This document shows positions 1 through 64,000 of a stretch of 64,000 nucleotides of DNA, in pieces (the first letter of the stretch is position 1; each line of letters opens with the position of its first letter). Both the position numbers and the translations under genes were made by a program. The DNA comes from Dyella ginsengisoli LA-4 (GTDB lineage Bacteria; Pseudomonadota; Gammaproteobacteria; Xanthomonadales; Rhodanobacteraceae): assembly GCF_000334915.1 (NCBI RefSeq), contig NZ_AMSF01000036.1, forward strand, positions 1-64,000, in the 5' to 3' direction. The notes under the pieces were generated by a model, which worked only from the letters and a program-made list of their open reading frames with translations, was not told the DNA's origin and searched no databases.

Positions 1-640
1 CCCGCCAGTCGCCCCGCATTTCCAGCACCCGCGACAGCGCGTAGCCGAGTTCGGGATTGCCGCGCGTGGCACTGGCCATGTAGCTCGCCAGCAGCGACAA
101 CGCATAGCTGGAGCCGTTCGCGCCTGCGGTCATCAGTTTGCCGCTCGCGCTGTGGTCGCCCCGGGCAAGCTGGCGCGCGGCCAGCTGCACTGCCGCCACG
201 CTGTCGCCATGGGCGGCTGCCTGCTCCAGCTCGAGATCGGAGGCGGCCGAATAGGCGGCCAGCTGCTGTGCATTCGGATAGCCGTTGCGGTCCAGCCAGG
301 CCTGTTCCTGCGGGCTCTGCGCGATGAATGGATCGCCGGCCAGCGGCAGGCCGTTGCGTGACTTCGGCACACGGGGAAACGGGTCGATGGGGTCGCGCAA
401 CTGCGGCTTGCCGCCCGTGACAGGAATGAAGTAGCTGCGGTCTTCTGGTGAGGTGGCGCCTGCTTGCGACCGTGCTCCGTCAGGGCGCCGCGTACCCGGG
501 CTTCCCGCCGAAAGGACGGCTGCCGGGACTTTGACCGACCGGCTTGCCGGCGGCGGGTTCTTCCAGCTTGCGTGGATCACGAACCCGGTCAGGCCGATGA
601 GGCCGACCGCGATCGCCACTGCCGCGACGCGCCTTTTCAT
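1..640 (-). CDS. Hypothetical exported protein, partial (runs off left edge)
   Basis: An open frame begins at the ATG complementary to 638-640 and reads leftward without a stop to base 1, giving at least 213 residues. The N-terminus MKRRVAAVAIAVGLIGLTGF is a short basic head plus hydrophobic stretch, so it is probably a signal peptide or signal anchor. The rest is Ala/Ser/Gly-rich with helical stretches such as AAHGDSVAAVQLAARQLARG and LSLLASYMASATRGNPELGY, reminiscent of Sel1-like or TPR-like helical repeats. I do not recognise a named family and the C-terminus is missing. Confidence 0.6.
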   Translation of the reverse strand, partial: MKRRVAAVAIAVGLIGLTGFVIHASWKNPPPASRSVKVPAAVLSAGSPGTRRPDGARSQAGATSPEDRSYFIPVTGGKPQLRDPIDPFPRVPKSRNGLPLAGDPFIAQSPQEQAWLDRNGYPNAQQLAAYSAASDLELEQAAAHGDSVAAVQLAARQLARGDHSASGKLMTAGANGSSYALSLLASYMASATRGNPELGYALSRVLEMRGDWR

Positions 641-758
641 GGCATGCAGCTCCTGAAGGTGTTGCCGCTGCAAGGGTGATGTGTGGGCCGGTGACGGTCA
701 ATCGGGCCGGCGGTTCGCAATGGGAGGCAAGGCCTTCCGCGAGCGTGCCGGGGCGGTC

Positions 759-2687
759 TCATCCGCCTTCGGTCACGGCTTCCACCCGGTTGCGTCCGGC
801 GCGCTTGGCGCGGTAGAGCGCGGCATCGGCGTGCGCCATCAGTTCGGACAGCTCGTAGCCGCTGGATCGGGTCGAGGCCACGCCGAAGCTGGCCGAGATG
901 CCGAGCTCGGGGTGCCTGTCGTCGATCGGCGTGTCGGCCAGGGCCAGGCGGATGCGGTCGAGCAGCTCCAGGCCCTGTTCCAGCGGGCAATCCGGCAGCA
1001 GCAGGCCGAACTCCTCGCCACCCAGCCGCCCGAAGATGTCGACGGAGCGCAGGTGCTCCTGGCACAGCGTGACCATGCGGACGATCACCGCATCGCCGAT
1101 GGCGTGGCCGTAGTTGTCGTTGACCTGCTTGAAGTGGTCCAGGTCGATCAGTGCCAGGCAGGCGCCGCGCGAGGATTTTTCGGCCTGGCGCAGGGCCGCA
1201 TCGGCCTCGCCCAGGAAGTGCTGGTGGTTGAGGATGCCGGTAAGCCCGTCGCGCCGCGCCAGCCGCCGGAACCGCAGCTGCGAGCGCTTGGTGCGCACCA
1301 GCCAGATCCCCACCGACGCCAGTACGGTCGTCAGCAGCAGGAGCTGCAGCCGGGTCGTCTCGATCTGCTTCTGGTCCAGCGCCTGCTGCAGCTCCAGTAC
1401 GCCGTTCTGTTTGCCCAGCGCGGCCACCTGCAGCTGGTGTGCGGACAGCTGTTGCTGCACGGAGTGGTAGGCCATCGCGACGGCCTGCGCATCGCTGACC
1501 GAACGCGCTTGCACGTCGCGGTAGTGACGGTAGTAGTCCAGCGCCGCGCGGTCGTCGCCGGCCTGGCGCGCCACCTCGTACAGCACCTTGTAGACGTATT
1601 CCGACATGCCGTCGAAATTGCCCTTCGGATCCATCGCCAGCGCGGCGAGTGCCCAGCGCTTCGCCTTCGCGGCATCGCCACTCTTCCAGTAGGCGAAGCC
1701 CAGCGTGGAGCGAAGCCCGTAGGCATGCACCTGGAACCCCTGCGCATCGATCGTCGGTGCGATCTGCTTGAGCAGGACGAGGGCGGCCCCGGGGTCGCCG
1801 GTCTCCGCCAGCCGGCGTGCCAGGTCCAGTTCCACGGCGTCGGCGAACATCAGCTCGCCAGCTGCCTTGCAGGCATCGATGGCCTGGCGAAAGATCGGGG
1901 CAGTCGGGGGCAGGGTGCCGTTGGCATTCAGTGCGTCGAACAGATAGACGTCCGGCCGGCATGGCGATTGCCCGGGTTCGGCAAGCTGCTGCATCTGCCG
2001 GGCATAGCTCACCGCCGGCTCGACCTGCTGCGCCGAGGCCATCAGCTGGGACAGCTGCGACAGCGCCACATAGGCCACCTTGCGGTCGCGGATGCGTGGA
2101 ATGTTCGCCACCAGCTTGTCGGCCCGCTCGAACGCCTCCTGATAGTGATGGCTGATCGCCAGGATGTTGAGCAGGGTGCCCGCGGCCAGCGCCTGCAGGT
2201 CGGTGTCTGGAGCGTGGTCGGCGACGTCGCGCAGCAACGGCTGGGCCGTGGTGTAGTCGCCGGTGAACGAGCCCTCCCATCCGTCCAGGTAGCGCAGGCG
2301 CCAGTGCTGGTCCGGCGACAGCGCCACGCCCGGCTGGTGCAGTTGCCGTAGCAGCTGCAGGAAGCGGGTGTGGTCGGTGGTCTTGATCGCATAGGCCTGC
2401 GTCAGCAGGGCCGCGGGTTCATTCCCGGGAGCAGCGGCCGCGAAAGTAGGGCGGCCATGGACAAGCGAGGCGAGGGCCAGGCAGCAGGCCCCCAGTCGAT
2501 GTGGCCAACCGACCCGCACGCTCCGGCTCGAGGCACGCGCCACCGCGGCAGCTACCGCCACGGAGAGAGCGGCGTGCACGCCCAGCCGCAGGACGGGACG
2601 GGCTTCAGGCATCCCGCGCGCCGTTGCCGCCGGCGAGCAGACACCGCAGGCGCCCCCCCGTTCCATACCGTGCTTCGCATGCCTCAT
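759..2687 (-). CDS. Membrane-anchored diguanylate cyclase with N-terminal periplasmic TPR-like sensor
   Basis: A 642-residue frame that probably makes cyclic di-GMP from two GTP. The C-terminal GGDEF domain (about 475-640) carries an intact GGEEF active site at about 556-560 and an RSVD inhibitory site five residues before it, so product feedback is expected. A membrane segment (LLLLTTVLASVGIWLV) lies at about 447-462, preceded by a coiled coil. The region at about 80-440 is helical and TPR-like and presumably periplasmic. The start is uncertain: ATG at 2687, ATG at 2612 or a GTG at 2519 that would place the hydrophobic LGACCLALASLVHG as a signal peptide. I see nothing recognisable in 2688-2919. 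Confidence 0.88.
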   Translation of the reverse strand: MRHAKHGMERGGACGVCSPAATARGMPEARPVLRLGVHAALSVAVAAAVARASSRSVRVGWPHRLGACCLALASLVHGRPTFAAAAPGNEPAALLTQAYAIKTTDHTRFLQLLRQLHQPGVALSPDQHWRLRYLDGWEGSFTGDYTTAQPLLRDVADHAPDTDLQALAAGTLLNILAISHHYQEAFERADKLVANIPRIRDRKVAYVALSQLSQLMASAQQVEPAVSYARQMQQLAEPGQSPCRPDVYLFDALNANGTLPPTAPIFRQAIDACKAAGELMFADAVELDLARRLAETGDPGAALVLLKQIAPTIDAQGFQVHAYGLRSTLGFAYWKSGDAAKAKRWALAALAMDPKGNFDGMSEYVYKVLYEVARQAGDDRAALDYYRHYRDVQARSVSDAQAVAMAYHSVQQQLSAHQLQVAALGKQNGVLELQQALDQKQIETTRLQLLLLTTVLASVGIWLVRTKRSQLRFRRLARRDGLTGILNHQHFLGEADAALRQAEKSSRGACLALIDLDHFKQVNDNYGHAIGDAVIVRMVTLCQEHLRSVDIFGRLGGEEFGLLLPDCPLEQGLELLDRIRLALADTPIDDRHPELGISASFGVASTRSSGYELSELMAHADAALYRAKRAGRNRVEAVTEGG

Positions 2688-2919
2688 CCCCCGATGTCGC
2701 TGCTTGTGGGAGGGATCTTACCCGGCCGGTGCCGGTGGCACCCCATGCGCTACGGATGCGGATCGGCAAGCCCGCGAGCGACAGGCGCGCCCGGTCGCGG
2801 CCACGCGCAAGATCGCTCGCCTCCGCTGCCGCGCGAGGCAAGCGCCGTTGCGGACGCGTCGCGATGTCTGAGTGACCCGCCCGCATCGGCGCATGTCGCG
2901 TCCGGCCTCGTGCAGGCGA

Positions 2920-3117
2920 TCAGCGCGCGGCCTTCTCGACCGGCCAGGTCGAAAAGGCAAATCTCCACAGCATGACGAGGTTGACGATCGGCACCAGCAT
3001 CAGCAGCGAAAAGACTCCCGGGTAGCCAGCCTTGCGCACGATGCGCCAGACCGGGACGAAATAACCGCTGAAAACGATCAGGGTAATCATCAGATGCCAC
3101 GGGCTCAGTCCGGCCAT
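2920..3117 (-). CDS. Small two-helix membrane protein
   Basis: A 65-residue protein starting MAGLSPWHLMITLIVFSGYF. The start at 3117 is chosen because an AAGGAC-like ribosome site lies just upstream; a longer frame to 3273 reads Arg-rich non-coding-like sequence. Two hydrophobic segments (LMITLIVFSGYFVPVW and FSLLMLVPIVNLVMLWRF) with a short loop RIVRKAGYPGV resemble small inner-membrane proteins of the DUF805/DUF5684 kind, but I cannot assign a family firmly. It stands alone among other small orphan membrane genes on the same strand. Confidence 0.6.
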   Translation of the reverse strand: MAGLSPWHLMITLIVFSGYFVPVWRIVRKAGYPGVFSLLMLVPIVNLVMLWRFAFSTWPVEKAAR

Positions 3118-3297
3118 GTCCTTTTCCCTTTCACCGTCGTGCTTCCTGCGGACGGGTCGTCCCGTTCGCCGCGTTGTGGGAGCCAGGTCCGCATGGTAGC
3201 GAAAACATGCCGGATCCCGGCGCGTCACAACGACCCCTCCACGCGCCGGAGGCAGCGGGGCTGCACGGTTCACACGTGACGGCGTGTCGCCGACGCT

Positions 3298-3504
3298 CTA
3301 GATGATCAGGAGCGAAAGCAGGCAGATGGCGCCGATTACCAGGTAGCCGATCGTGCTGACCCAGTAGTGGGTCGGATCCCCCCGCCTGTCGGCGAATCCC
3401 CGGCCGTAGGTCTTCCCGGTGGCCAGCGACACGATGCCTGCCGCCAGCATGAAGAGACCGAAAATCCTGAGGGTGTGTGCGTCATGCGAAGCCGGGTCTT
3501 GCAT
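3298..3504 (-). CDS. Small membrane protein
   Basis: A 68-residue protein, start MQDPASHDAHTLRIF, preceded by GAGGA eight bases upstream. That favours 3504 over the longer frame to 3576. It contains two predicted membrane helices (FGLFMLAAGIVSLATG and TIGYLVIGAICLLSLLII) separated by a charged loop with GRGFADRRGDP. No family is recognised. It lies in a same-strand run of small genes with separate ribosome sites rather than overlapping ends, so co-transcription is possible but not shown. Confidence 0.55.
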   Translation of the reverse strand: MQDPASHDAHTLRIFGLFMLAAGIVSLATGKTYGRGFADRRGDPTHYWVSTIGYLVIGAICLLSLLII

Positions 3505-3637
3505 TCTGGAGTCCTCGCTGGGGGGCGGTTGGGCGAAGAAGCAGCGGGAGCGAGAGGGGCTTCCCGGGTACAGCAAGCGGATCCTGGCTTGTCCACGATC
3601 GAAACGTGCCGCCCGCTTTCATCTGATGCGGGCGGGA

Positions 3638-4234
3638 TCAGTACATTTCCCCGGCCGGGTACTGCCACCCGGTCAGCGCAAGGAACTGCTGGCCGATCAT
3701 CCGGATGGGGCCGGCCCGGGGCGTCCAGCGCGACACCACGCGGTACCGCGTGGTGGCAGCCTCGACGATCCATTCCGAACCGTCTACTCCCCGGGTCTGG
3801 CCGCGTGGCGGAAGATCCCAGAAGCCGCTGGCCCGGATGAATGCCTCGACCCTCGCGCAGGTCCCGGGATCGACGGCCTCGACCTTTCGCCGGTAGACCT
3901 TGCCGGGCGCGTAGCCGCCCGCGCCATCGAGCTCCGTGGCGTGGAGCATGCAGTGATCCCGCGCGATCACGATCCTCACCGCCACCGGATGATTGAAGGT
4001 GCGCAGCCAGGTGAAGCGATACGTGCGGATGCCGGCAACCGGCCTCATTGCAGGCTCGGACATCGCCTCGAGCTGCCCGGAGAACCAGCGGTTCCGAAAG
4101 CTATCGGCCCCGGACGAGGCGGCGTCGAGTGTTCCTTCCGGGAAATAGCGCTTCTGACCGGCCACCACGACTGCGCAAAGCGATACCAGCAGCAGGGGGA
4201 GGGTGATCGACAGCGTGGCGGCGTGTTTGGTCAT
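3638..4234 (-). CDS. Hypothetical exported or membrane-anchored protein
   Basis: A 198-residue protein with an N-terminal hydrophobic segment (LSITLPLLLVSLCAVVVAG) acting as signal peptide or anchor. The remaining region is mixed and soluble, with GIRTYRFTWLRTFNHPVAVR and a C-terminal FWDLPP followed by VDGSEWIVEAATTRYRVVSR. The latter resembles proteins that bind or shield a substrate at the cell surface, but I recognise no family. The start at 4234 keeps the hydrophobic head directly after MTKHAAT. Confidence 0.6.
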   Translation of the reverse strand: MTKHAATLSITLPLLLVSLCAVVVAGQKRYFPEGTLDAASSGADSFRNRWFSGQLEAMSEPAMRPVAGIRTYRFTWLRTFNHPVAVRIVIARDHCMLHATELDGAGGYAPGKVYRRKVEAVDPGTCARVEAFIRASGFWDLPPRGQTRGVDGSEWIVEAATTRYRVVSRWTPRAGPIRMIGQQFLALTGWQYPAGEMY

Positions 4235-4293
4235 GTCGATGACGGCTGTTCATTCCAGGCGGGTGGATTACCCATGCGCTGACGGCGAGCGCC

Positions 4294-4809
4294 TCATTGC
4301 GGAACACATTTGACCCACGCCGGGGCGTTCTTGCGGGCGGTGTCGTTCTCCGCCAGGTCGTCGGGATAGTCGTACTCCGCCAGCAGGCGGCCATCGGCCA
4401 GAGAGCGGCGCTCGAAATGCTCGAAGCTGGTCCCGTGAAGCACCGTCTGCATGTAGGCGACAGACTTCGAATCGGGCAGGAAACACCAGTCGAAGATCGG
4501 CAGGCCTTCGCCGATGAATGTCCGGATCCGGTGCCGTGCGTCCATCACCACGAGGGTCATGGGGACGGCGTAGGACGTGCAGCAGTTCTCGTCCAGCGCC
4601 AGCCAGCCAACATGCGACTGATCAGGCGAGATCTGTGGGCTGCCGAACTCGACCTGGTCGGGCAGCGAGGGCGCCGTTACGGTGGCAGCATGCGCCGTGG
4701 TCAGTTGCAGGGTCGTGTTGTTGGTGGACAGGTGCGCTGCCTTGAACTCACCGGCCGACGCAGCGACCGACACGAGGAGCACGAATGCTGCGGCGAAGCG
4801 GATGAGCAT
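4294..4809 (-). CDS. Hypothetical exported protein with TolB-like beta-propeller fragment
   Basis: A 171-residue exported protein. ATG at 4809 (MLIRFAAAFVLLVSVAASAG) has a GGGAG-type site eight bases upstream and gives a clear signal peptide; the TTG two codons earlier is less likely. The body has motifs such as PQISPDQSHVGWLALD and CFLPDSKSVAYMQ that look like one or two TolB/WD40-like blades, too short for a full propeller. Two adjacent Cys (NCCTSY) are present. Function unknown. Confidence 0.6.
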   Translation of the reverse strand: MLIRFAAAFVLLVSVAASAGEFKAAHLSTNNTTLQLTTAHAATVTAPSLPDQVEFGSPQISPDQSHVGWLALDENCCTSYAVPMTLVVMDARHRIRTFIGEGLPIFDWCFLPDSKSVAYMQTVLHGTSFEHFERRSLADGRLLAEYDYPDDLAENDTARKNAPAWVKCVPQ

Positions 4810-4922
4810 CGGCAATGACTCCCATGGACGCCGGGGCCCCCGCTGGACGAGGCGGAACGGGCCGATCTTCGAGTGTGCTTCCGGACACGGACGGCCCCGA
4901 TGCTGTCTTCTCGATCAATGGG

Positions 4923-5180
4923 TTATCCGGCTTTTGCGATGGCGGCCAAGGCCGGCAGGTGCCTGGAGATCGCCTGTTTCACCGCCAGCATGGATGCGGG
5001 AATGCTGGCGATGTAGCCGCCGATCATTCCGTACACGGGGGCGCGCTCCGGCGAGTGCATCATTGCCGCCATGAAACCACCGATGAAACCCAGCACGAAG
5101 CCCCCGAGAACGCCGTAGATCGTCCCCCGCCAGGCAATACTCCACCAGACCGGCAGCGCCTTTCCCCAAGTGATATCCAT
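4923..5180 (-). CDS. Small Gly-rich membrane protein
   Basis: An 85-residue protein starting MDITWGKALPVWWSIAWRGT. The start at 5180 is preferred over 5228 because GGGGAG lies upstream. A helix-helix segment with Gly spacing (YGVLGGFVLGFIGGFMAAMM) and a second segment (YGMIGGYIASIPASMLAV) suggest a compact two-helix inner-membrane protein. The glycine zipper pattern is compatible with oligomers, but no family is recognised. Confidence 0.55.
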   Translation of the reverse strand: MDITWGKALPVWWSIAWRGTIYGVLGGFVLGFIGGFMAAMMHSPERAPVYGMIGGYIASIPASMLAVKQAISRHLPALAAIAKAG

Positions 5181-5418
5181 AAATGCTCCCCTTTGTTCAA
5201 TGCCGGAACAGAGCCCTGGTGAAGCCACCCGTCGTGGGTGGCCGGTCAGATATTACGGTAACGCGCGGCAAGTGCCGCGGCCACTTCGCGGTCGAGTGGA
5301 GAACGCCGGGCGATGCATTCCCGAACATGGCCCTTGCCAGCGCTGACCGGCAAACGGTGCCTGTGAGGCCTCGTTTCCCCCGAGCGATAAAGACTCGCGC
5401 AACAGGCGACACCCACCG

Positions 5419-5492
5419 GTAGGAGCCCGCTCGCGGGCGATGCTCTTGCTCCTGATGCACACCAAAAGCATCGCCCGCGAGCGGGCTCCTAC
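5419..5492. repeat. GTAG-headed REP-type inverted repeat (BIME-like)
   Basis: Two perfect 26-base arms (5419-5444 and 5467-5492) face each other across a 22-base spacer. The outer ends are GTAGGAGCCCGC and its complement, and each arm is itself partly palindromic around CGCTCGCGGGCG. REP elements with a GTAG head are known in Stenotrophomonas and Xanthomonas and are moved by RAYT-type proteins. This one fills most of the 365-base gene-free stretch 5181-5545; I see no gene there otherwise. Confidence 0.85.
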
Positions 5493-5545
5493 AGCAAGCG
5501 CGTACAACCGCGCAGCTCATCCCGATACACCTTGCTCGCGTTCCA

Positions 5546-5968
5546 TCAACCCGCGCCGCCCCGCATTTCACGTGCCAGCAGCCACCACGCCCCCAGCGCC
5601 AGCGCGGGATCAAGAATCGCGAACGCGATCATCGTGTGCGGAAACACGCCGGCCAGAGCCGTGGGAACCAGCACCAGCGGCACCAGGATCAGCCGGTCCA
5701 GCACCGAGGCGGCCACCACCTGCCGGCCACCGGAGCGGCCGCCGAAGAAATACAGCCAGCCGATCACCGCCAGCGCCATGCCCAGCACGCGCACCAGCGC
5801 CGCCTCGTGTCCATGGAAGGGCGCATCGCGCAACACCGCCTGCACCGCGCCCGGCCACGCGATCAGCAAGCCGCCGCTGGCCAGGTAGAGCAGGCCGTTG
5901 AGCGCGGTGTATTTCGAGGCGGTGGAGCGGTTCGCGGGTGCTTCCCGCAGTGCGGCTATCAGGGACAT
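5546..5968 (-). CDS. Hypothetical membrane protein
   Basis: A 140-residue protein, start MSLIAALREAP. It shows four likely membrane helices: LNGLLYLASGGLLIAWPG, LVRVLGMALAVIGWLYFF, LILVPLVLVPTALAGVF and IAFAILDPALALGAWWLL. The pattern resembles small DUF4345-like or YrhK-like four-helix proteins common in Proteobacteria. No catalytic motif is visible. It sits at the left border of the cassette-like array. Confidence 0.65.
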   Translation of the reverse strand: MSLIAALREAPANRSTASKYTALNGLLYLASGGLLIAWPGAVQAVLRDAPFHGHEAALVRVLGMALAVIGWLYFFGGRSGGRQVVAASVLDRLILVPLVLVPTALAGVFPHTMIAFAILDPALALGAWWLLAREMRGGAG

Positions 5969-5999
5969 GGGCGACTCTGAATGCGCACGCCAGGCCAAA

Positions 6000-6049
6000 A
6001 TCCGGCGTGTTGGGAGGGTAAGTGGGCCTGACCCGGAGTTCGGTTAGGC
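6000..6049 (-). repeat. attC-like remnant at the array end
   Basis: Read on the minus strand, GCCTAAC follows seven bases after the stop codon of the small membrane protein gene, fitting the RYYYAAC core of an attC site. The opposite GTTRRRY core is not found before the neighbouring chromosomal gene, so this would be a truncated last site. Confidence 0.35.
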
Positions 6050-6055
6050 AGACAG

Positions 6056-6301
6056 CTAGTCACGATACGCAGACCAAGCAAGCCAAACGAATCCCACACA
6101 AGCTACTGACCAAAAAAAGATGATGAACCAAAACTGCGATGCCTGTGATGCCCCGTGATACGTGGTGCCCGTTACGAGCGCTGCTCGGCTAAAGCCAGGA
6201 ACGTAGCCGCTCTTGAGGCCCGATACGATCACGGCACCAGATGAGAGCGCGCCGATTACGCCGATGAAAATTTTGAAGTAGCGCCTGACGATGTCTTGCA
6301 T
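6056..6301 (-). CDS. Small membrane protein (cassette gene)
   Basis: An 81-residue protein with start MQDIVRRYFKIF at 6301. An AAGGGA ribosome site spaces better to this ATG than to the ATG two codons earlier. Two hydrophobic segments are seen (FIGVIGALSSGAVIVSGL and FWFIIFFWSVACVGFVWLAW) with a polar loop. Base composition is lower in G+C than the window average. It forms the leftmost unit of the cassette-like array; no function is recognised. Confidence 0.6.
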   Translation of the reverse strand: MQDIVRRYFKIFIGVIGALSSGAVIVSGLKSGYVPGFSRAALVTGTTYHGASQASQFWFIIFFWSVACVGFVWLAWSAYRD

Positions 6302-6318
6302 ATGCATTCCCTTGATAT

Positions 6319-6382
6319 GCCTAACGCTTGGCTTTGCGGCGTGCCGGAGCGCGGCGTAGGCACGTCCGACAACAGCCGCTTG
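6319..6382 (-). repeat. attC-like recombination site
   Basis: Read on the minus strand, the 64 bases end in GCGTTAGGC, which fits the R' core GTTRRRY. They fold so that GGCTgTTGtCGGaCGTGCC pairs with GGCACGCCGCAAAGCC, leaving single unpaired G, T and A bases on one strand. Such extrahelical bases are a hallmark of attC hairpins. The site starts immediately after the DUF695 gene stop. The R'' core is poorly conserved. Confidence 0.55.
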
Positions 6383-6877
6383 CTATGTTCTCAGTTGCTT
6401 GAAGTACCATTCGGCCTGGCCCCACTCAAGGTCCTGTTCCATGCGCCAATCAAAAGGTCGAGGATGCCGGTGGTGATCAACTAAGTATTGAAGGTGTTGG
6501 TGGGCAATTTCTGGATCGTAAACTCGCCAGACTAGGCGTCTAGTTTTGTTCCAAGTTTCTCTGGCAAGGAACAATGCGTTTCCACCTGCTTTGATTTCTT
6601 CGTCCAATTTTTCGCAGAACGGATCGACAACTTCTCTTTCTTCCTCCGATGGCATTCCACTATCGACTGTTTCCTCAAAGTCGATGATCACCGAGAGGTG
6701 CCATCCGAAAATCTGTTTGTGCTCGAAGCCACTGAGTGCAGAATTGAGCATCCCAACACACGGCAAGCTGTCCTCTGTCCATTCCATCAGCGTGTAGGAC
6801 TCCTCAGGGAGGGTCACACGCACCTCATTTTCTTTGAGAGGCTCTTCTTTTTTTCTTCCAAGCAACTTCCCTAGCAC
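6383..6877 (-). CDS. DUF695-family protein (cassette gene)
   Basis: A 164-residue protein starting at GTG (6877), with AGGAG about seven bases upstream; an ATG a few bases earlier is out of frame and stops at once. The C-terminal part (RLVWRVYDPEIAHQHLQYL, then the end PRPFDWRMEQDLEWGQAEW) matches my memory of DUF695 proteins, whose role is unknown. It is soluble and acidic, with an N-terminal MLGKLLGRKKEEPLK head. It is the middle unit of the cassette-like array, with attC-like sites on both sides. Confidence 0.7.
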   Translation of the reverse strand: MLGKLLGRKKEEPLKENEVRVTLPEESYTLMEWTEDSLPCVGMLNSALSGFEHKQIFGWHLSVIIDFEETVDSGMPSEEEREVVDPFCEKLDEEIKAGGNALFLARETWNKTRRLVWRVYDPEIAHQHLQYLVDHHRHPRPFDWRMEQDLEWGQAEWYFKQLRT

Positions 6878-6890
6878 AACATTTCTCCTG

Positions 6891-6949
6891 GCACATGACG
6901 CTGGAATTGAGTGGCAGCGTAGCCGTCCGCCTTGAACGAGTAGTTAGCG
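6891..6949 (-). repeat. attC-like recombination site
   Basis: Read on the minus strand, GCTAACTACTCG is followed by TTCAAGGCGGACGGC, then a short loop, then GCTGCCACTCAATTCCAGCG. This layout is close to classical 59-base elements of class 1 and xanthomonad cassettes, in which TTCAAGGCGGACGGC-type and TTAATTCCAGCG-type halves pair. The right core GTCATGT is degenerate. The site overlaps the stop codon of the SMI1/KNR4-like gene. Confidence 0.5.
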
Positions 6950-7315
6950 CTCAACGTAGCCGAGAAGCGCCTCGTAGTTCTCGAGCACCTTGGCTATGGC
7001 CTCTTTCGGATCATAGCCTTGCGGCCCGACCGAGTCGTGATAGATGCGGTAAAGCGGCCCGTTGGCCCCGTCGTTTCCGTTGATGTAGTAGTAGTCGCCA
7101 CTTCCTTCAGAGCACCAAGCAACAGGAATGTAACCATCTGCCGCCACGCCAATACCCGGCCAGCAAAGAGTGAGCTCTTCGTTTGCTTGTGCCTCCGTTA
7201 GGAAAGCGAGGTCTGCGCCTAAACCCGAGAGGTCATGCTCCTCGTCGACGCAAGCCGATGCACCAGCAAGATCGTGGGCACTAACGAAGGCCTGCCAATA
7301 TTCGGGAAATTTCAT
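6944..7315 (-). CDS. SMI1/KNR4 (SUKH)-family protein (cassette gene)
   Basis: A 123-residue protein, start MKFPEYWQAFVSAHDL. Start 7315 is chosen because it follows directly on the attC-like core, and the longer frame upstream is not protein-like. The stretch GIGVAADGYIPVAWCSEGSG and GDYYYINGNDGANGPLYRIY are typical of SUKH folds. Many SUKH proteins are immunity proteins to polymorphic toxins, but no partner toxin is nearby, so that role is only a possibility. It is the rightmost unit of the cassette-like array. Confidence 0.7.
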   Translation of the reverse strand: MKFPEYWQAFVSAHDLAGASACVDEEHDLSGLGADLAFLTEAQANEELTLCWPGIGVAADGYIPVAWCSEGSGDYYYINGNDGANGPLYRIYHDSVGPQGYDPKEAIAKVLENYEALLGYVER

Positions 7316-7317
7316 CT

Positions 7318-7375
7318 TGAGCGCTAACGCTTGGCAGACCCCATATCCGGGGTGTTGCACCGAGTATGCGCGGCG
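7318..7375 (-). repeat. attC-like site, degenerate
   Basis: Read on the minus strand, the right half CAAGCGTTAGCGC lies a few bases before the ATG of the SUKH gene. It is preceded by an imperfect hairpin, GCAACACCCC facing GGGGTCTGC around GGATAT. The left core is not clear. The same AAGCGTTAG word ends the site at 6319-6382. Confidence 0.4.
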
Positions 7376-7539
7376 CTCGACAGGGCGGACAAGCGGGAAA
7401 TTCCTTCGCGCTGTCGGTTGGTTGCTTAGGTAACTCCCCTGGCAAGGGTCGCGCCTTGCCATGCCGGTGTTACATGGCGGATGTGGGGGCATGAGTTACG
7501 CCGGCGAAAATGTAGGCGCAACGGAGGTTGCGGGCGCCG

Positions 7540-9603
7540 TTACTCGGGCGCCTCGCCATGAAAATGCCGCTTGAACGCCACCTCTCCCGTCACCGGCTCC
7601 CCCAACTCCCGCGCATACCGATGCCCCGCATACACCGCGTGGGCGATCAGCCCCGGTGCGTCGGAGTCGCCGATGTTGCGCACGCTCTGGATGCCGGCGT
7701 CGGTCCAGTCGGCTTCGCGTTCGAGGAGTTGCTGGTAGAGCGCGTCATTCGGCAGGCGGGCGGTGACGGTGAGCACGGCGTCGGCGGACGGCGTTTGCGG
7801 GCGGTCTTCCCAGGCGTGGTCGAGGGTGAGCGTGTCGCCGTCGTAGCGGGCGACGGTGTGGGAGACGATGACTTCGATGCCGAGCTTGGCCAGGCGCTTG
7901 CGGATGTGGCGGTAGTCGAGTGTGTTCTGGCTCCACGGGGCGAGGGTGTCTTCCGGGGTGACGTAGACCACTTCACAGCCGTGGGCGTGCAGGTGTTCGG
8001 CGGCGATGCTGGCGTAGTAGAAGCCGTCGTCGTCTAGCACGGCGACGCGGCCGGCGGGGAGGCGGCCGTCCATCAGGTCGTCCAGCGTGTAGACCTTCGG
8101 GTTGTCGGCGAAGCCGGGAATCGCTGCGCCGTGGCTGCGGCCGTAGCCGTCGCGGCGCCAGTGGCAACCGGTGGCGAGCACCACGTGTTCGGCGCCGAAG
8201 TCGAGCACGTCCTGCGCGCTGAGCGCGGAGTCGAGGTAGACCGACACGTTGCTGAGCTTGTTGATCTGGCCGAGGCGCCAGTCGCGCACGCGCGCCCATT
8301 CGGCCAGCCCGGGCAGGCGCGCTTCGCGGGTGACGCGGCCACCGAGTTCCTTGCGAGCTTCGGCCAGGCTCACCTCGTAGCCGCGTTGGCCCAGCGCGCG
8401 GGCCGCCTCCAGCCCGGCGGGGCCGCCGCCGACCACCAGCACGCGGCCGGGCTTGCTCGCCGGGGCGATGCGCTCGGGGTGCCAGTCCTTGCGCCACTCC
8501 TCGCCCATGGTGGGGTTCTGCGTGCAGCGGATCGGCGAGATGGTCATGTCGCCGGAGACGCAGATGTTGCAGCCGATGCATTCGCGGATGTCGTCCACGC
8601 GGCCCTGTTCCACCTTGGCCGGCAGGAACGGGTCGGCGATGGACGGGCGCGCGGCGCCGATCAGGTCGAGCACGCCGCGCTTGATCTGCGACACCATGGT
8701 GTCCGGCGAGGTGAAGCGGCCCACGCCCACCACCGGCTTGCTGGTGACCTGTTTGACGAAGGCGACAAACGGCTCCTGCGCGCCTTCGGCGGCGAAGCGG
8801 GAGGGCACCGAATCGTTGTACCAGGCAGCCACGTTCACGTCCCACAGGTCGGGCAGCTCGGCGAGCGTCGCCACGATGTCCTTGGCCTCGCTCAGCTCCA
8901 CGCCGCCGCCACCGAGCAGTTCCTCGGTGGCGAAGCGCAGCGCCACGCCGCAGCGGTGGCCGATGGCTTCCTTGGTGTCTTCCAGCACCTCGCGCAGCAG
9001 GCGCATGCGGTTCTCCAGCGAGCCGCCGTAGGCGTCAGTGCGCTGGTTGCGGCGGCGCTGCAGGAAGTGCATCGGCAGCGAGAGATCGTGCGCGGCATAG
9101 ACGTAGACGATGTCCATGCCGGCGCGCATCGCACGCACGGCGGCTTCGCGATGCCAGCGGCGGTACTCGGCGATGTCTCTCAGCGACATCGCGCGTGCCT
9201 GCGAGGGGTAGCCGTATTTGCTGGGCTGGTGCGAGGGGCCGATCAACACCTCGCGCGAGTACAGGTTCGACGCGGTGGGGCCGTTGTGCGACAGCTCCAC
9301 CGCGGCCAGCGCGCCGTGCGCGTGCACCTTGTCGCACATCAGTGCGAGGGCGGGGATGTCGCGGTCGTCCCACAGTCGCGCCTCGACGTAGGGCGTGAGG
9401 TCGCCGCTGGGGTGGATCTCGCACTCCTCGGTGGACACCACCGCCCAGCCGCCCTCGGCCTTCACCTCGCGCATGGCCGCGTGGGCCAGCGGCATGGCGT
9501 GGCCCATGCCGTTGCAGTGGGGAACCTGGAAGAAGCGGTTCTTCGCGGTGACCGGGCCGATCTGTACCGGGGTGAACAGGATGTCGTAGCGGGGGTCGCG
9601 CAT
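7540..9603 (-). CDS. TMADH-family FMN/4Fe-4S oxidoreductase (dimethylglycine/N-methylproline demethylase-like)
   Basis: A 687-residue flavoprotein. It has an N-terminal old-yellow-enzyme barrel (1-330), a 4Fe-4S motif with Cys342, 345, 348 and 360 (C-x2-C-x2-C-x11-C), and a C-terminal nucleotide-binding part beginning VLVVGGGPAGLEAARAL near 390. Length and layout equal trimethylamine dehydrogenase and the DgcA/HpbA demethylases, which oxidatively remove N-methyl groups as formaldehyde. It is last in a same-strand group with a permease, an amidohydrolase and a Rieske oxygenase, so an N-methylated substrate is likely. 2,4-Dienoyl-CoA reductase is an alternative, but the neighbours argue against it. 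Confidence 0.82.
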   Translation of the reverse strand: MRDPRYDILFTPVQIGPVTAKNRFFQVPHCNGMGHAMPLAHAAMREVKAEGGWAVVSTEECEIHPSGDLTPYVEARLWDDRDIPALALMCDKVHAHGALAAVELSHNGPTASNLYSREVLIGPSHQPSKYGYPSQARAMSLRDIAEYRRWHREAAVRAMRAGMDIVYVYAAHDLSLPMHFLQRRRNQRTDAYGGSLENRMRLLREVLEDTKEAIGHRCGVALRFATEELLGGGGVELSEAKDIVATLAELPDLWDVNVAAWYNDSVPSRFAAEGAQEPFVAFVKQVTSKPVVGVGRFTSPDTMVSQIKRGVLDLIGAARPSIADPFLPAKVEQGRVDDIRECIGCNICVSGDMTISPIRCTQNPTMGEEWRKDWHPERIAPASKPGRVLVVGGGPAGLEAARALGQRGYEVSLAEARKELGGRVTREARLPGLAEWARVRDWRLGQINKLSNVSVYLDSALSAQDVLDFGAEHVVLATGCHWRRDGYGRSHGAAIPGFADNPKVYTLDDLMDGRLPAGRVAVLDDDGFYYASIAAEHLHAHGCEVVYVTPEDTLAPWSQNTLDYRHIRKRLAKLGIEVIVSHTVARYDGDTLTLDHAWEDRPQTPSADAVLTVTARLPNDALYQQLLEREADWTDAGIQSVRNIGDSDAPGLIAHAVYAGHRYARELGEPVTGEVAFKRHFHGEAPE

Positions 9604-9625
9604 GGCTACCTCGAATCAACCCACC

Positions 9626-9702
9626 GTCATCCCAGCGAATGCTGGGATCCAGTGACTTTTTGAAGAACGAAGGCGCTGGACCCCAGCGTTCGCTGGGGTG
9701 AC
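9626..9702. repeat. Inverted repeat between oxidoreductase and permease genes
   Basis: Two 27-base arms (9626-9652 and 9676-9702) match inversely except for three bases. Each arm is itself a palindrome built on CCCAGCGAAnGCTGGG. This ATCCCAGC..GCTGGGAT repeat type is widespread between genes in Proteobacteria. It could also act as a transcript 3' end stabiliser or attenuator between the permease and the flavoprotein. Confidence 0.8.
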
Positions 9703-9716
9703 GGGAAGGTGGGAGT

Positions 9717-11027
9717 TCATGGCGTAGGCACCTTGACCGCCTGCGGCTTGCGGCGCAGGCGCATGAAGGCGTACAGCGGCAGGCCGACGGCGATCAGGCC
9801 CAGGCCGAGCACCAGCGGCTGATGGCCGATGCCGATGAAGGCGAACACCACGAACAGCACGCCGAGCACGGCCGGGACCAGCGCCGCACCGCGCACCGCG
9901 CCGCGCCGCCACAGCACGATCAGCGCCAGCGAGCAGCACAGGTACAGCGGCAGGTTGGCGGCGGTGACCACGCGGGTGATGAAGGTGAACGCGGCCACCA
10001 GCGACTTGCTGTAGCTCATCCACACCATCACCGAGCCCAGCAGGCCGGTGACCACCAGCGCCACCGCGGGCGCGCCGCGGCGGTTGTCGCGCGAGAACAC
10101 CGACGGCAGCACGCCGTTGTTGGCCATGGTGCGGGTGAGCTCGCCCACCAGCAGGGTCCAGCCGTTGAGTGCGCCCAGTCCGCTGACCACCACGAACAGC
10201 GACAGCCAGCGGCCGAAGCCGGCACCGCCGAAGCGGTCCATCAGCAGCGCGAACGGCGCACCGGCATTGCCCAGCTCCTGCTGCGGGATCAGCAGCAGCG
10301 GCACGGTGGAGACGATGATGTAGATCACCGCGGTGAGCACGGTGCCGGCCATGGTGGCGCGCGGGATGGTGCGACCGGGGTTGTCCACGCGGCCGGCGGG
10401 CACGCTGGCCGCCTCGATGCCGAGCATGGCGAACAGCGCGATGGTGCCGGCGGCCATGGTGTCCTTCAGGCTCACCGGGGTGGCCGGCAGATGCGCGGTG
10501 TAGCTGCCGGGCGAATGCAGCAGCACCCAGGCGCCGAGCAGCGCGATGGCGGCCATCGGCAGCAGCTTCAGCGCGGTGGTGACGATCTGCACGCCGCCAC
10601 CGGCGCGCACGCCCATCAGGTTGATGCCGACGAACACCCACAGCAGGCCCAGCGCGAACACCGCCGGGTGGATCGCCTGCAGCGCCGGGAACACCACCGT
10701 GATGTAGCCCACCGCGCCGGTGGCCAGCGCCGCGTTGGTGAGCCACAGCGAAACCCAGTACGCCCACAGCGCCATGTACGCCGGCAGGTCGCCCAGGGTG
10801 CGGCGGATGTAGCCGTAGGGACCGTCGGCGTCGGGCAGCAGGTGCGCCAGGTGCGAGAACACGCGGGCCAGCGCAAGGCAGCCGAGCAGGGTGGCGGTCC
10901 AGCCGATCAGCGCGTTGAAGCCGTAGGGCGCAAGCGAGGCGGGCAGCAGGAAGATGCCCATGCCGATCACGTTGCCCACCACCAGCGCGGTGCAGGTCCA
11001 GAAGCCGATCTTGGTGCCGTGGGTCAT
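9717..11027 (-). CDS. APC-superfamily amino acid permease
   Basis: A 436-residue polytopic membrane protein with about 12 helices. The start MTHGTKIGFWTCTALVVGNV and the motif GNVIGMGIFLLPASLAPYG mark the helix 1 signature GxGI of the APC family, in the branch containing AdiC/PotE-type transporters. Substrate is probably an amino acid, amine or related compound; exchange versus proton symport cannot be told. It lies between the flavoprotein gene and the amidohydrolase gene on the same strand, separated from both by repeat-bearing spacers. Confidence 0.88.
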   Translation of the reverse strand: MTHGTKIGFWTCTALVVGNVIGMGIFLLPASLAPYGFNALIGWTATLLGCLALARVFSHLAHLLPDADGPYGYIRRTLGDLPAYMALWAYWVSLWLTNAALATGAVGYITVVFPALQAIHPAVFALGLLWVFVGINLMGVRAGGGVQIVTTALKLLPMAAIALLGAWVLLHSPGSYTAHLPATPVSLKDTMAAGTIALFAMLGIEAASVPAGRVDNPGRTIPRATMAGTVLTAVIYIIVSTVPLLLIPQQELGNAGAPFALLMDRFGGAGFGRWLSLFVVVSGLGALNGWTLLVGELTRTMANNGVLPSVFSRDNRRGAPAVALVVTGLLGSVMVWMSYSKSLVAAFTFITRVVTAANLPLYLCCSLALIVLWRRGAVRGAALVPAVLGVLFVVFAFIGIGHQPLVLGLGLIAVGLPLYAFMRLRRKPQAVKVPTP

Positions 11028-11085
11028 GGGGTGCGCTCGTGGTGGTGCGAGGGTTGGGTGTTCATGTGATGCGTGTGATTCCTCA

Positions 11086-11226
11086 GCGTCATCCCGGCGG
11101 CTCTCAACAGCCGAACGGCTGGTCAAGCCGGAGGCGCTTTATCAACAGCCGCATGGCTGGTCATCCAGCGTCTTTGCACTTCCACAGCTTGAAGTCACTG
11201 GATCCCGGCTTTCGCCGGGATGACGG
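11086..11226. repeat. Mosaic inverted-repeat element
   Basis: The outer ends GTCATCCCGG and CCGGGATGAC face each other. Inside are two tandem copies of a CAACAGCCGnnnGGCTGGTCA module (about 11103-11125 and 11142-11168). The second copy is 26/27 identical to a site at 56176-56202 on the opposite strand. No gene is seen in 11028-11293. Confidence 0.75.
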
Positions 11227-11293
11227 AGAGGAGACATGTGTCTTCCTCGTAGAAGCAGGCGATCCGTACAAAGAAACCTTCACGACACGCCCC

Positions 11294-12637
11294 TCACTCC
11301 AGCGCCACCGGCTGCCCGGCCTTGATCACGCCGCGGATCTGCCGCAGGCAATCGACGTCATGCAGCGGGTCGCAGCCGACGGCGACCAGGTCGGCGGCCT
11401 TGCCGGGGGCGATCGAGCCGAGTTCCTTTTCCTTGCCGAGCAGGCGGGCGGCGTCGATGGTGGCCGAGCGGATCGCCTGCAGCGGCGTCATGCCCCAGCG
11501 CACCATGTAGGCGAACTGGCGCGCGTTCTGGCCGTGCGGGTAGACGCCGGCATCGGTGCCGAAGGCGAGGTGCACGCCAGCCTTCACCGCCTTGCGGAAG
11601 CCTTCGCGCTGGGCCAGCGTGGTTTCCTCGTTCTTGCGCAGGATCTCCGGCGACCAGTGGTCGCGGGTGCCGATTTCCTCGATGTAGTCGCCGTCGTAGA
11701 TGTCGGCGACCAGCCAGGTGCCGTGCTTGACCAGCAGCGCGATGCCCTCGTCGTCGATCAGCGAGCCGTGCTCGATCGAGCGCACGCCGGCGCGGATCGC
11801 GCGCTTGATGCCCTCGGCGCCGTGCGCGTGGGCGGCGACGAACTTGCCGCGCCTGGCTGCCTCGACCACGGCGGCATGGATCTCCGCCTCGGTGAATTCC
11901 GGCTTGCCCGGCTCGGTGCCGTTGGCCAGCACGGCGCCGGTGGCGATCACCTTGATCAGGTCGGCACCGTGGTCGAGGATCTTGTCGACGTTGTGGCGCA
12001 CCTGGTCCACGCCCCTGGACACGCCCTGCCGGAACTCCGGCGGCACCACGGTGCCGGGCGGCAGGCCGGTAATCTCGCCGCCGCCGCCGGGCGCGGTGAT
12101 GTAGGCGCCGGCAACGAACATGCGCGGGCCGGGAATCTCGCCGGCGTTGATCGCGTCGCGCAGGGCGATGTCGGCGAAGCCGCGGTACACGCCGACGTCG
12201 CGCACGGTGGTGAAGCCGGCCTGCAGCGTCTTGCGCGCGTTCATCGCGCCGATGAACGCCTGTTGCGCGGGGCTGATCTTCAGCGGCGCAGCGATGTCGG
12301 CGGTTTCCGCCTCCTCGGAGATGTGCGTGTGCATGTCCATCAGGCCGGGGACCACGGTCCAGGCCGTCCAGTCGAGCACGCGCGCACCCTTCGCTGCATC
12401 GGCGGACCACGGCTGCACCGAGACCACCTTGCCGTCGGCGAGCGTCACCGCCTGGTCGGTGAGCATCCTGCCGCTGTCGACGTCGAGCAGGTGGCCGGCA
12501 TGCACCACGGTGCGCTCGGCGGCCTGGGAGTATGCAGCGTGGGCCGGTGCGGCGAGGGCCGCGGCGAGTGCAAGCAGCAGGGTAGGCAGGGCAGGCAGGG
12601 CAGGCAGGGCAGGCAGGGCAGGCAGGGCAGATTTCAT
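11294..12637 (-). CDS. Exported amidohydrolase-family dipeptidase (Xaa-Pro / Xaa-Arg type)
   Basis: A 447-residue metal hydrolase. It has a signal peptide with an ALP triplet repeat (residues 4-18), then HTH at 103-105, a Lys in LIKVIATGAV, and His in AAHAHGAEG and SIEHGSLID, followed by FGTDAGVYPHG. These are all ligands of the binuclear amidohydrolase site. The sequence resembles the Sgx9260/Cc2672 group, which cleaves carboxyl-terminal residues from dipeptides. Its ATG overlaps the stop of the Rieske gene (ATGA, 12634-12637), so the two are translationally coupled. Imidazolonepropionase-like activity is the other option. Confidence 0.82.
   Translation of the reverse strand: MKSALPALPALPALPALPTLLLALAAALAAPAHAAYSQAAERTVVHAGHLLDVDSGRMLTDQAVTLADGKVVSVQPWSADAAKGARVLDWTAWTVVPGLMDMHTHISEEAETADIAAPLKISPAQQAFIGAMNARKTLQAGFTTVRDVGVYRGFADIALRDAINAGEIPGPRMFVAGAYITAPGGGGEITGLPPGTVVPPEFRQGVSRGVDQVRHNVDKILDHGADLIKVIATGAVLANGTEPGKPEFTEAEIHAAVVEAARRGKFVAAHAHGAEGIKRAIRAGVRSIEHGSLIDDEGIALLVKHGTWLVADIYDGDYIEEIGTRDHWSPEILRKNEETTLAQREGFRKAVKAGVHLAFGTDAGVYPHGQNARQFAYMVRWGMTPLQAIRSATIDAARLLGKEKELGSIAPGKAADLVAVGCDPLHDVDCLRQIRGVIKAGQPVALE
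12584..12628. repeat. Five perfect 9-base tandem repeats in a signal peptide
   Basis: The unit AGGCAGGGC occurs five times without a mismatch (12584-12628). On the coding (minus) strand it reads as repeated Ala-Leu-Pro within the signal peptide of the amidohydrolase. Because the unit is a multiple of three, copy-number change would lengthen or shorten the signal peptide without a frameshift. Confidence 0.95.
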
Positions 12638-13701
12638 GCGTGCTCTCCCGCGGCGGCGTAGGCCGCGCGCAGCTGGTTGTGGAAATGCCAGACGCCGCTT
12701 TCGCGCTTCGGGCACAGCCGGCCGGCTTCGTAGGTGCCGGAGGTCAGGCCGCGCTGCACGGCGACGCAGATGTCGATGTCTTCCTGCTGCACCTCGTCGC
12801 TGAATTCCTGGTCGGCGGCGATGCGCGCCTGCGCGGCGTCGTCCTGCGCGTAGTAGTAGTCGAACTCCACCCGGCAGCGGTCCGGTCCCAGCGGCACGAT
12901 GCGGTTGGTCTGCATGCGGCCGGGCATGATGTTGAGCATCACGTTGGGATAGACGAAGTAGTAGAACGCCTCGCCGTCGCCGTAGATCGCGGTGCTGTTG
13001 CGTAGCGGCGAGGACTGCAGCGAATACCAGTCGAACAGCTCGGTGTCGTAGGCGCGGTAGTCCAGTACCTTCGACAGGCCCGGGTGCACGTGGGGCAGGT
13101 GGTAGCCCTCGAGGAAGTTGTCGACGTAGACCTTCCAGTTGCAGTCGATCTCGTAGCTGTCGCGGCGCAGGTAGCGCATGGCCGAAAGATCGATCGGCGC
13201 GATGCGTTCGGCGATGCCGCCGTAGACCCCGCCGAACGGCGGCACGGCCTCGTCCAGCGCCACGAACACCAGGCCCTGCCATTCGTGCACGCGGATCGGC
13301 GGCAGGCGGATGTCGGACACGTCGAAGTCGGCCGCGCCCTGCATCTCCGGCGCGCTGCGCAGCTGGCCTTCCAGCGTGTAGGTCCAGCCGTGGTACTTGC
13401 AGTGCAGGGCACGCGCGCCCTTGCCGTTGCACAGCGCCAGCGGGCCGGCGCGGTGGCGGCAGACGTTGACGAAGCCGCGCAGCACGCCGTCCTGCCCGCG
13501 CACCACGATCACCGGCACGTGGCCGACCTGTTCCACCACGTGGTCGCCCGGCTCGGCGAGCTGGCCCTGGTGCGCCACCAGCTGCCAGCTGCGTGCGAAT
13601 ACCGCACGGTGTTCCATCGCCAGCATCGCCTCGCCGACGTAGTAGCGGGCGGGCAGGGCGGTGGCGTGGTCGAGGCCGGGGTGGGAGGTTTCAGCTTGCA
13701 T
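12634..13701 (-). CDS. Rieske non-heme iron oxygenase, alpha subunit
   Basis: A 355-residue oxygenase. The Rieske centre is Cys81-x-His83 and Cys101-x2-His104. The mononuclear iron site lies in DNFLEGYHLPHVH (Asp194, His201, His206). It is of the choline monooxygenase / GbcA / stachydrine demethylase type, whose members hydroxylate N-methyl groups, but it is shorter than the usual 400-430 residues. No ferredoxin reductase gene is adjacent. The start MQAETSHPGLDH at 13701 is chosen because upstream sequence overlaps the divergent gene's promoter region. The stop overlaps the next gene. Confidence 0.85.
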   Translation of the reverse strand: MQAETSHPGLDHATALPARYYVGEAMLAMEHRAVFARSWQLVAHQGQLAEPGDHVVEQVGHVPVIVVRGQDGVLRGFVNVCRHRAGPLALCNGKGARALHCKYHGWTYTLEGQLRSAPEMQGAADFDVSDIRLPPIRVHEWQGLVFVALDEAVPPFGGVYGGIAERIAPIDLSAMRYLRRDSYEIDCNWKVYVDNFLEGYHLPHVHPGLSKVLDYRAYDTELFDWYSLQSSPLRNSTAIYGDGEAFYYFVYPNVMLNIMPGRMQTNRIVPLGPDRCRVEFDYYYAQDDAAQARIAADQEFSDEVQQEDIDICVAVQRGLTSGTYEAGRLCPKRESGVWHFHNQLRAAYAAAGEHA

Positions 13702-13762
13702 GCAGTGCTCCGCGATCGGAATAGACTGGCGCGACGACGACGGTCGCTTCGGGGGAGGCCTC

Positions 13763-14920
13763 ATGTTCCGTTTCAAGCTGACGCTGGCGCTGTGTGCGCT
13801 GGCCGGACTGGCACAGGCGGCCGGTCCCCGCGCACGCGACCTGGGCATTCCGTTCGACGGCACCCCCGGGCCGCTCAATGCCATCACCGATGTCGCCGGC
13901 GTCACCGTGGGCCAGGTCACCTTGATCCGCGACCTCCCCGACGGTCACAAGGTGCGCACTGGCGTGACAGCGATCCTGCCACGCGGCAGGGCCAGCTACG
14001 AGATCCCCGCGTTCGGCGGCTGGTTCGCGCTCAACGGCAATGGCGAAATGACGGGCACCACCTGGCTGGAGGAGTCCGGCCAGTTGGAGGGGCCGGTGAT
14101 GCTCACCAACACCCACAGCGTGGGCGTGGTGCGCGACGCGGTGATTGCCGAGCGCGTGCATGCCGGCGGCGCGGACGCCTCGGGCTACTGGTGGTCGCTG
14201 CCGGTGGTGGCCGAGACCTGGGACGGCGAGCTCAACGACATCAACGGGTTCCACGTGCACGCCGCGGACGCCGCGCAGGCACTGCATGAAGCGAAGGGCG
14301 GGCCGGTCGCCGAGGGCAACGTCGGCGGCGGCACCGGCATGATCTGCCACGAGTTCAAATGCGGCATCGGCACCGCCTCGCGGCGCGTGCACATCGGCGA
14401 GCGCGACTACACCCTGGGCGTGCTGGTGCAGGCCAACTACGGGCTGCGCGACAGCCTGCGCATCGCCGGCGTGCCGGTGGGCCAGTACCTGCGCGAGGAC
14501 CGCCTGTACAGCGCGACCAACCCGGCGGCGGTGGACACCGGCTCGATCATCATCGTGGTGGCGACCGACGCGCCGCTGCTGCCGCACCAGCTGAAGCGCA
14601 TCGCCCGGCGCGCCGGCATGGGGCTGGCGCGGATGGGCAGCTACTCCGGCAACGGCTCGGGCGACATCTTCGTGGCGTTCTCCACCGCCAACGCCGATGC
14701 GCTGCACGACCGGCCGCTGCAGCAGGCCAGCTTCATCGGCAACGACCACATCGATCCGCTGTTCGAGGCCACCGCGCAGGCGGCCGAGGAAGCCATCGTC
14801 AACGCGATGATCGCGGCGAAGGACATGTGCGGCGAGGGCGGTCACTGTGCCAAGGCGATCCCCCATGCGGAGCTGGTCGCGCTGCTCAAGCGCTTCGGTC
14901 GCTACCAGCCGCCGCACTGA
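13763..14920 (+). CDS. P1-family DmpA/BapA-type aminopeptidase, exported
   Basis: A 385-residue N-terminal-nucleophile peptidase with a signal peptide (MFRFKLTLALCALAGLAQAA) and a GGGGGAGG ribosome site. Conserved blocks include NAITDVAGVTVG, EGNVGGGTGM and VLVQANYGLRD. The predicted self-cleavage site is Gly260-Ser261 in DTGSIIIVVATDAPL, with Ser261 becoming the nucleophile of the small subunit. Family members are L-aminopeptidase/D-Ala-amidases (DmpA) or beta-peptidyl aminopeptidases (BapA) that release N-terminal beta-amino acids, including beta-Ala. It is transcribed away from the Rieske operon across only 61 bases. Confidence 0.88.
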   Translation: MFRFKLTLALCALAGLAQAAGPRARDLGIPFDGTPGPLNAITDVAGVTVGQVTLIRDLPDGHKVRTGVTAILPRGRASYEIPAFGGWFALNGNGEMTGTTWLEESGQLEGPVMLTNTHSVGVVRDAVIAERVHAGGADASGYWWSLPVVAETWDGELNDINGFHVHAADAAQALHEAKGGPVAEGNVGGGTGMICHEFKCGIGTASRRVHIGERDYTLGVLVQANYGLRDSLRIAGVPVGQYLREDRLYSATNPAAVDTGSIIIVVATDAPLLPHQLKRIARRAGMGLARMGSYSGNGSGDIFVAFSTANADALHDRPLQQASFIGNDHIDPLFEATAQAAEEAIVNAMIAAKDMCGEGGHCAKAIPHAELVALLKRFGRYQPPH

Positions 14921-14931
14921 GGGAGCCCGGT

Positions 14932-16968
14932 TCACGGCGCGGTGTCCCCGGGCTTGAGGAAGCGCTCGTACCAGGCGAGGTTGCGGCGCATGCGGTCGAG
15001 CAGGTAGCTCGGCACGCTGATCTCGTGGTGCTGGCCGGGGTAGACCACCAGCTCGGTCGGCACGTTGCGCGAACGCAGCGCCTGGTACATCTGCTCTGCG
15101 CCGATGCACGGCACGTTGAAGTCGATCTGGCCGCACTGGAACAGCGTGGGCGTGGTGATGTCGCCGGCATGCAGGAACGGGTAGCTGACGCGGTCCCAGG
15201 CGGCACGGTGGTCCCAGGGCGTGCCCAGCTCCAGCTCGTATTCGCGGGCGTATTCGTCGTCGCCGTACATGCCGTACATGTTGCCGGTGCCGGCACCGCT
15301 GATCGCCGCCTTGAAGCGGGTGGTGCGGGCGATCACCTGGTCGGTGAGGATGGCGCCGTAGCTCCAGCCGCCGATGCCCAGGCGGTCCGGGTCGGCGACG
15401 CCGAGCTTGATCGCATGGTCCACGCCGGCCAGCAGGTCCTGCGTGTCCTTGTTGCCCCAGTCGGCGTAGATGGCGCGGGCGAAGTCGAAGCCGCGGCCCG
15501 AGCTGCCGCGCGGGTTCACCGCCAGCACGGCGAAGCCGTTGGCCGCGTAGACCTGCCAGTCCTCCATGAACTCGTGGCTGAACTGGTACACCGGGCCGCC
15601 GTGCACGCGCAGGATGGTCGGGTAGCGCTGGCCCTTCACGTAGCCGATCGGCTTCACCAGCAGGGCGTCGAGCCTGGTGCCGTCGGCGCCGGTGAAGTGC
15701 AGGGTTTCGGTGCCGGCCAGTTGCTTGCCGGCCAGCCACTCGTTGTGGTCAGCCAGCAGGCGCAGGTGGCCGCCATCGAGCGCGGCGAGGTTGTACGGAT
15801 GCAGGTCGTCGCCGCCGAGCACGGCGATGCGGCCGTTGCGCGACACCGAGATATCGACGTCGAAACGGTCGCCGTGGGTCAGTTCGGTGACCTTGCCGCT
15901 GGCCACGTCGATGCGCGCCAGGTGGGTGACCTCGGCCTGCTCGATCAGCGCGTACACGCTGCGCCCGTCCGGTGCCCAGGTCGGGTGGGTGAAGCAGCGG
16001 TCGATCGGTGCGGGAATCCTCGCCTTGCCGGTGGCCACGTCGATCACCGCCAGCTGCCAGGGCGCGTAATAGATCCAGTGGTCATCGCCGCCCTGCAGGT
16101 AGGCGATGCGCTTGCCGTCCGGCGACCAGGCGGGACGCGAGACCCAGTACGGATCGAGGTCGGCGCCGGGGAAGGTGGTGAGCTGGTGCTCCCTGGCGCC
16201 GGCGCGGGCGTCGACGACGTAGATGTCGTAGTTGAGGTGGCGATCGGGGTCGGCACCGCGCTTGGTGACGTAGGCGATCCGGCGGCTGTCCGGCGACCAC
16301 GCAGGCAGCTGCTCGTCGTGCTTGCCGGGGGTGAGCTCGGTGGCCTGGCCGCTGGCGATGTCGACCACGTACAGGTGCTTGTGGCGCGCGCCCAGCCAGC
16401 CCGAGTCGTCGTCCTTGAACTGGAAGCGGTCGGTGACGATCGGCGGCGGGTTCTTCGGCTTCCTGGTTCCCGGCGGACGCTCGGGGTCGAAGGCGATCAC
16501 CGCCAGGCGCTGGCCATCCGGCGACAGCGCGAACTCCTCCACACCGGCGGGGAGATGGGTGACCGGATGCGCCTCGCCGCCGTCGGCGGGCATCGTCCAG
16601 ACCTGCGAGCCGCTGTCTTCCTCGTCCTTGTCCGTGCCGGTCTTGCGGTCGGACAGGAAGGCGATGAGCTTGCCGTCGCCGGACCACTGCGCCTGCGATT
16701 CGTCGGCGTCGGGCGTATGGGTGAGCTGGGTGCGTCCGCGACCGTCGAAGCCGACGCGCCAGAGATCCGACTGCGGCTGGTCGGTGTCGGCATTCGTGGT
16801 GGTGACGGTGTAGAGCAGCCAGTGGCCGTCCGGCGACAGGGCCGGATCGGACAGTGCGGCGAGCCGGTTGATGTCGGCCGGGGTGAACGGCGTCTTCTGC
16901 GCGGCGGGTGCGGCCAGCGGTAGCGCCAGCAGGGCCAGCAGGGCGAATCCGGGCAGGCGTCGGATCAT
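14932..16968 (-). CDS. Exported S9-family serine peptidase (DPP/acylaminoacyl-peptidase-like)
   Basis: A 678-residue prolyl-oligopeptidase-family enzyme. It has a signal peptide (PGFALLALLALPLAAPAAQ), then TolB-like propeller blades (SPDGHWLLY, SPDGQRLAV, SPDSRRIAY, SPDGKRIAY), then an alpha/beta hydrolase domain. The nucleophile is Ser536 in GGWSYG, with probable Asp616 (GQIDFNVP) and His647/648 (GQHHEIS). AAGGAGAT precedes the ATG at 16968. It ends 11 bases from the convergent DmpA-like gene. A role in releasing dipeptides in the periplasm fits its neighbours. Confidence 0.9.
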   Translation of the reverse strand: MIRRLPGFALLALLALPLAAPAAQKTPFTPADINRLAALSDPALSPDGHWLLYTVTTTNADTDQPQSDLWRVGFDGRGRTQLTHTPDADESQAQWSGDGKLIAFLSDRKTGTDKDEEDSGSQVWTMPADGGEAHPVTHLPAGVEEFALSPDGQRLAVIAFDPERPPGTRKPKNPPPIVTDRFQFKDDDSGWLGARHKHLYVVDIASGQATELTPGKHDEQLPAWSPDSRRIAYVTKRGADPDRHLNYDIYVVDARAGAREHQLTTFPGADLDPYWVSRPAWSPDGKRIAYLQGGDDHWIYYAPWQLAVIDVATGKARIPAPIDRCFTHPTWAPDGRSVYALIEQAEVTHLARIDVASGKVTELTHGDRFDVDISVSRNGRIAVLGGDDLHPYNLAALDGGHLRLLADHNEWLAGKQLAGTETLHFTGADGTRLDALLVKPIGYVKGQRYPTILRVHGGPVYQFSHEFMEDWQVYAANGFAVLAVNPRGSSGRGFDFARAIYADWGNKDTQDLLAGVDHAIKLGVADPDRLGIGGWSYGAILTDQVIARTTRFKAAISGAGTGNMYGMYGDDEYAREYELELGTPWDHRAAWDRVSYPFLHAGDITTPTLFQCGQIDFNVPCIGAEQMYQALRSRNVPTELVVYPGQHHEISVPSYLLDRMRRNLAWYERFLKPGDTAP

Positions 16969-17102
16969 CGGCGATCTCCTTGCATGGGCAGCGCAGGCGC
17001 GTGGCCGGCGTCCGGCGGGGGTGGCTTGCGCGGATGCCGCACCGGACATCGCCACCGGCAGGTCGGCAGCGATCGGTGCGGCGTTCGCGCGGCGCGTCAT
17101 GC

Positions 17103-18422
17103 TCAGGCCCCGGCCAGCGCCTGGTCGAGGCTGGCGCGCAGCAGTGCGATGGCCTCGTCCACTTCTTCGGTGGTGACGGTCAGCGGCGGCATGAAGCGCA
17201 CCGTGCTGGTGCCGCAGGAGAGCAGCAGCAGGCCGTTGTGGTAGGCGCGGGTGATCACCGCGTCGCACAGCGCGGTGGCGGGGGTCTTCCTGGCGTCGTT
17301 CTCGACCAGCTCCATGCCGATCCACAGGCCCTTGCCGCGGACGTCGCCGATGCACGGGTAGTCACGCTGCAGTTCGCGCAGGCGGGCGATGAAGTGCTCG
17401 CCGACGGTGGCGGCGTTGTCGGATAGACCGCCGCGGACCAGATCCAGCGTGGCGTTGGCGGCGGCGCAGGTGATCGGATTGCCGCCGTAGGTGTTGCCGT
17501 GGGCGCCGCGCTTCCACTGCGACATGATCGACTTCTTCGCGATCACCGCACCGATCGGCAGGCCCGAGCCCAGGCCCTTGGCCGAGGTGAGGATGTCCGG
17601 CTTCACGCCCCAGTGCTCGCAGGCGAACATCTTGCCGGTGCGGCCGATGCCCGACTGCACCTCGTCGAAGATCAGCAGGATGCCGTGCTCGTCGCACAGC
17701 GCGCGCAGGCCGGCGAGGAAGCCGTCCGGCGGCGTCAGGTAGCCGCCTTCGCCCTGCATCGGCTCCACCAGCACCGCCGCCACCTCGCTCGGCGGCACGC
17801 TGCGCTGGAACAGCATGCGCATGTAGTCGAGCACTGCCTCGCCCTGGTCGTCGCCGGCGAACAACGGGCGGTACGGGTTGGGGTAGGGCACGTGGGTGAC
17901 GCCGGCCAGCGTGGGCGAGAAGCCCTTCTGCTGGGTGTACTTGCTGGAGGTGAACGACAGCGAGCCGAAGGTGCGGCCGTGGAAGCCGCCGAGGAAGCCG
18001 ATGAAGCGCGGCCGGCCGGTGACGTAGCGGGCCAGCTTGAGCGCGCCTTCCACCGCCTCGGTGCCGGACTGGCAGATGAAGCTCATCGCCGGCTCGCCCA
18101 TCGGCGCGATTGCCGCCAGCCGTTCGCCCAGGCCGACCATCTGCTCGTGCCAGTAGTCGCTGGAGATGTGCAGGAACTTCGCCGCCGCGTCCTGCACCGC
18201 CTTGACCACCTGCGGGTGCGCGTGGCCGGTGGCGCACACCGCGATACCGGCCATGAAATCGAGGAAGCGGTTGCCGTCCACGTCCCACACTTCGGTGCCG
18301 CGGCCGTGCGACATCACGAACGGATAGTCGCGCGGGTAGGACGGCGAGATCACTTCGGCGTCGCGGGCGATCATCGCCTGCGCCTTGGGTCCGGGGAGAG
18401 CGGTTTTGATATGGGCGTTCAC
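17103..18422 (-). CDS. Class-III PLP aminotransferase (4-aminobutyrate/ornithine type)
   Basis: A 439-residue fold-type I aminotransferase starting at GTG (18422) after GAAAGG. Asp253 (IFDEVQSGIG) and the Schiff-base Lys282 (TSAKGLGSGLPIG) are present. It resembles GABA, ornithine or acetylornithine aminotransferases, so it moves an omega- or beta-amino group to 2-oxoglutarate or pyruvate. It is 16 bases downstream of the CoA-transferase beta subunit in a same-strand operon. The aldehyde or keto acid it makes is probably handled by the other operon enzymes; the substrate is unknown. Confidence 0.9.
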   Translation of the reverse strand: MNAHIKTALPGPKAQAMIARDAEVISPSYPRDYPFVMSHGRGTEVWDVDGNRFLDFMAGIAVCATGHAHPQVVKAVQDAAAKFLHISSDYWHEQMVGLGERLAAIAPMGEPAMSFICQSGTEAVEGALKLARYVTGRPRFIGFLGGFHGRTFGSLSFTSSKYTQQKGFSPTLAGVTHVPYPNPYRPLFAGDDQGEAVLDYMRMLFQRSVPPSEVAAVLVEPMQGEGGYLTPPDGFLAGLRALCDEHGILLIFDEVQSGIGRTGKMFACEHWGVKPDILTSAKGLGSGLPIGAVIAKKSIMSQWKRGAHGNTYGGNPITCAAANATLDLVRGGLSDNAATVGEHFIARLRELQRDYPCIGDVRGKGLWIGMELVENDARKTPATALCDAVITRAYHNGLLLLSCGTSTVRFMPPLTVTTEEVDEAIALLRASLDQALAGA

Positions 18423-18438
18423 GGCAGAACCTTTCGTG

Positions 18439-19224
18439 TCAGAGGGGGATGTGCACGGGGCGCGCGTGCGCCTCGCGGGTGCGGGCGTTGAGCGCACGCA
18501 GGGTGTCCAGCTCATGCGCGCTGGGCGGGGCGATGGTGTCCAGGCGGTCGGCGACGAGCAGCGGCCAGCCGATGGCGGCGCGGGCTTCGTCCACGCTGAT
18601 GCCCTCGAACAGGGCGACCAGCTGCAGCTCTTCGCTCTCCGGGTGCGGGGCGAGCCGGCCGAAGTCGGTGATCACCGCACGCGGGCCGCCGCCGGGAATG
18701 CCGCCGCGGGTGCGGGCGCCGTGGCCGTCGAGGTAGCCGGCGCTGCTGCGGAAATCCAGCTGCTCGACGAAGCTGCGCGGCGTGGCCCGTGCCATCACGA
18801 ACACCTGCCTGGCGTGCAGCGCGATCTCCGGTGCGCCGCCGGCGCCGGGCAGGCGCGTGGAGGGCAGCTCGTACGGGCCGATCACGGTGCTGTTGAGGTT
18901 GCCGAAGCGGTCGATCTGCGCGGCACCGAGGAAGCCGACGTCCACCCGCCCGGCCTGCAGGTAGAAGCTGAAGATCTCCGGCAGCGGCACCACGCAGGCG
19001 GCGGTCTCGGCCAGTTCGCCGTCGCCGATCGACAATGGCAGCACGTCCGGCCGCGTGCCGATGGTGCCGGACTCGTAGATCAGCACGATCTCCGGCGCGT
19101 GGGTGAGCCGGGCCAGGTTGCAGGCGGCACTGGGCAGGCCGATGCCGACGAAGCACACGCTGTCGTTGCCGAGCAGGCGGGCCGCGGCCACGGTCATCCA
19201 TTCGTCGCGGGTACAGGCGCTCAT
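18439..19224 (-). CDS. 3-oxoacid CoA-transferase, beta subunit (CatJ/PcaJ-like)
   Basis: A 261-residue subunit of a family I CoA-transferase. The catalytic Glu is Glu51 in LIYESGTIG, placed as in glutaconate and 3-oxoadipate CoA-transferase B subunits. It transfers CoA, normally from succinyl-CoA, to a 3-oxo acid. Its ATG overlaps the stop of the alpha subunit gene (ATGA at 19221-19224), fitting an equimolar complex. It is closest by eye to the CatIJ type used for 3-oxoadipate. Confidence 0.87.
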   Translation of the reverse strand: MSACTRDEWMTVAAARLLGNDSVCFVGIGLPSAACNLARLTHAPEIVLIYESGTIGTRPDVLPLSIGDGELAETAACVVPLPEIFSFYLQAGRVDVGFLGAAQIDRFGNLNSTVIGPYELPSTRLPGAGGAPEIALHARQVFVMARATPRSFVEQLDFRSSAGYLDGHGARTRGGIPGGGPRAVITDFGRLAPHPESEELQLVALFEGISVDEARAAIGWPLLVADRLDTIAPPSAHELDTLRALNARTREAHARPVHIPL

Positions 19225-20078
19225 GCGGCGGCCTCCGTCTGCAGCGAGGCGAGGAAGGCGCGGTGGTCGCGTGTGCCGAGCACGTGGTGGTCCATCCAGG
19301 CGAGGAAGGTGTCGCGGTCGCGGGCGATCGTGTCCCAGCGCTGGTAGAAGGCGTTGTCGCGGGCGTAGTGGCCCTGCGCGTACGACGGGTAGGCGCCGCC
19401 GCGGCAGTGCACTACCGCCCGCACGGTCCAGTGCGGCAGCACGATGGCGTTCATCGCCGGCGGCAGCGCGTCGACGATTTCCTCGACGGTGACGATCAGC
19501 GTCTTCGCCGCCAGTGCCGCCTCGCGCGCGGCACCGACGATGCCGTCGATGGCGACGTTGCCGGCATGGTCGGCGCGCTGCGCGTGCACGATGGTGACGT
19601 CGGGATTGAGCGCGGGCACCGCGGCCAGCTCCTCGCCGCTGAACGGGCAGGCGACGCGGCGGATGTTCGGGTTGTGCGCGGGCAGGTCGGTGCCGATGTA
19701 GCCGCGCAGCACGCCGAAGGGCAACCGCGCCGCGCCGGCGGTGAACGCGGCGGCCATGCCGGCATGGCTGTGCTCGTTGAGCTCCAGCGGGCGTGGCCAG
19801 CCGTGCTCCACCGCATCGCGCAGGCGGTGCAGCGAACCCACGCCGGGGTTGCCGCCCCAGGAGAAGGTGAGCTGGCGCGCGCAGCCCATGCCGATCAGCT
19901 GGTCGTAGATCAGGTCCGGCGTCATGCGGATCAGGTGCAGGTCGCGCTTGCGCTGGCGGATGATCTCGTGGCCGGCGGCGAACGGGATCAGGTGGGTGAA
20001 GCCTTCCAGCGCGACGCTGGCGCCGTCGTGCACGAACCGCTCGATGGCGTCCGCAAGTTCCAGGTGCAGGCAGTTCAT
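19221..20078 (-). CDS. 3-oxoacid CoA-transferase, alpha subunit (CatI/PcaI-like)
   Basis: A 285-residue partner of the downstream beta subunit. The blocks SVALEGFTHLIPFAAGHEI, LHLIRMTPDLIYDQLIGMG and FSWGGNPGVGSLHRLRDAVE are typical of the CatI branch of 3-oxoadipate CoA-transferases. The start MNCLHLELADAIERF at 20078 is ten bases after the aldehyde dehydrogenase stop. Together with the thiolase across the operator it could turn a 3-oxo acid into acetyl-CoA and a shorter acyl-CoA. Confidence 0.87.
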   Translation of the reverse strand: MNCLHLELADAIERFVHDGASVALEGFTHLIPFAAGHEIIRQRKRDLHLIRMTPDLIYDQLIGMGCARQLTFSWGGNPGVGSLHRLRDAVEHGWPRPLELNEHSHAGMAAAFTAGAARLPFGVLRGYIGTDLPAHNPNIRRVACPFSGEELAAVPALNPDVTIVHAQRADHAGNVAIDGIVGAAREAALAAKTLIVTVEEIVDALPPAMNAIVLPHWTVRAVVHCRGGAYPSYAQGHYARDNAFYQRWDTIARDRDTFLAWMDHHVLGTRDHRAFLASLQTEAAA

Positions 20079-20088
20079 CCGTGTGCGC

Positions 20089-21672
20089 TCACTCGACCAC
20101 CGTGCGGGACTGTTCGCGCAGGTACTGCGCCAGGTAATAGAACGAGGCGATCGCCTTGCCGGTGGAGCCCGAACCCTTCCAGCCGCCGAACGGCTGGTAG
20201 CCGGGCCAGGCACCGGTGGTCGCGCCCTGGGGACGGTTGGCGTAGGTCACGCCCGCCTCGATGTGATCGTGGAACCACGCCACCTCGTCGGCGCCACCGT
20301 AGAAGCCGGCGGTGAGGCCCATGGGGGTGTCGTTGGCCAGTCGCATCGCCTCGTCGCGGTCGCGCACGCGGTGCAGGGTGAGGATCGGCAGGAACATCTC
20401 CTGCTGCCACAGCGGGTGGGCCAGCGGCGCTTCGGCCAGGGTGGGCTCGACGAAGTAGCCGCGGGCGAACGCGTCCGGCCCGCCGGTGCCCTCGCCGAAG
20501 CGGCGGCCGCCGGCAAGCAACGTGGCACCGCCGCTCTCCAGCTCGTCGACGTGCTGCCGGTAGTTGCCGTAGGCGGTGGCGTTGACCACCGGGCCCATCC
20601 AGTGATCGCGCTGGCGCGGATCGCCGACGCGGATGGCGCCGATGAGCTGCTGCAGGCGCCCGATCAGCGCGTCGGCGACGCGCTCGTGCACGTACAGCCG
20701 CGACAGCGCCGAGCATTTCTGCCCGCTCATGCCGTAGGCCGAGCGCACGATGCCGGCGGCGGCGTCGTCGAGGTCGGCATGTTCGGTGACGATGCAGGGG
20801 TTCTTGCCGCCCATCTCGGCGATGCACGGCCGCGGCCAGGCGCCGCCGGCCATCTGTCGCATCAGCTGGCGACCGACCGGCACCGAGCCGGTGAAGGTGA
20901 GGCCGGCGACCCGCGGGTGCTGCGCCAGCGCTGCGCCGACTTCACGGCTGCTGCCGGAGAGGTAGTTGAACACGCCCGGTGGCAGGCCGGCGTCGCGGAT
21001 GCAGTCGGCCAGCAGGCGCGCGGCCCACGGCGTGTCGCTGGCGCCTTTCACCACCACCGTATTGCCGGTGACCAGGGCCGCGGCGGTCGGCCCGCCGGCC
21101 AGCGCCAGCGGGAAGTTGAACGGTGCGATCACCACCCACACGCCGTACGGTCGCATCACGCTGGCGTTGTGCGAGACGACGCCGTCGATCGGGTCGTCGG
21201 GCAGCGTGTGGTGATAGCCGGCGTGGCTCTCGAAGTCGTCCGCGTAGTGGCGGAAGAAGTCCACCGTCTCCTGTGCCTCGCCCAGCGCCTCCATGCGGTT
21301 CTTGCCCACCTCCAGCACCAGCGCGGCGGCGATGTCGTAGACGCGCTCCTCCAGCAGGTCGCCGACGCGGCGCATCAGCCGCGCGCGTTCGGCCACCGGG
21401 GTGGCGCGCCAGGCCGGGTAGGCCGCCTGTGCCGCACGCATCGCGGCATCGGCGTCGGCCTCGCTGGCCAGCGCGAAGTGGCCCAGGTGCAGGGCGTTGT
21501 CGAACGGAGCGCGGCGGTCGGCCGAGTGCTCCGCCTCGACGTCGCGGCCGTCGATGAACAGCCCGTGGCACGCGCCGAGCGAGGCGGAGACGCGGGCCAG
21601 CGCCGCCTCGAAGCGTTCGTGCATGGCTTCCGGCGGGTTGTACATGGTGGCGTAGGTCAGGCGGAAGCTCAT
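20089..21672 (-). CDS. NAD(P)-dependent aldehyde dehydrogenase, pyrroline-5-carboxylate dehydrogenase-like
   Basis: A 527-residue aldehyde dehydrogenase with the general base Glu286 (IAEMGGKN) and nucleophile Cys320 (GMSGQKCSALSR). The GQKCSA and FNFPLAL blocks resemble 1-pyrroline-5-carboxylate dehydrogenase (RocA/PutA branch). The substrate is therefore probably a semialdehyde formed by one of the two aminotransferases in the operon. It lies ten bases from genes on both sides. Glutamate semialdehyde, adipate semialdehyde or a similar aldehyde would fit; the sequence alone cannot decide. Confidence 0.87.
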   Translation of the reverse strand: MSFRLTYATMYNPPEAMHERFEAALARVSASLGACHGLFIDGRDVEAEHSADRRAPFDNALHLGHFALASEADADAAMRAAQAAYPAWRATPVAERARLMRRVGDLLEERVYDIAAALVLEVGKNRMEALGEAQETVDFFRHYADDFESHAGYHHTLPDDPIDGVVSHNASVMRPYGVWVVIAPFNFPLALAGGPTAAALVTGNTVVVKGASDTPWAARLLADCIRDAGLPPGVFNYLSGSSREVGAALAQHPRVAGLTFTGSVPVGRQLMRQMAGGAWPRPCIAEMGGKNPCIVTEHADLDDAAAGIVRSAYGMSGQKCSALSRLYVHERVADALIGRLQQLIGAIRVGDPRQRDHWMGPVVNATAYGNYRQHVDELESGGATLLAGGRRFGEGTGGPDAFARGYFVEPTLAEAPLAHPLWQQEMFLPILTLHRVRDRDEAMRLANDTPMGLTAGFYGGADEVAWFHDHIEAGVTYANRPQGATTGAWPGYQPFGGWKGSGSTGKAIASFYYLAQYLREQSRTVVE

Positions 21673-21682
21673 GGAGGACCCC

Positions 21683-23008
21683 TCAGGCGTGGGCGGGGAA
21701 GTGCTTCCCCAGCAGTCGGTCGATCAGCGCCAGCGCGTCGGCCAGCGCGGTTTCCTCGATCACCAGCGGCGGCGCGAGGATCAGCAGGTTGCCGCGGGCC
21801 GCCAGCGACACGCCCTCGTCCATTGCCTCGCGCAGCAGTGCGCCCAGCGTGGCGGGGGACTGTGGCCACGGCGCCAGCGGTGCGCGGCTGGCGCGGTCGG
21901 CGACCAGCTCGATCACCGCGAACAGGCCATGGCCGCCGCGCACATCGCCGATCACCGGGAGGCGTGCCTGCATCGCCTCGAGCTCGGCGAACATCGTGGC
22001 GCCGAGCCGGCGCGAGCGTTCGATCAGCTGCTCGTCTTCGTAGGCGCGCACGGCGGCGAGGCCGGCGGCGCAGGCCAGCGGATGGCCGCAGTAGGTGAGG
22101 CCGGTGTAGAGCATGCGGTCGGCCAGCCGGGCGTAGACCTCGGCCGACAGCACCACGGCGCCCAGCGGCAGGTGCGCGCCGGTGAGGCCCTTGGCCAGCG
22201 TCATCAGGTCGGGGCGGCCGGCTTCGCCATGGCGCTGCCAGGCGAACCATTCGCCGCAACGGCCGAAGCCGCTCATCACCTCGTCGGCGATCAGCAGCAC
22301 GTCGCGCTCGCGGGTCGCAGCGCGCAGGGCGGGCCAGTAGCTGTCCGGGGCGACGATGCCGTTGGTGCCGGCGTTGGGCTCCATCAGCACGGCGGCGACG
22401 GTGTCCGCGCCGGCGCGATCGATCGCTTCGCCCACGGCGTCGGCGGCGAGCCGGCCGCAGCTGTCGTCGTCGGTGCTGCCGAACGGGCAGCGATAGGCGT
22501 ACGGCGCCGGCACTCGGATCACGCCGAAGGCCTCGGCGTCGACCTGGTCGCTGGTGCGGGCGTCGCCGGACAGCGCCATGCCGGCGTAGCTGGCGCCATG
22601 GTAGGAGCGCTCGCGCGCCAGGATTTTTCCGCGGGGCAGGTTGCGCGCCAGGCGCGCGAACTTCACCGCGTTCTCGTTGGCGTCGGCGCCGGCCAGGGTG
22701 AAGAACACCCGGCCGCCGGCGAAACCGGATTTCTCCAGCAGTGCCTCGGCCAGCGCCTTGCGCGGTTCGGCTCCCCACGCGGCGGTGACGAAGCACAGTT
22801 GCTCGGCCTGCTCGCGGATCGCCTGCATCACCGCCGGATGCTGGTGACCCAGGTTGCTGCACTCGGCCAGGCTGCTCATGTCGAGCACGCGTCGGCCGTC
22901 GGCCAGCTCGAGGTGGGCGCCGCGCCCGCTGACCACGGTCGGCGCCTGCCACGTCGACGGCACGCACCAGCTGTGCAGCACGCTGTCGCGTTCGTTGCTC
23001 ACGCGCAT
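21683..23008 (-). CDS. Class-III PLP aminotransferase (taurine/beta-alanine-pyruvate type)
   Basis: A 441-residue aminotransferase, first gene of the minus-strand operon. Asp242 (IADEVMSGFGR) and Lys273 (LAKGLTGAHLPLG) form the PLP site. The start region (LHSWCVPSTWQAP) and the block FTLAGADANENAVKFAR resemble taurine-pyruvate and beta-alanine-pyruvate aminotransferases more than the other class-III enzyme at 17103. It would act on a beta- or omega-amino acid. Its promoter region faces the regulator gene and holds the palindrome at 23023-23039. Confidence 0.88.
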   Translation of the reverse strand: MRVSNERDSVLHSWCVPSTWQAPTVVSGRGAHLELADGRRVLDMSSLAECSNLGHQHPAVMQAIREQAEQLCFVTAAWGAEPRKALAEALLEKSGFAGGRVFFTLAGADANENAVKFARLARNLPRGKILARERSYHGASYAGMALSGDARTSDQVDAEAFGVIRVPAPYAYRCPFGSTDDDSCGRLAADAVGEAIDRAGADTVAAVLMEPNAGTNGIVAPDSYWPALRAATRERDVLLIADEVMSGFGRCGEWFAWQRHGEAGRPDLMTLAKGLTGAHLPLGAVVLSAEVYARLADRMLYTGLTYCGHPLACAAGLAAVRAYEDEQLIERSRRLGATMFAELEAMQARLPVIGDVRGGHGLFAVIELVADRASRAPLAPWPQSPATLGALLREAMDEGVSLAARGNLLILAPPLVIEETALADALALIDRLLGKHFPAHA

Positions 23009-23022
23009 CCTCCCCGAGGAAA

Positions 23023-23039
23023 TGTTCGATAATCGAACA
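23023..23039. promoter_or_regulatory. Probable IclR-family operator between divergent operons
   Basis: TGTTCGATAATCGAACA is a perfect 17-base palindrome 14 bases upstream of the aminotransferase start and 49 upstream of the IclR-type regulator. A second weaker TTCG..CGAA pair follows at about 23043-23055. It closely resembles the GTTCGATAATCGCAC site I recall for the beta-ketoadipate regulator PcaR, also an IclR protein. The neighbouring regulator is the obvious ligand-responsive binder (inference). Confidence 0.7.
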
Positions 23040-23088
23040 AGAATTCGTATTGCGAACTCATTGGAATGCTTCTACGCTCGGCCTGTCA

Positions 23089-23925
23089 ATGGACCCAAGC
23101 GAGACGATGGCCTCCCAACCCTTCGAGGAAAGCCCCGACTACGTGCAGTCGCTGGCGCGCGGCCTGCAGGTGCTGCGCGCGTTCGATCACGAGATGCCCA
23201 GCCCGAGCCTGTCGCAGGTGGCCGAACGCATCGGGCTGTCGCGCGCGGTGGCGCGCCGGCTGCTGCTGACGCTGCAGCATCTCGGTTACGTCGGCAGTCG
23301 CGGGCGCAGCTTCTTCCTGACCCCGCGCGTGCTGGAGCTGGGCTACAGCTACCTTACCTCGCTCGACCTCACCGAACTGGCCCAGCAGAGCCTGGAGCAG
23401 CTGTCGCACAGCGTCGGCGAGAGCTGCTCGATGGCGGTGCTCGACGGCCAGGACATCGTCTACGTGCTGCGCGTGCCGGTGCGCCGCGTGATGAGCGTGG
23501 CGCTGGGCGTGGGCGCGCGCCTGCCGGCCTTCGCCACCTCGATGGGCCGGGCGATCCTGGCCGACCTGGACGACGACGCGCTGGCCGCGTGGATGGACGG
23601 CCAGACCTTCCGCGCCTACACGCCGCAGACGCTGCACACCGTCAGTGCGCTGAAGGCCGAACTGGCCCGCGTGCGCAAGCAGGGCTATGCGCTGGTGTCG
23701 CGCGAGCTGGAGCACGGGCTGTGCTCGATCGCGGTGCCGATCCGTGCCGCCGACGGCAGCACGGTGGCGGCGCTGAACGTCGGCATGCCGTACAGCGAGG
23801 ACGCGCCCCGGCGCGCGCTGAAGGAGATCCTGCCGGCGCTGCGCGAGACGCAGGCGGCGGTGCAGCAGGCGATCGCGCGCGGCGGCTGGCTGCCGCAGCA
23901 GGCGATCCGGGGGGCGTATGCGTAA
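23089..23925 (+). CDS. IclR-family transcriptional regulator (PcaR/PobR-like)
   Basis: A 278-residue regulator. The winged helix-turn-helix is at about 25-85 (PSLSQVAERIGLSRAVARRL), followed by the IclR effector domain with VGESCSMAVLDGQDIVYVLR and RELEHGLCSIAVPI. The sequence resembles PcaR/PcaU/PobR regulators of the beta-ketoadipate pathway. ATG 23089 is chosen over an upstream TTG; ATG 23107 is also possible. It overlaps the thiolase gene by eight bases and so is co-transcribed with it. It probably controls both divergent operons through the palindrome at 23023-23039. Confidence 0.9.
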   Translation: MDPSETMASQPFEESPDYVQSLARGLQVLRAFDHEMPSPSLSQVAERIGLSRAVARRLLLTLQHLGYVGSRGRSFFLTPRVLELGYSYLTSLDLTELAQQSLEQLSHSVGESCSMAVLDGQDIVYVLRVPVRRVMSVALGVGARLPAFATSMGRAILADLDDDALAAWMDGQTFRAYTPQTLHTVSALKAELARVRKQGYALVSRELEHGLCSIAVPIRAADGSTVAALNVGMPYSEDAPRRALKEILPALRETQAAVQQAIARGGWLPQQAIRGAYA

Positions 23926-25114
23926 CGCCTGGCTGGTCGACGCGACGCGTACCCCGTTCGGCCGCCTCGGTGGCGCGCTGGCCGGCGTGCGCACCGACGA
24001 CCTCGCGGCGCTGCCGATCCGCGCCCTGCTGGCGCGGCACCCGCAGCTGGATCCGGCCGCGATCGACGAGGTGATCCTCGGTTGTGCCAACCAGGCCGGC
24101 GAAGACAACCGCAACGTGGCGCGCATGGCCGCGCTGCTGTCCGGGCTGCCGCCGGAGGTGCCCGGCGTGACGGTCAACCGGCTGTGCGCCTCGGGCCTGG
24201 AGGCGGTGGGGCAGGCGGCCCGCGCGATCGCCTGCGGCGAGGCCGAACTGGTGATCGCCGGCGGCGTGGAGAGCATGACCCGCGCGCCCTACGTCATGGC
24301 CAAGGCGGACACCGCCTTCGCCCGCAACCAGCAACTGGAGGACACCGTGCTGGGCTGGCGGCTGGTCAACCCGGCGATGCGCGCCGGCTACGGCGTGGAC
24401 TCGATGACGCAGACCGCGGAGAACCTCGCCCGCGAACACGGCATCGATCGCGCCAGCCAGGATGCGTATGCGCTGCGCAGCCAGGCGCGCACGGCGCACG
24501 CGCAGGCCGAGGGCTGGCTGGCCGAGGAGATCGTGCCGGTGCCGGTGGGCAAGGACGGCGAGCTGGCCGCGGTGGACGAGCATCCGCGTCCGGCCACGAC
24601 CGCCGGGCAACTGGACAAGCTCAAGCCCCTGCTGGGGCCGCACACCAGCATTACCGCCGGCAACGCCTCCGGCCTCAACGACGGCGCCGCCGCCCTGCTG
24701 CTGGCGTCCGATACGGCGATCGAACGGTTCGGATTGACGCCGCTGGCGCGCGTCGCCGGCATGGCCTCGGCCGGCGTGGCGCCGCGCACCATGGGCATCG
24801 GTCCGGTGCCGGCGATCCGCAAGCTGCTGGCGCGCAGCGGTCAGCGCCTGGGCGACTTCGACCGCGTCGAGATCAACGAGGCGTTCGCCGCGCAGGTGCT
24901 GGCCTGCACCCGCGCGCTCGGCCTCGCCGACGACGCGGAACACGTCAACGCCCAGGGCGGCGCCATCGCGCTGGGTCATCCACTCGGCGCCAGCGGCGCC
25001 CGGCTGGCGATGACGGCAGCGTTCGCCCTGCGCCGGCACCGTCAGCAACGCGCCCTGGTCAGCCTCTGCGTGGGCGTCGGCCAGGGCCTCGCCCTCATCC
25101 TGGAGCGCCCATGA
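23918..25114 (+). CDS. Beta-ketothiolase (3-oxoadipyl-CoA / acetyl-CoA acyltransferase, PcaF-like)
   Basis: A 398-residue thiolase with Cys90 ([12 protein letters not shown]), His354 ([10 protein letters not shown]) and Cys384 (SLCVGVGQG) as the catalytic set. Length and the linkage with an IclR regulator and a CatIJ-type CoA-transferase point to the PcaF branch, cleaving a 3-oxoacyl-CoA to acetyl-CoA plus a shortened acyl-CoA. It overlaps the regulator upstream and, by ATGA, the peptidase downstream. No ring-cleavage or muconate genes lie nearby, so the 3-oxoacyl-CoA may come from a non-aromatic source. Confidence 0.9.
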
Positions 25115-26511
25115 ACCGAATCCTCCGTCGTGCCTTTCCTCTCGCCCTGGGCCTGGTGTTGCCGCTGACCGCACAGGCCGCCGACCCGGTTCCGGCAGGT
25201 GAGCGTGCGCTGGCGCACGACCTGCTGGTGCAGATGATCGGCACCGACACCACCTCCGAGCACGGCAGTACCACCGTGCTGGCCGAGGCGCTGGCGCAGC
25301 GTTTCCTGAAGGCCGGGTTTCCGGCGGCGGACGTGCAGGTGGTGGGCGACGATCCGAAGCGACGCAACCTGGTGGTGCGCCTGCGCGGGCAGGGCCAGCG
25401 CGCGCCGGTGCTGCTGCTGGCGCACCTGGACGTGGTCGAGGCGCTGCCGCAGGACTGGCACTTCCCGCCGTTCAAGCTGACCGAGAAAGACGGCTACTAC
25501 TACGGCCGCGGCACGATGGACATCAAGGGCGCCGGTGCCGGCCTGGTCACCACCCTGCTGCGCTTCCACCGGGAGGGTTTCAAGCCGAAGGGCGACTACA
25601 TCCTGGCGCTCACCGCCGGTGAGGAGGACGGCAAGTCCAACGGCATCCAGTGGTTGCTGGCGCACCGGCCGGAACTGATCCGCTCGCGGTATTCGATCAA
25701 CGTCGACGGCGGCGGCCCGGAGATCCGCAACGGCCGGCCCGAGGTCGTCGCGGTGGAAACCGCCGAGAAGGTCTACGCCAGCTACACCCTGACCGTGCGC
25801 AACCCCGGCGGGCACAGCTCGCTGCCGACCCCGGACAACGCGATCTACCGGCTGGCCGCCGGACTGATGCGGCTGTCCAAGCTCGAATTCCCGCTGCATA
25901 CCAACTCGGCCACGCGCGGCTACTACGCGCAGCTGGCCACGCTCTATACCGGCTCGACCGCGGCCGACATGCGGGCGGTTGCCCACGATCCGTCCGATCC
26001 GGCGGCGATGCGGCGGCTGGCCGCGTCCAGCCCTTACAACAACGCCCACCTGCGCACGACCTGCGTGCCGACCCTGCTGACCGGCGGCGATGCGGAGAAC
26101 GCGTTGCCGCAGATGGCCCGGGCCACGGTGAACTGCCGCATCCTGCCGGACGAGCCGCCGGCGCAGGTCGAGGCGGCCATCAGGCGGGCGCTGGACGACC
26201 CGCAGATCGCCGTGGCGCCGGTGGCACCGGCTCCGGCCAGCCCGCCCAGTCCGATCGACCCGGCGCTGTTCGCGCAGGTCGCACGGACAGCAAAGGCGGT
26301 CTGGGGGCACGCCATGCCGGTGTCGCCGTACATGTCCGCCGGCGCCTCGGACAGCGTGTTCCTGCGGGCGGCCGGGATGCCGTCCTACGTGTTCAACGGC
26401 ATCCCCTACGACGTGGACGACGACCGCTCGCACGGGCAGGACGAACGCATTCTGGTGACGTCCTACTACCAGTCGCTCGATTTCGACTATAGATTGCTTA
26501 AAAACTTGTAA
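25111..26511 (+). CDS. Exported M20/M28-type metallopeptidase
   Basis: A 466-residue zinc peptidase with signal peptide (LRRAFPLALGLVLPLTAQA). Metal-site residues are His105/Asp107 (LAHLDVVE), Asp137 (GRGTMDIKG) and Glu171-Glu172 (AGEEDGKS). A lid domain around TLTVRNPGGHSSLPTPDNAIY gives the M20 layout of carboxypeptidase G2, PepV and related enzymes. Likely work is removal of C-terminal residues or dipeptide cleavage in the periplasm. Its ATG overlaps the thiolase stop (ATGA), placing it in the IclR-led operon. Confidence 0.9.
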   Translation: MNRILRRAFPLALGLVLPLTAQAADPVPAGERALAHDLLVQMIGTDTTSEHGSTTVLAEALAQRFLKAGFPAADVQVVGDDPKRRNLVVRLRGQGQRAPVLLLAHLDVVEALPQDWHFPPFKLTEKDGYYYGRGTMDIKGAGAGLVTTLLRFHREGFKPKGDYILALTAGEEDGKSNGIQWLLAHRPELIRSRYSINVDGGGPEIRNGRPEVVAVETAEKVYASYTLTVRNPGGHSSLPTPDNAIYRLAAGLMRLSKLEFPLHTNSATRGYYAQLATLYTGSTAADMRAVAHDPSDPAAMRRLAASSPYNNAHLRTTCVPTLLTGGDAENALPQMARATVNCRILPDEPPAQVEAAIRRALDDPQIAVAPVAPAPASPPSPIDPALFAQVARTAKAVWGHAMPVSPYMSAGASDSVFLRAAGMPSYVFNGIPYDVDDDRSHGQDERILVTSYYQSLDFDYRLLKNL

Positions 26512-26526
26512 GGAGCCGCCGACGCC

Positions 26527-26577
26527 ATGTCCCGTGCCATGCCCCTGACGTCCTCCGCATCGTGGTATCTCCGGTGA
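26527..26577 (+). CDS. Possible 16-codon leader peptide before the sulfotransferase gene
   Basis: A short frame MSRAMPLTSSASWYLR follows an AAGGAG site that overlaps the peptidase stop. Its own stop TGA (26575-26577) overlaps a GTG start (26574) in frame with the downstream gene. The large gene has no Shine-Dalgarno of its own, so translation of this mini-ORF may be what delivers ribosomes to it. There is no independent evidence that the peptide matters. Confidence 0.35.
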   Translation: MSRAMPLTSSASWYLR

Positions 26578-28598
26578 CGGCGGCCGCGGCCACAGGCTCG
26601 CTGGAGCAGGCGCTGGCGCACGCCGGGCGCTTGCTGGCCCGCGATCCGGCGATGGCCGAGGCGCAGGCCGGAGAGATCCTCAAGGCCGTGCCGGAGCACC
26701 CGCCCACGCTGCAGCTGCTGGCGGCGGCGCGTGCGGCGCAGGGCAACCTGGCCGGCGCGTTGGCCGTGCTGGAGCCGCTGGCGGCCTCGCAGCCGAAGTG
26801 GGCGGCGGTGCAGTTCGAGCTGGGCCTGGCGTTGAGCCAGGCCGGCCGCCTGGACGAAGCGATCGCCGCGCTGCGCCGTGCAGTGGCTCTGAAACCGGAC
26901 CTGCCGCAGGCCTGGCGCCTGCTGGCCGATCGCCTGCTCGATGCCGGCGACGCGGATGCGGCTGCCGAGGCGTATCTCGGGCACGTGCGGCATGCCGCGA
27001 CCGATCCGCGGCTGATGGCGGCGGGGGCGGCCCTGGCCGACGAGCGCATTCCCGAGGCCGAGGCGATGCTGCGCCAGCACCTGCGCGAGGCGCCCACCGA
27101 CGTGGTGGCGATCCGCATGTTCGCCGAGCTGGCGGCCCGGGTCGGTCGTACCGACGAGGCCCGGCTGCTGCTCGAGCGCTGCCTGGAGCTGGCCCCGGCC
27201 TTCCACGCCGCCCGCCAGAACTACGCGCTGCTGCTGCACCGGGCCAACCTGCCGGAGCAGGCGCTGGTCGAGCTCGAACGCCTGCTTGCCGCCGAGCCGA
27301 ACCATCCGGCACACCGCAACCTCAAGGCCGTGGTGTTGTGCCGCACCGGCGATTACCACACGGCGATCGACCTCTACGCCGGTCTGCTGGCCGAGTATCC
27401 GGACAACGCTCCGGTCTGGATGAGCTACGGCCATGCGCTGAAGACCGCCGGCCTCACCGATCGCGCGATCGAGGCCTACCGGCGGGCGCTGGCGATGACG
27501 CCGTCGTTCGGCGAAGTCTGGTGGAGCCTGGCCAACCTCAAGACCTTCCGCTTCACCGAGGCCGACATGGCAACGATGCGCGCACAGCTCGCGCGCACCG
27601 ACCTGTCCGACGACGACCGCCTGCATCTGGACTTCGCGCTGGGCAAGGCACTGGAGGACGCCGCCGATTACGAGGCATCGTTCCGCCACTACGCCGCGGG
27701 CAACGCCCGCCGTCACGGCCAGCTCCACTACAGCGCCGACGATACGCATGCGCGGGTCGAACACATCGCGAGCCATTACACGCGCGAGTTCTTCGCCGCG
27801 CGCGCCGGCAGCGGAAGCACCGCGCGGGACCCGATCTTCATCGTCGGCCTGCCGCGTTCCGGTTCCACCCTGATCGAGCAGATCCTGTCCAGCCACAGCC
27901 AGGTCGAGGGCACGATGGAGCTGCCGGAGATCACCTCGATCACCCGGCTGCTGCGCGAGCAGTCCGAAGGCGACAGTCCGATGCCGTACCACGACGCGCT
28001 GGCCCGGCTCGACGCCGATGCGCTGCGCGAGCTGGGCGAGCGCTACCTGGCGCACACGCGGATCCAGCGCAAGACCGCGGCGCCGCTGTTCATCGACAAG
28101 ATGCCGAACAATTTCATGCACATCGGGCTGATCCACCTGATGCTGCCCAACGCCATCATCATCGACGCGCGACGGCATCCGATGGCGTGCTGCTTCTCCG
28201 GGTTCAAGCAGCACTTCGCGCGCGGCCAGAGCTTCAGCTACCGGCTCGAGGACCTTGCCCGCTACTACGCCGATTACGTGCGGCTGATGGCGCATTTCGA
28301 CGCCGTGCTGCCGGGCAGGGTGCACCGGGTCATCTACGAGAACATGGTCGAGGACACCGAAGGGGAGGTGCGCCGGTTGCTGGCGCACTGCGGCCTGCCG
28401 TTCGAGGGCGCGTGCCTGCGCTTCTTCGAGAACGAGCGCGCGGTGCGTACCGCCAGCTCCGAGCAGGTGCGCCGGCCGATCTATCGCGAGGGCGTGGACC
28501 AGTGGCGGCACTACGCGCCCTGGCTGGGGCCGCTCGAGCAGGGTTTGGGAGGGGTGCTCCGGGCGTATCCCGGAGTGCCGGATCAAGAGGGAGCGTAA
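26562..28598 (+). CDS. TPR-repeat sulfotransferase-family protein
   Basis: A 678-residue protein. The N-terminal half (about 10-360) is TPR repeats (AGRLDEAIAALRRAVALKP, LTDRAIEAYRRALAMTPSF). The C-terminal half is a sulfotransferase domain with the PAPS-binding loop IVGLPRSGSTLIEQIL near 425-440 and a later RRHPMACCFSGFKQHFARG. No signal peptide is seen. The start is GTG at 26562 or, more likely, GTG at 26574, which overlaps the leader stop. Such proteins often sit beside TonB receptors in Xanthomonadales and Caulobacterales. The acceptor is unknown. Confidence 0.85.
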   Translation: MVSPVTAAAATGSLEQALAHAGRLLARDPAMAEAQAGEILKAVPEHPPTLQLLAAARAAQGNLAGALAVLEPLAASQPKWAAVQFELGLALSQAGRLDEAIAALRRAVALKPDLPQAWRLLADRLLDAGDADAAAEAYLGHVRHAATDPRLMAAGAALADERIPEAEAMLRQHLREAPTDVVAIRMFAELAARVGRTDEARLLLERCLELAPAFHAARQNYALLLHRANLPEQALVELERLLAAEPNHPAHRNLKAVVLCRTGDYHTAIDLYAGLLAEYPDNAPVWMSYGHALKTAGLTDRAIEAYRRALAMTPSFGEVWWSLANLKTFRFTEADMATMRAQLARTDLSDDDRLHLDFALGKALEDAADYEASFRHYAAGNARRHGQLHYSADDTHARVEHIASHYTREFFAARAGSGSTARDPIFIVGLPRSGSTLIEQILSSHSQVEGTMELPEITSITRLLREQSEGDSPMPYHDALARLDADALRELGERYLAHTRIQRKTAAPLFIDKMPNNFMHIGLIHLMLPNAIIIDARRHPMACCFSGFKQHFARGQSFSYRLEDLARYYADYVRLMAHFDAVLPGRVHRVIYENMVEDTEGEVRRLLAHCGLPFEGACLRFFENERAVRTASSEQVRRPIYREGVDQWRHYAPWLGPLEQGLGGVLRAYPGVPDQEGA

Positions 28599-28642
28599 TC
28601 AAGGGCCGTTTGGGGATTTGTCTCTTTTTGGGAGGGGAACCG

Positions 28643-31120
28643 ATGCATCGACACCGAAATACACCAGCCTCCGGGGCGGCGCGCAGGCGCCTGTCCCGCA
28701 TGCCGTTGGCCGCGGCCATCTGCCTTGCCATCGCCGCACCCGCGTTTGGCCAGGATGCAGGCACGCAGGCAACGGCCACTCCACCGAAAGACCAGAAGGT
28801 GGCCGAGCTGAGCACCGTCACCGTGACAGCGCAGAAGCGCACGGAGAACCTGCAGAAGGTGCCGATCAGCATCCAGGTGCTGGGTACCGAAAAGATCGAG
28901 CAGCTGCACATCAGCAGCTTCGACGATTACGTGAAGTACCTGCCGAGCGTGTCCTACCAGAGCGCCGCGCCGGGCTTCTCGGAGATCTACATGCGCGGCA
29001 TCGCCAGCGGCGGTGACGGCAACCACTCCGGCTCACGGCCCAGTGTCGGCGTGTACCTGGACGAGCAGCCCGTCACCACCGTGACCGGTCCGCTCGACAT
29101 CCACATGTACGACATTGCCCGAGTCGAGGTGCTGGCCGGCCCGCAGGGCTCCCTCTACGGCGCCAGCGCCCAGTCCGGTGCCCTGCGCATCATCACCAAC
29201 AAGCCCGACCCGCAGGGCTTCGCGGCCAGCTACACCGCGGGCGTCGACACGGTGGCCAACGGCGGCATCGGCAACCTGGCCGAAGGCATGCTCAACGTGC
29301 CGATCTCCAAGAATGCCGCGATCCGCCTGGTCGGCTGGCACGAACGCGACGCGGGCTACGTCGACAACATCCCCGGCACGCGCACCTATCCGAGCTGGGG
29401 CGGCACGGTCAGCAACACCTCCTCGTGCACGCCGAGCAGCCTGATGGTGTGCACGCACGCCGCCAAGAACCACTATAACGACAACACCACCAACGGTGGA
29501 CGCGCGGCGCTGCGGGTCAACCTCAACGACGACTGGTCGATCGACGGCACCGTCATGGGCCAGAAGACCACCGCCAACGGCAACATGGCCAGCGACACCG
29601 CGCTCGGCGATCTGGCGATCTCGCATTTCTACCCCGAGTGGCAGACCGACCGCTGGTGGCAGGCGGCGATGACGGTGCAGGGCAAGATCGGCAATTTCGA
29701 CCTGACCTATGCCTATGCGCACCTCAAGCGCAACCAGGAAGAGCACAACGACTACAGCGACTACTCGTTCTGGTACGACACGCTGGCCGGCTACGGCACC
29801 TACATCTACGACAACAGCGGAGCGCTGATCAATCCGTCGCAGTACATCATCGGCAAGGACCACTACACCATGGACAGCCACGAGCTGCGCCTGGCCTCGC
29901 CGAAGGACAGTCGCCTGCGTGCGGTCGGTGGCCTGTTCTGGGAAAAGTCGGTGCACGACATCGAACAGCGCTACATGATCAACGGCCTGTCCGATGCGCT
30001 GACGGTGCCGGGCTGGCCGAACACCATCTGGCTGACCGAGCAGGTGCGTACCGACAAGGACGAGGCGGTGTTCGGCGAGCTGTCCTACGACATCATCCCC
30101 GACACGCTGACCGCGACCGTCGGCGGGCGCTACTTCCGCGCCGACAACAGCCTGGGCGGCTTCTACGGCTTCAGCTCCGGCTTCTCGCCGGGTTCGAGCT
30201 ACGGCGAGGCGGGTTGCATCTCGTCCGCGCCGTTCCGCGGTGCGCCATGCCTGGACTTCAACAAGAACGTCAAGGAGACCGGCTCGCTCGGCAAGGTCAA
30301 CCTGACCTGGAACATCTCGCCGACCAAGATGGTCTACGCCACCCGTTCGGAAGGCTATCGTCCCGGCGGCATCAATCGCCGCGGCTCGCTGCCGCCGTAC
30401 AAGTCGGATTACCTCACCAACTACGAGCTGGGCTGGAAGACCACCTGGCTCAACAACCGGCTGTCGTTCAACGGCTCGGTATTCCAGGAGGACTGGAAGG
30501 ACTTCCAGTTCAGCATCCTCGGCGCCAACGGCCTGACCGAGATCCGCAACGCCAACCAGGCCCAGGTCCGAGGCATGGAGACGGAGCTGAACTGGGCGGC
30601 TACCTACAACCTGCAGCTGAGCGGTGGCGTGGCGTTCTACGACGCCAAGCTCACGGCGAACTACTGCGGTTATACCGATGCCAACGGCAAGCCGGTGACC
30701 GACTGCGCCACGCCGGAAGCTCCGAAGGGCAGCCAGTTGCCGGTCACCCCGAAGTTCAAGGGCAACCTGGTCGCCCGATACACCTGGGACGTCGGCAACA
30801 ACGAGGCCTACCTGCAGGGAGCCGTGGTGCACGTGGGCAAGCGCCGGTCGGATCTGCGCACGCTCGAGAACAGCCTGGTCGGCGACATGCCGGCCTACAC
30901 CACGCTGGACCTCTCGGCCGGCTACAACTGGGCGAGCTTCTCGGTGAACGTGTACGTAAACAACGTGTTCGACAAGCGTGCCGCGTTGTACAAGTACACC
31001 GAGTGCGCCGAATCGGTGTGCGCTGCGCACGGCGTGGTGCCGCAGTATCCGAACGGCCAGGTCTATACGGTGACCAACCAGCCACGGACGATCGGCGTGC
31101 GTTTCACCCAGGATTTCTGA
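28643..31120 (+). CDS. TonB-dependent outer-membrane receptor
   Basis: An 825-residue receptor with a long signal peptide (RMPLAAAICLAIAAPAFGQ), a TonB-box-like STVTVTAQKR, a plug domain (about 65-180: RVEVLAGPQGSLYGASAQSG) and a 22-strand barrel ending in the aromatic residue of VRFTQDF. GGGAGGGG precedes the ATG at 28643. It belongs to the broad IroN/FyuA/CirA-like group used also for non-iron substrates. Last gene of the IclR-led operon, so it probably imports the compound that the peptidases and aminotransferases degrade. Confidence 0.92.
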   Translation: MHRHRNTPASGAARRRLSRMPLAAAICLAIAAPAFGQDAGTQATATPPKDQKVAELSTVTVTAQKRTENLQKVPISIQVLGTEKIEQLHISSFDDYVKYLPSVSYQSAAPGFSEIYMRGIASGGDGNHSGSRPSVGVYLDEQPVTTVTGPLDIHMYDIARVEVLAGPQGSLYGASAQSGALRIITNKPDPQGFAASYTAGVDTVANGGIGNLAEGMLNVPISKNAAIRLVGWHERDAGYVDNIPGTRTYPSWGGTVSNTSSCTPSSLMVCTHAAKNHYNDNTTNGGRAALRVNLNDDWSIDGTVMGQKTTANGNMASDTALGDLAISHFYPEWQTDRWWQAAMTVQGKIGNFDLTYAYAHLKRNQEEHNDYSDYSFWYDTLAGYGTYIYDNSGALINPSQYIIGKDHYTMDSHELRLASPKDSRLRAVGGLFWEKSVHDIEQRYMINGLSDALTVPGWPNTIWLTEQVRTDKDEAVFGELSYDIIPDTLTATVGGRYFRADNSLGGFYGFSSGFSPGSSYGEAGCISSAPFRGAPCLDFNKNVKETGSLGKVNLTWNISPTKMVYATRSEGYRPGGINRRGSLPPYKSDYLTNYELGWKTTWLNNRLSFNGSVFQEDWKDFQFSILGANGLTEIRNANQAQVRGMETELNWAATYNLQLSGGVAFYDAKLTANYCGYTDANGKPVTDCATPEAPKGSQLPVTPKFKGNLVARYTWDVGNNEAYLQGAVVHVGKRRSDLRTLENSLVGDMPAYTTLDLSAGYNWASFSVNVYVNNVFDKRAALYKYTECAESVCAAHGVVPQYPNGQVYTVTNQPRTIGVRFTQDF

Positions 31121-31151
31121 CCTGGGGCAGATCGCCGCCTGTTTGCAAACG

Positions 31152-31179
31152 AGCCCCGGGTTTTTCCGGGGCTTTTTTT
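31152..31179 (+). terminator. Rho-independent terminator after the TonB receptor
   Basis: AGCCCCGG and CCGGGGCT pair across a short T-rich loop and are followed by a run of seven T. It ends the IclR-led operon. Confidence 0.9.
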
Positions 31180-31216
31180 CGCCATGCACCAATCACCGGT
31201 GGCCGGGATATCGGGC

Positions 31217-31249
31217 GAAAAAAAATCGGCCGCCCGGAGGCGGCCGATT
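31217..31249 (-). terminator. Rho-independent terminator after the lipoprotein gene
   Basis: On the minus strand AATCGGCCGCC pairs with GGCGGCCGATT (31224-31249) and is followed by a T-run, about 26 bases after the lipoprotein stop. Confidence 0.9.
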
Positions 31250-31274
31250 CATTACGCGTGCAACGATGGGCGGA

Positions 31275-31697
31275 TTACTTCTTGCCCGAAGCGTCCTTCA
31301 TCGCGTCCTTGGCGTTGTCGGCGGCGCTCTTGGCGGCATCGGCCGCCTGCTTTGCCTGGTCGGCGGCGTTGGAGGCAGCTGCCTTGGCGTCCTTCATCAT
31401 GCCGTCGCCCGAGGCGCTCATCGCGCCAGCCGGAGCGGCCGAGGAAGCAGCCGAGGCCGCGCTCTGGGCCTGGTCAGCCGCCATGCCGGCGGTGTCGGCA
31501 GCAGCCTTGGCCTGGTCGGCGGCCTGCTCGGTGGCCGTGGTCGGCGCAGCGGCGGCAGCCTTCTGGGCCTGTTCGGAAGCCTGCTGAGCCTGGTCAGCCG
31601 ACTTCTGGGCGTCCTGCGCGGAATCCTGCGCGCCGTTGCTGCAAGCCGCCAGCAGCGCGACGAGCGCGGAGGCGAGAAGGGTACGCGTGAACTTCAT
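31275..31697 (-). CDS. Ala-rich helical lipoprotein
   Basis: A 140-residue protein with a lipobox (LVALLAACSNG) giving a lipidated Cys near residue 19. The mature part is almost entirely Ala, Gln, Asp, Lys and Ser in AADQAK/SADQAQ-like repeats, predicted to form a long helix or coiled coil, and ends in MKDASGKK. AAGGAGAT precedes the ATG. It resembles small Ala-rich lipoproteins of Xanthomonadales; a Braun-lipoprotein-like structural role is only a guess. It has its own terminator. Confidence 0.8.
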   Translation of the reverse strand: MKFTRTLLASALVALLAACSNGAQDSAQDAQKSADQAQQASEQAQKAAAAAPTTATEQAADQAKAAADTAGMAADQAQSAASAASSAAPAGAMSASGDGMMKDAKAAASNAADQAKQAADAAKSAADNAKDAMKDASGKK

Positions 31698-31821
31698 GTT
31701 GAATCTCCTTTGCCGTGGAATGCCGTATGGCCGCGTATTAATAGCGCTTTCCCATGAAAGCCGCTACCGGCCCCCAAGTGGGCCCACTCGCGTCATTAAT
31801 GCGCCCGTTAACTGAGAGTCG

Positions 31822-31852
31822 AAAACGACGCCCGGGATTGTTCGCCCGGGCG
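31822..31852 (-). terminator. Terminator after the acetyl-CoA acetyltransferase gene
   Basis: On the minus strand CGCCCGGG pairs with CCCGGGCG (31829-31852) across an eight-base loop and is followed by TCGTTTTC, just after the thiolase stop. Confidence 0.75.
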
Positions 31853-31861
31853 CGTGACGAT

Positions 31862-33046
31862 TCAGTCGAGACGCTCGACGGCAATCGCGGTGGCTTCACC
31901 GCCGCCGATGCACAGGGTGGCGATGCCGCGCTTGAGGCCGCGCACCTTGAGCGCATTGAGCAGGGTCACCACCAGACGGGCACCGCTGGCGCCGATCGGG
32001 TGGCCGAGGGCGCAGGCGCCGCCGTTGACGTTGACCTTCTCGTGCGGAATGCCCAGCTCCTTGATCGGGGCCATCGCCACCACGGCGAACGCCTCGTTGA
32101 TCTCGAACAGGTCCACATCGCCGACCTTCCAGCCGGCCTTGTCCAGCACCTTCTGGATCGCGCCGACCGGGGCGGTGGTGAACCACTCCGGCTCCTGCGA
32201 GTGGGTGGCGTGCGCCACGATGCGGGCCAGCGGGGCCAGCCCGCGCGCCTTGGCGTCGTCGGCCGACAGCAGCACCACGGCAGCCGCGCCGTCGGAGATG
32301 CTGGAAGAGCTGGCGGCGGTGATGGTGCCGTTGTCCTTCTTGAACGCCGGGCGCAGGGTGGGGATCTTGCTCACGTCCGAGCGGCCGGGCTGCTCGTCGG
32401 AGTCCACCACCACATCACCCTTGCGGCCGGCCACGGTGAACGGGACGATCTCGCCGGCGAAGGCGCCGTTCTTCTGCGCTTCCAGCGCACGGGTCACCGA
32501 GGCGGTGGCGAACGCATCCTGCTCCTCGCGGGTGAAGTGGTACTTGTCGGCGCACAGTTCGCCGAACACGCCCATCGCCTTGCCGTCGTAGGGGTTGGTC
32601 AGGCCGTCCCAGGCCATGTGGTCGACCAGCTGGCCGTCGCCGTAGCGGATGCCAGTGCGGGCCTGCACCATGTGCGGGGCGTTGGTCATCGACTCCATGC
32701 CGCCGGCGACGACGACGCTGGCCGAGCCGGCCTTGATCAGGTCGTGGCCGAGCATGATCGCCTTCATGCCCGAGCCGCACACCTTGTTGATGGTGGTGGC
32801 GCCTGCCGCCAGCGGCAGTTCGGCATGGATCGCCGCCTGCCGCGCCGGCGCCTGGCCGAGGTTGGCCGGCAGCACGCAGCCCATGATCACCTCGCTCACG
32901 TCGGCGGCGGCCACGCCGGACTGCTCCAGCGCCGCCTTGATGGCGGCCGCGCCGAGCTTCGGGGTGGGCACGCCGGTGAACTGGCCGAGGAAGGAACCGA
33001 TGGCGGTGCGCTTGGCACCGGCGATCACTACGCTGACATCAGACAT
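31862..33046 (-). CDS. Acetyl-CoA C-acetyltransferase
   Basis: A 394-residue biosynthetic-type thiolase with Cys90 (INKVCGSGMKAI), His349 (GHPIGASGAR) and Cys379 (ATLCIGGGEA). It condenses two acetyl-CoA or cleaves acetoacetyl-CoA. GGAGA precedes ATG 33046; the longer frame to 33139 lacks support. It is a different branch from the thiolase at 23918, and stands alone with its own terminator. It may serve ketogenic breakdown of leucine or polyhydroxyalkanoate metabolism, but no pha genes are near. Confidence 0.92.
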   Translation of the reverse strand: MSDVSVVIAGAKRTAIGSFLGQFTGVPTPKLGAAAIKAALEQSGVAAADVSEVIMGCVLPANLGQAPARQAAIHAELPLAAGATTINKVCGSGMKAIMLGHDLIKAGSASVVVAGGMESMTNAPHMVQARTGIRYGDGQLVDHMAWDGLTNPYDGKAMGVFGELCADKYHFTREEQDAFATASVTRALEAQKNGAFAGEIVPFTVAGRKGDVVVDSDEQPGRSDVSKIPTLRPAFKKDNGTITAASSSSISDGAAAVVLLSADDAKARGLAPLARIVAHATHSQEPEWFTTAPVGAIQKVLDKAGWKVGDVDLFEINEAFAVVAMAPIKELGIPHEKVNVNGGACALGHPIGASGARLVVTLLNALKVRGLKRGIATLCIGGGEATAIAVERLD

Positions 33047-33245
33047 GGGATTCTCCGGGGAAAGACCTTCGGGGAGCGCTGGGCGCGCTGGTAACCGGCC
33101 GATTATCGCAGTGCCCGGACGGGAGCGGCAAACCGGCATCCAGTCATCCTGGAGAACCGGGCTTATGCGAAGATCGCGTCAAGGAGCGGTGAAGCCAAGG
33201 GGGTGCCGCCGTTCCAGCGTGATCAAACCATTTAGGGGTAAAGCC

Positions 33246-36059
33246 ATGAGCGAGCAGGGACGGACGCTGGTGCAGCGTCGCATGCCATTTGTCATTGCGG
33301 CCATTCTTGGCCTGGCCGGATGCGGAGGCGGGGGGGGCAACGTCAAGACCAATTCCGCGCCGCCGCCGGCACCGCCGCCCGCGCCGCCGCCTGCGAGCAG
33401 CCAGCCGGCGATCGACGCGCACCTCGCTCTGACCGATACCTACGCCGCACACAGCGCCGGGTTCACCGGTGCGGGCGTGACCATCGGTGTGGTCGATACC
33501 GGCATCAATGCCAACCATCCGGCGCTCGCCGGCCGCGTCAAGGCCCTGCTGGTCTATGTCGATCCGGCGACCAACAACACCGCCGTGGATGACGTGGTCG
33601 GCCACGGCACCTGGGTCTCGCAGATCGCCGCCGGCAAGTCGTTCGGGCAGTGGCCGGGCGGCATCGCGCCGGACGCCTCGCTGGTGTCCGCACGCATCAT
33701 CAACGACACCCCGCCCAAGGACGACGGTTCGGGCCAGGGCAACATGGTGCAGCCGTCCGATGCCGACTTCTTCGGACAGACCCTGCTGCCCGACCTGATC
33801 AGCCAGGGCGTGCAGGTGATGAACAACTCCTGGGGCGGGCTCTATTTCGACCCATCGAATGCCACAGCCGTGGGCACCGCGTTCGGCAATGCATTCCGTT
33901 CGTTCGTGGTCGATCACAACGGACTGGTGGTATTCGCCACCGGCAACGAAGGCCTCGCCCAGCCCTCGGACACCGCCGCCATTCCCAATTACGCGCCGGA
34001 TCTGGAGCGCGGCTGGCTGGCCGTCGCGGCACTGGACTCGCTCCATCCGACCCAGCTGGCCTCCTACTCCAACCAGTGCGGCAAGGCGATGAACTACTGC
34101 CTGGTGGCCCCTGGCGACGTGATCGTCACCGGCGCCGACGACACCGCCGGCAATCCGACGTACTACATTGTGCAGGGCACTTCGTTCGCCACGCCCGCGG
34201 TCTCCGGTGCGGCGGCCGATGTATGGCAGGCCTTCCCGTATTTCACCAACGACCTGGTGCGGCAGACCCTGCTGGGAACGGCCAAGGACCTGGGCGCCAC
34301 CGGCGTCGACCCGGTGTTCGGTTACGGCTTGCTCGACGTGGGCAAGGCGGTGCTGGGGCCGGCCCAGTTCAACTGGGGCGACGTGACGGTCAGCTTCACC
34401 GGCTCGTCCACCTGGGGCAATCCGATCTCCGGGGCCGGCGGGCTGATCAAGCAGGGGAGCGGCACGCTGACCCTGAGCCAGCCCTCGACCTACACCGGGC
34501 TGACCCAGGTCCAGGGCGGCACGCTGATGGCCAACTCGCTGGCCGGCAGCGCGACCATCGCCGCGCAGGCCAGCCTCGGCACCAGCCACGTGGGAGGCAG
34601 CATCGACAATACCGGCACGCTGGACATCGGCACGGCCGGCGGCACCACGGTCGGCGGCAACTACACGCAGGAGGTCGGCGGACGACTGGCGATCTCGCTG
34701 GGCTCGGTGCTGACGGTTTCCGGCAAGGCCACCCTCAACGGTGGCGACCTGTATGTCTACGACAAGAACAGCAACTACACGATCAGCTCGCATACCGACG
34801 TGCTCAAGGCCACCGGTGGCCTTACCGGTACGTTCACCGGGGTGACCACGCCCAGCAGCGTGCTGCTGACTGCCACGCTCGGCTACGACAGCAGCAGCGC
34901 TTGGCTCAACGTGACGCAGGTCAGCGTGACCAAGGTGGCCGGAGCGAGCTACACGCCGGCCTCCTACGGTGCCGCGCAGCGCGTGCAGGGCGCTTTCGAG
35001 TACCTCAACAGCCAACTCGCCGGCACCTCGACGGCTGCGATGCCGACCAACAGCGCGCTTCTTGCCGGCGCCGCCAGCCTGCAGCAGGTGTCCAGCACCG
35101 CCTCGCTGGAGCAGTCGCTGCAGAGCCTGTCCGGACAGCTGCATGCGGCCAGCGCCGCGATGACCTTCGAGGCGATCGACGCCGGCACGCGGGCGCTGTC
35201 CGACCACGTCGACCAGTTGCTCGACGGCAGGCAGTCGAGCCTGTGGAGCCAGGGCCTGGGCTACCAGGGCGACCTTTCCCGCGCCGGCTACGGCAACGTG
35301 GGGATCGATCTCAACGGCTGGATGACCGGCGCCGACCAGCGCATCGGTACGCATGGCTTTGCCGGCTACGCGATCAGCCAGGCCAGCGGGCTGGGCCGGC
35401 TCACCGAAGCCGCCGATCAGGGCCGCAGCCACTCGACCGAAGCGATGTTCTATGGCGGCGTGGTCAACGGCTCGTGGTACACGATGGGCCGCGTCGGCCT
35501 GGGCCAGTACCGCGAGTCCATGCGCCGCGGCGTGCAGCTGGGCAACTTCGCCACCGGCGTGGCCAGCATGACCCATGGACGCTACGGCGTGGCGTATGGC
35601 GAGAGCGGTTACCGGTTCGGGCTGGGCGGTCTGCAGGTCACCCCGTACGCGAACCTGCAGTATGCGCAGATCCGCCGCGACGGCTTCAGCGAAGTCGGCG
35701 GCAGCGGCTTCGGCCTGAAGTCGCCGTCGGGCCTGACCGCACGCTGGCAGGCGGGCGTCGGCCTGCGCGCCACGCGCTCGTGGACGCTGGCCGGCGGCTC
35801 GCGGCTGTCCTGGCAGTCGCACATGCTGTGGCAGCGTGCGTTCGGCCTGCGCGGCGACGTGCTGCAGGCGAGTTTCACCGGTGTCGACCAGTGGGCGCCG
35901 GTCGGCGGCATCGGGCTGTCGCGTTATGGCGGCATGGTCGGCAGCGAGCTGGACTGGAATTTCTCGCCAAACAGCAGCTTCGGCATCGGCGTCGACCAGT
36001 ACGTGGGCCAGCACGACCACGCCCAGATGGCGACGCTCAACTACCGCCTGAACTTCTGA
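33246..36059 (+). CDS. Subtilisin-type (S8) serine protease autotransporter with N-terminal lipobox
   Basis: A 937-residue protein. The N-terminus FVIAAILGLAGCGGGGG has a lipobox Cys26, then a Pro-rich stretch. The S8 domain (about 55-360) has Asp84 (VVDTGINANHP), His120 (VVGHGTWVSQ) and Ser313 (GTSFATPAVSG). A passenger repeat (KQGSGTLTLSQPSTYTGLTQ) of the PATR type follows. From about 660 a 12-strand autotransporter barrel ends in NYRLNF. It should be displayed or released at the cell surface. It faces the acyl-CoA dehydrogenase gene, sharing a terminator. Confidence 0.92.
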   Translation: MSEQGRTLVQRRMPFVIAAILGLAGCGGGGGNVKTNSAPPPAPPPAPPPASSQPAIDAHLALTDTYAAHSAGFTGAGVTIGVVDTGINANHPALAGRVKALLVYVDPATNNTAVDDVVGHGTWVSQIAAGKSFGQWPGGIAPDASLVSARIINDTPPKDDGSGQGNMVQPSDADFFGQTLLPDLISQGVQVMNNSWGGLYFDPSNATAVGTAFGNAFRSFVVDHNGLVVFATGNEGLAQPSDTAAIPNYAPDLERGWLAVAALDSLHPTQLASYSNQCGKAMNYCLVAPGDVIVTGADDTAGNPTYYIVQGTSFATPAVSGAAADVWQAFPYFTNDLVRQTLLGTAKDLGATGVDPVFGYGLLDVGKAVLGPAQFNWGDVTVSFTGSSTWGNPISGAGGLIKQGSGTLTLSQPSTYTGLTQVQGGTLMANSLAGSATIAAQASLGTSHVGGSIDNTGTLDIGTAGGTTVGGNYTQEVGGRLAISLGSVLTVSGKATLNGGDLYVYDKNSNYTISSHTDVLKATGGLTGTFTGVTTPSSVLLTATLGYDSSSAWLNVTQVSVTKVAGASYTPASYGAAQRVQGAFEYLNSQLAGTSTAAMPTNSALLAGAASLQQVSSTASLEQSLQSLSGQLHAASAAMTFEAIDAGTRALSDHVDQLLDGRQSSLWSQGLGYQGDLSRAGYGNVGIDLNGWMTGADQRIGTHGFAGYAISQASGLGRLTEAADQGRSHSTEAMFYGGVVNGSWYTMGRVGLGQYRESMRRGVQLGNFATGVASMTHGRYGVAYGESGYRFGLGGLQVTPYANLQYAQIRRDGFSEVGGSGFGLKSPSGLTARWQAGVGLRATRSWTLAGGSRLSWQSHMLWQRAFGLRGDVLQASFTGVDQWAPVGGIGLSRYGGMVGSELDWNFSPNSSFGIGVDQYVGQHDHAQMATLNYRLNF

Positions 36060-36081
36060 GCCATCCGCCCGCACGGAAACG

Positions 36082-36112
36082 AAACGGCCCGCATGATGCG
36101 GGCCGTTTTGTT
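36082..36112. terminator. Bidirectional terminator
   Basis: AACGGCCCGC and GCGGGCCGTT pair across ATGAT and are followed by TTGTTTT on the plus strand, with A's on the other side. It lies between the convergent autotransporter and acyl-CoA dehydrogenase genes. Confidence 0.88.
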
Positions 36113-36129
36113 TTGCGTGGGGCTGGTAC

Positions 36130-37287
36130 TCAGCTCTTGCCGTGGAACAGCTCGCGGCCGATCAGCATGCGGCGGATCTCGTTGGTGCCGGCGCCGATCT
36201 CGTACAGCTTGGCATCGCGCAGCAGGCGCCCGGCCGGGAACTCATTGATGTAGCCGTTGCCGCCCAGCGCCTGGATCGCCTCCAGCGTGACCTTCACCGC
36301 GTTGGTCGAGGCGTTGAGCAGGCAGGCGGCCGGGTCGATGCGCGACTTCACGCCCGCGTCGAACTGCTGCGCCACCATGTAGGCGAAGCCGCGCGAGGAC
36401 TGCAGCGCGGTGTACATGTCGGCGATCTTGGCCTGCATCATGCCGAAGGTGCCGATCGGCGCGTTGAACTGCTTGCGCTCGCGCACGTAGGGCAGGGTGA
36501 GGTCCATCGCCGCCTGCATCAGGCCGATCGGACCGCCGGAGAGCACCAGGCGCTCGGTATCCAGGCCGCTCATCAGCACGCGCACGCCTTCGTTCACCTC
36601 GCCGACGATGTTCTCCTCGGGGATCTCGCAGTCCTCGAACACCAGCTCGCAGGTGTTGGAGCCGCGCATGCCGAGCTTGTCCAGCTTCTGCGCGGTGGTG
36701 AAGCCCTTCATGCCTTTCTCGACGATGAAGGCGGTCATGCAGCGGCTGCCGGCGGCGCGCGGCGCGGTGCGCATGTACACCAGCAGCACGTCGGCGTCGG
36801 GGCCGTTGGTGATCCACATCTTCGAGCCGTTGGCGACCCACACGTCGCCCTTCTTCTCGGCGCGGCAGCTCATCGAGCCGACCACGTCGGAGCCGGCGCC
36901 CGGTTCGCTCATCGCCAGCGCACCGACGTATTCGCCCGAGCACAGCCTGGGTACGTATTTCTGCCGTTGCGCCTCGTTGCCGTTGTGGAAGATGTTGTTG
37001 ACGCACAGGTTGGAGTGCGCGCCGTAGGACAGCCCGACCGAGCCGGAGGCGCGGGAGATCTCCTCCATCGCCACCATGTGCGCGAGATAGCCCATCTCGC
37101 TGCCGCCGTACTCGCCCGGCACGGTGACGCCGAGCAGGCCGAGTTCGCCGAACTTGCGCCACAGGTCGTCGGGGAAGGCGTTGTTGCGGTCGATCTGGTC
37201 GGCGCGCGGGGCGATCTCCTTTTCCGCGAACGCGTGGACGGTCTCGCGCAGCAGGTCGATGTCTTCGCCGAGGGGGAACGGACGCAT
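36130..37287 (-). CDS. ivd: Isovaleryl-CoA dehydrogenase
   Basis: A 385-residue acyl-CoA dehydrogenase that oxidises isovaleryl-CoA to 3-methylcrotonyl-CoA in leucine breakdown. The block [20 protein letters not shown] carries the catalytic Glu in the position special to isovaleryl-CoA dehydrogenases. The FAD-binding [20 protein letters not shown] lies at the C-terminus. Length is as expected. The rest of the leucine (liu) pathway is not adjacent, although a leucine-type dehydrogenase lies at 54334. Confidence 0.9.
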
Positions 37288-37378
37288 GCGGTGCTACTCC
37301 ATGGAGGGGGACAAAGCCTGTCAATGGTAGCGCGCGGGCCGTTGGCGGCCTTGGCGCGACGCACAAGACCGGCCGCAG

Positions 37379-39526
37379 TCAGCGTGCCACGAGCTCCCGC
37401 GCATGTCCGGCCAGGCGCGTGTATTGCGTCATCACGCGGGTCAGCTGGCCGAGCACGAAGCGGCTGGTGTCGTCCTCGCCGGCGGGTGGGGCGAACACGC
37501 CCTCCGCCGGCACGGGCAAGCGGTCGCCGTTGCCGGACAGCGTCTCGGCCAGATCGTCGAGTACCCCGACCACCTGCCGACCGCTCGCCTGCACGGAGGC
37601 CAGGGCACGGGCCGGTATCGCCTGGCGATGCGCGCCCAGCGCCGAGAGCTGGCCCAGCAGCAGGTGCGCTGCGGTGAGGAAGCGCAGCAGCGCCTCGCGA
37701 CTGGCCGGGGCGCGGTCCGGCTCGCGCAGCATCGCGGCGAACTGGCCGCTGAGCGCGGCGTCTGCGTTGTGCGCGTCGCGACGGGCGATGCGGTAGGCGA
37801 GGTCGTCCTGCTTGCCGCTGGCGTACTGGGCCAGGATCCGCTCCAGGTACCGTGCGTCGCTGCGCAGTGCCTCGGCCAGCACCTCGGCCAGCTGCCGGCC
37901 GCGCCAGTCCGGCAGCACCAGGTAGATCGCCAGTGCGGCGATGCCGGCGCCGATCAGGGTGTCGAGCAGCCGCGGCCACATGACGGAGTAACCGTTGCCG
38001 ATCTGGTTGAAGCACAGCAGCACGAACAAGGTGATGAAGGCGGTGGCCAGCGCGTAGCGGCGTTGCCGCGTGGCGAAGAAGCCCACGCCGGTGAGCACGA
38101 TCAGCCCCATTTGCCACGTACCGAACGGCGCGAGCTTCAACGTGGCCCAGCCGGCGACCAGGCCAAGCACCGTGCCGGCGACGCGCTCGAGCAGCAGCCG
38201 GCGCGTGGCGCCATAGGTCGGCTGGCAGACCAGCAGGGTGGTCAGCAGGATCCAGTAGCCCTGCCGCGGATGTACCGCCAGCAGCACGAGATAGCCGGCC
38301 AGCAGCGCCAGTGCCAGCCGCAGCGCATGACGGAAATGCATCGAGCGGGGGGTGAACTGGATGCGGACGCGATCCCACGCTTCGCCCAGCGTCTGCGGCC
38401 CCGGATCCTGCAGCACCAGCCCGTCGTCGACGGCCGGGGCGTGGCGGGTGGCATCGCCGAGGCGGATCTGGATCGCCTCCAGATTGTGCGCCAGCGCCTC
38501 GACCGCGTGCTGCACTTCGACGGGCGGGGGCGATGCCTGCGCTTTCATTGCGGCCACCGCGTCGTGCAGGTCGGCCAGTGCGGCAGTGGCGATCGGCGAA
38601 CGCCGGAACGGTACACGCAGGCGCAGCGCCGCGGCGCGGGCGCGGCAGCCATCGGCCTGCAGGCGCAGCAGGTGACCGCAGCGGAACAGCACGTCGGAGT
38701 GGAACAGCACCTCGGCCAGTGCGTCGTACGGGTGATGGGTGGAATTGGCGCGCTCGTGGATGTCCTGCGCCATGAAATACAGCTGCAGCCGGGCTGCGGT
38801 GGTGCCGCGCGGGCGGCGGTTGCCGATGCGGTCGACCAGCACCAGCCGGGTCGCGTTGAGTGCCTGCACCACGCGCTCGTTGCGCAGCGCCAGTTGCAGT
38901 TGCATCGCCTCGCGGTCCACCCCGTGCACCGGGGCGAACAGCTCGGCCTTGCCGTCCAGGTAGTCGGCCAGCGCATCGAACGAGCGGGCCAGCGCCAGGC
39001 GCAGCGCCTGCTGCGGCGCCAGCGCGCTCCAGGCCAGCGACAGCACGCCGTACCAGCCCGCGCCCGCCAGCAGCAGGAGCGGCTCGCGCCAGGGATCGGC
39101 GAAGCTGCCATGGGCCGCGTCCACGCCGATCATCGTGTAGACGGACAGGATCAGCGTGCCTCCGGCGATGGTCGCGTAGCGGCCGCTGGCCGCACCCAGC
39201 ATCACCAGCGCGAACGTGGCCAGCGGCAGGCTGGCGGCAAACAGCCACGGCGTGGGCAGCAGCCATTGCACGGCCATCGCGGCGATCGCGAAGCAGGCGA
39301 GGGTGAGCAGCAGCGTGCCGAGCCGGCTGCGCCAGTGGTCTTCGGTTTCGGCCAGCGCGCAGGCGATCGCACCCAGCAGGGCGGGGATCACCGCGTGGAC
39401 GTCGCGGCGGGCCAGGCACCAGGCCACGATGCCGCCGAGCGCCAGCCCGACCCGCAGGCTTTCGGCGTAGCGGTCCGAGCCGCGGAAGCGGCGCCAGTGG
39501 TCGATGAGCAGGGCGGGGAGATTCAC
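37379..39526 (-). CDS. FUSC/YccS-family inner-membrane protein
   Basis: A 715-residue protein starting at GTG (39526). It has two sets of about five to six membrane helices (IPALLGAIACALAE and LFAASLPLATFALVMLG in the first; LRLALALLAGYLVLLAVHP and FITLFVLLCFNQIGNG in the second), each followed by a helical cytoplasmic region. This is the YccS/YhfK/AaeB layout. AaeB exports aromatic acids, but the substrate here is unknown. Its ribosome site is weak. It lies between unrelated genes. Confidence 0.85.
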   Translation of the reverse strand: MNLPALLIDHWRRFRGSDRYAESLRVGLALGGIVAWCLARRDVHAVIPALLGAIACALAETEDHWRSRLGTLLLTLACFAIAAMAVQWLLPTPWLFAASLPLATFALVMLGAASGRYATIAGGTLILSVYTMIGVDAAHGSFADPWREPLLLLAGAGWYGVLSLAWSALAPQQALRLALARSFDALADYLDGKAELFAPVHGVDREAMQLQLALRNERVVQALNATRLVLVDRIGNRRPRGTTAARLQLYFMAQDIHERANSTHHPYDALAEVLFHSDVLFRCGHLLRLQADGCRARAAALRLRVPFRRSPIATAALADLHDAVAAMKAQASPPPVEVQHAVEALAHNLEAIQIRLGDATRHAPAVDDGLVLQDPGPQTLGEAWDRVRIQFTPRSMHFRHALRLALALLAGYLVLLAVHPRQGYWILLTTLLVCQPTYGATRRLLLERVAGTVLGLVAGWATLKLAPFGTWQMGLIVLTGVGFFATRQRRYALATAFITLFVLLCFNQIGNGYSVMWPRLLDTLIGAGIAALAIYLVLPDWRGRQLAEVLAEALRSDARYLERILAQYASGKQDDLAYRIARRDAHNADAALSGQFAAMLREPDRAPASREALLRFLTAAHLLLGQLSALGAHRQAIPARALASVQASGRQVVGVLDDLAETLSGNGDRLPVPAEGVFAPPAGEDDTSRFVLGQLTRVMTQYTRLAGHARELVAR

Positions 39527-39645
39527 CCGGCGAGGATACGATGGAACGTCGGGGCGTTCGGGCTGGCGACGGTCACGGCGTGATCGTACCTGCCGTCCGT
39601 GGCGATGCGCCGGAGCGGGCCCGGTGGCCCGCCCCGGCGCGTCGA

Positions 39646-40089
39646 TCACTTCACCTTGGCCAGCTTGGCCTTCAGGTCCACGTCGGACATCAGGAAGCCG
39701 ACGCGGCACTCGTAGTTCTTCGGGTCGCGGTACTCCTGCCCCTCGTGCACGCCGACGATGTCGGTGACGGCGTTGGCACCGGCTTCCTTGGCTGCCGACT
39801 GCAGGGTGATCAGCGCCGACAGCATCGCCCAGTCGCAGGTCTTCTGGTCGCCCTTGCCGAAGGCATTGGTCTTCTTGTGCGTGGTGACGAGGTCGTCGAC
39901 CACCTGGACATGGCCCGGCGGTGTGTTGCCGGCGAGGTAGAACTTCACGCTGCCGTCGAGCTTGCCGCTCTGGAGGCCGGCCTGGACGGCATGGTCGAAG
40001 GCCAGGTGCACGGTCTTGTCGGCAGCGAAGCTGGCGCACGGCAGGGTGGCGAGCAGCAGCACGGCGAGGCGGCGGAATCTTGCATTCAT
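39646..40089 (-). CDS. Conserved exported protein of unknown function
   Basis: A 147-residue protein with signal peptide (RRLAVLLLATLPCASFAAD) and GGGAGA before ATG 40089. The block HVQVVDDLVTTHKKTNAFG followed by KTCDWAMLSALITLQSAAKE is conserved in Xanthomonadales proteins that I recall as sometimes mislabelled excinuclease. No ATPase motif is present, so that label would be wrong. It sits just downstream of the pigment operon on the same strand, 65 bases after its last stop, and may be read through from it. Confidence 0.7.
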   Translation of the reverse strand: MNARFRRLAVLLLATLPCASFAADKTVHLAFDHAVQAGLQSGKLDGSVKFYLAGNTPPGHVQVVDDLVTTHKKTNAFGKGDQKTCDWAMLSALITLQSAAKEAGANAVTDIVGVHEGQEYRDPKNYECRVGFLMSDVDLKAKLAKVK

Positions 40090-40154
40090 GCGGTGGATCT
40101 CCCTGGGGTGGTCGGTTGGGGTAGCGAGGAACGTAAGGGTTGCGAAGTGGCGGG

Positions 40155-40883
40155 TCAGCACAGCCCGCCGTTGACCGCCAGCACCTGGCGGGTGATGTAG
40201 CCGGCATCCGGGCTCATCAGGAACTGCACGGCCGCGGCCACTTCCTCCGGCGTGCCCATGCGCTGGGCCGGAATGATCCGGAGGATCTCCTCCACCGGCA
40301 CCTCGCCGTCGAGCATGTCGGTGTCGATCAGCCCCGGTGCCACGCAGTTGACGGTGATGCCGCGCTTGGCCAGCTCCACCGCCAGCGCCTTGGCCGCACC
40401 GATCACGCCCGCCTTGGACGCGCTGTAGTTGACCTGGCCGCGGTTGCCGATCAGTCCGGATACCGAGGCGATGCACACGATGCGGCCCGGTGCGCGGCGG
40501 CGGATCATCGGCATCGCCAGCGGATGCAGCACGTTGTAGAAGCCGTCCAGGTTGGTGCGCAGCACGCTGTCCCAGTCGTCGTCGGAAAGGGCGGGAAACG
40601 CCCCGTCACGGGTCAGTCCGGCGTTGCAGACCACGCCGTAGGGCGCGCCGTGCGCGGCCACGTCGGCTTCCAGCGCGGCACGGCAGGCAGCGCGATCGGC
40701 GATGTCGAACTGCAGGATGCGCGCGCTGCGGCCCATCGCCCGGATCTGTCCGGCGACCGCCTCGGCCTCGTCGCGGCGCGCGCGGCAGTGCAGCACCAGG
40801 TCGTAGCCGGCGCGGGCCAGGCGCAGCGCGATGGCGCGGCCGATGCCGCGGCTGGAGCCGGTAACCAGGATGGTGTCAGTCAT
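40155..40883 (-). CDS. 3-oxoacyl-ACP reductase (FabG-like; aryl polyene ketoreductase)
   Basis: A 242-residue short-chain dehydrogenase with TGSSRGIGRA at the N-terminus and the YSASKAG catalytic Tyr/Lys block. It would reduce the 3-keto group of the growing polyene on ACP (the ApeQ role). Last gene of the pigment operon. Start 40883 is chosen because MTDTILVTG aligns with FabG and the dehydratase upstream ends within eight bases (overlap). A longer frame to 40919 is not needed. Confidence 0.88.
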   Translation of the reverse strand: MTDTILVTGSSRGIGRAIALRLARAGYDLVLHCRARRDEAEAVAGQIRAMGRSARILQFDIADRAACRAALEADVAAHGAPYGVVCNAGLTRDGAFPALSDDDWDSVLRTNLDGFYNVLHPLAMPMIRRRAPGRIVCIASVSGLIGNRGQVNYSASKAGVIGAAKALAVELAKRGITVNCVAPGLIDTDMLDGEVPVEEILRIIPAQRMGTPEEVAAAVQFLMSPDAGYITRQVLAVNGGLC

Positions 40884-41349
40884 GGGTGGCTGCTCGTGCA
40901 AGGGTGGCGAGGAAGGCATTCGGGTCGGGTGGGCTGAACACGCTCAGTCGTGCTTCGGCCCTGCCCGCTGATGAATCGATGCGGCACGCGAATACACCCA
41001 TGCCTCCATCGTCGTGGAAGCTTCTCACGGCTTCCACGCGCAGTTCGGAGCCGGACGGGAACACATCCACATCGCTGCGGTAGTGCCGCGTACCGAGCAG
41101 GAAGCCGACCCGCACCGGCCGGCGTTCGCACCGCGCCTGCCAACCGGCCCAGGCGGCCACGGCCTGGGCCATCAGCTCCACGCCGGCCCAGGCGGGCAGG
41201 CCACCGCTGCACTCGAACAAGCCGTCCGACCGCACCAGCCGGGAGCACGCGATGTGTTCCTCGCCGGCCTCGATGACGGCATCGAGCAGCACCATGTCGC
41301 CGGCGTGCGGCAGCAGTTCGGCGATCGCCGGGTAGCCAGCGTCGTTCAC
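40876..41349 (-). CDS. 3-hydroxyacyl-ACP dehydratase-like hotdog protein (ApeP-type)
   Basis: A 157-residue hotdog-fold protein with LLPHAGDMVLLD at the start, which carries the His of FabZ/FabA-type dehydratases, and PAWAGVELMAQAVAAWAGW on the central helix, with a Glu at the usual acidic position. It probably dehydrates the 3-hydroxyacyl intermediate, working with the hotdog protein at 44716. GTG start at 41349 overlaps the upstream ketosynthase stop (GTGA). Confidence 0.8.
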   Translation of the reverse strand: MNDAGYPAIAELLPHAGDMVLLDAVIEAGEEHIACSRLVRSDGLFECSGGLPAWAGVELMAQAVAAWAGWQARCERRPVRVGFLLGTRHYRSDVDVFPSGSELRVEAVRSFHDDGGMGVFACRIDSSAGRAEARLSVFSPPDPNAFLATLARAATHD

Positions 41350-42539
41350 GACGCATCTCCCAGGATCAGGCTGGCGTTGTTGCCGCCGAAGGCGAACGAG
41401 TTGCTCATCAGTCGCACCGGATGGCCCGGAGCCAGCGCCTCGCCGACGCCGGCGAAGGTCAGGGCAGGGAGCTCCGGATCCGCTTCGCCATGCGTCGTCG
41501 CCGGTGGCAACCGCCGTGCCGTGCGTGCATCGGTGAGGCTCAGCCAGCAGAACGCCGCCTCCAGCGCGCCGGCCGCGGCCAGGGTGTGGCCGGTCAGCGA
41601 CTTAGTCGAGGAACAGGGCACACCCTGCGGGAACACTTCGGCGACCGCCCGGCTTTCCATGCGGTCGTTGTGTTCGGTGGCGGTGCCGTGCAGGTTGAGG
41701 TAGTCGATCTGTGCCGGTTCCAGGCGTGCGTCGACCAGCGCGGCGCGCATCGCGGCGACCGCGCCCAGGCCGTTGGGGTCGGGGCTGGACATGTGGTACG
41801 CGTCGCTGCTCGCGCCCACGCCCAGCAGCTGCACCGGGCCGCGTTCGCGGGTCATCAGGAACAGCGCGGCGGCCTCGCCGATGTTGATGCCGCGTCGCTG
41901 GGCGGAGAAGGGCCGGCAGCGTTCCCCGTCCATCGCCTCCAGCGCGTGGAAGCCATTGAGCGGCAGCCGCGCCAGTGTGTCCACGCCGCCACACAGCACC
42001 GCGTCGCAGACCCCGGCGCGCAGCAGGCGCTGCGCGCTGACCAGTGCGCGCGCCCCGGCAGTGCAGGCGGTGGAGATGGCATAGCGCGGACCACACAGAC
42101 CCAGCCACTCGGCCAGGAATTCGGCCGTGCCGGCCAGCTCCTGGTGCGCGTAGCGGTAGTGATCGGGCCAGGTGCCGTTCCGGCGCCAGTCGGCCAGACC
42201 GGAGGTGGCCTCCTCGATGCCGCCGGTGCTGGTGCCGATCACCACGCCGATGCGCTCCTCGCCGTAGCGGGCGATGGCATCGCGCAAATCGGCCTCGATC
42301 TCCAGCGCCGCGGCCAGCGCCAGCCGGTTGCAGCGGTTGTCGCGGGTTGCCGACAGCGGTGCCGGGATGTCCGGCAGCGGCGTGCGCACCGCACCCATCG
42401 GCGGGGCATGGCCGGGAATCCAGCCGGCCTCGGGACGCAGGCCGTCGCCGGCGCCGGCGAACAGCGCCTCGGCTACCGCGCGCTTGCCGATGCCCAGCGA
42501 GCAGGCCACGCCGAGTGCGTTGAGGTAGCCGTCGTTCAC
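41346..42539 (-). CDS. Beta-ketoacyl-ACP synthase (aryl polyene ketosynthase)
   Basis: A 397-residue condensing enzyme with Cys159 (ISTACTAGARAL), His in NLHGTATEHND and His in SLTGHTLAAAGALE, so it should be active. It is one of three full ketosynthases in the operon and resembles the ApeR-type enzyme thought to start or extend chains. GTG start at 42539 overlaps the methyltransferase stop (GTGA). It is probably distinct in role from the KS:CLF pair at 46656-48649. Confidence 0.87.
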   Translation of the reverse strand: MNDGYLNALGVACSLGIGKRAVAEALFAGAGDGLRPEAGWIPGHAPPMGAVRTPLPDIPAPLSATRDNRCNRLALAAALEIEADLRDAIARYGEERIGVVIGTSTGGIEEATSGLADWRRNGTWPDHYRYAHQELAGTAEFLAEWLGLCGPRYAISTACTAGARALVSAQRLLRAGVCDAVLCGGVDTLARLPLNGFHALEAMDGERCRPFSAQRRGINIGEAAALFLMTRERGPVQLLGVGASSDAYHMSSPDPNGLGAVAAMRAALVDARLEPAQIDYLNLHGTATEHNDRMESRAVAEVFPQGVPCSSTKSLTGHTLAAAGALEAAFCWLSLTDARTARRLPPATTHGEADPELPALTFAGVGEALAPGHPVRLMSNSFAFGGNNASLILGDAS

Positions 42540-43270
42540 GCGCCCGGCTCCCTTCCTGCCTGCGGCTTGCGCGCCGCCACGTTCACCAGGGTTTCCTCGC
42601 GCTGGCCCGGCGGCGGCGGTGCGCGCAGGCCCCAGCGCTCGAGCAGGCCGAAGTCCTTCGAGCGGCTCCACCACAGGTACGGCAGCGAGACGTTGGCCTC
42701 GTCGAACACGAAACCCTGGGCGCGCAGCATCGCCAGGTATTCGTCGGCACTCTTCTGCACGTGCATCGGGTGACGGAAGAACCAGCGGATCACCCAGGTA
42801 TCGATGTACGCCCGGGTGGATTCGGCGAACAGCAGCCAGCCACCGGGCTTGAGCACGCGCCAGAACTCGGCCAGCGCCTTTTCCTGCTCGACCAGGTGAT
42901 GGAAGGTCTGGTGGCAGAACAGCACGTCGACGCTGGCGTCGGGCAGCTCGATGCCGGCGCAGTCGGCGGTCAGCATCTGCGCATCGACGCCCTCGCGACG
43001 GGCTTCGTCCTGCGCCAGCGAGAGGCTGTGCGGATCGGCATCCAGGCCGATCAGGCGGTCGGGAGCGAACGCCTCGCGCAGCAGGCGGAACGACTTGCCC
43101 TGGCCGCAGCCGGCATCCAGCAGGACGCCGCCGCGCGGCAGCGGCTCGCCGATCAGGCGCTTGAGGTCGTTGATCGCCACCCGCAGCACGTGGTGCTGCC
43201 AGGTGTGGGTGGCGAGGAAGCGGAAGCCCAGGCGGGTTTCTTCGACGTAAGTGGCGCTTGCGTAGGTCAT
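42536..43270 (-). CDS. SAM-dependent methyltransferase (pigment tailoring)
   Basis: A 244-residue class I methyltransferase. The SAM site is VLLDAGCGQGKSFRLLR, with LIGLDADPHSL and the post-motif SVDVLFCHQTFHHLVEQ. In aryl polyene clusters such an enzyme adds the aryl methyl or O-methyl group. Its ATG shares one base with the thioesterase stop (TGATG) and its own stop overlaps the ketosynthase start, so it is fully embedded in the operon. Confidence 0.83.
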   Translation of the reverse strand: MTYASATYVEETRLGFRFLATHTWQHHVLRVAINDLKRLIGEPLPRGGVLLDAGCGQGKSFRLLREAFAPDRLIGLDADPHSLSLAQDEARREGVDAQMLTADCAGIELPDASVDVLFCHQTFHHLVEQEKALAEFWRVLKPGGWLLFAESTRAYIDTWVIRWFFRHPMHVQKSADEYLAMLRAQGFVFDEANVSLPYLWWSRSKDFGLLERWGLRAPPPPGQREETLVNVAARKPQAGREPGA

Positions 43271-43764
43271 CAGAGGGACTTTGTTGGGGAGCGCGGCCAT
43301 GGATGACCGCCCTTGGGATCTTCGCGGTCGGCATGACCGCCGGAAATGCACCGTTCCACGGCGTCGACGAAACTCTGCGGGGACGCCAGCTGCATCTCGC
43401 CGTCGGCGATGCGCACGGCGACCTGCACGGTACTGGCGCGGGTCATGCGCTGGCCGCTGTCGGCGTCGCTGACCAGGTAGTTCACCTTCAGCCGGTTCTG
43501 CCACTCCACCAGGTCGGCGCGCACGCGCAGGCGCTGGCCGAAGCGTGCGGCACGCACGTAGCGCAGCTGCAGGTCGATCACCGGCCACACGTATCCTTCG
43601 GCCTTCATGTCCATGTAGTTGTGGCCGAGGCGGTCGAGCAGCGCACAGCGCGCGACCTCCAGGTATTTCACGTAGTGGCCGTGCCAGACGACGTCCATCG
43701 AGTCGACATCGAAAAACGGCACCAGCACTTCGCTGTCAACGTGCAGCACGCCGCGGGCTCGCAT
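43270..43764 (-). CDS. 4-hydroxybenzoyl-CoA-type thioesterase (ApeK-like)
   Basis: A 164-residue hotdog thioesterase with PFFDVDSMDVVWHGHYVKYL, which includes the catalytic Asp region of the YbgC/4HBT family. ATG 43764 sits six bases after GAAGGAG, better than ATG 43770, which touches it. It may release or proofread aryl-ACP intermediates. It overlaps the acyltransferase gene upstream by about 30 bases and the methyltransferase start by one base. Confidence 0.84.
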   Translation of the reverse strand: MRARGVLHVDSEVLVPFFDVDSMDVVWHGHYVKYLEVARCALLDRLGHNYMDMKAEGYVWPVIDLQLRYVRAARFGQRLRVRADLVEWQNRLKVNYLVSDADSGQRMTRASTVQVAVRIADGEMQLASPQSFVDAVERCISGGHADREDPKGGHPWPRSPTKSL

Positions 43765-44719
43765 CCGCATCTCCTTCACTTTCGGCTTGCCAGTAGGCGT
43801 AGAAGTTGAACCACTGCCACGGCGCCAGCAGGCACAGCTGGGCGAGGCGGTCGGCGTAGCGTTGCGCCCACCCGGCGATCGCCTGCTCGCGCTGGCCACG
43901 CTCCCACGACGCGGCCTCGAGGAACGGTTCGAGGCGGATCTGGTAGCGGCCGTCGATCTTCAGGCAGCACATCAGGTGCACCGGGCAGCGCAGCAGGCCG
44001 GCCATCAGCCAGGGCCCCTGCGCGAAGGCGGCGCGATGGCCGAGGAAGTCGACCACCACGCGGCGGCCGTCCTGCAACGGGATGCGGTCGCCGGCGATGG
44101 CGATCCACTCGCCGCGGTCCAGCCGCTGCGACAGGTCCAGCATCAGCGCGGCATCCACCTCGCTCACCTGCAGCAGGCGCAGCTGGCGGTCACCGGCCTC
44201 GCTCTGCAGGCGGTTGAAATGCGCCGCGTGCCGGTTGTGCACCAGCACGTTGAGCGGCACCTTTTCCTCCATCTCGGCCAGCGCCCGGCACACGTCCAGG
44301 TTGCCCAGGTGGGTGCAGACCAGGATCTGGCCCCGCTCGCCGCTCAGGCTCCGGTGCAGCCGGCCACGCACGTCGGCCGGATCGTGCAGGCTGACCTGTG
44401 CCGCGCCCAGCGTGCCGCGCCACACGTCCAGCCGGTCCAGCAGGCTGTCGGCAAAGGCCATGAACTGGCCGAACACGCGGCGGGTGGTCGGGCGCAGTTC
44501 GGCGCGGCCGCTCCACTCGGCGAGGTAGGCCTGGTATTGCCGCACGTTGCGGCGCGCCCGTCCGAACACGAAGAAATACAGCACCACCAGATGCAGCACC
44601 GGCTGCATCGTGCGGCGCCCGAGGCGGCGCACGGCGAACGCGGTGAGCTTCATCAACGCGAAGCTGCCGCGCTCCTTCTGGGTGGCCCAGTGGTTCGCCT
44701 GCACCCGGGTCCCGCTCAT
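43736..44719 (-). CDS. LpxL/HtrB-like lysophospholipid acyltransferase
   Basis: A 327-residue acyltransferase of the lipid A late-acyltransferase family. It has an N-terminal membrane helix (VLHLVVLYFFVFGRARRNV) and an acceptor-site region ILVCTHLGNLDVCRALAE, where HLGNLD replaces the H-x4-E/D motif. It carries IAIAGDRIPLQDGRRVVVDF later. It probably loads the finished polyene onto a lipid carrier. ATG overlaps the stop of the hotdog gene (ATGA). Confidence 0.83.
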   Translation of the reverse strand: MSGTRVQANHWATQKERGSFALMKLTAFAVRRLGRRTMQPVLHLVVLYFFVFGRARRNVRQYQAYLAEWSGRAELRPTTRRVFGQFMAFADSLLDRLDVWRGTLGAAQVSLHDPADVRGRLHRSLSGERGQILVCTHLGNLDVCRALAEMEEKVPLNVLVHNRHAAHFNRLQSEAGDRQLRLLQVSEVDAALMLDLSQRLDRGEWIAIAGDRIPLQDGRRVVVDFLGHRAAFAQGPWLMAGLLRCPVHLMCCLKIDGRYQIRLEPFLEAASWERGQREQAIAGWAQRYADRLAQLCLLAPWQWFNFYAYWQAESEGDADASPRRAAR

Positions 44720-45072
44720 GTGCCCGGCTCCACCCGCAGGCGCCCGGACGAACAGTGCTGGTCGTCCAGGCGGTAGGCGAAGTGCAGCTTGCCGCGCTCG
44801 GCGTCCAGCCGCAGCTCGAGCTGCACCACCTCGCCGGGGCGCAGCAGGCGCTGGAACTTCAGCGCCTCCATCTCGCGACAGTGCGGCGCGATCGAAAGGC
44901 GTGGCGCCGCCAGTGCCAGCGCCCACTGCACCTGCAACACGCCCGGCACCACCGGCGCGCCGGGGAAATGTCCCGGGAAATGGGCCAGCCCGGGCGGAAT
45001 GCGCAGGCGCAGCACCCACGTGCCATCGCGCAGGTGCTCGTCGAGCAGCTCGGGTTCGCGCACGTCGCTCAC
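44716..45072 (-). CDS. ApeI-like hotdog dehydratase
   Basis: A 118-residue protein with HFPGHFPGAPVVPGVLQVQW, the signature stretch of FabA/FabZ/ApeI hotdog dehydratases. GTG at 45072 is chosen because it overlaps the upstream stop (GTGA), as at most junctions of this operon; ATG 45108 is an alternative. It probably partners the second hotdog protein at 40876 in polyene formation. Confidence 0.82.
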   Translation of the reverse strand: MSDVREPELLDEHLRDGTWVLRLRIPPGLAHFPGHFPGAPVVPGVLQVQWALALAAPRLSIAPHCREMEALKFQRLLRPGEVVQLELRLDAERGKLHFAYRLDDQHCSSGRLRVEPGT

Positions 45073-45617
45073 GCGTGTCGCCTGCGCAGTCGCTGGCGCA
45101 GCAGCCATTCACCGACGAACAGCACGCCCATGATGAAGTACACCAGCAGCCCGTTGTAGAGCGTCCACCACTTCAGCGGCGCCCACAGCGTGAGTGCCGC
45201 CGAGACCGCCGCGTTGAACACGAAGAAGCCGACCCACACCCAGGTGACCTTGCGCGTGTACGGCACCGCTTCCGGCGGCAGCTCGGGTTCGCGCAGGCGG
45301 GCCACCCGCTCGATGATCGGCGGGCCGTAGATCAGGCTCACCCCGAAGGTGGCCAGCAGCAGCAGGCTGATCAGGGTCGGATACCAGCGCAGCAGCCGAC
45401 CCTCGCCGGTGACCGCGAGCAGCACGCAGTACGCCAGCGCGGCGCCGACCATCCAGCGTCCGCCCGGCTCGCGCAACAGGCTCGGCGCGCGGATCAGCCA
45501 GATCGAACCGAGCACCAGCGCGAACACCGGCGGCGCGACTTTCTCCATGCCGAAATAGACGACGAACGGATACAGCACGCCGACGATCGGCAGAAGGATG
45601 GCACTCAGTCGGCGCAT
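45069..45617 (-). CDS. COG4648-type membrane protein of pigment clusters
   Basis: A 182-residue integral membrane protein with about six helices (LLPIVGVLYPFVVYFGM, VGAALAYCVLLAVTG, LISLLLLATFGVSLIYG, WVWVGFFVFNAAVSAAL, YNGLLVYFIMGVLFVGEWLL). Proteins of this kind recur in aryl polyene clusters, role unknown, perhaps in transfer or ketosynthase anchoring. Its ATG (45617) lies within 13 bases of the ACP stop with overlap. Confidence 0.8.
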   Translation of the reverse strand: MRRLSAILLPIVGVLYPFVVYFGMEKVAPPVFALVLGSIWLIRAPSLLREPGGRWMVGAALAYCVLLAVTGEGRLLRWYPTLISLLLLATFGVSLIYGPPIIERVARLREPELPPEAVPYTRKVTWVWVGFFVFNAAVSAALTLWAPLKWWTLYNGLLVYFIMGVLFVGEWLLRQRLRRRHA

Positions 45618-45892
45618 GGGGCCTGCTGGGACGCGACGTAGGCGGCAAGGTTGGCGACGGTGGCGAAATGCTCGCGCGCGTTCTTCGCGTCCGATTCGAC
45701 GCGGATGCCGTAGCGCTTCTGCAGTGCCAGCGCCAGCTCCAGCGCGTCCACCGAATCCAGCCCAAGGCCGTCGCGGAACAGCGGCTGGTCGGGCGGGATG
45801 TCGCCGGGCTGGAGGTCCTCCAGGTTCAGCGTGTCGATGATCAGGCGGGCGATGTCCTGTTCCAGCGAGGCTTGGTCGATGACGGCATTCAC
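45605..45892 (-). CDS. Acyl carrier protein (second ACP of the operon)
   Basis: A 95-residue ACP with the phosphopantetheine Ser in DGLGLDSVDALELALALQ. GTG start at 45892 overlaps the acyltransferase stop (GTGA). Aryl polyene systems usually have two ACPs with different partners; this one is far from the first (53726) and is next to the AGPAT-like acyltransferase and the COG4648 protein. Confidence 0.9.
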   Translation of the reverse strand: MNAVIDQASLEQDIARLIIDTLNLEDLQPGDIPPDQPLFRDGLGLDSVDALELALALQKRYGIRVESDAKNAREHFATVANLAAYVASQQAPCAD

Positions 45893-46695
45893 GAGGCGGC
45901 GAGCTCCCTTTCGAAGAGTTGGTGCAGATGATCGTTGAGGCGGCGCGAGGCGATCGGCAGCGGCGCATCGGCGTTGAAGGTGGCCGGATCGATGTCCTCG
46001 CCGACGCGCAGGTGCACCTGCACTCGCCGCTCGGGAATGCGATACCAGGGTTCGGCCTTGGTCAGCGTGGTCGGCGCGACGGTGATGTAGACCGGAGTGA
46101 TCGTACGGGCGCCGCGCAGGGCGATCGCCGCCGCGCCCCGGTGGAATACCGGCGCATGGCCCGGCCGGGTGCGCGTGCCCTCGGGAAACACCACCAGGCA
46201 CTGCCCCGCGCGCAGCACGTCGGCGGCGCGTTCCAGCATGGTCATGCTGCCGTCGTTGCTGATGTACCCGGCGGCACTGACCGGACCGCGCGTGCAGGGG
46301 TTGCCGAACAGGCCGGCCTTCACCACGCAGTTGGCGTTGCGGATCTGTCCGATCAGGAACACCACGTCGATCAGCGAGGGGTGGTTGGCCACCACCATCT
46401 GCCCGGGGTTCCCCAATCGCTCGGCGCCCTCGATGCGGAAGTCGAGCACGCGGCTGCGATGCATGAACCACACCAGCATGCGGAACGATCGACTGATCGC
46501 GGCGCGGGCGCGGCGGCAGCGCGCATCGGCGCCGCCCGGCAGCAGGCCCATCAGCGGCAGGATCAGCAGGCGCAGCAGCAGCCCGCCGACCCCGAACAGC
46601 ACGAAGCTGGCGCCGGTGGCGACCAGGCGCCACGCCCAGGCGTCGGTACGGCGGGTCAGGCCTGGCGCTGCCAGATCCATTGGCGTGTCTTCCAT
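45889..46695 (-). CDS. 1-acyl-glycerol-3-phosphate acyltransferase-like protein
   Basis: A 268-residue PlsC-family acyltransferase with VANHPSLIDVV (the H-x4-D motif) and FPEGTRTRPGH. N-terminal membrane segments (ASFVLFGVGGLLLRLLILPLMG) anchor it. Probably acylates the lipid end of the pigment. ATG 46695 (MEDTPMDLAAP) is preferred; ATG 46680 has a GGAAG spaced about seven bases and is also possible. It overlaps the chain-length factor gene by about 40 bases. Confidence 0.85.
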   Translation of the reverse strand: MEDTPMDLAAPGLTRRTDAWAWRLVATGASFVLFGVGGLLLRLLILPLMGLLPGGADARCRRARAAISRSFRMLVWFMHRSRVLDFRIEGAERLGNPGQMVVANHPSLIDVVFLIGQIRNANCVVKAGLFGNPCTRGPVSAAGYISNDGSMTMLERAADVLRAGQCLVVFPEGTRTRPGHAPVFHRGAAAIALRGARTITPVYITVAPTTLTKAEPWYRIPERRVQVHLRVGEDIDPATFNADAPLPIASRRLNDHLHQLFERELAAS

Positions 46696-47405
46696 GCGTG
46701 TTCCAGTGATGGTTCCCGGGTGATCGTGGCGCGCAGGAAATCCAGCGCATGCGGCCAGGCGCAGCGGGCGCGATCGCCGTCGGCGCGCGCGTGGCGCAGC
46801 TGCCAGCCGGCCCCGCCCGGCGCGCTGCCGGCGGACGCCTGCCGCCCCAGCCGCAGCGCCACGGCATAAGAGAACGGCACATCCTCGATCCACGGTGCAT
46901 AGGCCGCCGGTGGACGTTCTTCGGCGACCACCACCAGCGCCGCGGGCGCACCGGCGTCCAGCAGCAGGGCGCCCTCCAGCATGGCGTGCTCGAAGGTGTC
47001 GGCCTCGCCGGCGATGGCGGTCGATTCGCCGCGCTGGCCGCGCAGGATCGACCACTGGCCGGCGATGGCGTTGTGCACCGACAGGCCGAACTGGGTCGGC
47101 GACAACGGCTGCCCGTCGGCGATGTCGCCGAGCAGGGCGAACGTGCGCGTGGTCTCGCCGTGACGAGAGGCGAACACGAACGGCAGCTGCTCGTCATCGC
47201 CGCACAACGGCCAGGCGGCCTCCAGCGTCATCCGCGCCAGCCGGCTCAGCCGGCGGCGCTGCATCGGCGGCAGGAAGGCGCAGGCGGGCTGCACCTGGCC
47301 ATCGTCGGGCACGACGCGCGGCGCCATGGCCCAGTCGTGCCATGCATCGGGCGTGTCCAGACCGGGAGCCCAGGCGCGCCAGGCGTCGACGCGGATGGCG
47401 GTCAT
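46656..47405 (-). CDS. Ketosynthase-like chain-length factor (ApeC-type, no active-site Cys)
   Basis: A 249-residue truncated ketosynthase-like protein (Ketoacyl-synt_2 type). The position of the catalytic Cys reads ESTAIAGEADTF, and the second His motif is absent, so it cannot condense by itself. Its ATG overlaps the stop of the preceding full ketosynthase (ATGA at 47402-47405), fitting a KS:CLF heterodimer as described for ApeO:ApeC, in which this subunit sets polyene length. Confidence 0.82.
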   Translation of the reverse strand: MTAIRVDAWRAWAPGLDTPDAWHDWAMAPRVVPDDGQVQPACAFLPPMQRRRLSRLARMTLEAAWPLCGDDEQLPFVFASRHGETTRTFALLGDIADGQPLSPTQFGLSVHNAIAGQWSILRGQRGESTAIAGEADTFEHAMLEGALLLDAGAPAALVVVAEERPPAAYAPWIEDVPFSYAVALRLGRQASAGSAPGGAGWQLRHARADGDRARCAWPHALDFLRATITREPSLEHAWKTRQWIWQRQA

Positions 47406-48649
47406 GCGGCCACCTCCGCGCAGCGGCGGAACAGCAGGGCGGCGCAGCTGCCGCCGAAACCGAAGTTGCCCGACAGCACACTGTCGATCGCCTGCTCGCG
47501 CCGTGCGTCGAGCAACGGCGCATCGGCGAAGGCTTCGTCGACGTGGTCGGGCACCCGGCCGGGGGCGAGGAAGCCGTGCTGCAGCATCAGCAGGCCGGCG
47601 ATGGCATCCAGCGCGCCGGCGGCGGCCGGCGCGTGTCCGACCAGCCCCTTGATCGACGACAGCGGCGGCACCGCCGCATCGCGTTCGGCGAACACGTTGC
47701 GGATCGCCTGCCATTCGGCGAGGTCGCCCTGCGGCGTCGAGCAGGCGTGCGTGTTGATGTAGTCGGGCAGGGTGCCGGCGCGCACGATCGCCTGGCGCAG
47801 CGCGCGGGCGATGCCGTCGGCGCCGGGGCCGACCATGCTGGCCGCCTCGGTGGCGGTACCGTAGCCGGCCAGTTCGGCCAGCACGGTGGCGCCCCGGGCC
47901 TGTGCGTGTTCCAGCGATTCGAGGACCAGCACGCCGGCGCCCGCGGCCAGCACGAAGCCGTCGCGATCGCGGTCGTACGGGCGCGAGGCGAGCGTGGCGT
48001 CGTGCTGCGGCGACAGCGCGCCCATTGCGTCGAACCACATCGCGGTGCTGTCGTGCAGTTCTTCCGCACCGCCGGTGACCACCACCTGCTGGCGGCCGAG
48101 CTGGATCAACTCCATCGCCTGGCCGATCGCATGCGCGCTGCTGGTGCAGGCCGAACTGATGGTGAGGCTGATGCCGCCGATGCCGAAGGCGTGCGCGATG
48201 CTGGCCGACAGCGCGCTGCTCATGCCGCGCGGCACGATGAACGGCGAGAGCTTGTGGATGCCGCGGGTGCGATGCAGTTCCAGCGCCGTCTCGTGCTCGC
48301 TCAGCGCCGCGCCGCCGCCCAGCACCAGGCCGCAGTCGTCGCGGTGCAGGGTTTCGGCGGGGAGGCCGGCCTGCGCCAGCGCTTCGCTCATCGCGTGCCA
48401 GGCGTACAGGCCCGGCGCAGCGAGAAAGCGCCGCAGCTTGCGCGGCGGTTCCGGCAGGTCGGACAGGTCGACCGGACCGCCGATGCGCGCCTGCATGCCG
48501 AGCGCGGCGAAGCCGTCCATCGGGCGCAGGCCGCTGCGGCCATTGCGCAGCCCGTCGAGCAGCGCGGCGTTGCCGGCGCCCAGGCACGACACCGAGCCGG
48601 TGCCGGTCACCACCACGCGTGGCAGGCCGCTGGCGTCGACCAGACGCAT
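47402..48649 (-). CDS. Beta-ketoacyl-ACP synthase, FabB-like (ApeO-type KS)
   Basis: A 415-residue ketosynthase with Cys168 (ISSACTSSAHAIG), His in INTHACSTPQGD and His in GLVGHAPAAAGALD. The HACSTPQGD box is altered from the usual HGTSTPxGD. Its ATG shares one base with the upstream FabF-like stop (TGATG), and the chain-length factor follows with ATGA overlap, so it is the probable catalytic partner of that factor. Confidence 0.86.
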   Translation of the reverse strand: MRLVDASGLPRVVVTGTGSVSCLGAGNAALLDGLRNGRSGLRPMDGFAALGMQARIGGPVDLSDLPEPPRKLRRFLAAPGLYAWHAMSEALAQAGLPAETLHRDDCGLVLGGGAALSEHETALELHRTRGIHKLSPFIVPRGMSSALSASIAHAFGIGGISLTISSACTSSAHAIGQAMELIQLGRQQVVVTGGAEELHDSTAMWFDAMGALSPQHDATLASRPYDRDRDGFVLAAGAGVLVLESLEHAQARGATVLAELAGYGTATEAASMVGPGADGIARALRQAIVRAGTLPDYINTHACSTPQGDLAEWQAIRNVFAERDAAVPPLSSIKGLVGHAPAAAGALDAIAGLLMLQHGFLAPGRVPDHVDEAFADAPLLDARREQAIDSVLSGNFGFGGSCAALLFRRCAEVAA

Positions 48650-49872
48650 CAGTCGACCGCCCGGAAGATCAGCGAGGTGTTGATCCCGCCGAAGGCGAAG
48701 TTGTTGTTCATCACGCAGTCGGTGGCGATGGCGCGCTCGCTGCCGGCGATGTAGTCCAGCTCGGCGCAGTCGGGGTCGACCTCGGTCAGGTTGAGGGTGG
48801 GCGCGAAGCGGCCCGCGCGCATCATCTCGATCGCCCACCACGATTCCAGGGCACCGCAGGCGCCCAGGGTGTGGCCCACGTAGCTCTTCATCCCGCTCAC
48901 CGGCACGCGCGCGCCCAGCACTTCGTGGGTGGCATGGCTCTCGGCCACGTCGCCGCGGTCGGTGGCGGTGCCGTGGGCGCTGACATAGCCGATCGCCTCC
49001 GGCGGCAGCTTCGCGTCGGCCAGCGCCAGGCGCATCGCCACCGCCATCGTCGCCGCGGTGGGCTGGGTGATGTGCACGCCGTCGGAGTTGCAGCCGAAGC
49101 CGATCACCTCGGCGTACATCGTCGCGCCGCGCGCCCTGGCGTGTTCGTACTCCTCCAGGATCAGCGTGGTGGCGCCTTCGCCGACCACCAGGCCGTCGCG
49201 CGCGCGGTCGAACGGACGCGGCGTGAGCTGCGGCTCGTCGTTGCGCGTGCTGGTGGCGAACAGCGTGTCGAACACCGCCGCGCCGGGGCCGGACAGCTCC
49301 TCGGCGCCGCCGCACAGCATCAGTGTCTGCTTGCCCTGCGCGATCGCCTCGTAGCCGTAGCCGATCGCCTGGCTGCCCGAGGTACAGGCGCTGGAGGTCG
49401 GGATGATGCGGCCCTTCAGGCCGAAGAACACGCCGACGTTCACCGCCGTGGTGTGCCCCATCATCTGGATGTAGCTGGTGGCGGTGACGCCCTGCATCGA
49501 GCCGGTATCGAGCATGCGGCCCATCACCCGCACCGGCTCCACGCTGCCGCCGGACGAGCCGTAGGCCACGCCCATGCGGCCGTCGCGGATGTCCGCGTCG
49601 TCGTGCAGACCGGCATCGCGCAGGGCGTGCTCGCTGGCGGCCACGGCCAGCTGCGAGACACGGCCCATCGAACGGGTTTTCTGCCGCGGCCAGGCCGGCG
49701 CGACGAAGTCGTCCACCGGGCAGCCGAGGCGGCCGTTGAGACCGTCGAAATAGTCCCACTCGGGCATCCGGCGCACCGCGTTGCGACCCTCGCGCAACCG
49801 GTCGGCGATGCTCGCCCAGTCATGGCCCAGCGCTGTGACGCCACCCATGCCGGTGATGACGACGCGCTTCAT
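48649..49872 (-). CDS. Beta-ketoacyl-ACP synthase II-like (FabF-type)
   Basis: A 407-residue ketosynthase with Cys163 (PTSSACTSGSQAIG), His in SAHGTATDRGD and His in SYVGHTLGACGALE. All three catalytic residues are present. It opens the three-gene KS block (48649, 47402, 46656). Thirty-four bases separate it from the MMPL gene upstream, one of the few gaps in this operon. Confidence 0.88.
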   Translation of the reverse strand: MKRVVITGMGGVTALGHDWASIADRLREGRNAVRRMPEWDYFDGLNGRLGCPVDDFVAPAWPRQKTRSMGRVSQLAVAASEHALRDAGLHDDADIRDGRMGVAYGSSGGSVEPVRVMGRMLDTGSMQGVTATSYIQMMGHTTAVNVGVFFGLKGRIIPTSSACTSGSQAIGYGYEAIAQGKQTLMLCGGAEELSGPGAAVFDTLFATSTRNDEPQLTPRPFDRARDGLVVGEGATTLILEEYEHARARGATMYAEVIGFGCNSDGVHITQPTAATMAVAMRLALADAKLPPEAIGYVSAHGTATDRGDVAESHATHEVLGARVPVSGMKSYVGHTLGACGALESWWAIEMMRAGRFAPTLNLTEVDPDCAELDYIAGSERAIATDCVMNNNFAFGGINTSLIFRAVD

Positions 49873-49906
49873 GGCCGGGACATCCGGGGCGGCAGGGAGA
49901 GATCGA

Positions 49907-52330
49907 TCATGGAGCGTCCGTCACGGGTGGGCGGCTGGTCGGCACCAGCAGCACGGTGAAACCGATACCCAGCAGCAGGGTGATGCCGAAGTCGTGCAGC
50001 GCCGGCATCGAGCTCAGCGACAGCAGGCCGAAGGAAAGCAGGGTGGTGATCGCCGACAGCAGCACGCTGGCGTACATCGCGCCGGGGCGATGCGCGGTAT
50101 GCGGTTCGCCCTCATGCAGGAACACCGCGTAGTTGGCGCCCACGCCGAGCACCAGCATCAGCGCCATCCAGTGGAACAGCGTGAGCGGCTGGCCGAGGTA
50201 GCCCAGCGCGGCCAGTGCCAGCGCAATGCCGGCCACCGGCGGCAGCATGACGCGCAGCATGCGTTGCCAGCCATAGCGCCAGCCGAACACCGGCACCACC
50301 AGCATGATCGCGGCGAACAGCCACAGGCTGGCGTAGCGGCGGTAACGGCCGAACAGCTGCGACACACTGGCGGCCTTGTCCACCAGGATCACGCCGGGCA
50401 GGCGATCGGCGGCGCTCTGCAGCTGCGCGTCGTCGTCGCCCTGCGGCAGCACGATCGAGGCGCAGCCCTGCGCGCTGCAGCCCATCCACAGGTAGCGGAA
50501 CGGCGTGGCCAGCGGCGACTCCAGCCAGCGGGTGAAAGCCAGCGGCGTGCCCGGCCAGGTGTCGGCATAGCCGGCCGCGGCGTCGGCGCGCAACCCGCCG
50601 GCGACCAGCAGCGACTGCAGGCGTTCGCGGTCGGCCCGGGTACGCGTCGATGCCGGGGCGCCTGCCGGCGGCTCGCCCGTCGCGGGGACAGTGCCGTCCG
50701 CCTGCAGGCTGCGCGCGAGCAGCGCGTGATCGGCCTGCTGACGTGCCTGCGAGGGCGCCATGCGGGCCAGCCCCAGCCAGTCGGCGAGCTGGCCGCGGCG
50801 CACCATCGCCTGCAATCGCTGCTCGAGCAGTTCCTCGCGCTGCAGGGTCTGTTCGGTGTTGGCGCCCTGTACCAGGTAGAACTGGCTGCCGTTGCCGAGC
50901 CCGGTGATGTCGCGGATGCGGTGTTCCTGGGCGACCAGCGAGGCCGGCGGGGAAATCAGCAGGTGCACGTCGTCGTCGTGACCGAGCCGCTGCCAGCCGG
51001 GCAGGGCGAGCAGCAGCAAAAGCACGGCCAGCCCCAGTCCGCGCCGCCCCTGGCCGGCGCGGCCGACCGCGCGCTGCAGCGCCAGCGCCCAGCGTACCGG
51101 TGCCGCCGACAGCGGCCGGGCGGCACGCTGCAGCATCGCCGGCAGCAGCCAGAACACGCTGAGGCAGGCGGCCAGCATGCCGCTCATCGCGAACACCGCC
51201 ATCTGGCGCAGCGCAGGGAAGGGCACCCCCGCCAGCAGCGCATAGCCCAGCAGCGACGTGGCCAGCGCCAGCAATAGCGCCGGCCGCACCTGGCGCAGGC
51301 CGGCGGCGGCATCCCAGCGGGAGCCGGCGTTGGCGCGCGCGGTGAGGTACTGGATCGAGTAGTCCACCGCCTCGCCCAGCAGCGCGGCGCCGAACACCAG
51401 GGTCAGCAGGTAGATCTGCCCGAACACCAGCAGGCTGACCACGGTGGCGGCCAGCACGCCGGCCGCGGTCGACAGAAACGCCAGCAGCAGCGGCCCGGGC
51501 GAACGGAACATGCCGATCAGCAGCAGGGCGATGCCCAGCGTGGAAATCCAGCCGACCAGGCGCACGTCGTGCTCGGCGCCGGCGCGTGCCGCGGCGGCAT
51601 AGAACACCGCGCCGGTGCGCAGCACGCGGGTGCCGGGCTGCCCGTGCTCGACCTGCCGTACCGCAGTGTCTACCGCGGCGAGCGCGCGGCGCTGCACGGT
51701 GTCGTCGTAGGACGATCCGTCCAGCGTCGCGGTGACCAGCACGCTGGTGCCACCGTCCGGGTGCGCAACCAGCAGGTTGTCCTCCGGCAGCAGCGACGAG
51801 CGACTCCAGGGCTGCTCGTCGAGCCAGTGCTGCAGCCAGCCGAACGGATCGTTCTGCAGCGTGGTGCCCACGCCGTCGAGGAACGGTGCGTTGAGCCGCT
51901 GCGCCAGCGCCTGTGCCGGGTCGTAGCCGGGCGCAGCCATCGCGGCACGGTCGGCGTCGGACAGCAGGAAGAACCGGTGCGGCAGGTAGGGCGCGACCAT
52001 CTCGTGCAGGTCGAACGGCGGCAGCTCCGCCATCACCGAGCGGAACACGTGGTCGCCCGCCAGCGCCTTGCCCAGCGCGCGGGCCGCAGCCTTGGCGCGT
52101 TCGTCGTCGGCGTTCTGCACCAGCAGCACCACGCGGTCGCCGTTGGCGTGGGCCAGCCGCTGCACCGCGGCCTCGGCCAGCGGTTGCTGTTCGGTCGCCG
52201 GCAGCATCGCCAGCAGGTCGGTCTGGATCGGCACGGCGCCGCGACCGAACAGCAGCCACGCGCCCAGCACGGCGAGCAGGGCCAGGGCCGCCGCGAACAG
52301 CACGGCATGGCGGTCAAGTCGTGACTTCAT
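49907..52330 (-). CDS. MMPL-family exporter (RND-like) of the pigment operon
   Basis: An 807-residue membrane protein. The N-terminal helix HAVLFAAALALLAVLGAWLL is followed by a large periplasmic loop, a helix bundle (about 255-430), a second loop and a second bundle to the C-terminus, the two-fold MMPL layout. GAALLGEAVDYSIQYL and VLGVGANYAVFL mark the paired GxxxDY-like sites. It is thought to move the aryl polyene lipid across the inner membrane. Its ATG overlaps the LolA-like stop (ATGA). Confidence 0.86.
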   Translation of the reverse strand: MKSRLDRHAVLFAAALALLAVLGAWLLFGRGAVPIQTDLLAMLPATEQQPLAEAAVQRLAHANGDRVVLLVQNADDERAKAAARALGKALAGDHVFRSVMAELPPFDLHEMVAPYLPHRFFLLSDADRAAMAAPGYDPAQALAQRLNAPFLDGVGTTLQNDPFGWLQHWLDEQPWSRSSLLPEDNLLVAHPDGGTSVLVTATLDGSSYDDTVQRRALAAVDTAVRQVEHGQPGTRVLRTGAVFYAAAARAGAEHDVRLVGWISTLGIALLLIGMFRSPGPLLLAFLSTAAGVLAATVVSLLVFGQIYLLTLVFGAALLGEAVDYSIQYLTARANAGSRWDAAAGLRQVRPALLLALATSLLGYALLAGVPFPALRQMAVFAMSGMLAACLSVFWLLPAMLQRAARPLSAAPVRWALALQRAVGRAGQGRRGLGLAVLLLLLALPGWQRLGHDDDVHLLISPPASLVAQEHRIRDITGLGNGSQFYLVQGANTEQTLQREELLEQRLQAMVRRGQLADWLGLARMAPSQARQQADHALLARSLQADGTVPATGEPPAGAPASTRTRADRERLQSLLVAGGLRADAAAGYADTWPGTPLAFTRWLESPLATPFRYLWMGCSAQGCASIVLPQGDDDAQLQSAADRLPGVILVDKAASVSQLFGRYRRYASLWLFAAIMLVVPVFGWRYGWQRMLRVMLPPVAGIALALAALGYLGQPLTLFHWMALMLVLGVGANYAVFLHEGEPHTAHRPGAMYASVLLSAITTLLSFGLLSLSSMPALHDFGITLLLGIGFTVLLVPTSRPPVTDAP

Positions 52331-52956
52331 GGCAGGCCGAGCACGCGCTTTTCCAGTCCGCTCAGTTCGCCGGCGTCCCGGTTGCGGCTGAAGCGGATGT
52401 CGGTGTCGCCACCATCGTGCATGACGATGCGGATGCCCTGCAGGAACTCGCCGCCGCTCAGCTCGATGCGTTCCAGCACCCGCGCGACGCGCTCCTGCCG
52501 GGGCACCAGTTGCAGCGTCCAGTGCGCCAACGTGCCGCTGGCGGTCATGTCGAATTGCCGGCTCACCTCGTCGCCGTGACCGGCCAGCATCGACTGCAGC
52601 ATGTCGGAGATCTGCGCCACCCCGCGGGCGTTGCGCAGCGGATAGGCCTGCCCCTGCGTGTCGATGCGCGCCGCCTGCCGGCCGGTGAACGCCAGGGTCT
52701 CGGCCACCGGTGCCAGCGATTGCCACAGCATGCCGTGGCCGAGCACGAACAGCAGTTGCCCGTGGCTTTCCTGCGGCCTGGCCAGCGCGGGATTGGAGCG
52801 GGTCTGCACGAAGTCCGCCCGCACTGCCTCATGCCGGGCCAGTTCGCCCAGCACCTGCTGCAGCAACGGGGTAGGGGTTCCGGTCGCGCAAAGGCCGGTA
52901 TCGGGGGTGCCGAGCAGCACTCCCAGCGCGAAAAGTACGGCGATCAGATGGCGCAT
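52327..52956 (-). CDS. LolA-like periplasmic carrier
   Basis: A 209-residue exported protein with signal peptide (RHLIAVLFALGVLLGTPDTG) and a LolA-type body (VRADFVQTRSNPALARPQES, GHGMLWQSLAPVAETLAFTG). In pigment clusters this protein presumably shuttles a lipid intermediate from the MMPL exporter to the outer membrane. It overlaps the glycosyltransferase by 13 bases and the MMPL gene by ATGA. Confidence 0.82.
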   Translation of the reverse strand: MRHLIAVLFALGVLLGTPDTGLCATGTPTPLLQQVLGELARHEAVRADFVQTRSNPALARPQESHGQLLFVLGHGMLWQSLAPVAETLAFTGRQAARIDTQGQAYPLRNARGVAQISDMLQSMLAGHGDEVSRQFDMTASGTLAHWTLQLVPRQERVARVLERIELSGGEFLQGIRIVMHDGGDTDIRFSRNRDAGELSGLEKRVLGLP

Positions 52957-53714
52957 GACGGCTCCCGGCGCAGGCGGCGCCACAGCAGTATGGGCGCACG
53001 CGGCAGCATGCCCAGCAGCAGGCGGGTGTGCATCGCGCTGATGCGCAGGTTGTCGCGCAGCATGCGGAAGTGGGACAGGCCGTTCTCCGGGTAGATCACG
53101 CGGGTCGCCAGGTTGCGTACCGGCAGGCCGCGCCAGAACAGGCGCACGGCGATCTCGGTGTCGAAATCCATCCGCGCCGGCACCGCGGCACGATCGAGTT
53201 CGGCGCAGGTCGCTTCCAGCGGATACAGCCGGTAGCCGCACATCGAATCGCGGATCGCCAGCGACAGCGTTTCCAGCCACACGCAGACGTGGGTGACGTA
53301 GCGGCCGTAGAGGCGGCCGCGCGGCACGCTGTCGTCGTAGATCGGGCAGCCGCAGACCAGCGCGCGCGGGAACGCGCGCGCCTCCTCGACGAAGCGCGGC
53401 GCATCGGCGGTGTCGTGCTGGCCATCGGCGTCGATCTGCAACGCGTGCGTGTAGCCCGCGGCGTGCGCCGCGCGCATGCCTGCGGCCAGCGCGCGACCCT
53501 TGCCCTGGTTGTGCGGCAGGCGGATCAGGGTCATGCCGGCCTCGTCGCGTTCCAGTGCGTCGAGCACGCTGCGCGTGGCGGCATCGCTGCCGTCATCCAC
53601 CACCACGACCGGCAGGCCGTGCGCGCGCAGTCCCTGGACCGTGCGCGCGATGGTGCTGCCATGGTTGTAGATCGGGATCAGTGCGCAGGGCGCAAATCGA
53701 TCCGGGGCCGGCAT
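52944..53714 (-). CDS. GT2-family glycosyltransferase
   Basis: A 256-residue GT-A protein with ALIPIYNHGSTIARTVQGL, VVVVDDGSD and the DxD metal site in LQIDADGQHD. It resembles polyprenyl-phosphate sugar transferases without a long membrane tail; one basic-hydrophobic tail LLLGMLPRAPILLWRRLRRE ends the protein. It may attach sugar to the pigment lipid. ATG 53714 is 12 bases after the ACP stop; the longer frame to 54194 only reads the ACP gene in another frame. Confidence 0.84.
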   Translation of the reverse strand: MPAPDRFAPCALIPIYNHGSTIARTVQGLRAHGLPVVVVDDGSDAATRSVLDALERDEAGMTLIRLPHNQGKGRALAAGMRAAHAAGYTHALQIDADGQHDTADAPRFVEEARAFPRALVCGCPIYDDSVPRGRLYGRYVTHVCVWLETLSLAIRDSMCGYRLYPLEATCAELDRAAVPARMDFDTEIAVRLFWRGLPVRNLATRVIYPENGLSHFRMLRDNLRISAMHTRLLLGMLPRAPILLWRRLRREPSCAI

Positions 53715-53725
53715 CTTGTGGTGGG

Positions 53726-53995
53726 TCAGCGTCGGAGCAGGGTGTGCACGGTGGCGATCACGTCGCCCACCGTACGGACACTCTTGAAGTCTTCCGGACG
53801 GATACGCATGCCGGTCATCTCCTGCACCTGGATGGCAAGGTCGACGGCGTCGATCGAGTCCAGCTCGAGATCGGTGAACAGATGGGCCGAGGCCGTGACC
53901 CGCGACGGGTCGATCTCGAAGGTATCGCGCAGCACTTCGCGGAGCTTGTCCAGAATCTCCTCGTCGCTGATCCCTGCTTCCAAAACGCTGCTCAT
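53726..53995 (-). CDS. Acyl carrier protein, first gene of the pigment operon
   Basis: An 89-residue ACP with Ser in DLELDSIDAVDLAIQVQEM. The start at 53995 has AGGTGG eight bases upstream. It is the first gene after the long upstream region and likely carries the aryl starter or polyene chain. It belongs to the XanC/ApeE type in this position. Confidence 0.9.
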   Translation of the reverse strand: MSSVLEAGISDEEILDKLREVLRDTFEIDPSRVTASAHLFTDLELDSIDAVDLAIQVQEMTGMRIRPEDFKSVRTVGDVIATVHTLLRR

Positions 53996-53999
53996 ACCG

Positions 54000-54333
54000 G
54001 TTCCACCTGTTCCTGCTTCTTATTGATGCTTTTCCGTGTCCGCAACCCGCCGTGCGGCAACCGGGCGGTCGCGCGCATGGCGCCCGGCACGGTGCTCCGC
54101 TCCGGTGGACGTTGCTTGACGCCGGCCTGTGCCGACTGCCCGTGAAACGGGCCCCCCTGGTTCCAGCTTTGCCTTTGCCGGCAAAGCCTTGCAAGTTGTT
54201 CAGCGAACGTGAAGTTTAGCAGGGCGGAGCGCCGATTGAAGAGGGGGGAGGAGGGAAGTCATGGCGCGCCGCAACGAAAGAGCCCGGCGCAAGGCCGGGC
54301 TCCTGGCGATCACCACGCGCGGTGGCGAGGCGC
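54000..54333 (-). promoter_or_regulatory. Probable promoter region of the pigment operon
   Basis: A 334-base stretch with no gene I can support. It holds the terminator of the dehydrogenase gene (54281-54301) on its right side and a perfect 14-base palindrome CTTTGCCGGCAAAG at 54173-54186. All 16 pigment genes follow in one direction without another large gap, so the main promoter must be here. I could not place convincing -35/-10 boxes. Confidence 0.5.
54279..54301 (-). terminator. Terminator after the leucine-type dehydrogenase gene
   Basis: AGCCCGGC and GCCGGGCT pair across five bases and on the minus strand are followed by CTTTCGTT, a short T-rich tail. It separates the dehydrogenase gene from the pigment operon. 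Confidence 0.7.
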
Positions 54334-55437
54334 TTACTGCCCGCGCATGCGGCCCTGGAAGCGGGTGCCGCCGTTGCCCATGTGCGGCAGCTTGATCTTG
54401 CCGATCAGCGCGATGCGCTCCTCGGCCAGACGGTCGGCGGCCTGGTAGGTCGGCACGTTCTCGGTCTTGGAGATCTCGAAGATGCGGCCCAGGTTGTAGT
54501 AGATCTGCCGCATCATGCGCATCGCGCGCTCGCGGTTGTAGCCGTCGATCTCCAGCGAGATGTTCATCACGCCGCCGGCGTTGACCGCGTAGTCCGGCGC
54601 GTACAGCACGCCGCGACGGGTCAGTTCGTCGCCGATCTCGTTGGTGGCCAGCTGGTTGTTGGCCGCGCCGCAGATGATCTTCGCCTTGATGCGGTCGATG
54701 GTCTTCTCGTTGAGCGTGCCGCCCAGCGCGCAGGGCGAGTACACGTCGGCATCGACGTCGTAGATCTCGTCCAGGCCCACCGCCTCGCAGCCCAGCTCGT
54801 CCACGCAGCGCTGCACCGCTTCCTTGTTGATGTCGGTGACGAACACCTTGGCGCCCTGCTCGCGCAGCAGCTTGATGAACTCGCTGCCGACGTGGCCGCA
54901 GCCCTGCACGGCGTAGCTGTACTTGCCCACGTCCTCGTTGCCGTGCTTGAAGTTCAGCGCGGCCATCAGGCCCTGCAGCGTGCCGTAGGCGGTGAACGGC
55001 GAGGGGTCGCCCGAGCCGCCGTGCACCTGGTGCACGCCGGTCACGTACTCGGTCTCGCGGAACACGTATTCCATGTCGTTGACGTCGATGCCGACGTCCT
55101 CGGCGGTGATGTAGCGGCCGCCCAGCGAGTTGACGAAGCGCCCGAACGCGCGGAACAGCGCCTCGGACTTGTCCTTCGACGGATCGCCGATGATCACCGC
55201 CTTGCCGCCACCCAGGTTCAGGCCGGCCACCGCGTTCTTGTAGGTCATGCCGCGCGACAGGCGCAGCACGTCGTTCACCGCTTCGGCCTCGGTCTTGTAC
55301 GGCCACATGCGCAGGCCGCCCAGGGCGGGGCCGAGCACCGTGTTGTGGATCGCGACGATGGCCTTCAGGCCGGCGTCCTTGTTCTGGCAGAACACGACTT
55401 CCTCGTGATCCGTCTTGGCGATGGTTTCAAAGATCAT
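54334..55437 (-). CDS. Leucine/valine/phenylalanine-type amino-acid dehydrogenase
   Basis: A 367-residue Glu/Leu/Phe/Val dehydrogenase with GLNLGGGKAVI and MTYKNAVAGL (substrate Lys residues), then a Rossmann domain YAVQGCGHVGSEF. It interconverts a branched-chain amino acid and its 2-oxo acid with NAD. ATG 55437. It is single, with terminators on both sides, and would feed isovaleryl-CoA dehydrogenase (36130) and the fused mutase (59864), although those are far away. Confidence 0.88.
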   Translation of the reverse strand: MIFETIAKTDHEEVVFCQNKDAGLKAIVAIHNTVLGPALGGLRMWPYKTEAEAVNDVLRLSRGMTYKNAVAGLNLGGGKAVIIGDPSKDKSEALFRAFGRFVNSLGGRYITAEDVGIDVNDMEYVFRETEYVTGVHQVHGGSGDPSPFTAYGTLQGLMAALNFKHGNEDVGKYSYAVQGCGHVGSEFIKLLREQGAKVFVTDINKEAVQRCVDELGCEAVGLDEIYDVDADVYSPCALGGTLNEKTIDRIKAKIICGAANNQLATNEIGDELTRRGVLYAPDYAVNAGGVMNISLEIDGYNRERAMRMMRQIYYNLGRIFEISKTENVPTYQAADRLAEERIALIGKIKLPHMGNGGTRFQGRMRGQ

Positions 55438-55545
55438 TCGAACGATGACTCCAGGTGGGACGGCGCCCGGGGATGGCGGCCGTTCGGGATGGAACAGGGC
55501 CGCACCAGGCGACCCTTTCCGGCATGCACGCTTGCAACAGCTTGA

Positions 55546-55580
55546 AAACCAAAGCCCCAGCGGGGCTGGGGCTTTGGTTT
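55546..55580 (-). terminator. Strong rho-independent terminator after the YXWGXW gene
   Basis: A perfect 16-base stem, AAACCAAAGCCCCAGC facing GCTGGGGCTTTGGTTT (55546-55561, 55565-55580) with a three-base loop, and TTTTC on the minus strand. It stops transcription of the minus-strand gene at 55655 before the dehydrogenase promoter. Confidence 0.88.
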
Positions 55581-55654
55581 CGGGGGGCGAAGTTTAGTAC
55601 GTCGCCGCTGCAATTGCTGACGCGGCGCAGCAAGCCGCGGTCCCGGGCGGGCGC

Positions 55655-55990
55655 TCAGTGGACCCAGTGGCCCCGGCGGAAGTACCAGCCGTCCCGCCGG
55701 TGCACCCAGTGCTCGGGCACGTAGCGGTAGCCCGGACGCGCGTGCACCCAGTAGCCACCGACCCAGATGTGGCGGTGCAGGCGGTGGTCCCAGCGCCAGT
55801 AGCCCGGTGCCCAGACGTAGCCGACCCGCGGCGGCGGCACGCGCACGTAGCGCGGCGGCGGCGGGGGCACGCCGATGGTGACACCCACGGCCACCTGGGC
55901 GGCCTGGGTCTGCGGGGCGTAGCCGACGCCCGCACCGGCGACGAGGCCAAGGGCGGCGAGCAGGGCAAGCTTATGGGTCATCGTGGTCAT
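55655..55990 (-). CDS. YXWGXW-repeat exported protein
   Basis: A 111-residue exported protein with signal peptide (HKLALLAALGLVAGAGVGYAP) and repeated aromatic blocks YVWAPGYWRW, HIWVGGYWVH and WYFRRGHWVH. These match the YXWGXW repeat family of small outer-envelope proteins of unknown role. GGAGACC precedes ATG 55990; ATG 55981 is possible too. Highly basic and His/Arg/Trp-rich after the signal peptide. Confidence 0.8.
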   Translation of the reverse strand: MTTMTHKLALLAALGLVAGAGVGYAPQTQAAQVAVGVTIGVPPPPPRYVRVPPPRVGYVWAPGYWRWDHRLHRHIWVGGYWVHARPGYRYVPEHWVHRRDGWYFRRGHWVH

Positions 55991-56149
55991 GCAGGTCTCC
56001 GTCAGCGCCGCATCGCGCGGCGGCAGGCGGAAGAACGACCCGGCCGTCGTGCTGTTGACGTCACCCGGACCGGCGCGTTCAGCCGGCGGTCGGGGGCGGG
56101 CCGGGCGAGGTTTCGTCGTGTCGTTTTCCAGGAGCGCCTCTTGGCCAGT

Positions 56150-56240
56150 ACGGGACCGGATGAAGAGCGAAGGCACTGGATGACCAGCCCTGCGGCTGTT
56201 GACGAAGCGCCTCCTGCTTCCGCAGGAATGACGAGCAAAA
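56150..56240. repeat. Mosaic repeat related to 11086-11226
   Basis: The 27 bases at 56176-56202 (CTGGATGACCAG then CCCTGCGGCTGTTGA) match, inverted, 11142-11168 with one difference. Next to them GCTTCCGCAGGAATGAC forms a palindrome like the GGGATGAC end of the other copy. The gene-free stretch 55991-56301 holds this element and nothing else I can support. Confidence 0.75.
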
Positions 56241-56301
56241 AGCTGTGACGAGCGAAAGCACCGACACCCGACATCGGACGGCCCGCTGCGACGGGCTGCC
56301 C

Positions 56302-57102
56302 TCAGAGACGGCACTCCGGATCGTGGTGGTTGGCGCGCGCCTTCTGATACACCGGCATCAGCTGCTGCGCCTGCTGTTGCAGCGTCTGCTCGCGCTTGCT
56401 GCTGGACGGGTGGGTGGACAGGAACGCCGGCGGCTTGCTGCCGCCCTGCGCGCCCATCTTCTGCCACAGCGTGGCCGCCGCGCGTGGATCGAAGCCGGCC
56501 TCGGCCATGTAGCGCTGGCCGAGCACGTCGGCCTCGCTTTCCTGGGTGCGCGAGAACGGCAGCAGGATGCCGACCTCCGCGCCCAGGCCCAGCGCCGCCG
56601 CCGCATAGCCGGCGTTGGTGCCACGGGTGCCGGCATAGATGGTGCCCGCCGCCACGGCGGCCTGCGCCGCGTAGTTGTCCGACACGCGCTCGGCGCCGTG
56701 GCGCGCCACCACGTGCGCCAGCTCGTGGCCCAGCACCACGGCAAGCTGGTCCTGGTTGGTGGCTACCTTGAACATGCCCTGGTTCACGCCGATGCGGCCA
56801 CCGGGCAGGGCGAACGCGTTGGCGCTGTCGTCGCCGACGATCTGCACCTCCCACTGGTTGGCGTTCCACGGCGGCGGCAGCACGGCGATCAGTGCGTTGG
56901 CCACGCAGGTGGCATAGGCGCGCTGGCGCGGCGCGTCGACGAATTTGCCCTGCTTGCGCATGTCGTTGAACGCGGTGATGCCCATCTGGCTCATCTGCGC
57001 ATCGGACACGATCATCAGCTGCGATCGCCCGGTGGGCGAGGTGGCACAGCCGGCCAGGCTGAGCGTGGCAACGACGAGGCTGGCGACGATCGTGGCGCGC
57101 AT
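56302..57102 (-). CDS. M48-family metalloprotease lipoprotein
   Basis: A 266-residue lipoprotein: the lipobox LSLAGCA puts lipidation at Cys19. The zinc site is His126-Glu-x2-His130 (VVLGHELAHVVARHG), with the third ligand in ESEADVLGQRYMAEAG. It resembles LoiP/YcaL-type proteases that control outer-membrane protein quality. AGGGAG precedes ATG 57102. Its promoter region is shared with the divergent TetR gene. Confidence 0.9.
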   Translation of the reverse strand: MRATIVASLVVATLSLAGCATSPTGRSQLMIVSDAQMSQMGITAFNDMRKQGKFVDAPRQRAYATCVANALIAVLPPPWNANQWEVQIVGDDSANAFALPGGRIGVNQGMFKVATNQDQLAVVLGHELAHVVARHGAERVSDNYAAQAAVAAGTIYAGTRGTNAGYAAAALGLGAEVGILLPFSRTQESEADVLGQRYMAEAGFDPRAAATLWQKMGAQGGSKPPAFLSTHPSSSKREQTLQQQAQQLMPVYQKARANHHDPECRL

Positions 57103-57185
57103 GGGGGCGACTCCCTGTTCGATGGATACCGGGTCAAGGATAGACGGCCCGGCCGTGCAGGCGGCATCCCTGGGTTGCAAAAAGA

Positions 57186-57197
57186 ACGAACGGTCGT
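57186..57197. promoter_or_regulatory. Possible TetR-type operator
   Basis: ACGAACGGTCGT, an imperfect palindrome (10 of 12 positions), lies 15 bases before the TetR start and is followed by GCTATTTTAAG, which could be a -10 region. The site is of the AACGAnCG..CGTT kind bound by many TetR proteins. Autoregulation is the simplest reading. Confidence 0.45.
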
Positions 57198-57212
57198 GCT
57201 ATTTTAAGCGCC

Positions 57213-57815
57213 ATGACCACCGCTCCCGCTCCGACCAAGCGCGCGCTGACCCGCGAGCTCATCCTCGACCACGCCTACGAGCTGGCCCGTCGCGACGGGC
57301 TGGAGGGCCTGACCATCGGCAGCCTGGCCGCCGACGTGGGCATGTCCAAGAGCGGCGTGTTCGCCCACTTCGGTTCGCGTGAAGACCTGCTGCTGGCCGT
57401 GCTGCATTCAGGCGCGGAACGCTTCACCGAGGCGGTGATGCGCCCGGCGCTGCGCGAGCCGCGCGGGCTGCCGCGGCTGCGTGCCATCGTGCGGCGCTGG
57501 TTCGACTGGGCCGATCGCCACGCCGAGGGCTGCGTGCTGCTCTCGGCGGCCAGCGAATACGACGGCCGCGACGGCGTGATGCACGACGGCGTGGTGAGCC
57601 AGCAATCGCAGTGGCGGGCCGCGCTGGCCAGGGCCGCCGGGCAGGCGATCGAAGCCGGTCACTTCCGCGCCGATGCCGATCCCGAGCAGATCGCCTTCGA
57701 GATCTACGCGCTGATCCTGGGCCTGCACCACGACGCCGGCCTGTTCGGTTTCGACTCGGCCAGCGCCCGGGCCGATGCGGCATTCGAGCGCCTCTGGCGC
57801 AGCTGGCAACCCTGA
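57213..57815 (+). CDS. TetR-family transcriptional regulator
   Basis: A 200-residue regulator. The N-terminal helix-turn-helix is LTIGSLAADVGMSKSGVFAHFGSREDLLL (about 34-62), with a TetR_C-like all-helical ligand domain. The block FGSREDLLLAVL and a C-terminus LGLHHDAGLF are like YcdC/RutR-type or TetR_C_6 proteins. It is followed 11 bases later by an alpha/beta hydrolase gene, probably its target together with itself. Confidence 0.9.
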   Translation: MTTAPAPTKRALTRELILDHAYELARRDGLEGLTIGSLAADVGMSKSGVFAHFGSREDLLLAVLHSGAERFTEAVMRPALREPRGLPRLRAIVRRWFDWADRHAEGCVLLSAASEYDGRDGVMHDGVVSQQSQWRAALARAAGQAIEAGHFRADADPEQIAFEIYALILGLHHDAGLFGFDSASARADAAFERLWRSWQP

Positions 57816-57826
57816 GGCTCCCGACC

Positions 57827-58756
57827 ATGTCTTCGCCCGCTCCCACCGTCCCGGTCCGTTCCGGCCTTGCCGCCCGCCTCAAGCTGTCCACCGTGCGCAC
57901 CTTCTTCGCCGCCGGCGGCCGGCTGGCGCCCCGCCGCACGGTGAACCGCGCCGCCCGGTTGTTCGCCACCCCGTTCGCCAGCAGCCGCGCGCGTGCCGAC
58001 GCGGTGCGGGGCGACGAGGACATGCAGCGCGGCAGCCTCGTCGTCAACGGCGAGACCATCGCCACCTACGTCTGGGGCGATCCCGCGCGGCAGCCGTATG
58101 CGCTGCTGGTGCACGGCTGGTCGAGCTTCGGCCTGCGCTTCCTGCCGTGGGTGGCAAGGCTGCGCGCACTCGGCTACGCGGTGGTGACGTTCGACCAGCC
58201 CGGCCACGGCCACAGCACCGGCCAGCTCTGCACCTTGCCCGACTTCATCGCCACCGTGCGTGCGGTCGGCGGCCGCTACGGCAACGCTTCGCTGGCGATC
58301 GCCCATTCGCTGGGCGGCGCTGCGGTCACCCTGGCGCAGGACGAAAGCTGGCGTGCCGAGAAGCTCATCCTGATCGCCCCGGCCGTGGACATGTACGCCG
58401 CCGTGCGACGCTTCTTCCGCTTCGTGCGGCTCGGCGATCACCTGCGCGAACCGTTCTTCGACTGGTTGCGGCGGCATACCGGGGTGCCGGTGGACGAGCT
58501 CAAGGTGGAGCGCAAGCTGCGCGTGCTCGGCCAGCCTGGCCTGGTGGTGCATGACCTGGACGACCCCGACGTGCCCTGGGCCGAAGGCGAGCGCTACGCC
58601 CTGCATTGGTCCGGCGCGCGCCTGCTCACCACGTTCGGGCTCGGGCACCGCCGCGTGGTGGATGCGCCGGAAGTGGTCGAGGCCGCGCTGGCATTCCTGC
58701 GCGGCGAGGCGGTCGGGCAGCGCGTGATCGGCAGCCCGGAGCTGGCGGGAATCTAG
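57827..58756 (+). CDS. Alpha/beta hydrolase
   Basis: A 309-residue hydrolase with LLVHGWSSFGLRF (oxyanion region), the nucleophile elbow AHSLGG (Ser in GxSxG-like form), and a C-terminal His in GLGHRRVVDAPEV. It likely hydrolyses an ester or lactone. The N-terminal 60 residues are Arg/Ala-rich and not part of the fold. It starts 11 bases after the TetR stop, so the two are probably co-transcribed. Confidence 0.83.
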   Translation: MSSPAPTVPVRSGLAARLKLSTVRTFFAAGGRLAPRRTVNRAARLFATPFASSRARADAVRGDEDMQRGSLVVNGETIATYVWGDPARQPYALLVHGWSSFGLRFLPWVARLRALGYAVVTFDQPGHGHSTGQLCTLPDFIATVRAVGGRYGNASLAIAHSLGGAAVTLAQDESWRAEKLILIAPAVDMYAAVRRFFRFVRLGDHLREPFFDWLRRHTGVPVDELKVERKLRVLGQPGLVVHDLDDPDVPWAEGERYALHWSGARLLTTFGLGHRRVVDAPEVVEAALAFLRGEAVGQRVIGSPELAGI

Positions 58757-58766
58757 CCCCAGCCGG

Positions 58767-59696
58767 TCAGCCCGGCGGTGCGCCCCGGTGCAGGCCGCGC
58801 GGCCCGGCCCCCATCGGCGCCAGGCCCCGCATCTGCCGTTGCTGACGCTCCAAGAAATCGGCGGCCACCGGCGTGCCACGGAAGCAGCCGATCGTGTACG
58901 GGTACTCCGCGGTCAGCACGTAGTGGTACATGGTCACGGTGCGACCGTTCCACTGCACCGGGCCGACCGTGCCGTGACAGGCATCCAGGTCGCTGTCGTG
59001 CAGGATGCGGCCGCTCACCGGATCGCGCATGCCATAGATGCCGAAACCGTCCAGCGCGTAGCCGACCAGGCCGGAAGTCTGCTCGTTCGGCATGCACGGC
59101 GACGGGCCGTGGTAGTGGTACTGGCCGCGGCGCTGCGGGTGACCGCTGCAGCGGTCCTGCACCTCGTGCGCCACCGCATCGATGCCGCCGTTGTCCACCG
59201 CGTTGTACAGCGCCACGCCGTCGGTGGTGAAGCCGATCATGCCCATCGGCACGCAGCCCGGCGCGGCGGCCACCCTGGGTTGCAGCGGCAGGCGCAGCAG
59301 GATGTCCTGCGGCCGGATCGGGTTCGGGTTGCGGTCGTAACGGTAGGCCGGGTCGTCCGGCGAGATCGGGAACTGCCCGGTGGCATGGTCGGGCAGGTTG
59401 TTCGCCACGATCACCCGTTCGCCGTCCTGCACGGTGATGGCGATGTTGTGGGTCGGCCACAGCACCTGTCCCCGCACCGCGGGCTTGCTGTCCGGGTCCC
59501 AGTGGTCGCCGTCGATCCACGGCCCGCCATGCACGGGACCGCGTGGCCAGTGCGTCATGCACGACATCAGGTAGCCGCTGCGCGGGCTCGTGCTGATGTG
59601 TCCGTCGCCCAACGGCAACTCGTGCGAGGGCAGGGTGGCGATCGCGGCAAGCGACAGCGTCGCAACGGCGATCGAGGCGACAGAACGGTTGCGCAT
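58767..59696 (-). CDS. YHYH-domain exported protein
   Basis: A 309-residue exported protein (signal peptide RSVASIAVATLSLAAIATLPS) with the YHYHGPSPC motif of the YHYH domain and a downstream DGFGIYGMRDPVSGRIL. The domain is found in secreted or cell-surface proteins of marine and soil bacteria; no enzymatic function is established. AGGAGAGCACC precedes ATG 59696. It is convergent with the hydrolase gene, with an 11-base gap. Confidence 0.85.
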   Translation of the reverse strand: MRNRSVASIAVATLSLAAIATLPSHELPLGDGHISTSPRSGYLMSCMTHWPRGPVHGGPWIDGDHWDPDSKPAVRGQVLWPTHNIAITVQDGERVIVANNLPDHATGQFPISPDDPAYRYDRNPNPIRPQDILLRLPLQPRVAAAPGCVPMGMIGFTTDGVALYNAVDNGGIDAVAHEVQDRCSGHPQRRGQYHYHGPSPCMPNEQTSGLVGYALDGFGIYGMRDPVSGRILHDSDLDACHGTVGPVQWNGRTVTMYHYVLTAEYPYTIGCFRGTPVAADFLERQQRQMRGLAPMGAGPRGLHRGAPPG

Positions 59697-59863
59697 GGTG
59701 CTCTCCTGCTGGCAGCGGCGTGCCGCGCCGGGAGTAACGCGTCGTTGTGCGGGCCCGTTGACCGCAAGTGGCTTCCCGCCGCCACTTGCTGCGACGCACA
59801 AGGAGGCGCGTCACATGCCCGCGATACAATTGCCGACTGCTTTCCCACGTCTTTGGAGTCCCC

Positions 59864-62800
59864 ATGAGCACGCCCGCCAAGCACGTCCCCGCGAGCGAAG
59901 CCGCATCCGAGTCCACGCCGCTGCGTTTCGTCACCGCGGCCAGCCTGTTCGACGGGCACGACGCGGCGATCAACATCATGCGCCGGATCATCCAGGCGCA
60001 GGGCGCCGAGGTGATCCACCTGGGCCACAACCGCTCGGTGGAAGACGTGGTGCGCGCCGCGCTGCAGGAAGACGCCGACGCCATCGCGCTGTCGTCCTAC
60101 CAGGGCGGCCACGTCGAGTACTTCAAGTACATGGTGGACATGCTCAAGGAGCGCGGCGCCGGCCACATCCGCGTGTTCGGCGGCGGTGGCGGCACCATCA
60201 CGCCGGAGGAGATCAAGGAGCTGCAGGCCTACGGCGTGGAGCGTATCTACCACCCGAACGACGGCATGAAGCTCGGCCTCACCGAGATGATCGAGGACGT
60301 GATGCAGCGCGCCGGCCACGCTGCCGCCCAGCGCGCCGAGACGGCCCCCGCCGGCGTGCCCCAAGTCGACATCAACAACGAGATCTCGATCGGTCACATG
60401 CTCTCGGCGATCGAGGAAGGCAAGCTCAGCGACGCCGAGCTGGAGCACCAGCGCAAGCAGTGGAAGCTGGCCGGCAAGCAGACCCCCGTGCTTGGCCTCA
60501 CCGGCACCGGCGGCGCCGGCAAGTCGTCGGTGGTGGACGAGCTGCTGCTGCGCTTCCTGCAGGCTTTCCCGCAGATGCGCATCGCCGTGCTGGCGGTGGA
60601 TCCGACCCGTCGCCGCTCTGGCGGCGCGCTGCTGGGCGACCGCATCCGCATGAACTCGTTGCGTAGCCACCGCGTCTACATGCGCTCCATGGCCACCCGT
60701 CGGCAGCACGCGGCCACCAACACCGTGCTGCACGACTGCATCGACTTCCTCAAGAGCCAGCCCTACGACCTGGTGATCGTCGAGACCGCCGGCATCGGCC
60801 AGAGCGACTCGGAGATCGTCGACCTCGTCGACTTCCCGGTCTATGTGATGACCAGCGAATACGGCGCGGCCAGCCAGCTGGAGAAGATCGACATGATCGA
60901 CTTCGCCGAGCTGATCGTGCTCAACAAGTACGACAAGCGCGGCGCCGAAGACGCCCTGCGCGACGTGCGCAAGCAGTGGAAGCGCAACCGCACCGCCTTC
61001 GCCATGAAGGACGAGGAGGTGCCGGTCTACCCGACCATCGCCAGCCAGTTCAACGATCCGGGCGTCACCTGGATGTTCACCAACCTGTGCCGGCTGCTGA
61101 GCGAGAAGCTCTCGCTCGAAGCGGCCAAGTGGACGCCGAATCTCGACACCAGCCTGAAGGAGCCGCGCGCCACCGTGCTGATCCCCGGCAACCGCGTGCG
61201 CTACCTCGCCGAGATCGCCGAGCAGGGCCGCGGCATCAACGCCTCCATCGCCAGGCAGGCCGAGCAGGCCAGCAAGGCGCAGCACTGCTACGAAGCGCTG
61301 AAGGAACTGGGCGACGACAAGCTGCCCAAGCCGCTGGACCTCTACCCCTCCACCGACCTCGCCCCCGTAGGAGCGGCTTCAGCCGCGACCGGCCAAGGCG
61401 AGGGCATGGGCGAGAGCATGGGCGAGAGCATCGCGGCTGAAGCCGCTCCTACAGAAAAGCCCATGGTCGACCGCTCCCTGCTGCTGCTGCGCCAGCGCTA
61501 CAACGCCGCTCTCGGCGAACTGACCAAGGAATCCCTCGAACTGCTGCGCAACTGGCCCGCGCTGCGCGAGTCGGTCACCGCCGAGGTCAACGAGTACCAG
61601 GTGCGCGGCAAGACCATCCGCGTGGAGAACTACCGCGAGTCGCTCAGCCACCAGAAGATCCCCAAGGTGGCGCCGCCCAAGACCCGCGACTGGGGCGACC
61701 AGCTGCTGTTCCTCGGCAAGGAAAACCTGCCCGGCCACTACCCCTACACCGGCGGCGTGTACCCGTACCGCCGCAGCGGCGAAGACCCCACCCGCATGTT
61801 CGCCGGCGAGGGCACGCCCGAGCGCACCAACCGCCGCTTCCACTACCTCAGCCAGGGCGGCGCGGCCACGCGCCTGTCCACCGCGTTCGACTCGGTCACC
61901 CTGTACGGCGAGGACCCGGCGCCGCGCCCGGACATCTACGGCAAGATCGGCAACTCCGGCGTCAACATCGCCACGCTCGACGACATGAAGAAGCTCTACT
62001 CCGGCTTCGACCTGTCCGCGCCCACCAGCTCGGTCTCCATGACCATCAACGGCCCGGCGCCGATCATCCTGGCGATGTTCATGAACACCGCGATCGACCA
62101 GAACGTGGAGAAGTACCTCAAGGCCGATGCCGCGCGCTGGGCCGAGGCGGAAAAGACCATCGCCAAGCTGTTCGAAGGCCGCGAGCGCCCGCGCTACTCG
62201 GGTGAGCTGCCCGCCGGCAACGACGGCCTCGGCCTGGCCCTGCTCGGCGTCACCGGCAACCAGCTGGTGGACGCCGAGACCTACGCGAAGATCAAGGCCG
62301 AGACGCTGGCCAGCGTGCGCGGCACCGTGCAGGCAGACATCCTGAAGGAAGACCAGGCGCAGAACACCTGCATCTTCTCCACCGAGTTCGCGCTGCGCAT
62401 GATGGGCGACATCCAGCAGTACTTCGTCGACCACAAGGTGCGCAACTTCTACTCGGTGTCGATCTCCGGCTACCACATCGCCGAAGCGGGCGCGAACCCG
62501 ATTAGCCAGCTCGCCTTTACGCTGTCCAACGGCTTCACCATCGTCGAGTACTACCTCGCGCGCGGGATGAACATCGACGACTTCGCGCCCAACCTGTCGT
62601 TCTTCTTCTCCAACGGCATGGACCCGGAATACACCGTGATCGGCCGCGTCGCCCGCCGCATCTGGGCCCGCGCCATGCGCGAGCGCTACGGCGCCAGCCC
62701 GCGCAGCCAGATGATGAAGTACCACATCCAGACCAGCGGCCGATCCCTGCACGCGCAGGAGATCCAGTTCAACGACATCCGCACCACCTTGCAGGCGCTG

Positions 62801-63487
62801 TACGCGCTGTTCGACAACTGCAACTCCCTGCACACCAACGCCTACGACGAGGCGATCACCACGCCGACCGAAGAGAGCGTGCGCCGCGCGGTGGCGATCC
62901 AGATGATCATCAACAAGGAGCTGGGCCTCAATTTCAACGAGAACCCCTGGCAGGGCAGCTTCATCGTCGAGGAGCTCACCGACCTGGTGGAAGAGGCCGT
63001 CTACAAGGAGTTCGAGGCGATCAGCGAGCGCGGCGGCGTGCTCGGCGCGATGGACACCATGTACCAGCGCGGCAAGATCCAGGAAGAGAGCCTGTACTAC
63101 GAGCACAAGAAGCACGACGGCAGCCTGCCGTTGATCGGCGTCAACACCTTCCTGCCCAAGGACCACGGCGGCGAAATCGCCACCGAGATCGAGCTGATCC
63201 GCTCCACGGAAGAAGAGAAGGGCCAGCAGATCGCCAACGTCAAAGCCTGGCAGGCCGCCCGCAACGGCCTGGCTCCGCGGGGCGAGACCGACCTCACCCA
63301 CGTGGCCGAAGACGCCACCGCAGCCGGCGAAAAGCACGACGGCCACGGCCTCCGCTACCTGCAGAACACCGCCCGCGAGCGCCGCAACGTGTTCAACGCG
63401 CTGATGGAAGCGGTCAAGACGCACTCGCTGGGGCAGATCAGCCACGCGCTGTATGACGTGGGCGGCGAGTACCGCCGCAACATGTAA
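59864..63487 (+). CDS. icmF: Fused coenzyme-B12 acyl-CoA mutase (IcmF type)
   Basis: A 1207-residue fusion. Residues 20-150 are the B12-binding domain with Asp30-Gly-His32-Asp ([10 protein letters not shown]). Residues 200-480 are a MeaI-type G-protein chaperone with P-loop GTGGAGKSS near 213-221. Residues 540-1207 are the mutase barrel ([35 protein letters not shown]). IcmF interconverts isobutyryl-CoA and butyryl-CoA, and some family members act on isovaleryl/pivalyl-CoA or related acyl-CoAs. ATG 59864 follows TTTGGAGTCCCC. Residues 502-530 are a REP-derived insert in the linker. Confidence 0.9.
61367..61452 (+). repeat. In-frame REP-like element inside the mutase gene
   Basis: Two perfect 22-base arms, GTAGGAGCGGCTTCAG plus CCGCGA at 61367-61388 and its inverse at 61431-61452, flank a 42-base spacer containing GGGCGAGAGCAT twice in tandem. 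The GTAG head and GGCTTCAGCC core are those of REP elements common in xanthomonads and pseudomonads. Translated, it gives the linker VGAASAAT...AAEAAPTE without stop or frameshift, in the region between the G-protein and mutase domains. Confidence 0.9.
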
Positions 63488-63510
63488 GGCGGTCGTTGTC
63501 TGGCGTATCA

Positions 63511-63540
63511 AAGGGCCCGCCTTGGCGGGCCTTTTGTTTT
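63511..63540 (+). terminator. Rho-independent terminator after the mutase gene
   Basis: GGCCCGCC and GGCGGGCC pair across TT and are followed by TTTTGTTTT, about 30 bases after the stop. Confidence 0.9.
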
Positions 63541-63681
63541 GCACTGTTCGGGCCGTGCGTACCACGCGGCTCCACGACACCGCCATCCCAGTGACACTCA
63601 GCGCCGAAGGGCGGGTCGGGTCGGGCTGCAGCGCCTTACGCCGACTCCGCCACTCCGTCAGTGCATAACGTCTTGCGTCAT

Positions 63682-63698
63682 ATAACGGGCGGCGTTAT
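63682..63698. promoter_or_regulatory. Probable antitoxin operator overlapping the toxin start
   Basis: ATAACGGGCGGCGTTAT is an inverted repeat (six-base arms, five-base spacer) that runs into the ATG of the toxin gene. A further CATAACG half-site lies at 63664-63670. This is the usual place for HigA autoregulation of higBA. Confidence 0.6.
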
Positions 63699-63990
63699 GG
63701 TTGTGCTCGTGATCAGGAACTTTGCCGACAGGGAAGCGGAAAAGATCTGGGGCGGAACGCCCTCCCGGCGGCTGCAGGCGCAGATGCAGTCGGTGGCGCG
63801 TCGCAAGCTACGCATGCTCGGCAACGCATCGACCCTGGACGATCTGCGTATTCCACCGGCGAATCGGCTGGAAGCGCTCAAAGGCAACCGCAAGGGTCAG
63901 TACAGCATCCGGATCAACGACCAGTGGCGCATCTGTTTCCGATGGATCGACGGTGACGCCCACGACGTGGAAATCGTCGATTACCACTGA
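63697..63990 (+). CDS. higB: HigB/RelE-type mRNA interferase toxin
   Basis: A 97-residue HigB-family toxin with LRIPPANRLEALKGNRKGQY and SIRINDQWRICFRW, the hallmark C-terminal block. It would cut mRNA on the ribosome unless bound by antitoxin. ATG 63697 is chosen over the longer frame from 63661, because the operator palindrome lies right before it and only the shorter form matches family length. The antitoxin HigA is expected directly downstream, beyond 64000, so the pair is not complete in this window. Confidence 0.88.
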   Translation: MVVLVIRNFADREAEKIWGGTPSRRLQAQMQSVARRKLRMLGNASTLDDLRIPPANRLEALKGNRKGQYSIRINDQWRICFRWIDGDAHDVEIVDYH

Positions 63991-64000
63991 TGTAACGAGC

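Follow-up and report, generated by a model that had tools for sequence, protein, structure and literature searches.

Gene content of the island

The window, a stretch of 64,000 nucleotides from contig NZ_AMSF01000036.1 of Dyella ginsengisoli LA-4, carries between positions 7540 and 31120 a set of catabolic genes around two divergent operons (Table 1). One comprises two class-III aminotransferases (AT2 and AT1), an aldehyde dehydrogenase (ALDH) and two CoA-transferase subunits (CoaA and CoaB), and it faces a regulator and the thiolase PcaF. Gene families were assigned by Pfam and NCBIfam profiles, and structural relatives were taken from PDB matches. Together with the start positions, these assignments recovered every gene that the original prediction had named in this region. 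The regulator and the TPR-sulfotransferase were unnamed there.

Table 1. Genes and predicted control elements of the D. ginsengisoli LA-4 island, in coordinates of the window
Feature	Position	Strand	Assignment
TMADH-family flavoprotein (FMN/4Fe-4S), accessory	7540..9603	-	3k30 783 bits, 6de6 747, TMADH 574
APC permease, nearest basic amino acid/polyamine antiporters	9717..11027	-	TIGR00905 262 bits, below cut-off 409
Amidohydrolase dipeptidase, signal-like N-terminus	11294..12637	-	
Rieske oxygenase alpha, accessory	12634..13701	-	nearest carnitine monooxygenase CntA (6y8j), 166 bits, aligned
S58 peptidase, DmpA type (β-/D-aminopeptidase), signal-like N-terminus	13763..14920	+	PF03576 385 bits; 1b65 360 bits
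S9 peptidase (Dpp5/acylaminoacyl type), signal-like N-terminus	14932..16968	-	PF00326 156 bits
Core five-gene operon	17103-23008	-	AT2, ALDH, CoaA, CoaB, AT1
AT1, class-III aminotransferase, acetylornithine/GABA kind, GTG start	17103..18422	-	NF004426 582 bits, cut-off 552
CoaB, CoA-transferase beta	18439..19224	-	PF01144; 4 bp overlap with CoaA
CoaA, CoA-transferase alpha, 3-oxoadipate:succinyl-CoA transferase kind (GctA-like)	19221..20078	-	PF01144
ALDH, P5C-dehydrogenase (P5CDH) kind	20089..21672	-	PF00171 423 bits; 1uzb 284 bits, aligned
AT2, class-III aminotransferase, first core-operon gene	21683..23008	-	PF00202 270 bits
Predicted PcaR/PcaU-type operator	23024..23057	between divergent core operons	consensus and pattern match
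Predicted -35-like TTGACA of the AT2 operon promoter	23084..23089	-	sequence
Divergent pair facing the core operon	23089-25114	+	PcaR/PcaU-type regulator and PcaF thiolase
IclR-family regulator, PcaR/PcaU/PobR subfamily	23089..23925	+	TIGR02431 311 bits, cut-off 284.75
PcaF, 3-oxoadipyl-CoA thiolase	23918..25114	+	TIGR02430 622 bits, cut-off 597; tree
M20 metallopeptidase, signal-like N-terminus	25111..26511	+	PF01546; NF006596 538 bits, cut-off 349
TPR-sulfotransferase, accessory, adjoins TonB receptor	26562..28598	+	PF13469 173 bits
TonB-dependent receptor, accessory	28643..31120	+	PF07715

AT2, the conserved first gene of the core operon in related loci, has a taurine:2-oxoglutarate aminotransferase (6jix, 266 bits) as its nearest solved structure, and AT1 matches 7vno with 356 bits. 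The ALDH gene is separated by 10 bp from both AT2 and CoaA. Its product carries the catalytic Cys at the codon starting at 20715, retains the P5CDH-like stretches GQKCSA and TGA..G.QPFGG in the 1uzb alignment, and remains below 60% identity in every match to plasmid and phage sequences. CoaA and CoaB gave no NCBIfam model match at E 1e-8.

The S58 peptidase is full-length, and its Ser at codon 14543, preceded by Gly, matches the DmpA alignment; we take this Ser to be the autocleavage nucleophile. The M20 gene overlaps pcaF by 4 bp. For the amidohydrolase, the nearest PDB entry by phmmer is the L-Arg carboxypeptidase Cc2672, while NCBIfam assigns it as an Xaa-Pro dipeptidase (517 bits, cut-off 500). 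Permeases adjoining the core are of the APC type in the window, of the DcuC/YfcC type in locus L110 and of the NhaC type in L117. Their best or second-best NCBIfam relatives are basic amino acid carriers, with matches under the cut-offs; the L117 permease passes the NhaC model.

Conservation of the gene set and its control region

The long order AmidoH-Rieske-S58-S9-AT1-CoaB-CoaA-ALDH-AT2 / IclR-PcaF-M20-TPR_ST-TBDR is kept in G071, a genome from another family of the same order, with 52-82% identity and one additional gene. Of 80 related loci, 53 carry all five core genes; the order is identical in every one of these 53 and spans Proteobacteria, Acidobacteria and Verrucomicrobia. One of the loci (L047) belongs to D. 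japonica DSM 16301; for another strain of that species, UNC79MFTsu3.2, PMC12543098 lists an RB-TnSeq library. Pairwise distances of seven core proteins are correlated (r 0.61-0.93, 28 sequences; permutation of the one protein pair tested, 0/999). The gene set does recur in other genomes, as the original prediction had proposed to check. These locus comparisons agree with its view of a catabolic set that probably leads from a peptide-bound amino compound to acyl-CoA, and they show the set to be kept together outside the genus as well.

Accessory gene sets vary from phylum to phylum. With locus neighbours called by codon usage in flanks of 10 kb, the S58 gene was found at 31 of the 80 loci, including the Acidobacteria MAG L111, an APC permease at 22 and a CehA/McbA-type hydrolase at 39. 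Accessory counts in the 39 loci with full flanks gave 17 for the Rieske gene, mostly in Lysobacterales, and four for the flavoprotein, the latter an under-count, as this gene lies near or past the 10 kb flank.

Two boxes make up the predicted operator, GTTCGATAATCGAAC at 23024-23038 and TTCGTATTGCGAAC at 23044-23057; the PcaR/PcaU operator consensus was taken from PMC8222616 Table 1. A stricter PcaU-type pattern has three matches in the window against 0.05 expected, two of which are one palindrome read on both strands, and a looser pattern likewise has three, the number expected by chance. Among 35 loci, GTNCG-N5-CGNAC stands in the divergent gap of 32, TTGAC was found in all 35 gaps, and 37 PcaU-type sites were observed in the gaps against 0.19 expected. 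A candidate site of the looser pattern before the S58 gene was discarded, the match lying within the Rieske coding sequence and occurring in 7 of 30 loci, Rieske-bearing ones only, without signal.

Within the window the stricter pattern is confined to the gap between the two divergent core operons, and these matches do not support one inducible system for the whole region. The core and the peptidase/TonB/Rieske genes could also be separate systems that happen to lie side by side in Lysobacterales, and a stricter-pattern operator at the core promoter only, accessory sets that differ among phyla, and genes on both strands would all fit such a separation. We nevertheless regard it as unlikely: The long order is identical in two families of one order, and the S58, APC and CehA/McbA-type genes accompany the core at the loci counted above, in other phyla too.

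Relation to the lower β-ketoadipate pathway

The β-ketoadipate pathway is the textbook route for aromatics, and 3-oxoadipate is best known from late ring breakdown. The lower half of this pathway (PcaIJ/CatIJ, PcaF, PcaR) has in common with the Dyella core the two CoA-transferase subunits and PcaF. In loci on three annotated plasmids, from S. meliloti, Stutzerimonas and Azospirillum, the CoA transferase A next to pcaF is 64-68% identical to CoaA, the counterpart of CoaB 55-61% and PcaF 59-63%. The IclR-family regulator has counterparts of 44-45% identity in two of them, S. meliloti and Stutzerimonas, and the operator before CoaA is of the type known from this pathway. Ring-cleavage pca genes are present in two of the three plasmid loci; the Dyella core instead has two aminotransferases and the P5CDH-like ALDH. 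The acyl-CoA end of the original prediction stands, but it had missed that thiolase, CoA-transferase and regulator form the lower module of the β-ketoadipate pathway and thereby point to 3-oxoadipate as the product.

Kinship of CoaA, CoaB, PcaF and the regulator with pca genes would also be expected of a lower pathway for aromatics whose neighbours are there by chance. Yet the genome of LA-4, a draft rated 100% complete, has no match to PF00775 or to PcaH (TIGR02422), i.e., no intradiol dioxygenase, and the AT2-ALDH-AT1 association is fixed in order across phyla. On the zero dioxygenase matches we rejected this explanation, which appears highly improbable. Intradiol dioxygenase is missing in six of seven island carriers among 98 relatives; G071 has one partial PF00775 match (40 bits, above the Pfam cut-off of 27.3). 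PcaF by itself is not diagnostic, since 14 non-carriers among the 98 relatives, some without PF00775, also pass its cut-off, and the PcaF of G071 (591.5 bits) falls barely short of 597.

Loci without CoaA, 16 of the 80, weigh against such a route to 3-oxoadipate. Twelve genomes with such loci were searched, and CoaA was found elsewhere in one. A member of the BKACE family was found in five of 11 of these twelve genomes, that of L108 being the only one scored against the 3-oxoadipate model, and five of the 11 had neither CoaA elsewhere nor BKACE. Locus L108 is without CoaAB and PcaF, and its whole genome is without CoaA; 3 bp before its ALDH lies a gene for a 3-oxoadipate:acetyl-CoA acetyltransferase (NF053568, 442 bits, cut-off 350). 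BKACE linkage as a recurrent trait was rejected, as none of 30 other BKACE loci has ALDH or aminotransferase neighbours and L108 is a single case. Because L108 has a 3-oxoadipate acetyltransferase at a locus without CoaAB and PcaF, and in view of the pca-module relatives, the operator and the fixed gene order, the aminotransferases and the ALDH very probably yield 3-oxoadipate, a well supported assignment.

Degradation of lysine through 2-aminoadipate to 2-oxoadipate would likewise be consistent with a pair of aminotransferases and a semialdehyde dehydrogenase, and α-lysine is far commoner than β-lysine. However, 2-oxoadipate is no β-keto acid and should serve neither PcaF nor the 3-oxoadipate BKACE enzyme present in L108. 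Furthermore, the ALDH scores 395 bits with the P5CDH model of NCBIfam against 251 bits with that for piperideine-6-carboxylate dehydrogenase, both below cut-off. We judge the 2-oxoadipate route quite improbable.

Candidate substrate and route

On balance, we read the core from its sequence as an inducible amino acid catabolic route that would reach 3-oxoadipate from a source other than aromatics. Its substrate may be β-lysine (3,6-diaminohexanoate), a weaker and tentative assignment made because no simpler basic compound would call for two deaminations plus the oxidation of one aldehyde. Exported peptidases, including the DmpA-type S58 enzyme, would release β-lysine, whose amino groups are on C3 and C6, from imported peptides, and a basic amino acid permease would bring it in. 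One class-III aminotransferase would take the terminal amino group, leaving an aldehyde able to close to a P5C-like ring; the ALDH would oxidize it to 3-aminoadipate, and the second aminotransferase would convert this to 3-oxoadipate. CoaAB would then transfer CoA from succinyl-CoA onto 3-oxoadipate, and PcaF would split 3-oxoadipyl-CoA into succinyl-CoA and acetyl-CoA. The order of the two transaminations and the roles of accessory genes are proposed with less strength than the product.

Both divergent operons would be governed by the regulator through the predicted operator. PcaU responds to protocatechuate. A P. putida PcaR that answers to other dicarboxylates is described in PMC12543098, so the subfamily does not fix the effector; in Dyella it would presumably be 3-oxoadipate.

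A Gly-Ser cleavage site is common to the window S58 enzyme and the DmpA/BapA β-aminopeptidases; specificity of the former for β-lysyl peptides is our proposal. NylC belongs to the same broad fold group as S58, and an aminotransferase with an ALDH would turn 6-aminohexanoate, from nylon or caprolactam, into adipate. However, the S58 enzyme is nearest to DmpA, none of its eight PDB matches is named NylC, and the identified core genes include no acyl-CoA dehydrogenase, hydratase or hydroxyacyl-CoA dehydrogenase. Given DmpA as nearest relative and no β-oxidation genes in the identified core, 6-aminohexanoate was rejected as a very unlikely substrate.

N-methylated amino compounds or betaines could be the substrates if the Rieske and TMADH-family enzymes demethylate them and the remaining genes burn the skeleton. 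The Rieske protein, nearest to carnitine monooxygenase, has a Glu (codon from 13110), presumably at the bridge position, aligned with that of CntA, and scores 139 bits with the GbcA model, far below the cut-off of 670. The flavoprotein accompanies the core again in L048, L061, L069 and L073. In L073, a gene resembling dimethylargininase (254 bits, below the cut-off of 340) and a DAO-GCV_T demethylase-like gene are present too. On the other hand, the examined stretches of full-core loci from Acidobacteria and Verrucomicrobia hold no Rieske or flavoprotein homologue, and the flavoprotein is nearest, over nearly its full length, to histamine dehydrogenase rather than to TMADH proper. Its predicted TMADH family was correct. 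A Cys (codon from 9516), which we take to be the flavin Cys, and an Asp are common to it and both named histamine dehydrogenases, where their roles are assumed by us; unlike that family, it is located in an amino acid catabolic island. With these relationships and the counts of both genes at full-flank loci, N-methylation as a core theme is not sustained, and we consider it improbable. More doubtfully, in Lysobacterales the Rieske and histamine-dehydrogenase-like enzymes might admit forms of β-lysine N-methylated at the terminal amine, meeting at the same aldehyde.

Searches for lysine 2,3-aminomutase (KamA, LAM family) weigh against β-lysine as the substrate. None of the 80 loci has a KamA homologue; a Rhizobium plasmid locus (L014) with KamA near a 40%-identical ALDH was left unused, KamA being absent from all 80 close loci. 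The search of 14 island genomes left nine without a LAM-family gene, with several MAGs among them. LA-4 has one, away from the island, and such genes, over cut-off in 95 of 98 genomes, are presumably EpmB. β-Lysine would therefore need outside supply; it is a constituent of streptothricin-class antibiotics and is also carried by elongation factor P.

Two known systems are comparable. Pseudomonas B4, reportedly (Ohsugi et al., 1981), oxidizes β-lysine via 6-N-acetyl-β-lysine and 4-acetamidobutyryl-CoA. With our proposal it shares aerobic use of β-lysine, transamination and β-keto thiolysis; in contrast, the families identified in the window island include no acetyltransferase or deacetylase, and the terminal amine would be oxidized to a carboxylate. 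Lysine fermentation (KamA, KamDE, Kdd, Kce, Kal/Kat) has the plan from β-lysine to a β-keto acid in common, and PMC3149608 describes Kat as a class-III β-aminotransferase. However, none of the fermentation genes is among the island families, the product is 3-keto-5-aminohexanoate rather than the 3-oxoadipate proposed here, and Kce-like cleavage has a counterpart in L108 only, of the 3-oxoadipate type. A literature search returned nothing joining beta-lysine to 3-oxoadipate or ketoadipate.

Taken as a whole, a complete and widespread route for β-lysyl peptides into the TCA cycle, under a regulator from aromatic catabolism, is a more doubtful reading of these sequences. It would comprise outer-membrane uptake, a periplasmic β-aminopeptidase, a permease, two transaminations and P5CDH-like oxidation to 3-oxoadipate, the Lysobacterales variant included. 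If several phyla also use the lower half of the β-ketoadipate pathway for an amino acid that is not aromatic, annotations such as 'pcaF', 'CoA transferase subunit A' and 'IclR regulator' may be mis-explained where ring-cleavage enzymes are missing. The gene set can be tested for aerobic use of β-amino acids, e.g., β-lysine, and bears on the natural role of S58 β-aminopeptidases.

Organization and conservation of the island

Pfam and NCBIfam searches recovered in the window every gene listed in the original prediction, together with two island genes unnamed there, an IclR-type regulator and a TPR-sulfotransferase. The genome of LA-4 is a draft of 99 contigs and 4.55 Mb with a completeness rating of 100%. 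In the core operon, AT2 and ALDH as well as ALDH and CoaA are separated by 10 bp, CoaA and CoaB overlap by 4 bp, and CoaB precedes AT1 by 16 bp. On the divergent side IclR overlaps PcaF by 8 bp and PcaF overlaps M20 by 4 bp; the Rieske and amidohydrolase genes likewise overlap by 4 bp.

Coordinates of features in the window and in compared loci
Feature	Location	Strand	Remarks
Stretch beside the left island end	window 6001-8000		G+C falls to 58%; DUF695 gene and an unknown gene
Flavoprotein	window 7540-9603
S58 peptidase; Rieske and amidohydrolase; APC permease; flavoprotein	window, left of S9	+ (S58)	S58 is DmpA-type
Amidohydrolase N-terminus	window 12560-12637		the tripeptide ALP recurs, which implies that the DNA has a short tandem repeat
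AT2-ALDH-CoaA-CoaB-AT1, then S9	window, leftward from 23008 (AT2 to AT1, 17103-23008)	-	class-III aminotransferases AT1 and AT2, P5C-dehydrogenase-like ALDH, CoA-transferase subunits CoaA and CoaB
Predicted PcaR/PcaU-type operator	window 23024-23038		GTTCGATAATCGAAC, in the divergent gap
IclR-PcaF-M20, then TPR-sulfotransferase, TonB receptor	window, rightward from 23089		PcaF is a 3-oxoadipyl-CoA thiolase
TPR-sulfotransferase and TonB receptor	window 26562-31120		adjoining
Thiolase	window 31862-33139	-	acetyl-CoA C-acyltransferase kind
S8 serine peptidase	window 32649-36059		autotransporter-like; long ORF overlaps the preceding thiolase gene; EprS model 187 bits, far under cut-off
IcmF-like fused protein	window 59768-63487		B12-binding, MeaB-like GTPase and acyl-CoA mutase parts
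Rhizobium plasmid locus L014	3413-15313		KamA-type radical SAM protein, GNAT, histone-deacetylase-like protein, class-III aminotransferase, 40%-identical ALDH
~850-aa protein, L061	12894-15449		TolB-like propeller and CehA/McbA-type metallohydrolase
Gemmatimonadaceae MAG locus L073	8257-19113		core genes, no AT2 in the stretch
Gammaproteobacterial MAG locus L108	9170-11566		BKACE and ALDH
~850-aa protein, L119	12519-15104		as in L061

GTDB genome contigs were scanned with a four-sequence ALDH alignment, yielding 408 relatives, the best 80 of which were taken as loci. They stem from Lysobacterales, Sphingomonas, Povalibacter, Steroidobacteraceae and Woeseiaceae MAGs, Acidobacteria, Holophagaceae/Geothrix, Verrucomicrobia, a Gemmatimonadaceae MAG, and others. 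At the identity thresholds applied, these best 80 of 408 contain AT2 (62), CoaA (64), CoaB (63), AT1 (70), IclR (41), and PcaF (32), and among accessory genes S58 (31), S9 (25), TonB receptor, TPR-sulfotransferase and APC (22 each), Rieske (19), M20 (17), amidohydrolase (10), and flavoprotein (4). Outer genes are under-counted, since a good number of contigs stop early; 39 loci are longer than 20 kb. TPR-sulfotransferase and TonB receptor each accompany the island in 20 of the 39 full-flank loci among these 80.

The original prediction proposed searching other genomes for the gene set, and there the core does recur: 53 of these 80 loci hold all five operon genes, invariably in the same order and on one strand (53/53), and 31 of the 80 hold IclR and PcaF as well. 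G071, a carrier from another family of the same taxonomic order, shares the long gene arrangement that runs from amidohydrolase through to the TonB receptor, at 52-82% identity; one extra gene sits there between S9 and AT1, and neither APC nor flavoprotein occurs in the stretches read. In G004 and G029, which belong to another genus of the LA-4 family, APC and flavoprotein are adjacent too, and both genomes have the extra gene; G004 is devoid of S58. The extra gene encodes an exported-looking protein of ~850 aa, present in 39 of the best 80 of 408 loci, after AT1 in several mapped ones, and not found in the window; in the two tested, the C-terminal half belongs to the CehA/McbA-type metallohydrolases (228 and 213 bits, cut-off 80). 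Of the 98 relatives, own genome counted, seven encode an ALDH whose identity to that of the window is 64% or more, and all have some ALDH. When the ALDH of L108 served as query, one of 274 genomes sampled evenly from the class matched at E 1e-180, namely that of LA-4.

Pairwise distances of the seven core proteins (27 loci and the window) correlate with r of 0.61-0.93; for ALDH and CoaA, the one pair tested, the observed r of 0.76 was reached by none of 999 permutations.

3-Oxoadipate as the predicted product

PcaF scores above the curated cut-off of TIGR02430, and the regulator above that of TIGR02431. CoaA, CoaB and PcaF are 64-68%, 55-61% and 59-63% identical to their counterparts on pcaF-bearing plasmids, namely loci with ring-cleavage genes in Stutzerimonas and Azospirillum and an IclR-CoaA-pcaF locus in S. 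meliloti. The 14 island PcaF rows group in a single clade (support 99/97), separate from the pca PcaF rows, in a tree which has only three of the latter and a very long outgroup branch and does not fix the direction of recruitment.

The predicted operator fits the GTNCG-N5-6-CGNAC group as given in the PcaR and PcaU rows of Table 1 in PMC8222616, and agrees at all positions but one with GTTCGATAATCGCAC, the P. putida operator given in PMC12455658. Sites of the form GTNCG-N5-CGNAC occupy the divergent gap in 32 of 35 loci of this layout, 37 sites against 0.19 expected from their density in the remainder of these loci. Under a stricter pattern, 19 of the 35 gaps still have a site, whereas the rest of the 658 kb has none; the same operator type precedes CoaA in all three plasmid loci. 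Within the 23.6 kb island, no such site above chance lies outside this gap.

Intradiol dioxygenases were found neither in the own genome nor in six of the seven carriers among the 98 relatives; G071, the seventh, has one partial PF00775 match (40 bits, Pfam cut-off 27.3).

In L108, CoaAB and PcaF homologues are absent from the 21.5 kb of the locus, and CoaA from the genome. A BKACE gene, called by codon usage, lies 3 bp before ALDH, and its product passes the '3-oxoadipate:acetyl-CoA acetyltransferase' model (442 bits, cut-off 350). That two unrelated solutions for 3-oxoadipate turn up next to the same ALDH and AT1 is a strong argument for this compound as the intermediate. L108 is a single case: none of 30 other BKACE loci has such neighbours.

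PcaF alone is not diagnostic. It exceeds the cut-off in 20 of the 98 relatives, six carriers and 14 non-carriers, some of the latter (G009, G075, G082, G096) having no PF00775 match; the island thiolase of G071 scores slightly below it (591.5 bits, cut-off 597). At the identity thresholds, CoaA is missing in 16 of the best 80 of 408 loci, whose gene sets include AT2-ALDH, ALDH-AT1, AT2-ALDH-AT1, and ALDH alone. A search of 12 of these 16 genomes located CoaA elsewhere in one. Of the twelve, 11 were also screened for BKACE, and five have a family member, L108 included; the other four are 22-32% identical to that of L108 where alignable, the 3-oxoadipate model having been run on the L108 member only. 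Another five of the 11 show neither CoaA nor BKACE at these thresholds, which may reflect ScoAB-type transferases, incompleteness, or another use of ALDH.

β-Lysine as a candidate substrate

Two class-III aminotransferases and one ALDH ahead of 3-oxoadipate imply a six-carbon carboxylate from which two amino groups can be taken off. The candidate is 3,6-diaminohexanoate (β-lysine), which we propose tentatively from the gene content and hold at slightly under an even chance. Removal of one amino group would leave the aldehyde 3-amino-6-oxohexanoate, which can close to a five-membered ring equal to P5C with one CH2 inserted before the carboxylate. Such a ring would suit the ALDH, whose nearest relatives are P5C dehydrogenases and which retains the GQKCSA and TGA..G.QPFGG stretches that function in carboxylate binding. 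AT1 scores above the cut-off of an acetylornithine-aminotransferase-family model; the closest match of AT2 is a taurine aminotransferase. Permeases of three families adjoin the core; for each, the best or second-best NCBIfam relative is a basic amino acid carrier, with a score under the cut-off for that carrier, and the permease of locus L117 passes the NhaC cut-off. DmpA-type S58 enzymes, which remove N-terminal β-amino acids among other residues, occur in 31 of the best 80 of 408 loci, one Acidobacteria MAG included.

Speaking against β-lysine, no linked aminomutase was found in these 80 loci, and the family is absent from nine of 14 island genomes searched; other organisms or peptides would have to supply the compound. 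LA-4 itself has one family member, outside the island, and 95 of 98 genomes searched have one above the cut-off, presumably EpmB.

Accessory genes and relation to known routes

The flavoprotein, originally assigned to the TMADH family, proved nearest to histamine dehydrogenase rather than to TMADH itself. For the Rieske enzyme the closest match is carnitine monooxygenase (166 bits), and in the alignment a Glu is common to the two; besides the flavoprotein, no reductase family appears among the island Pfam matches. Both enzymes may broaden the substrates to N-methylated or otherwise substituted amines. The L073 stretch has no AT2, and its flavoprotein stands in line with ALDH-CoaA-CoaB-AT1, so the flavoprotein could replace AT2. 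A dimethylargininase-like gene adjoins IclR there, and a DAO-GCV_T demethylase-like gene and the flavoprotein follow AT1.

Pseudomonas B4 reportedly uses β-lysine by an acetylated route, from which the island route differs; the L014 locus could represent such an acetylated route. The island route also differs from lysine fermentation via β-lysine, described in PMC3149608. Literature linking 'beta-lysine' with '3-oxoadipate' or 'ketoadipate' was not found in a search covering little of the subscription literature. The parts of the island belong to known families; their combination, in which a predicted amino acid feeder leads into the lower β-ketoadipate module, appears to be new.
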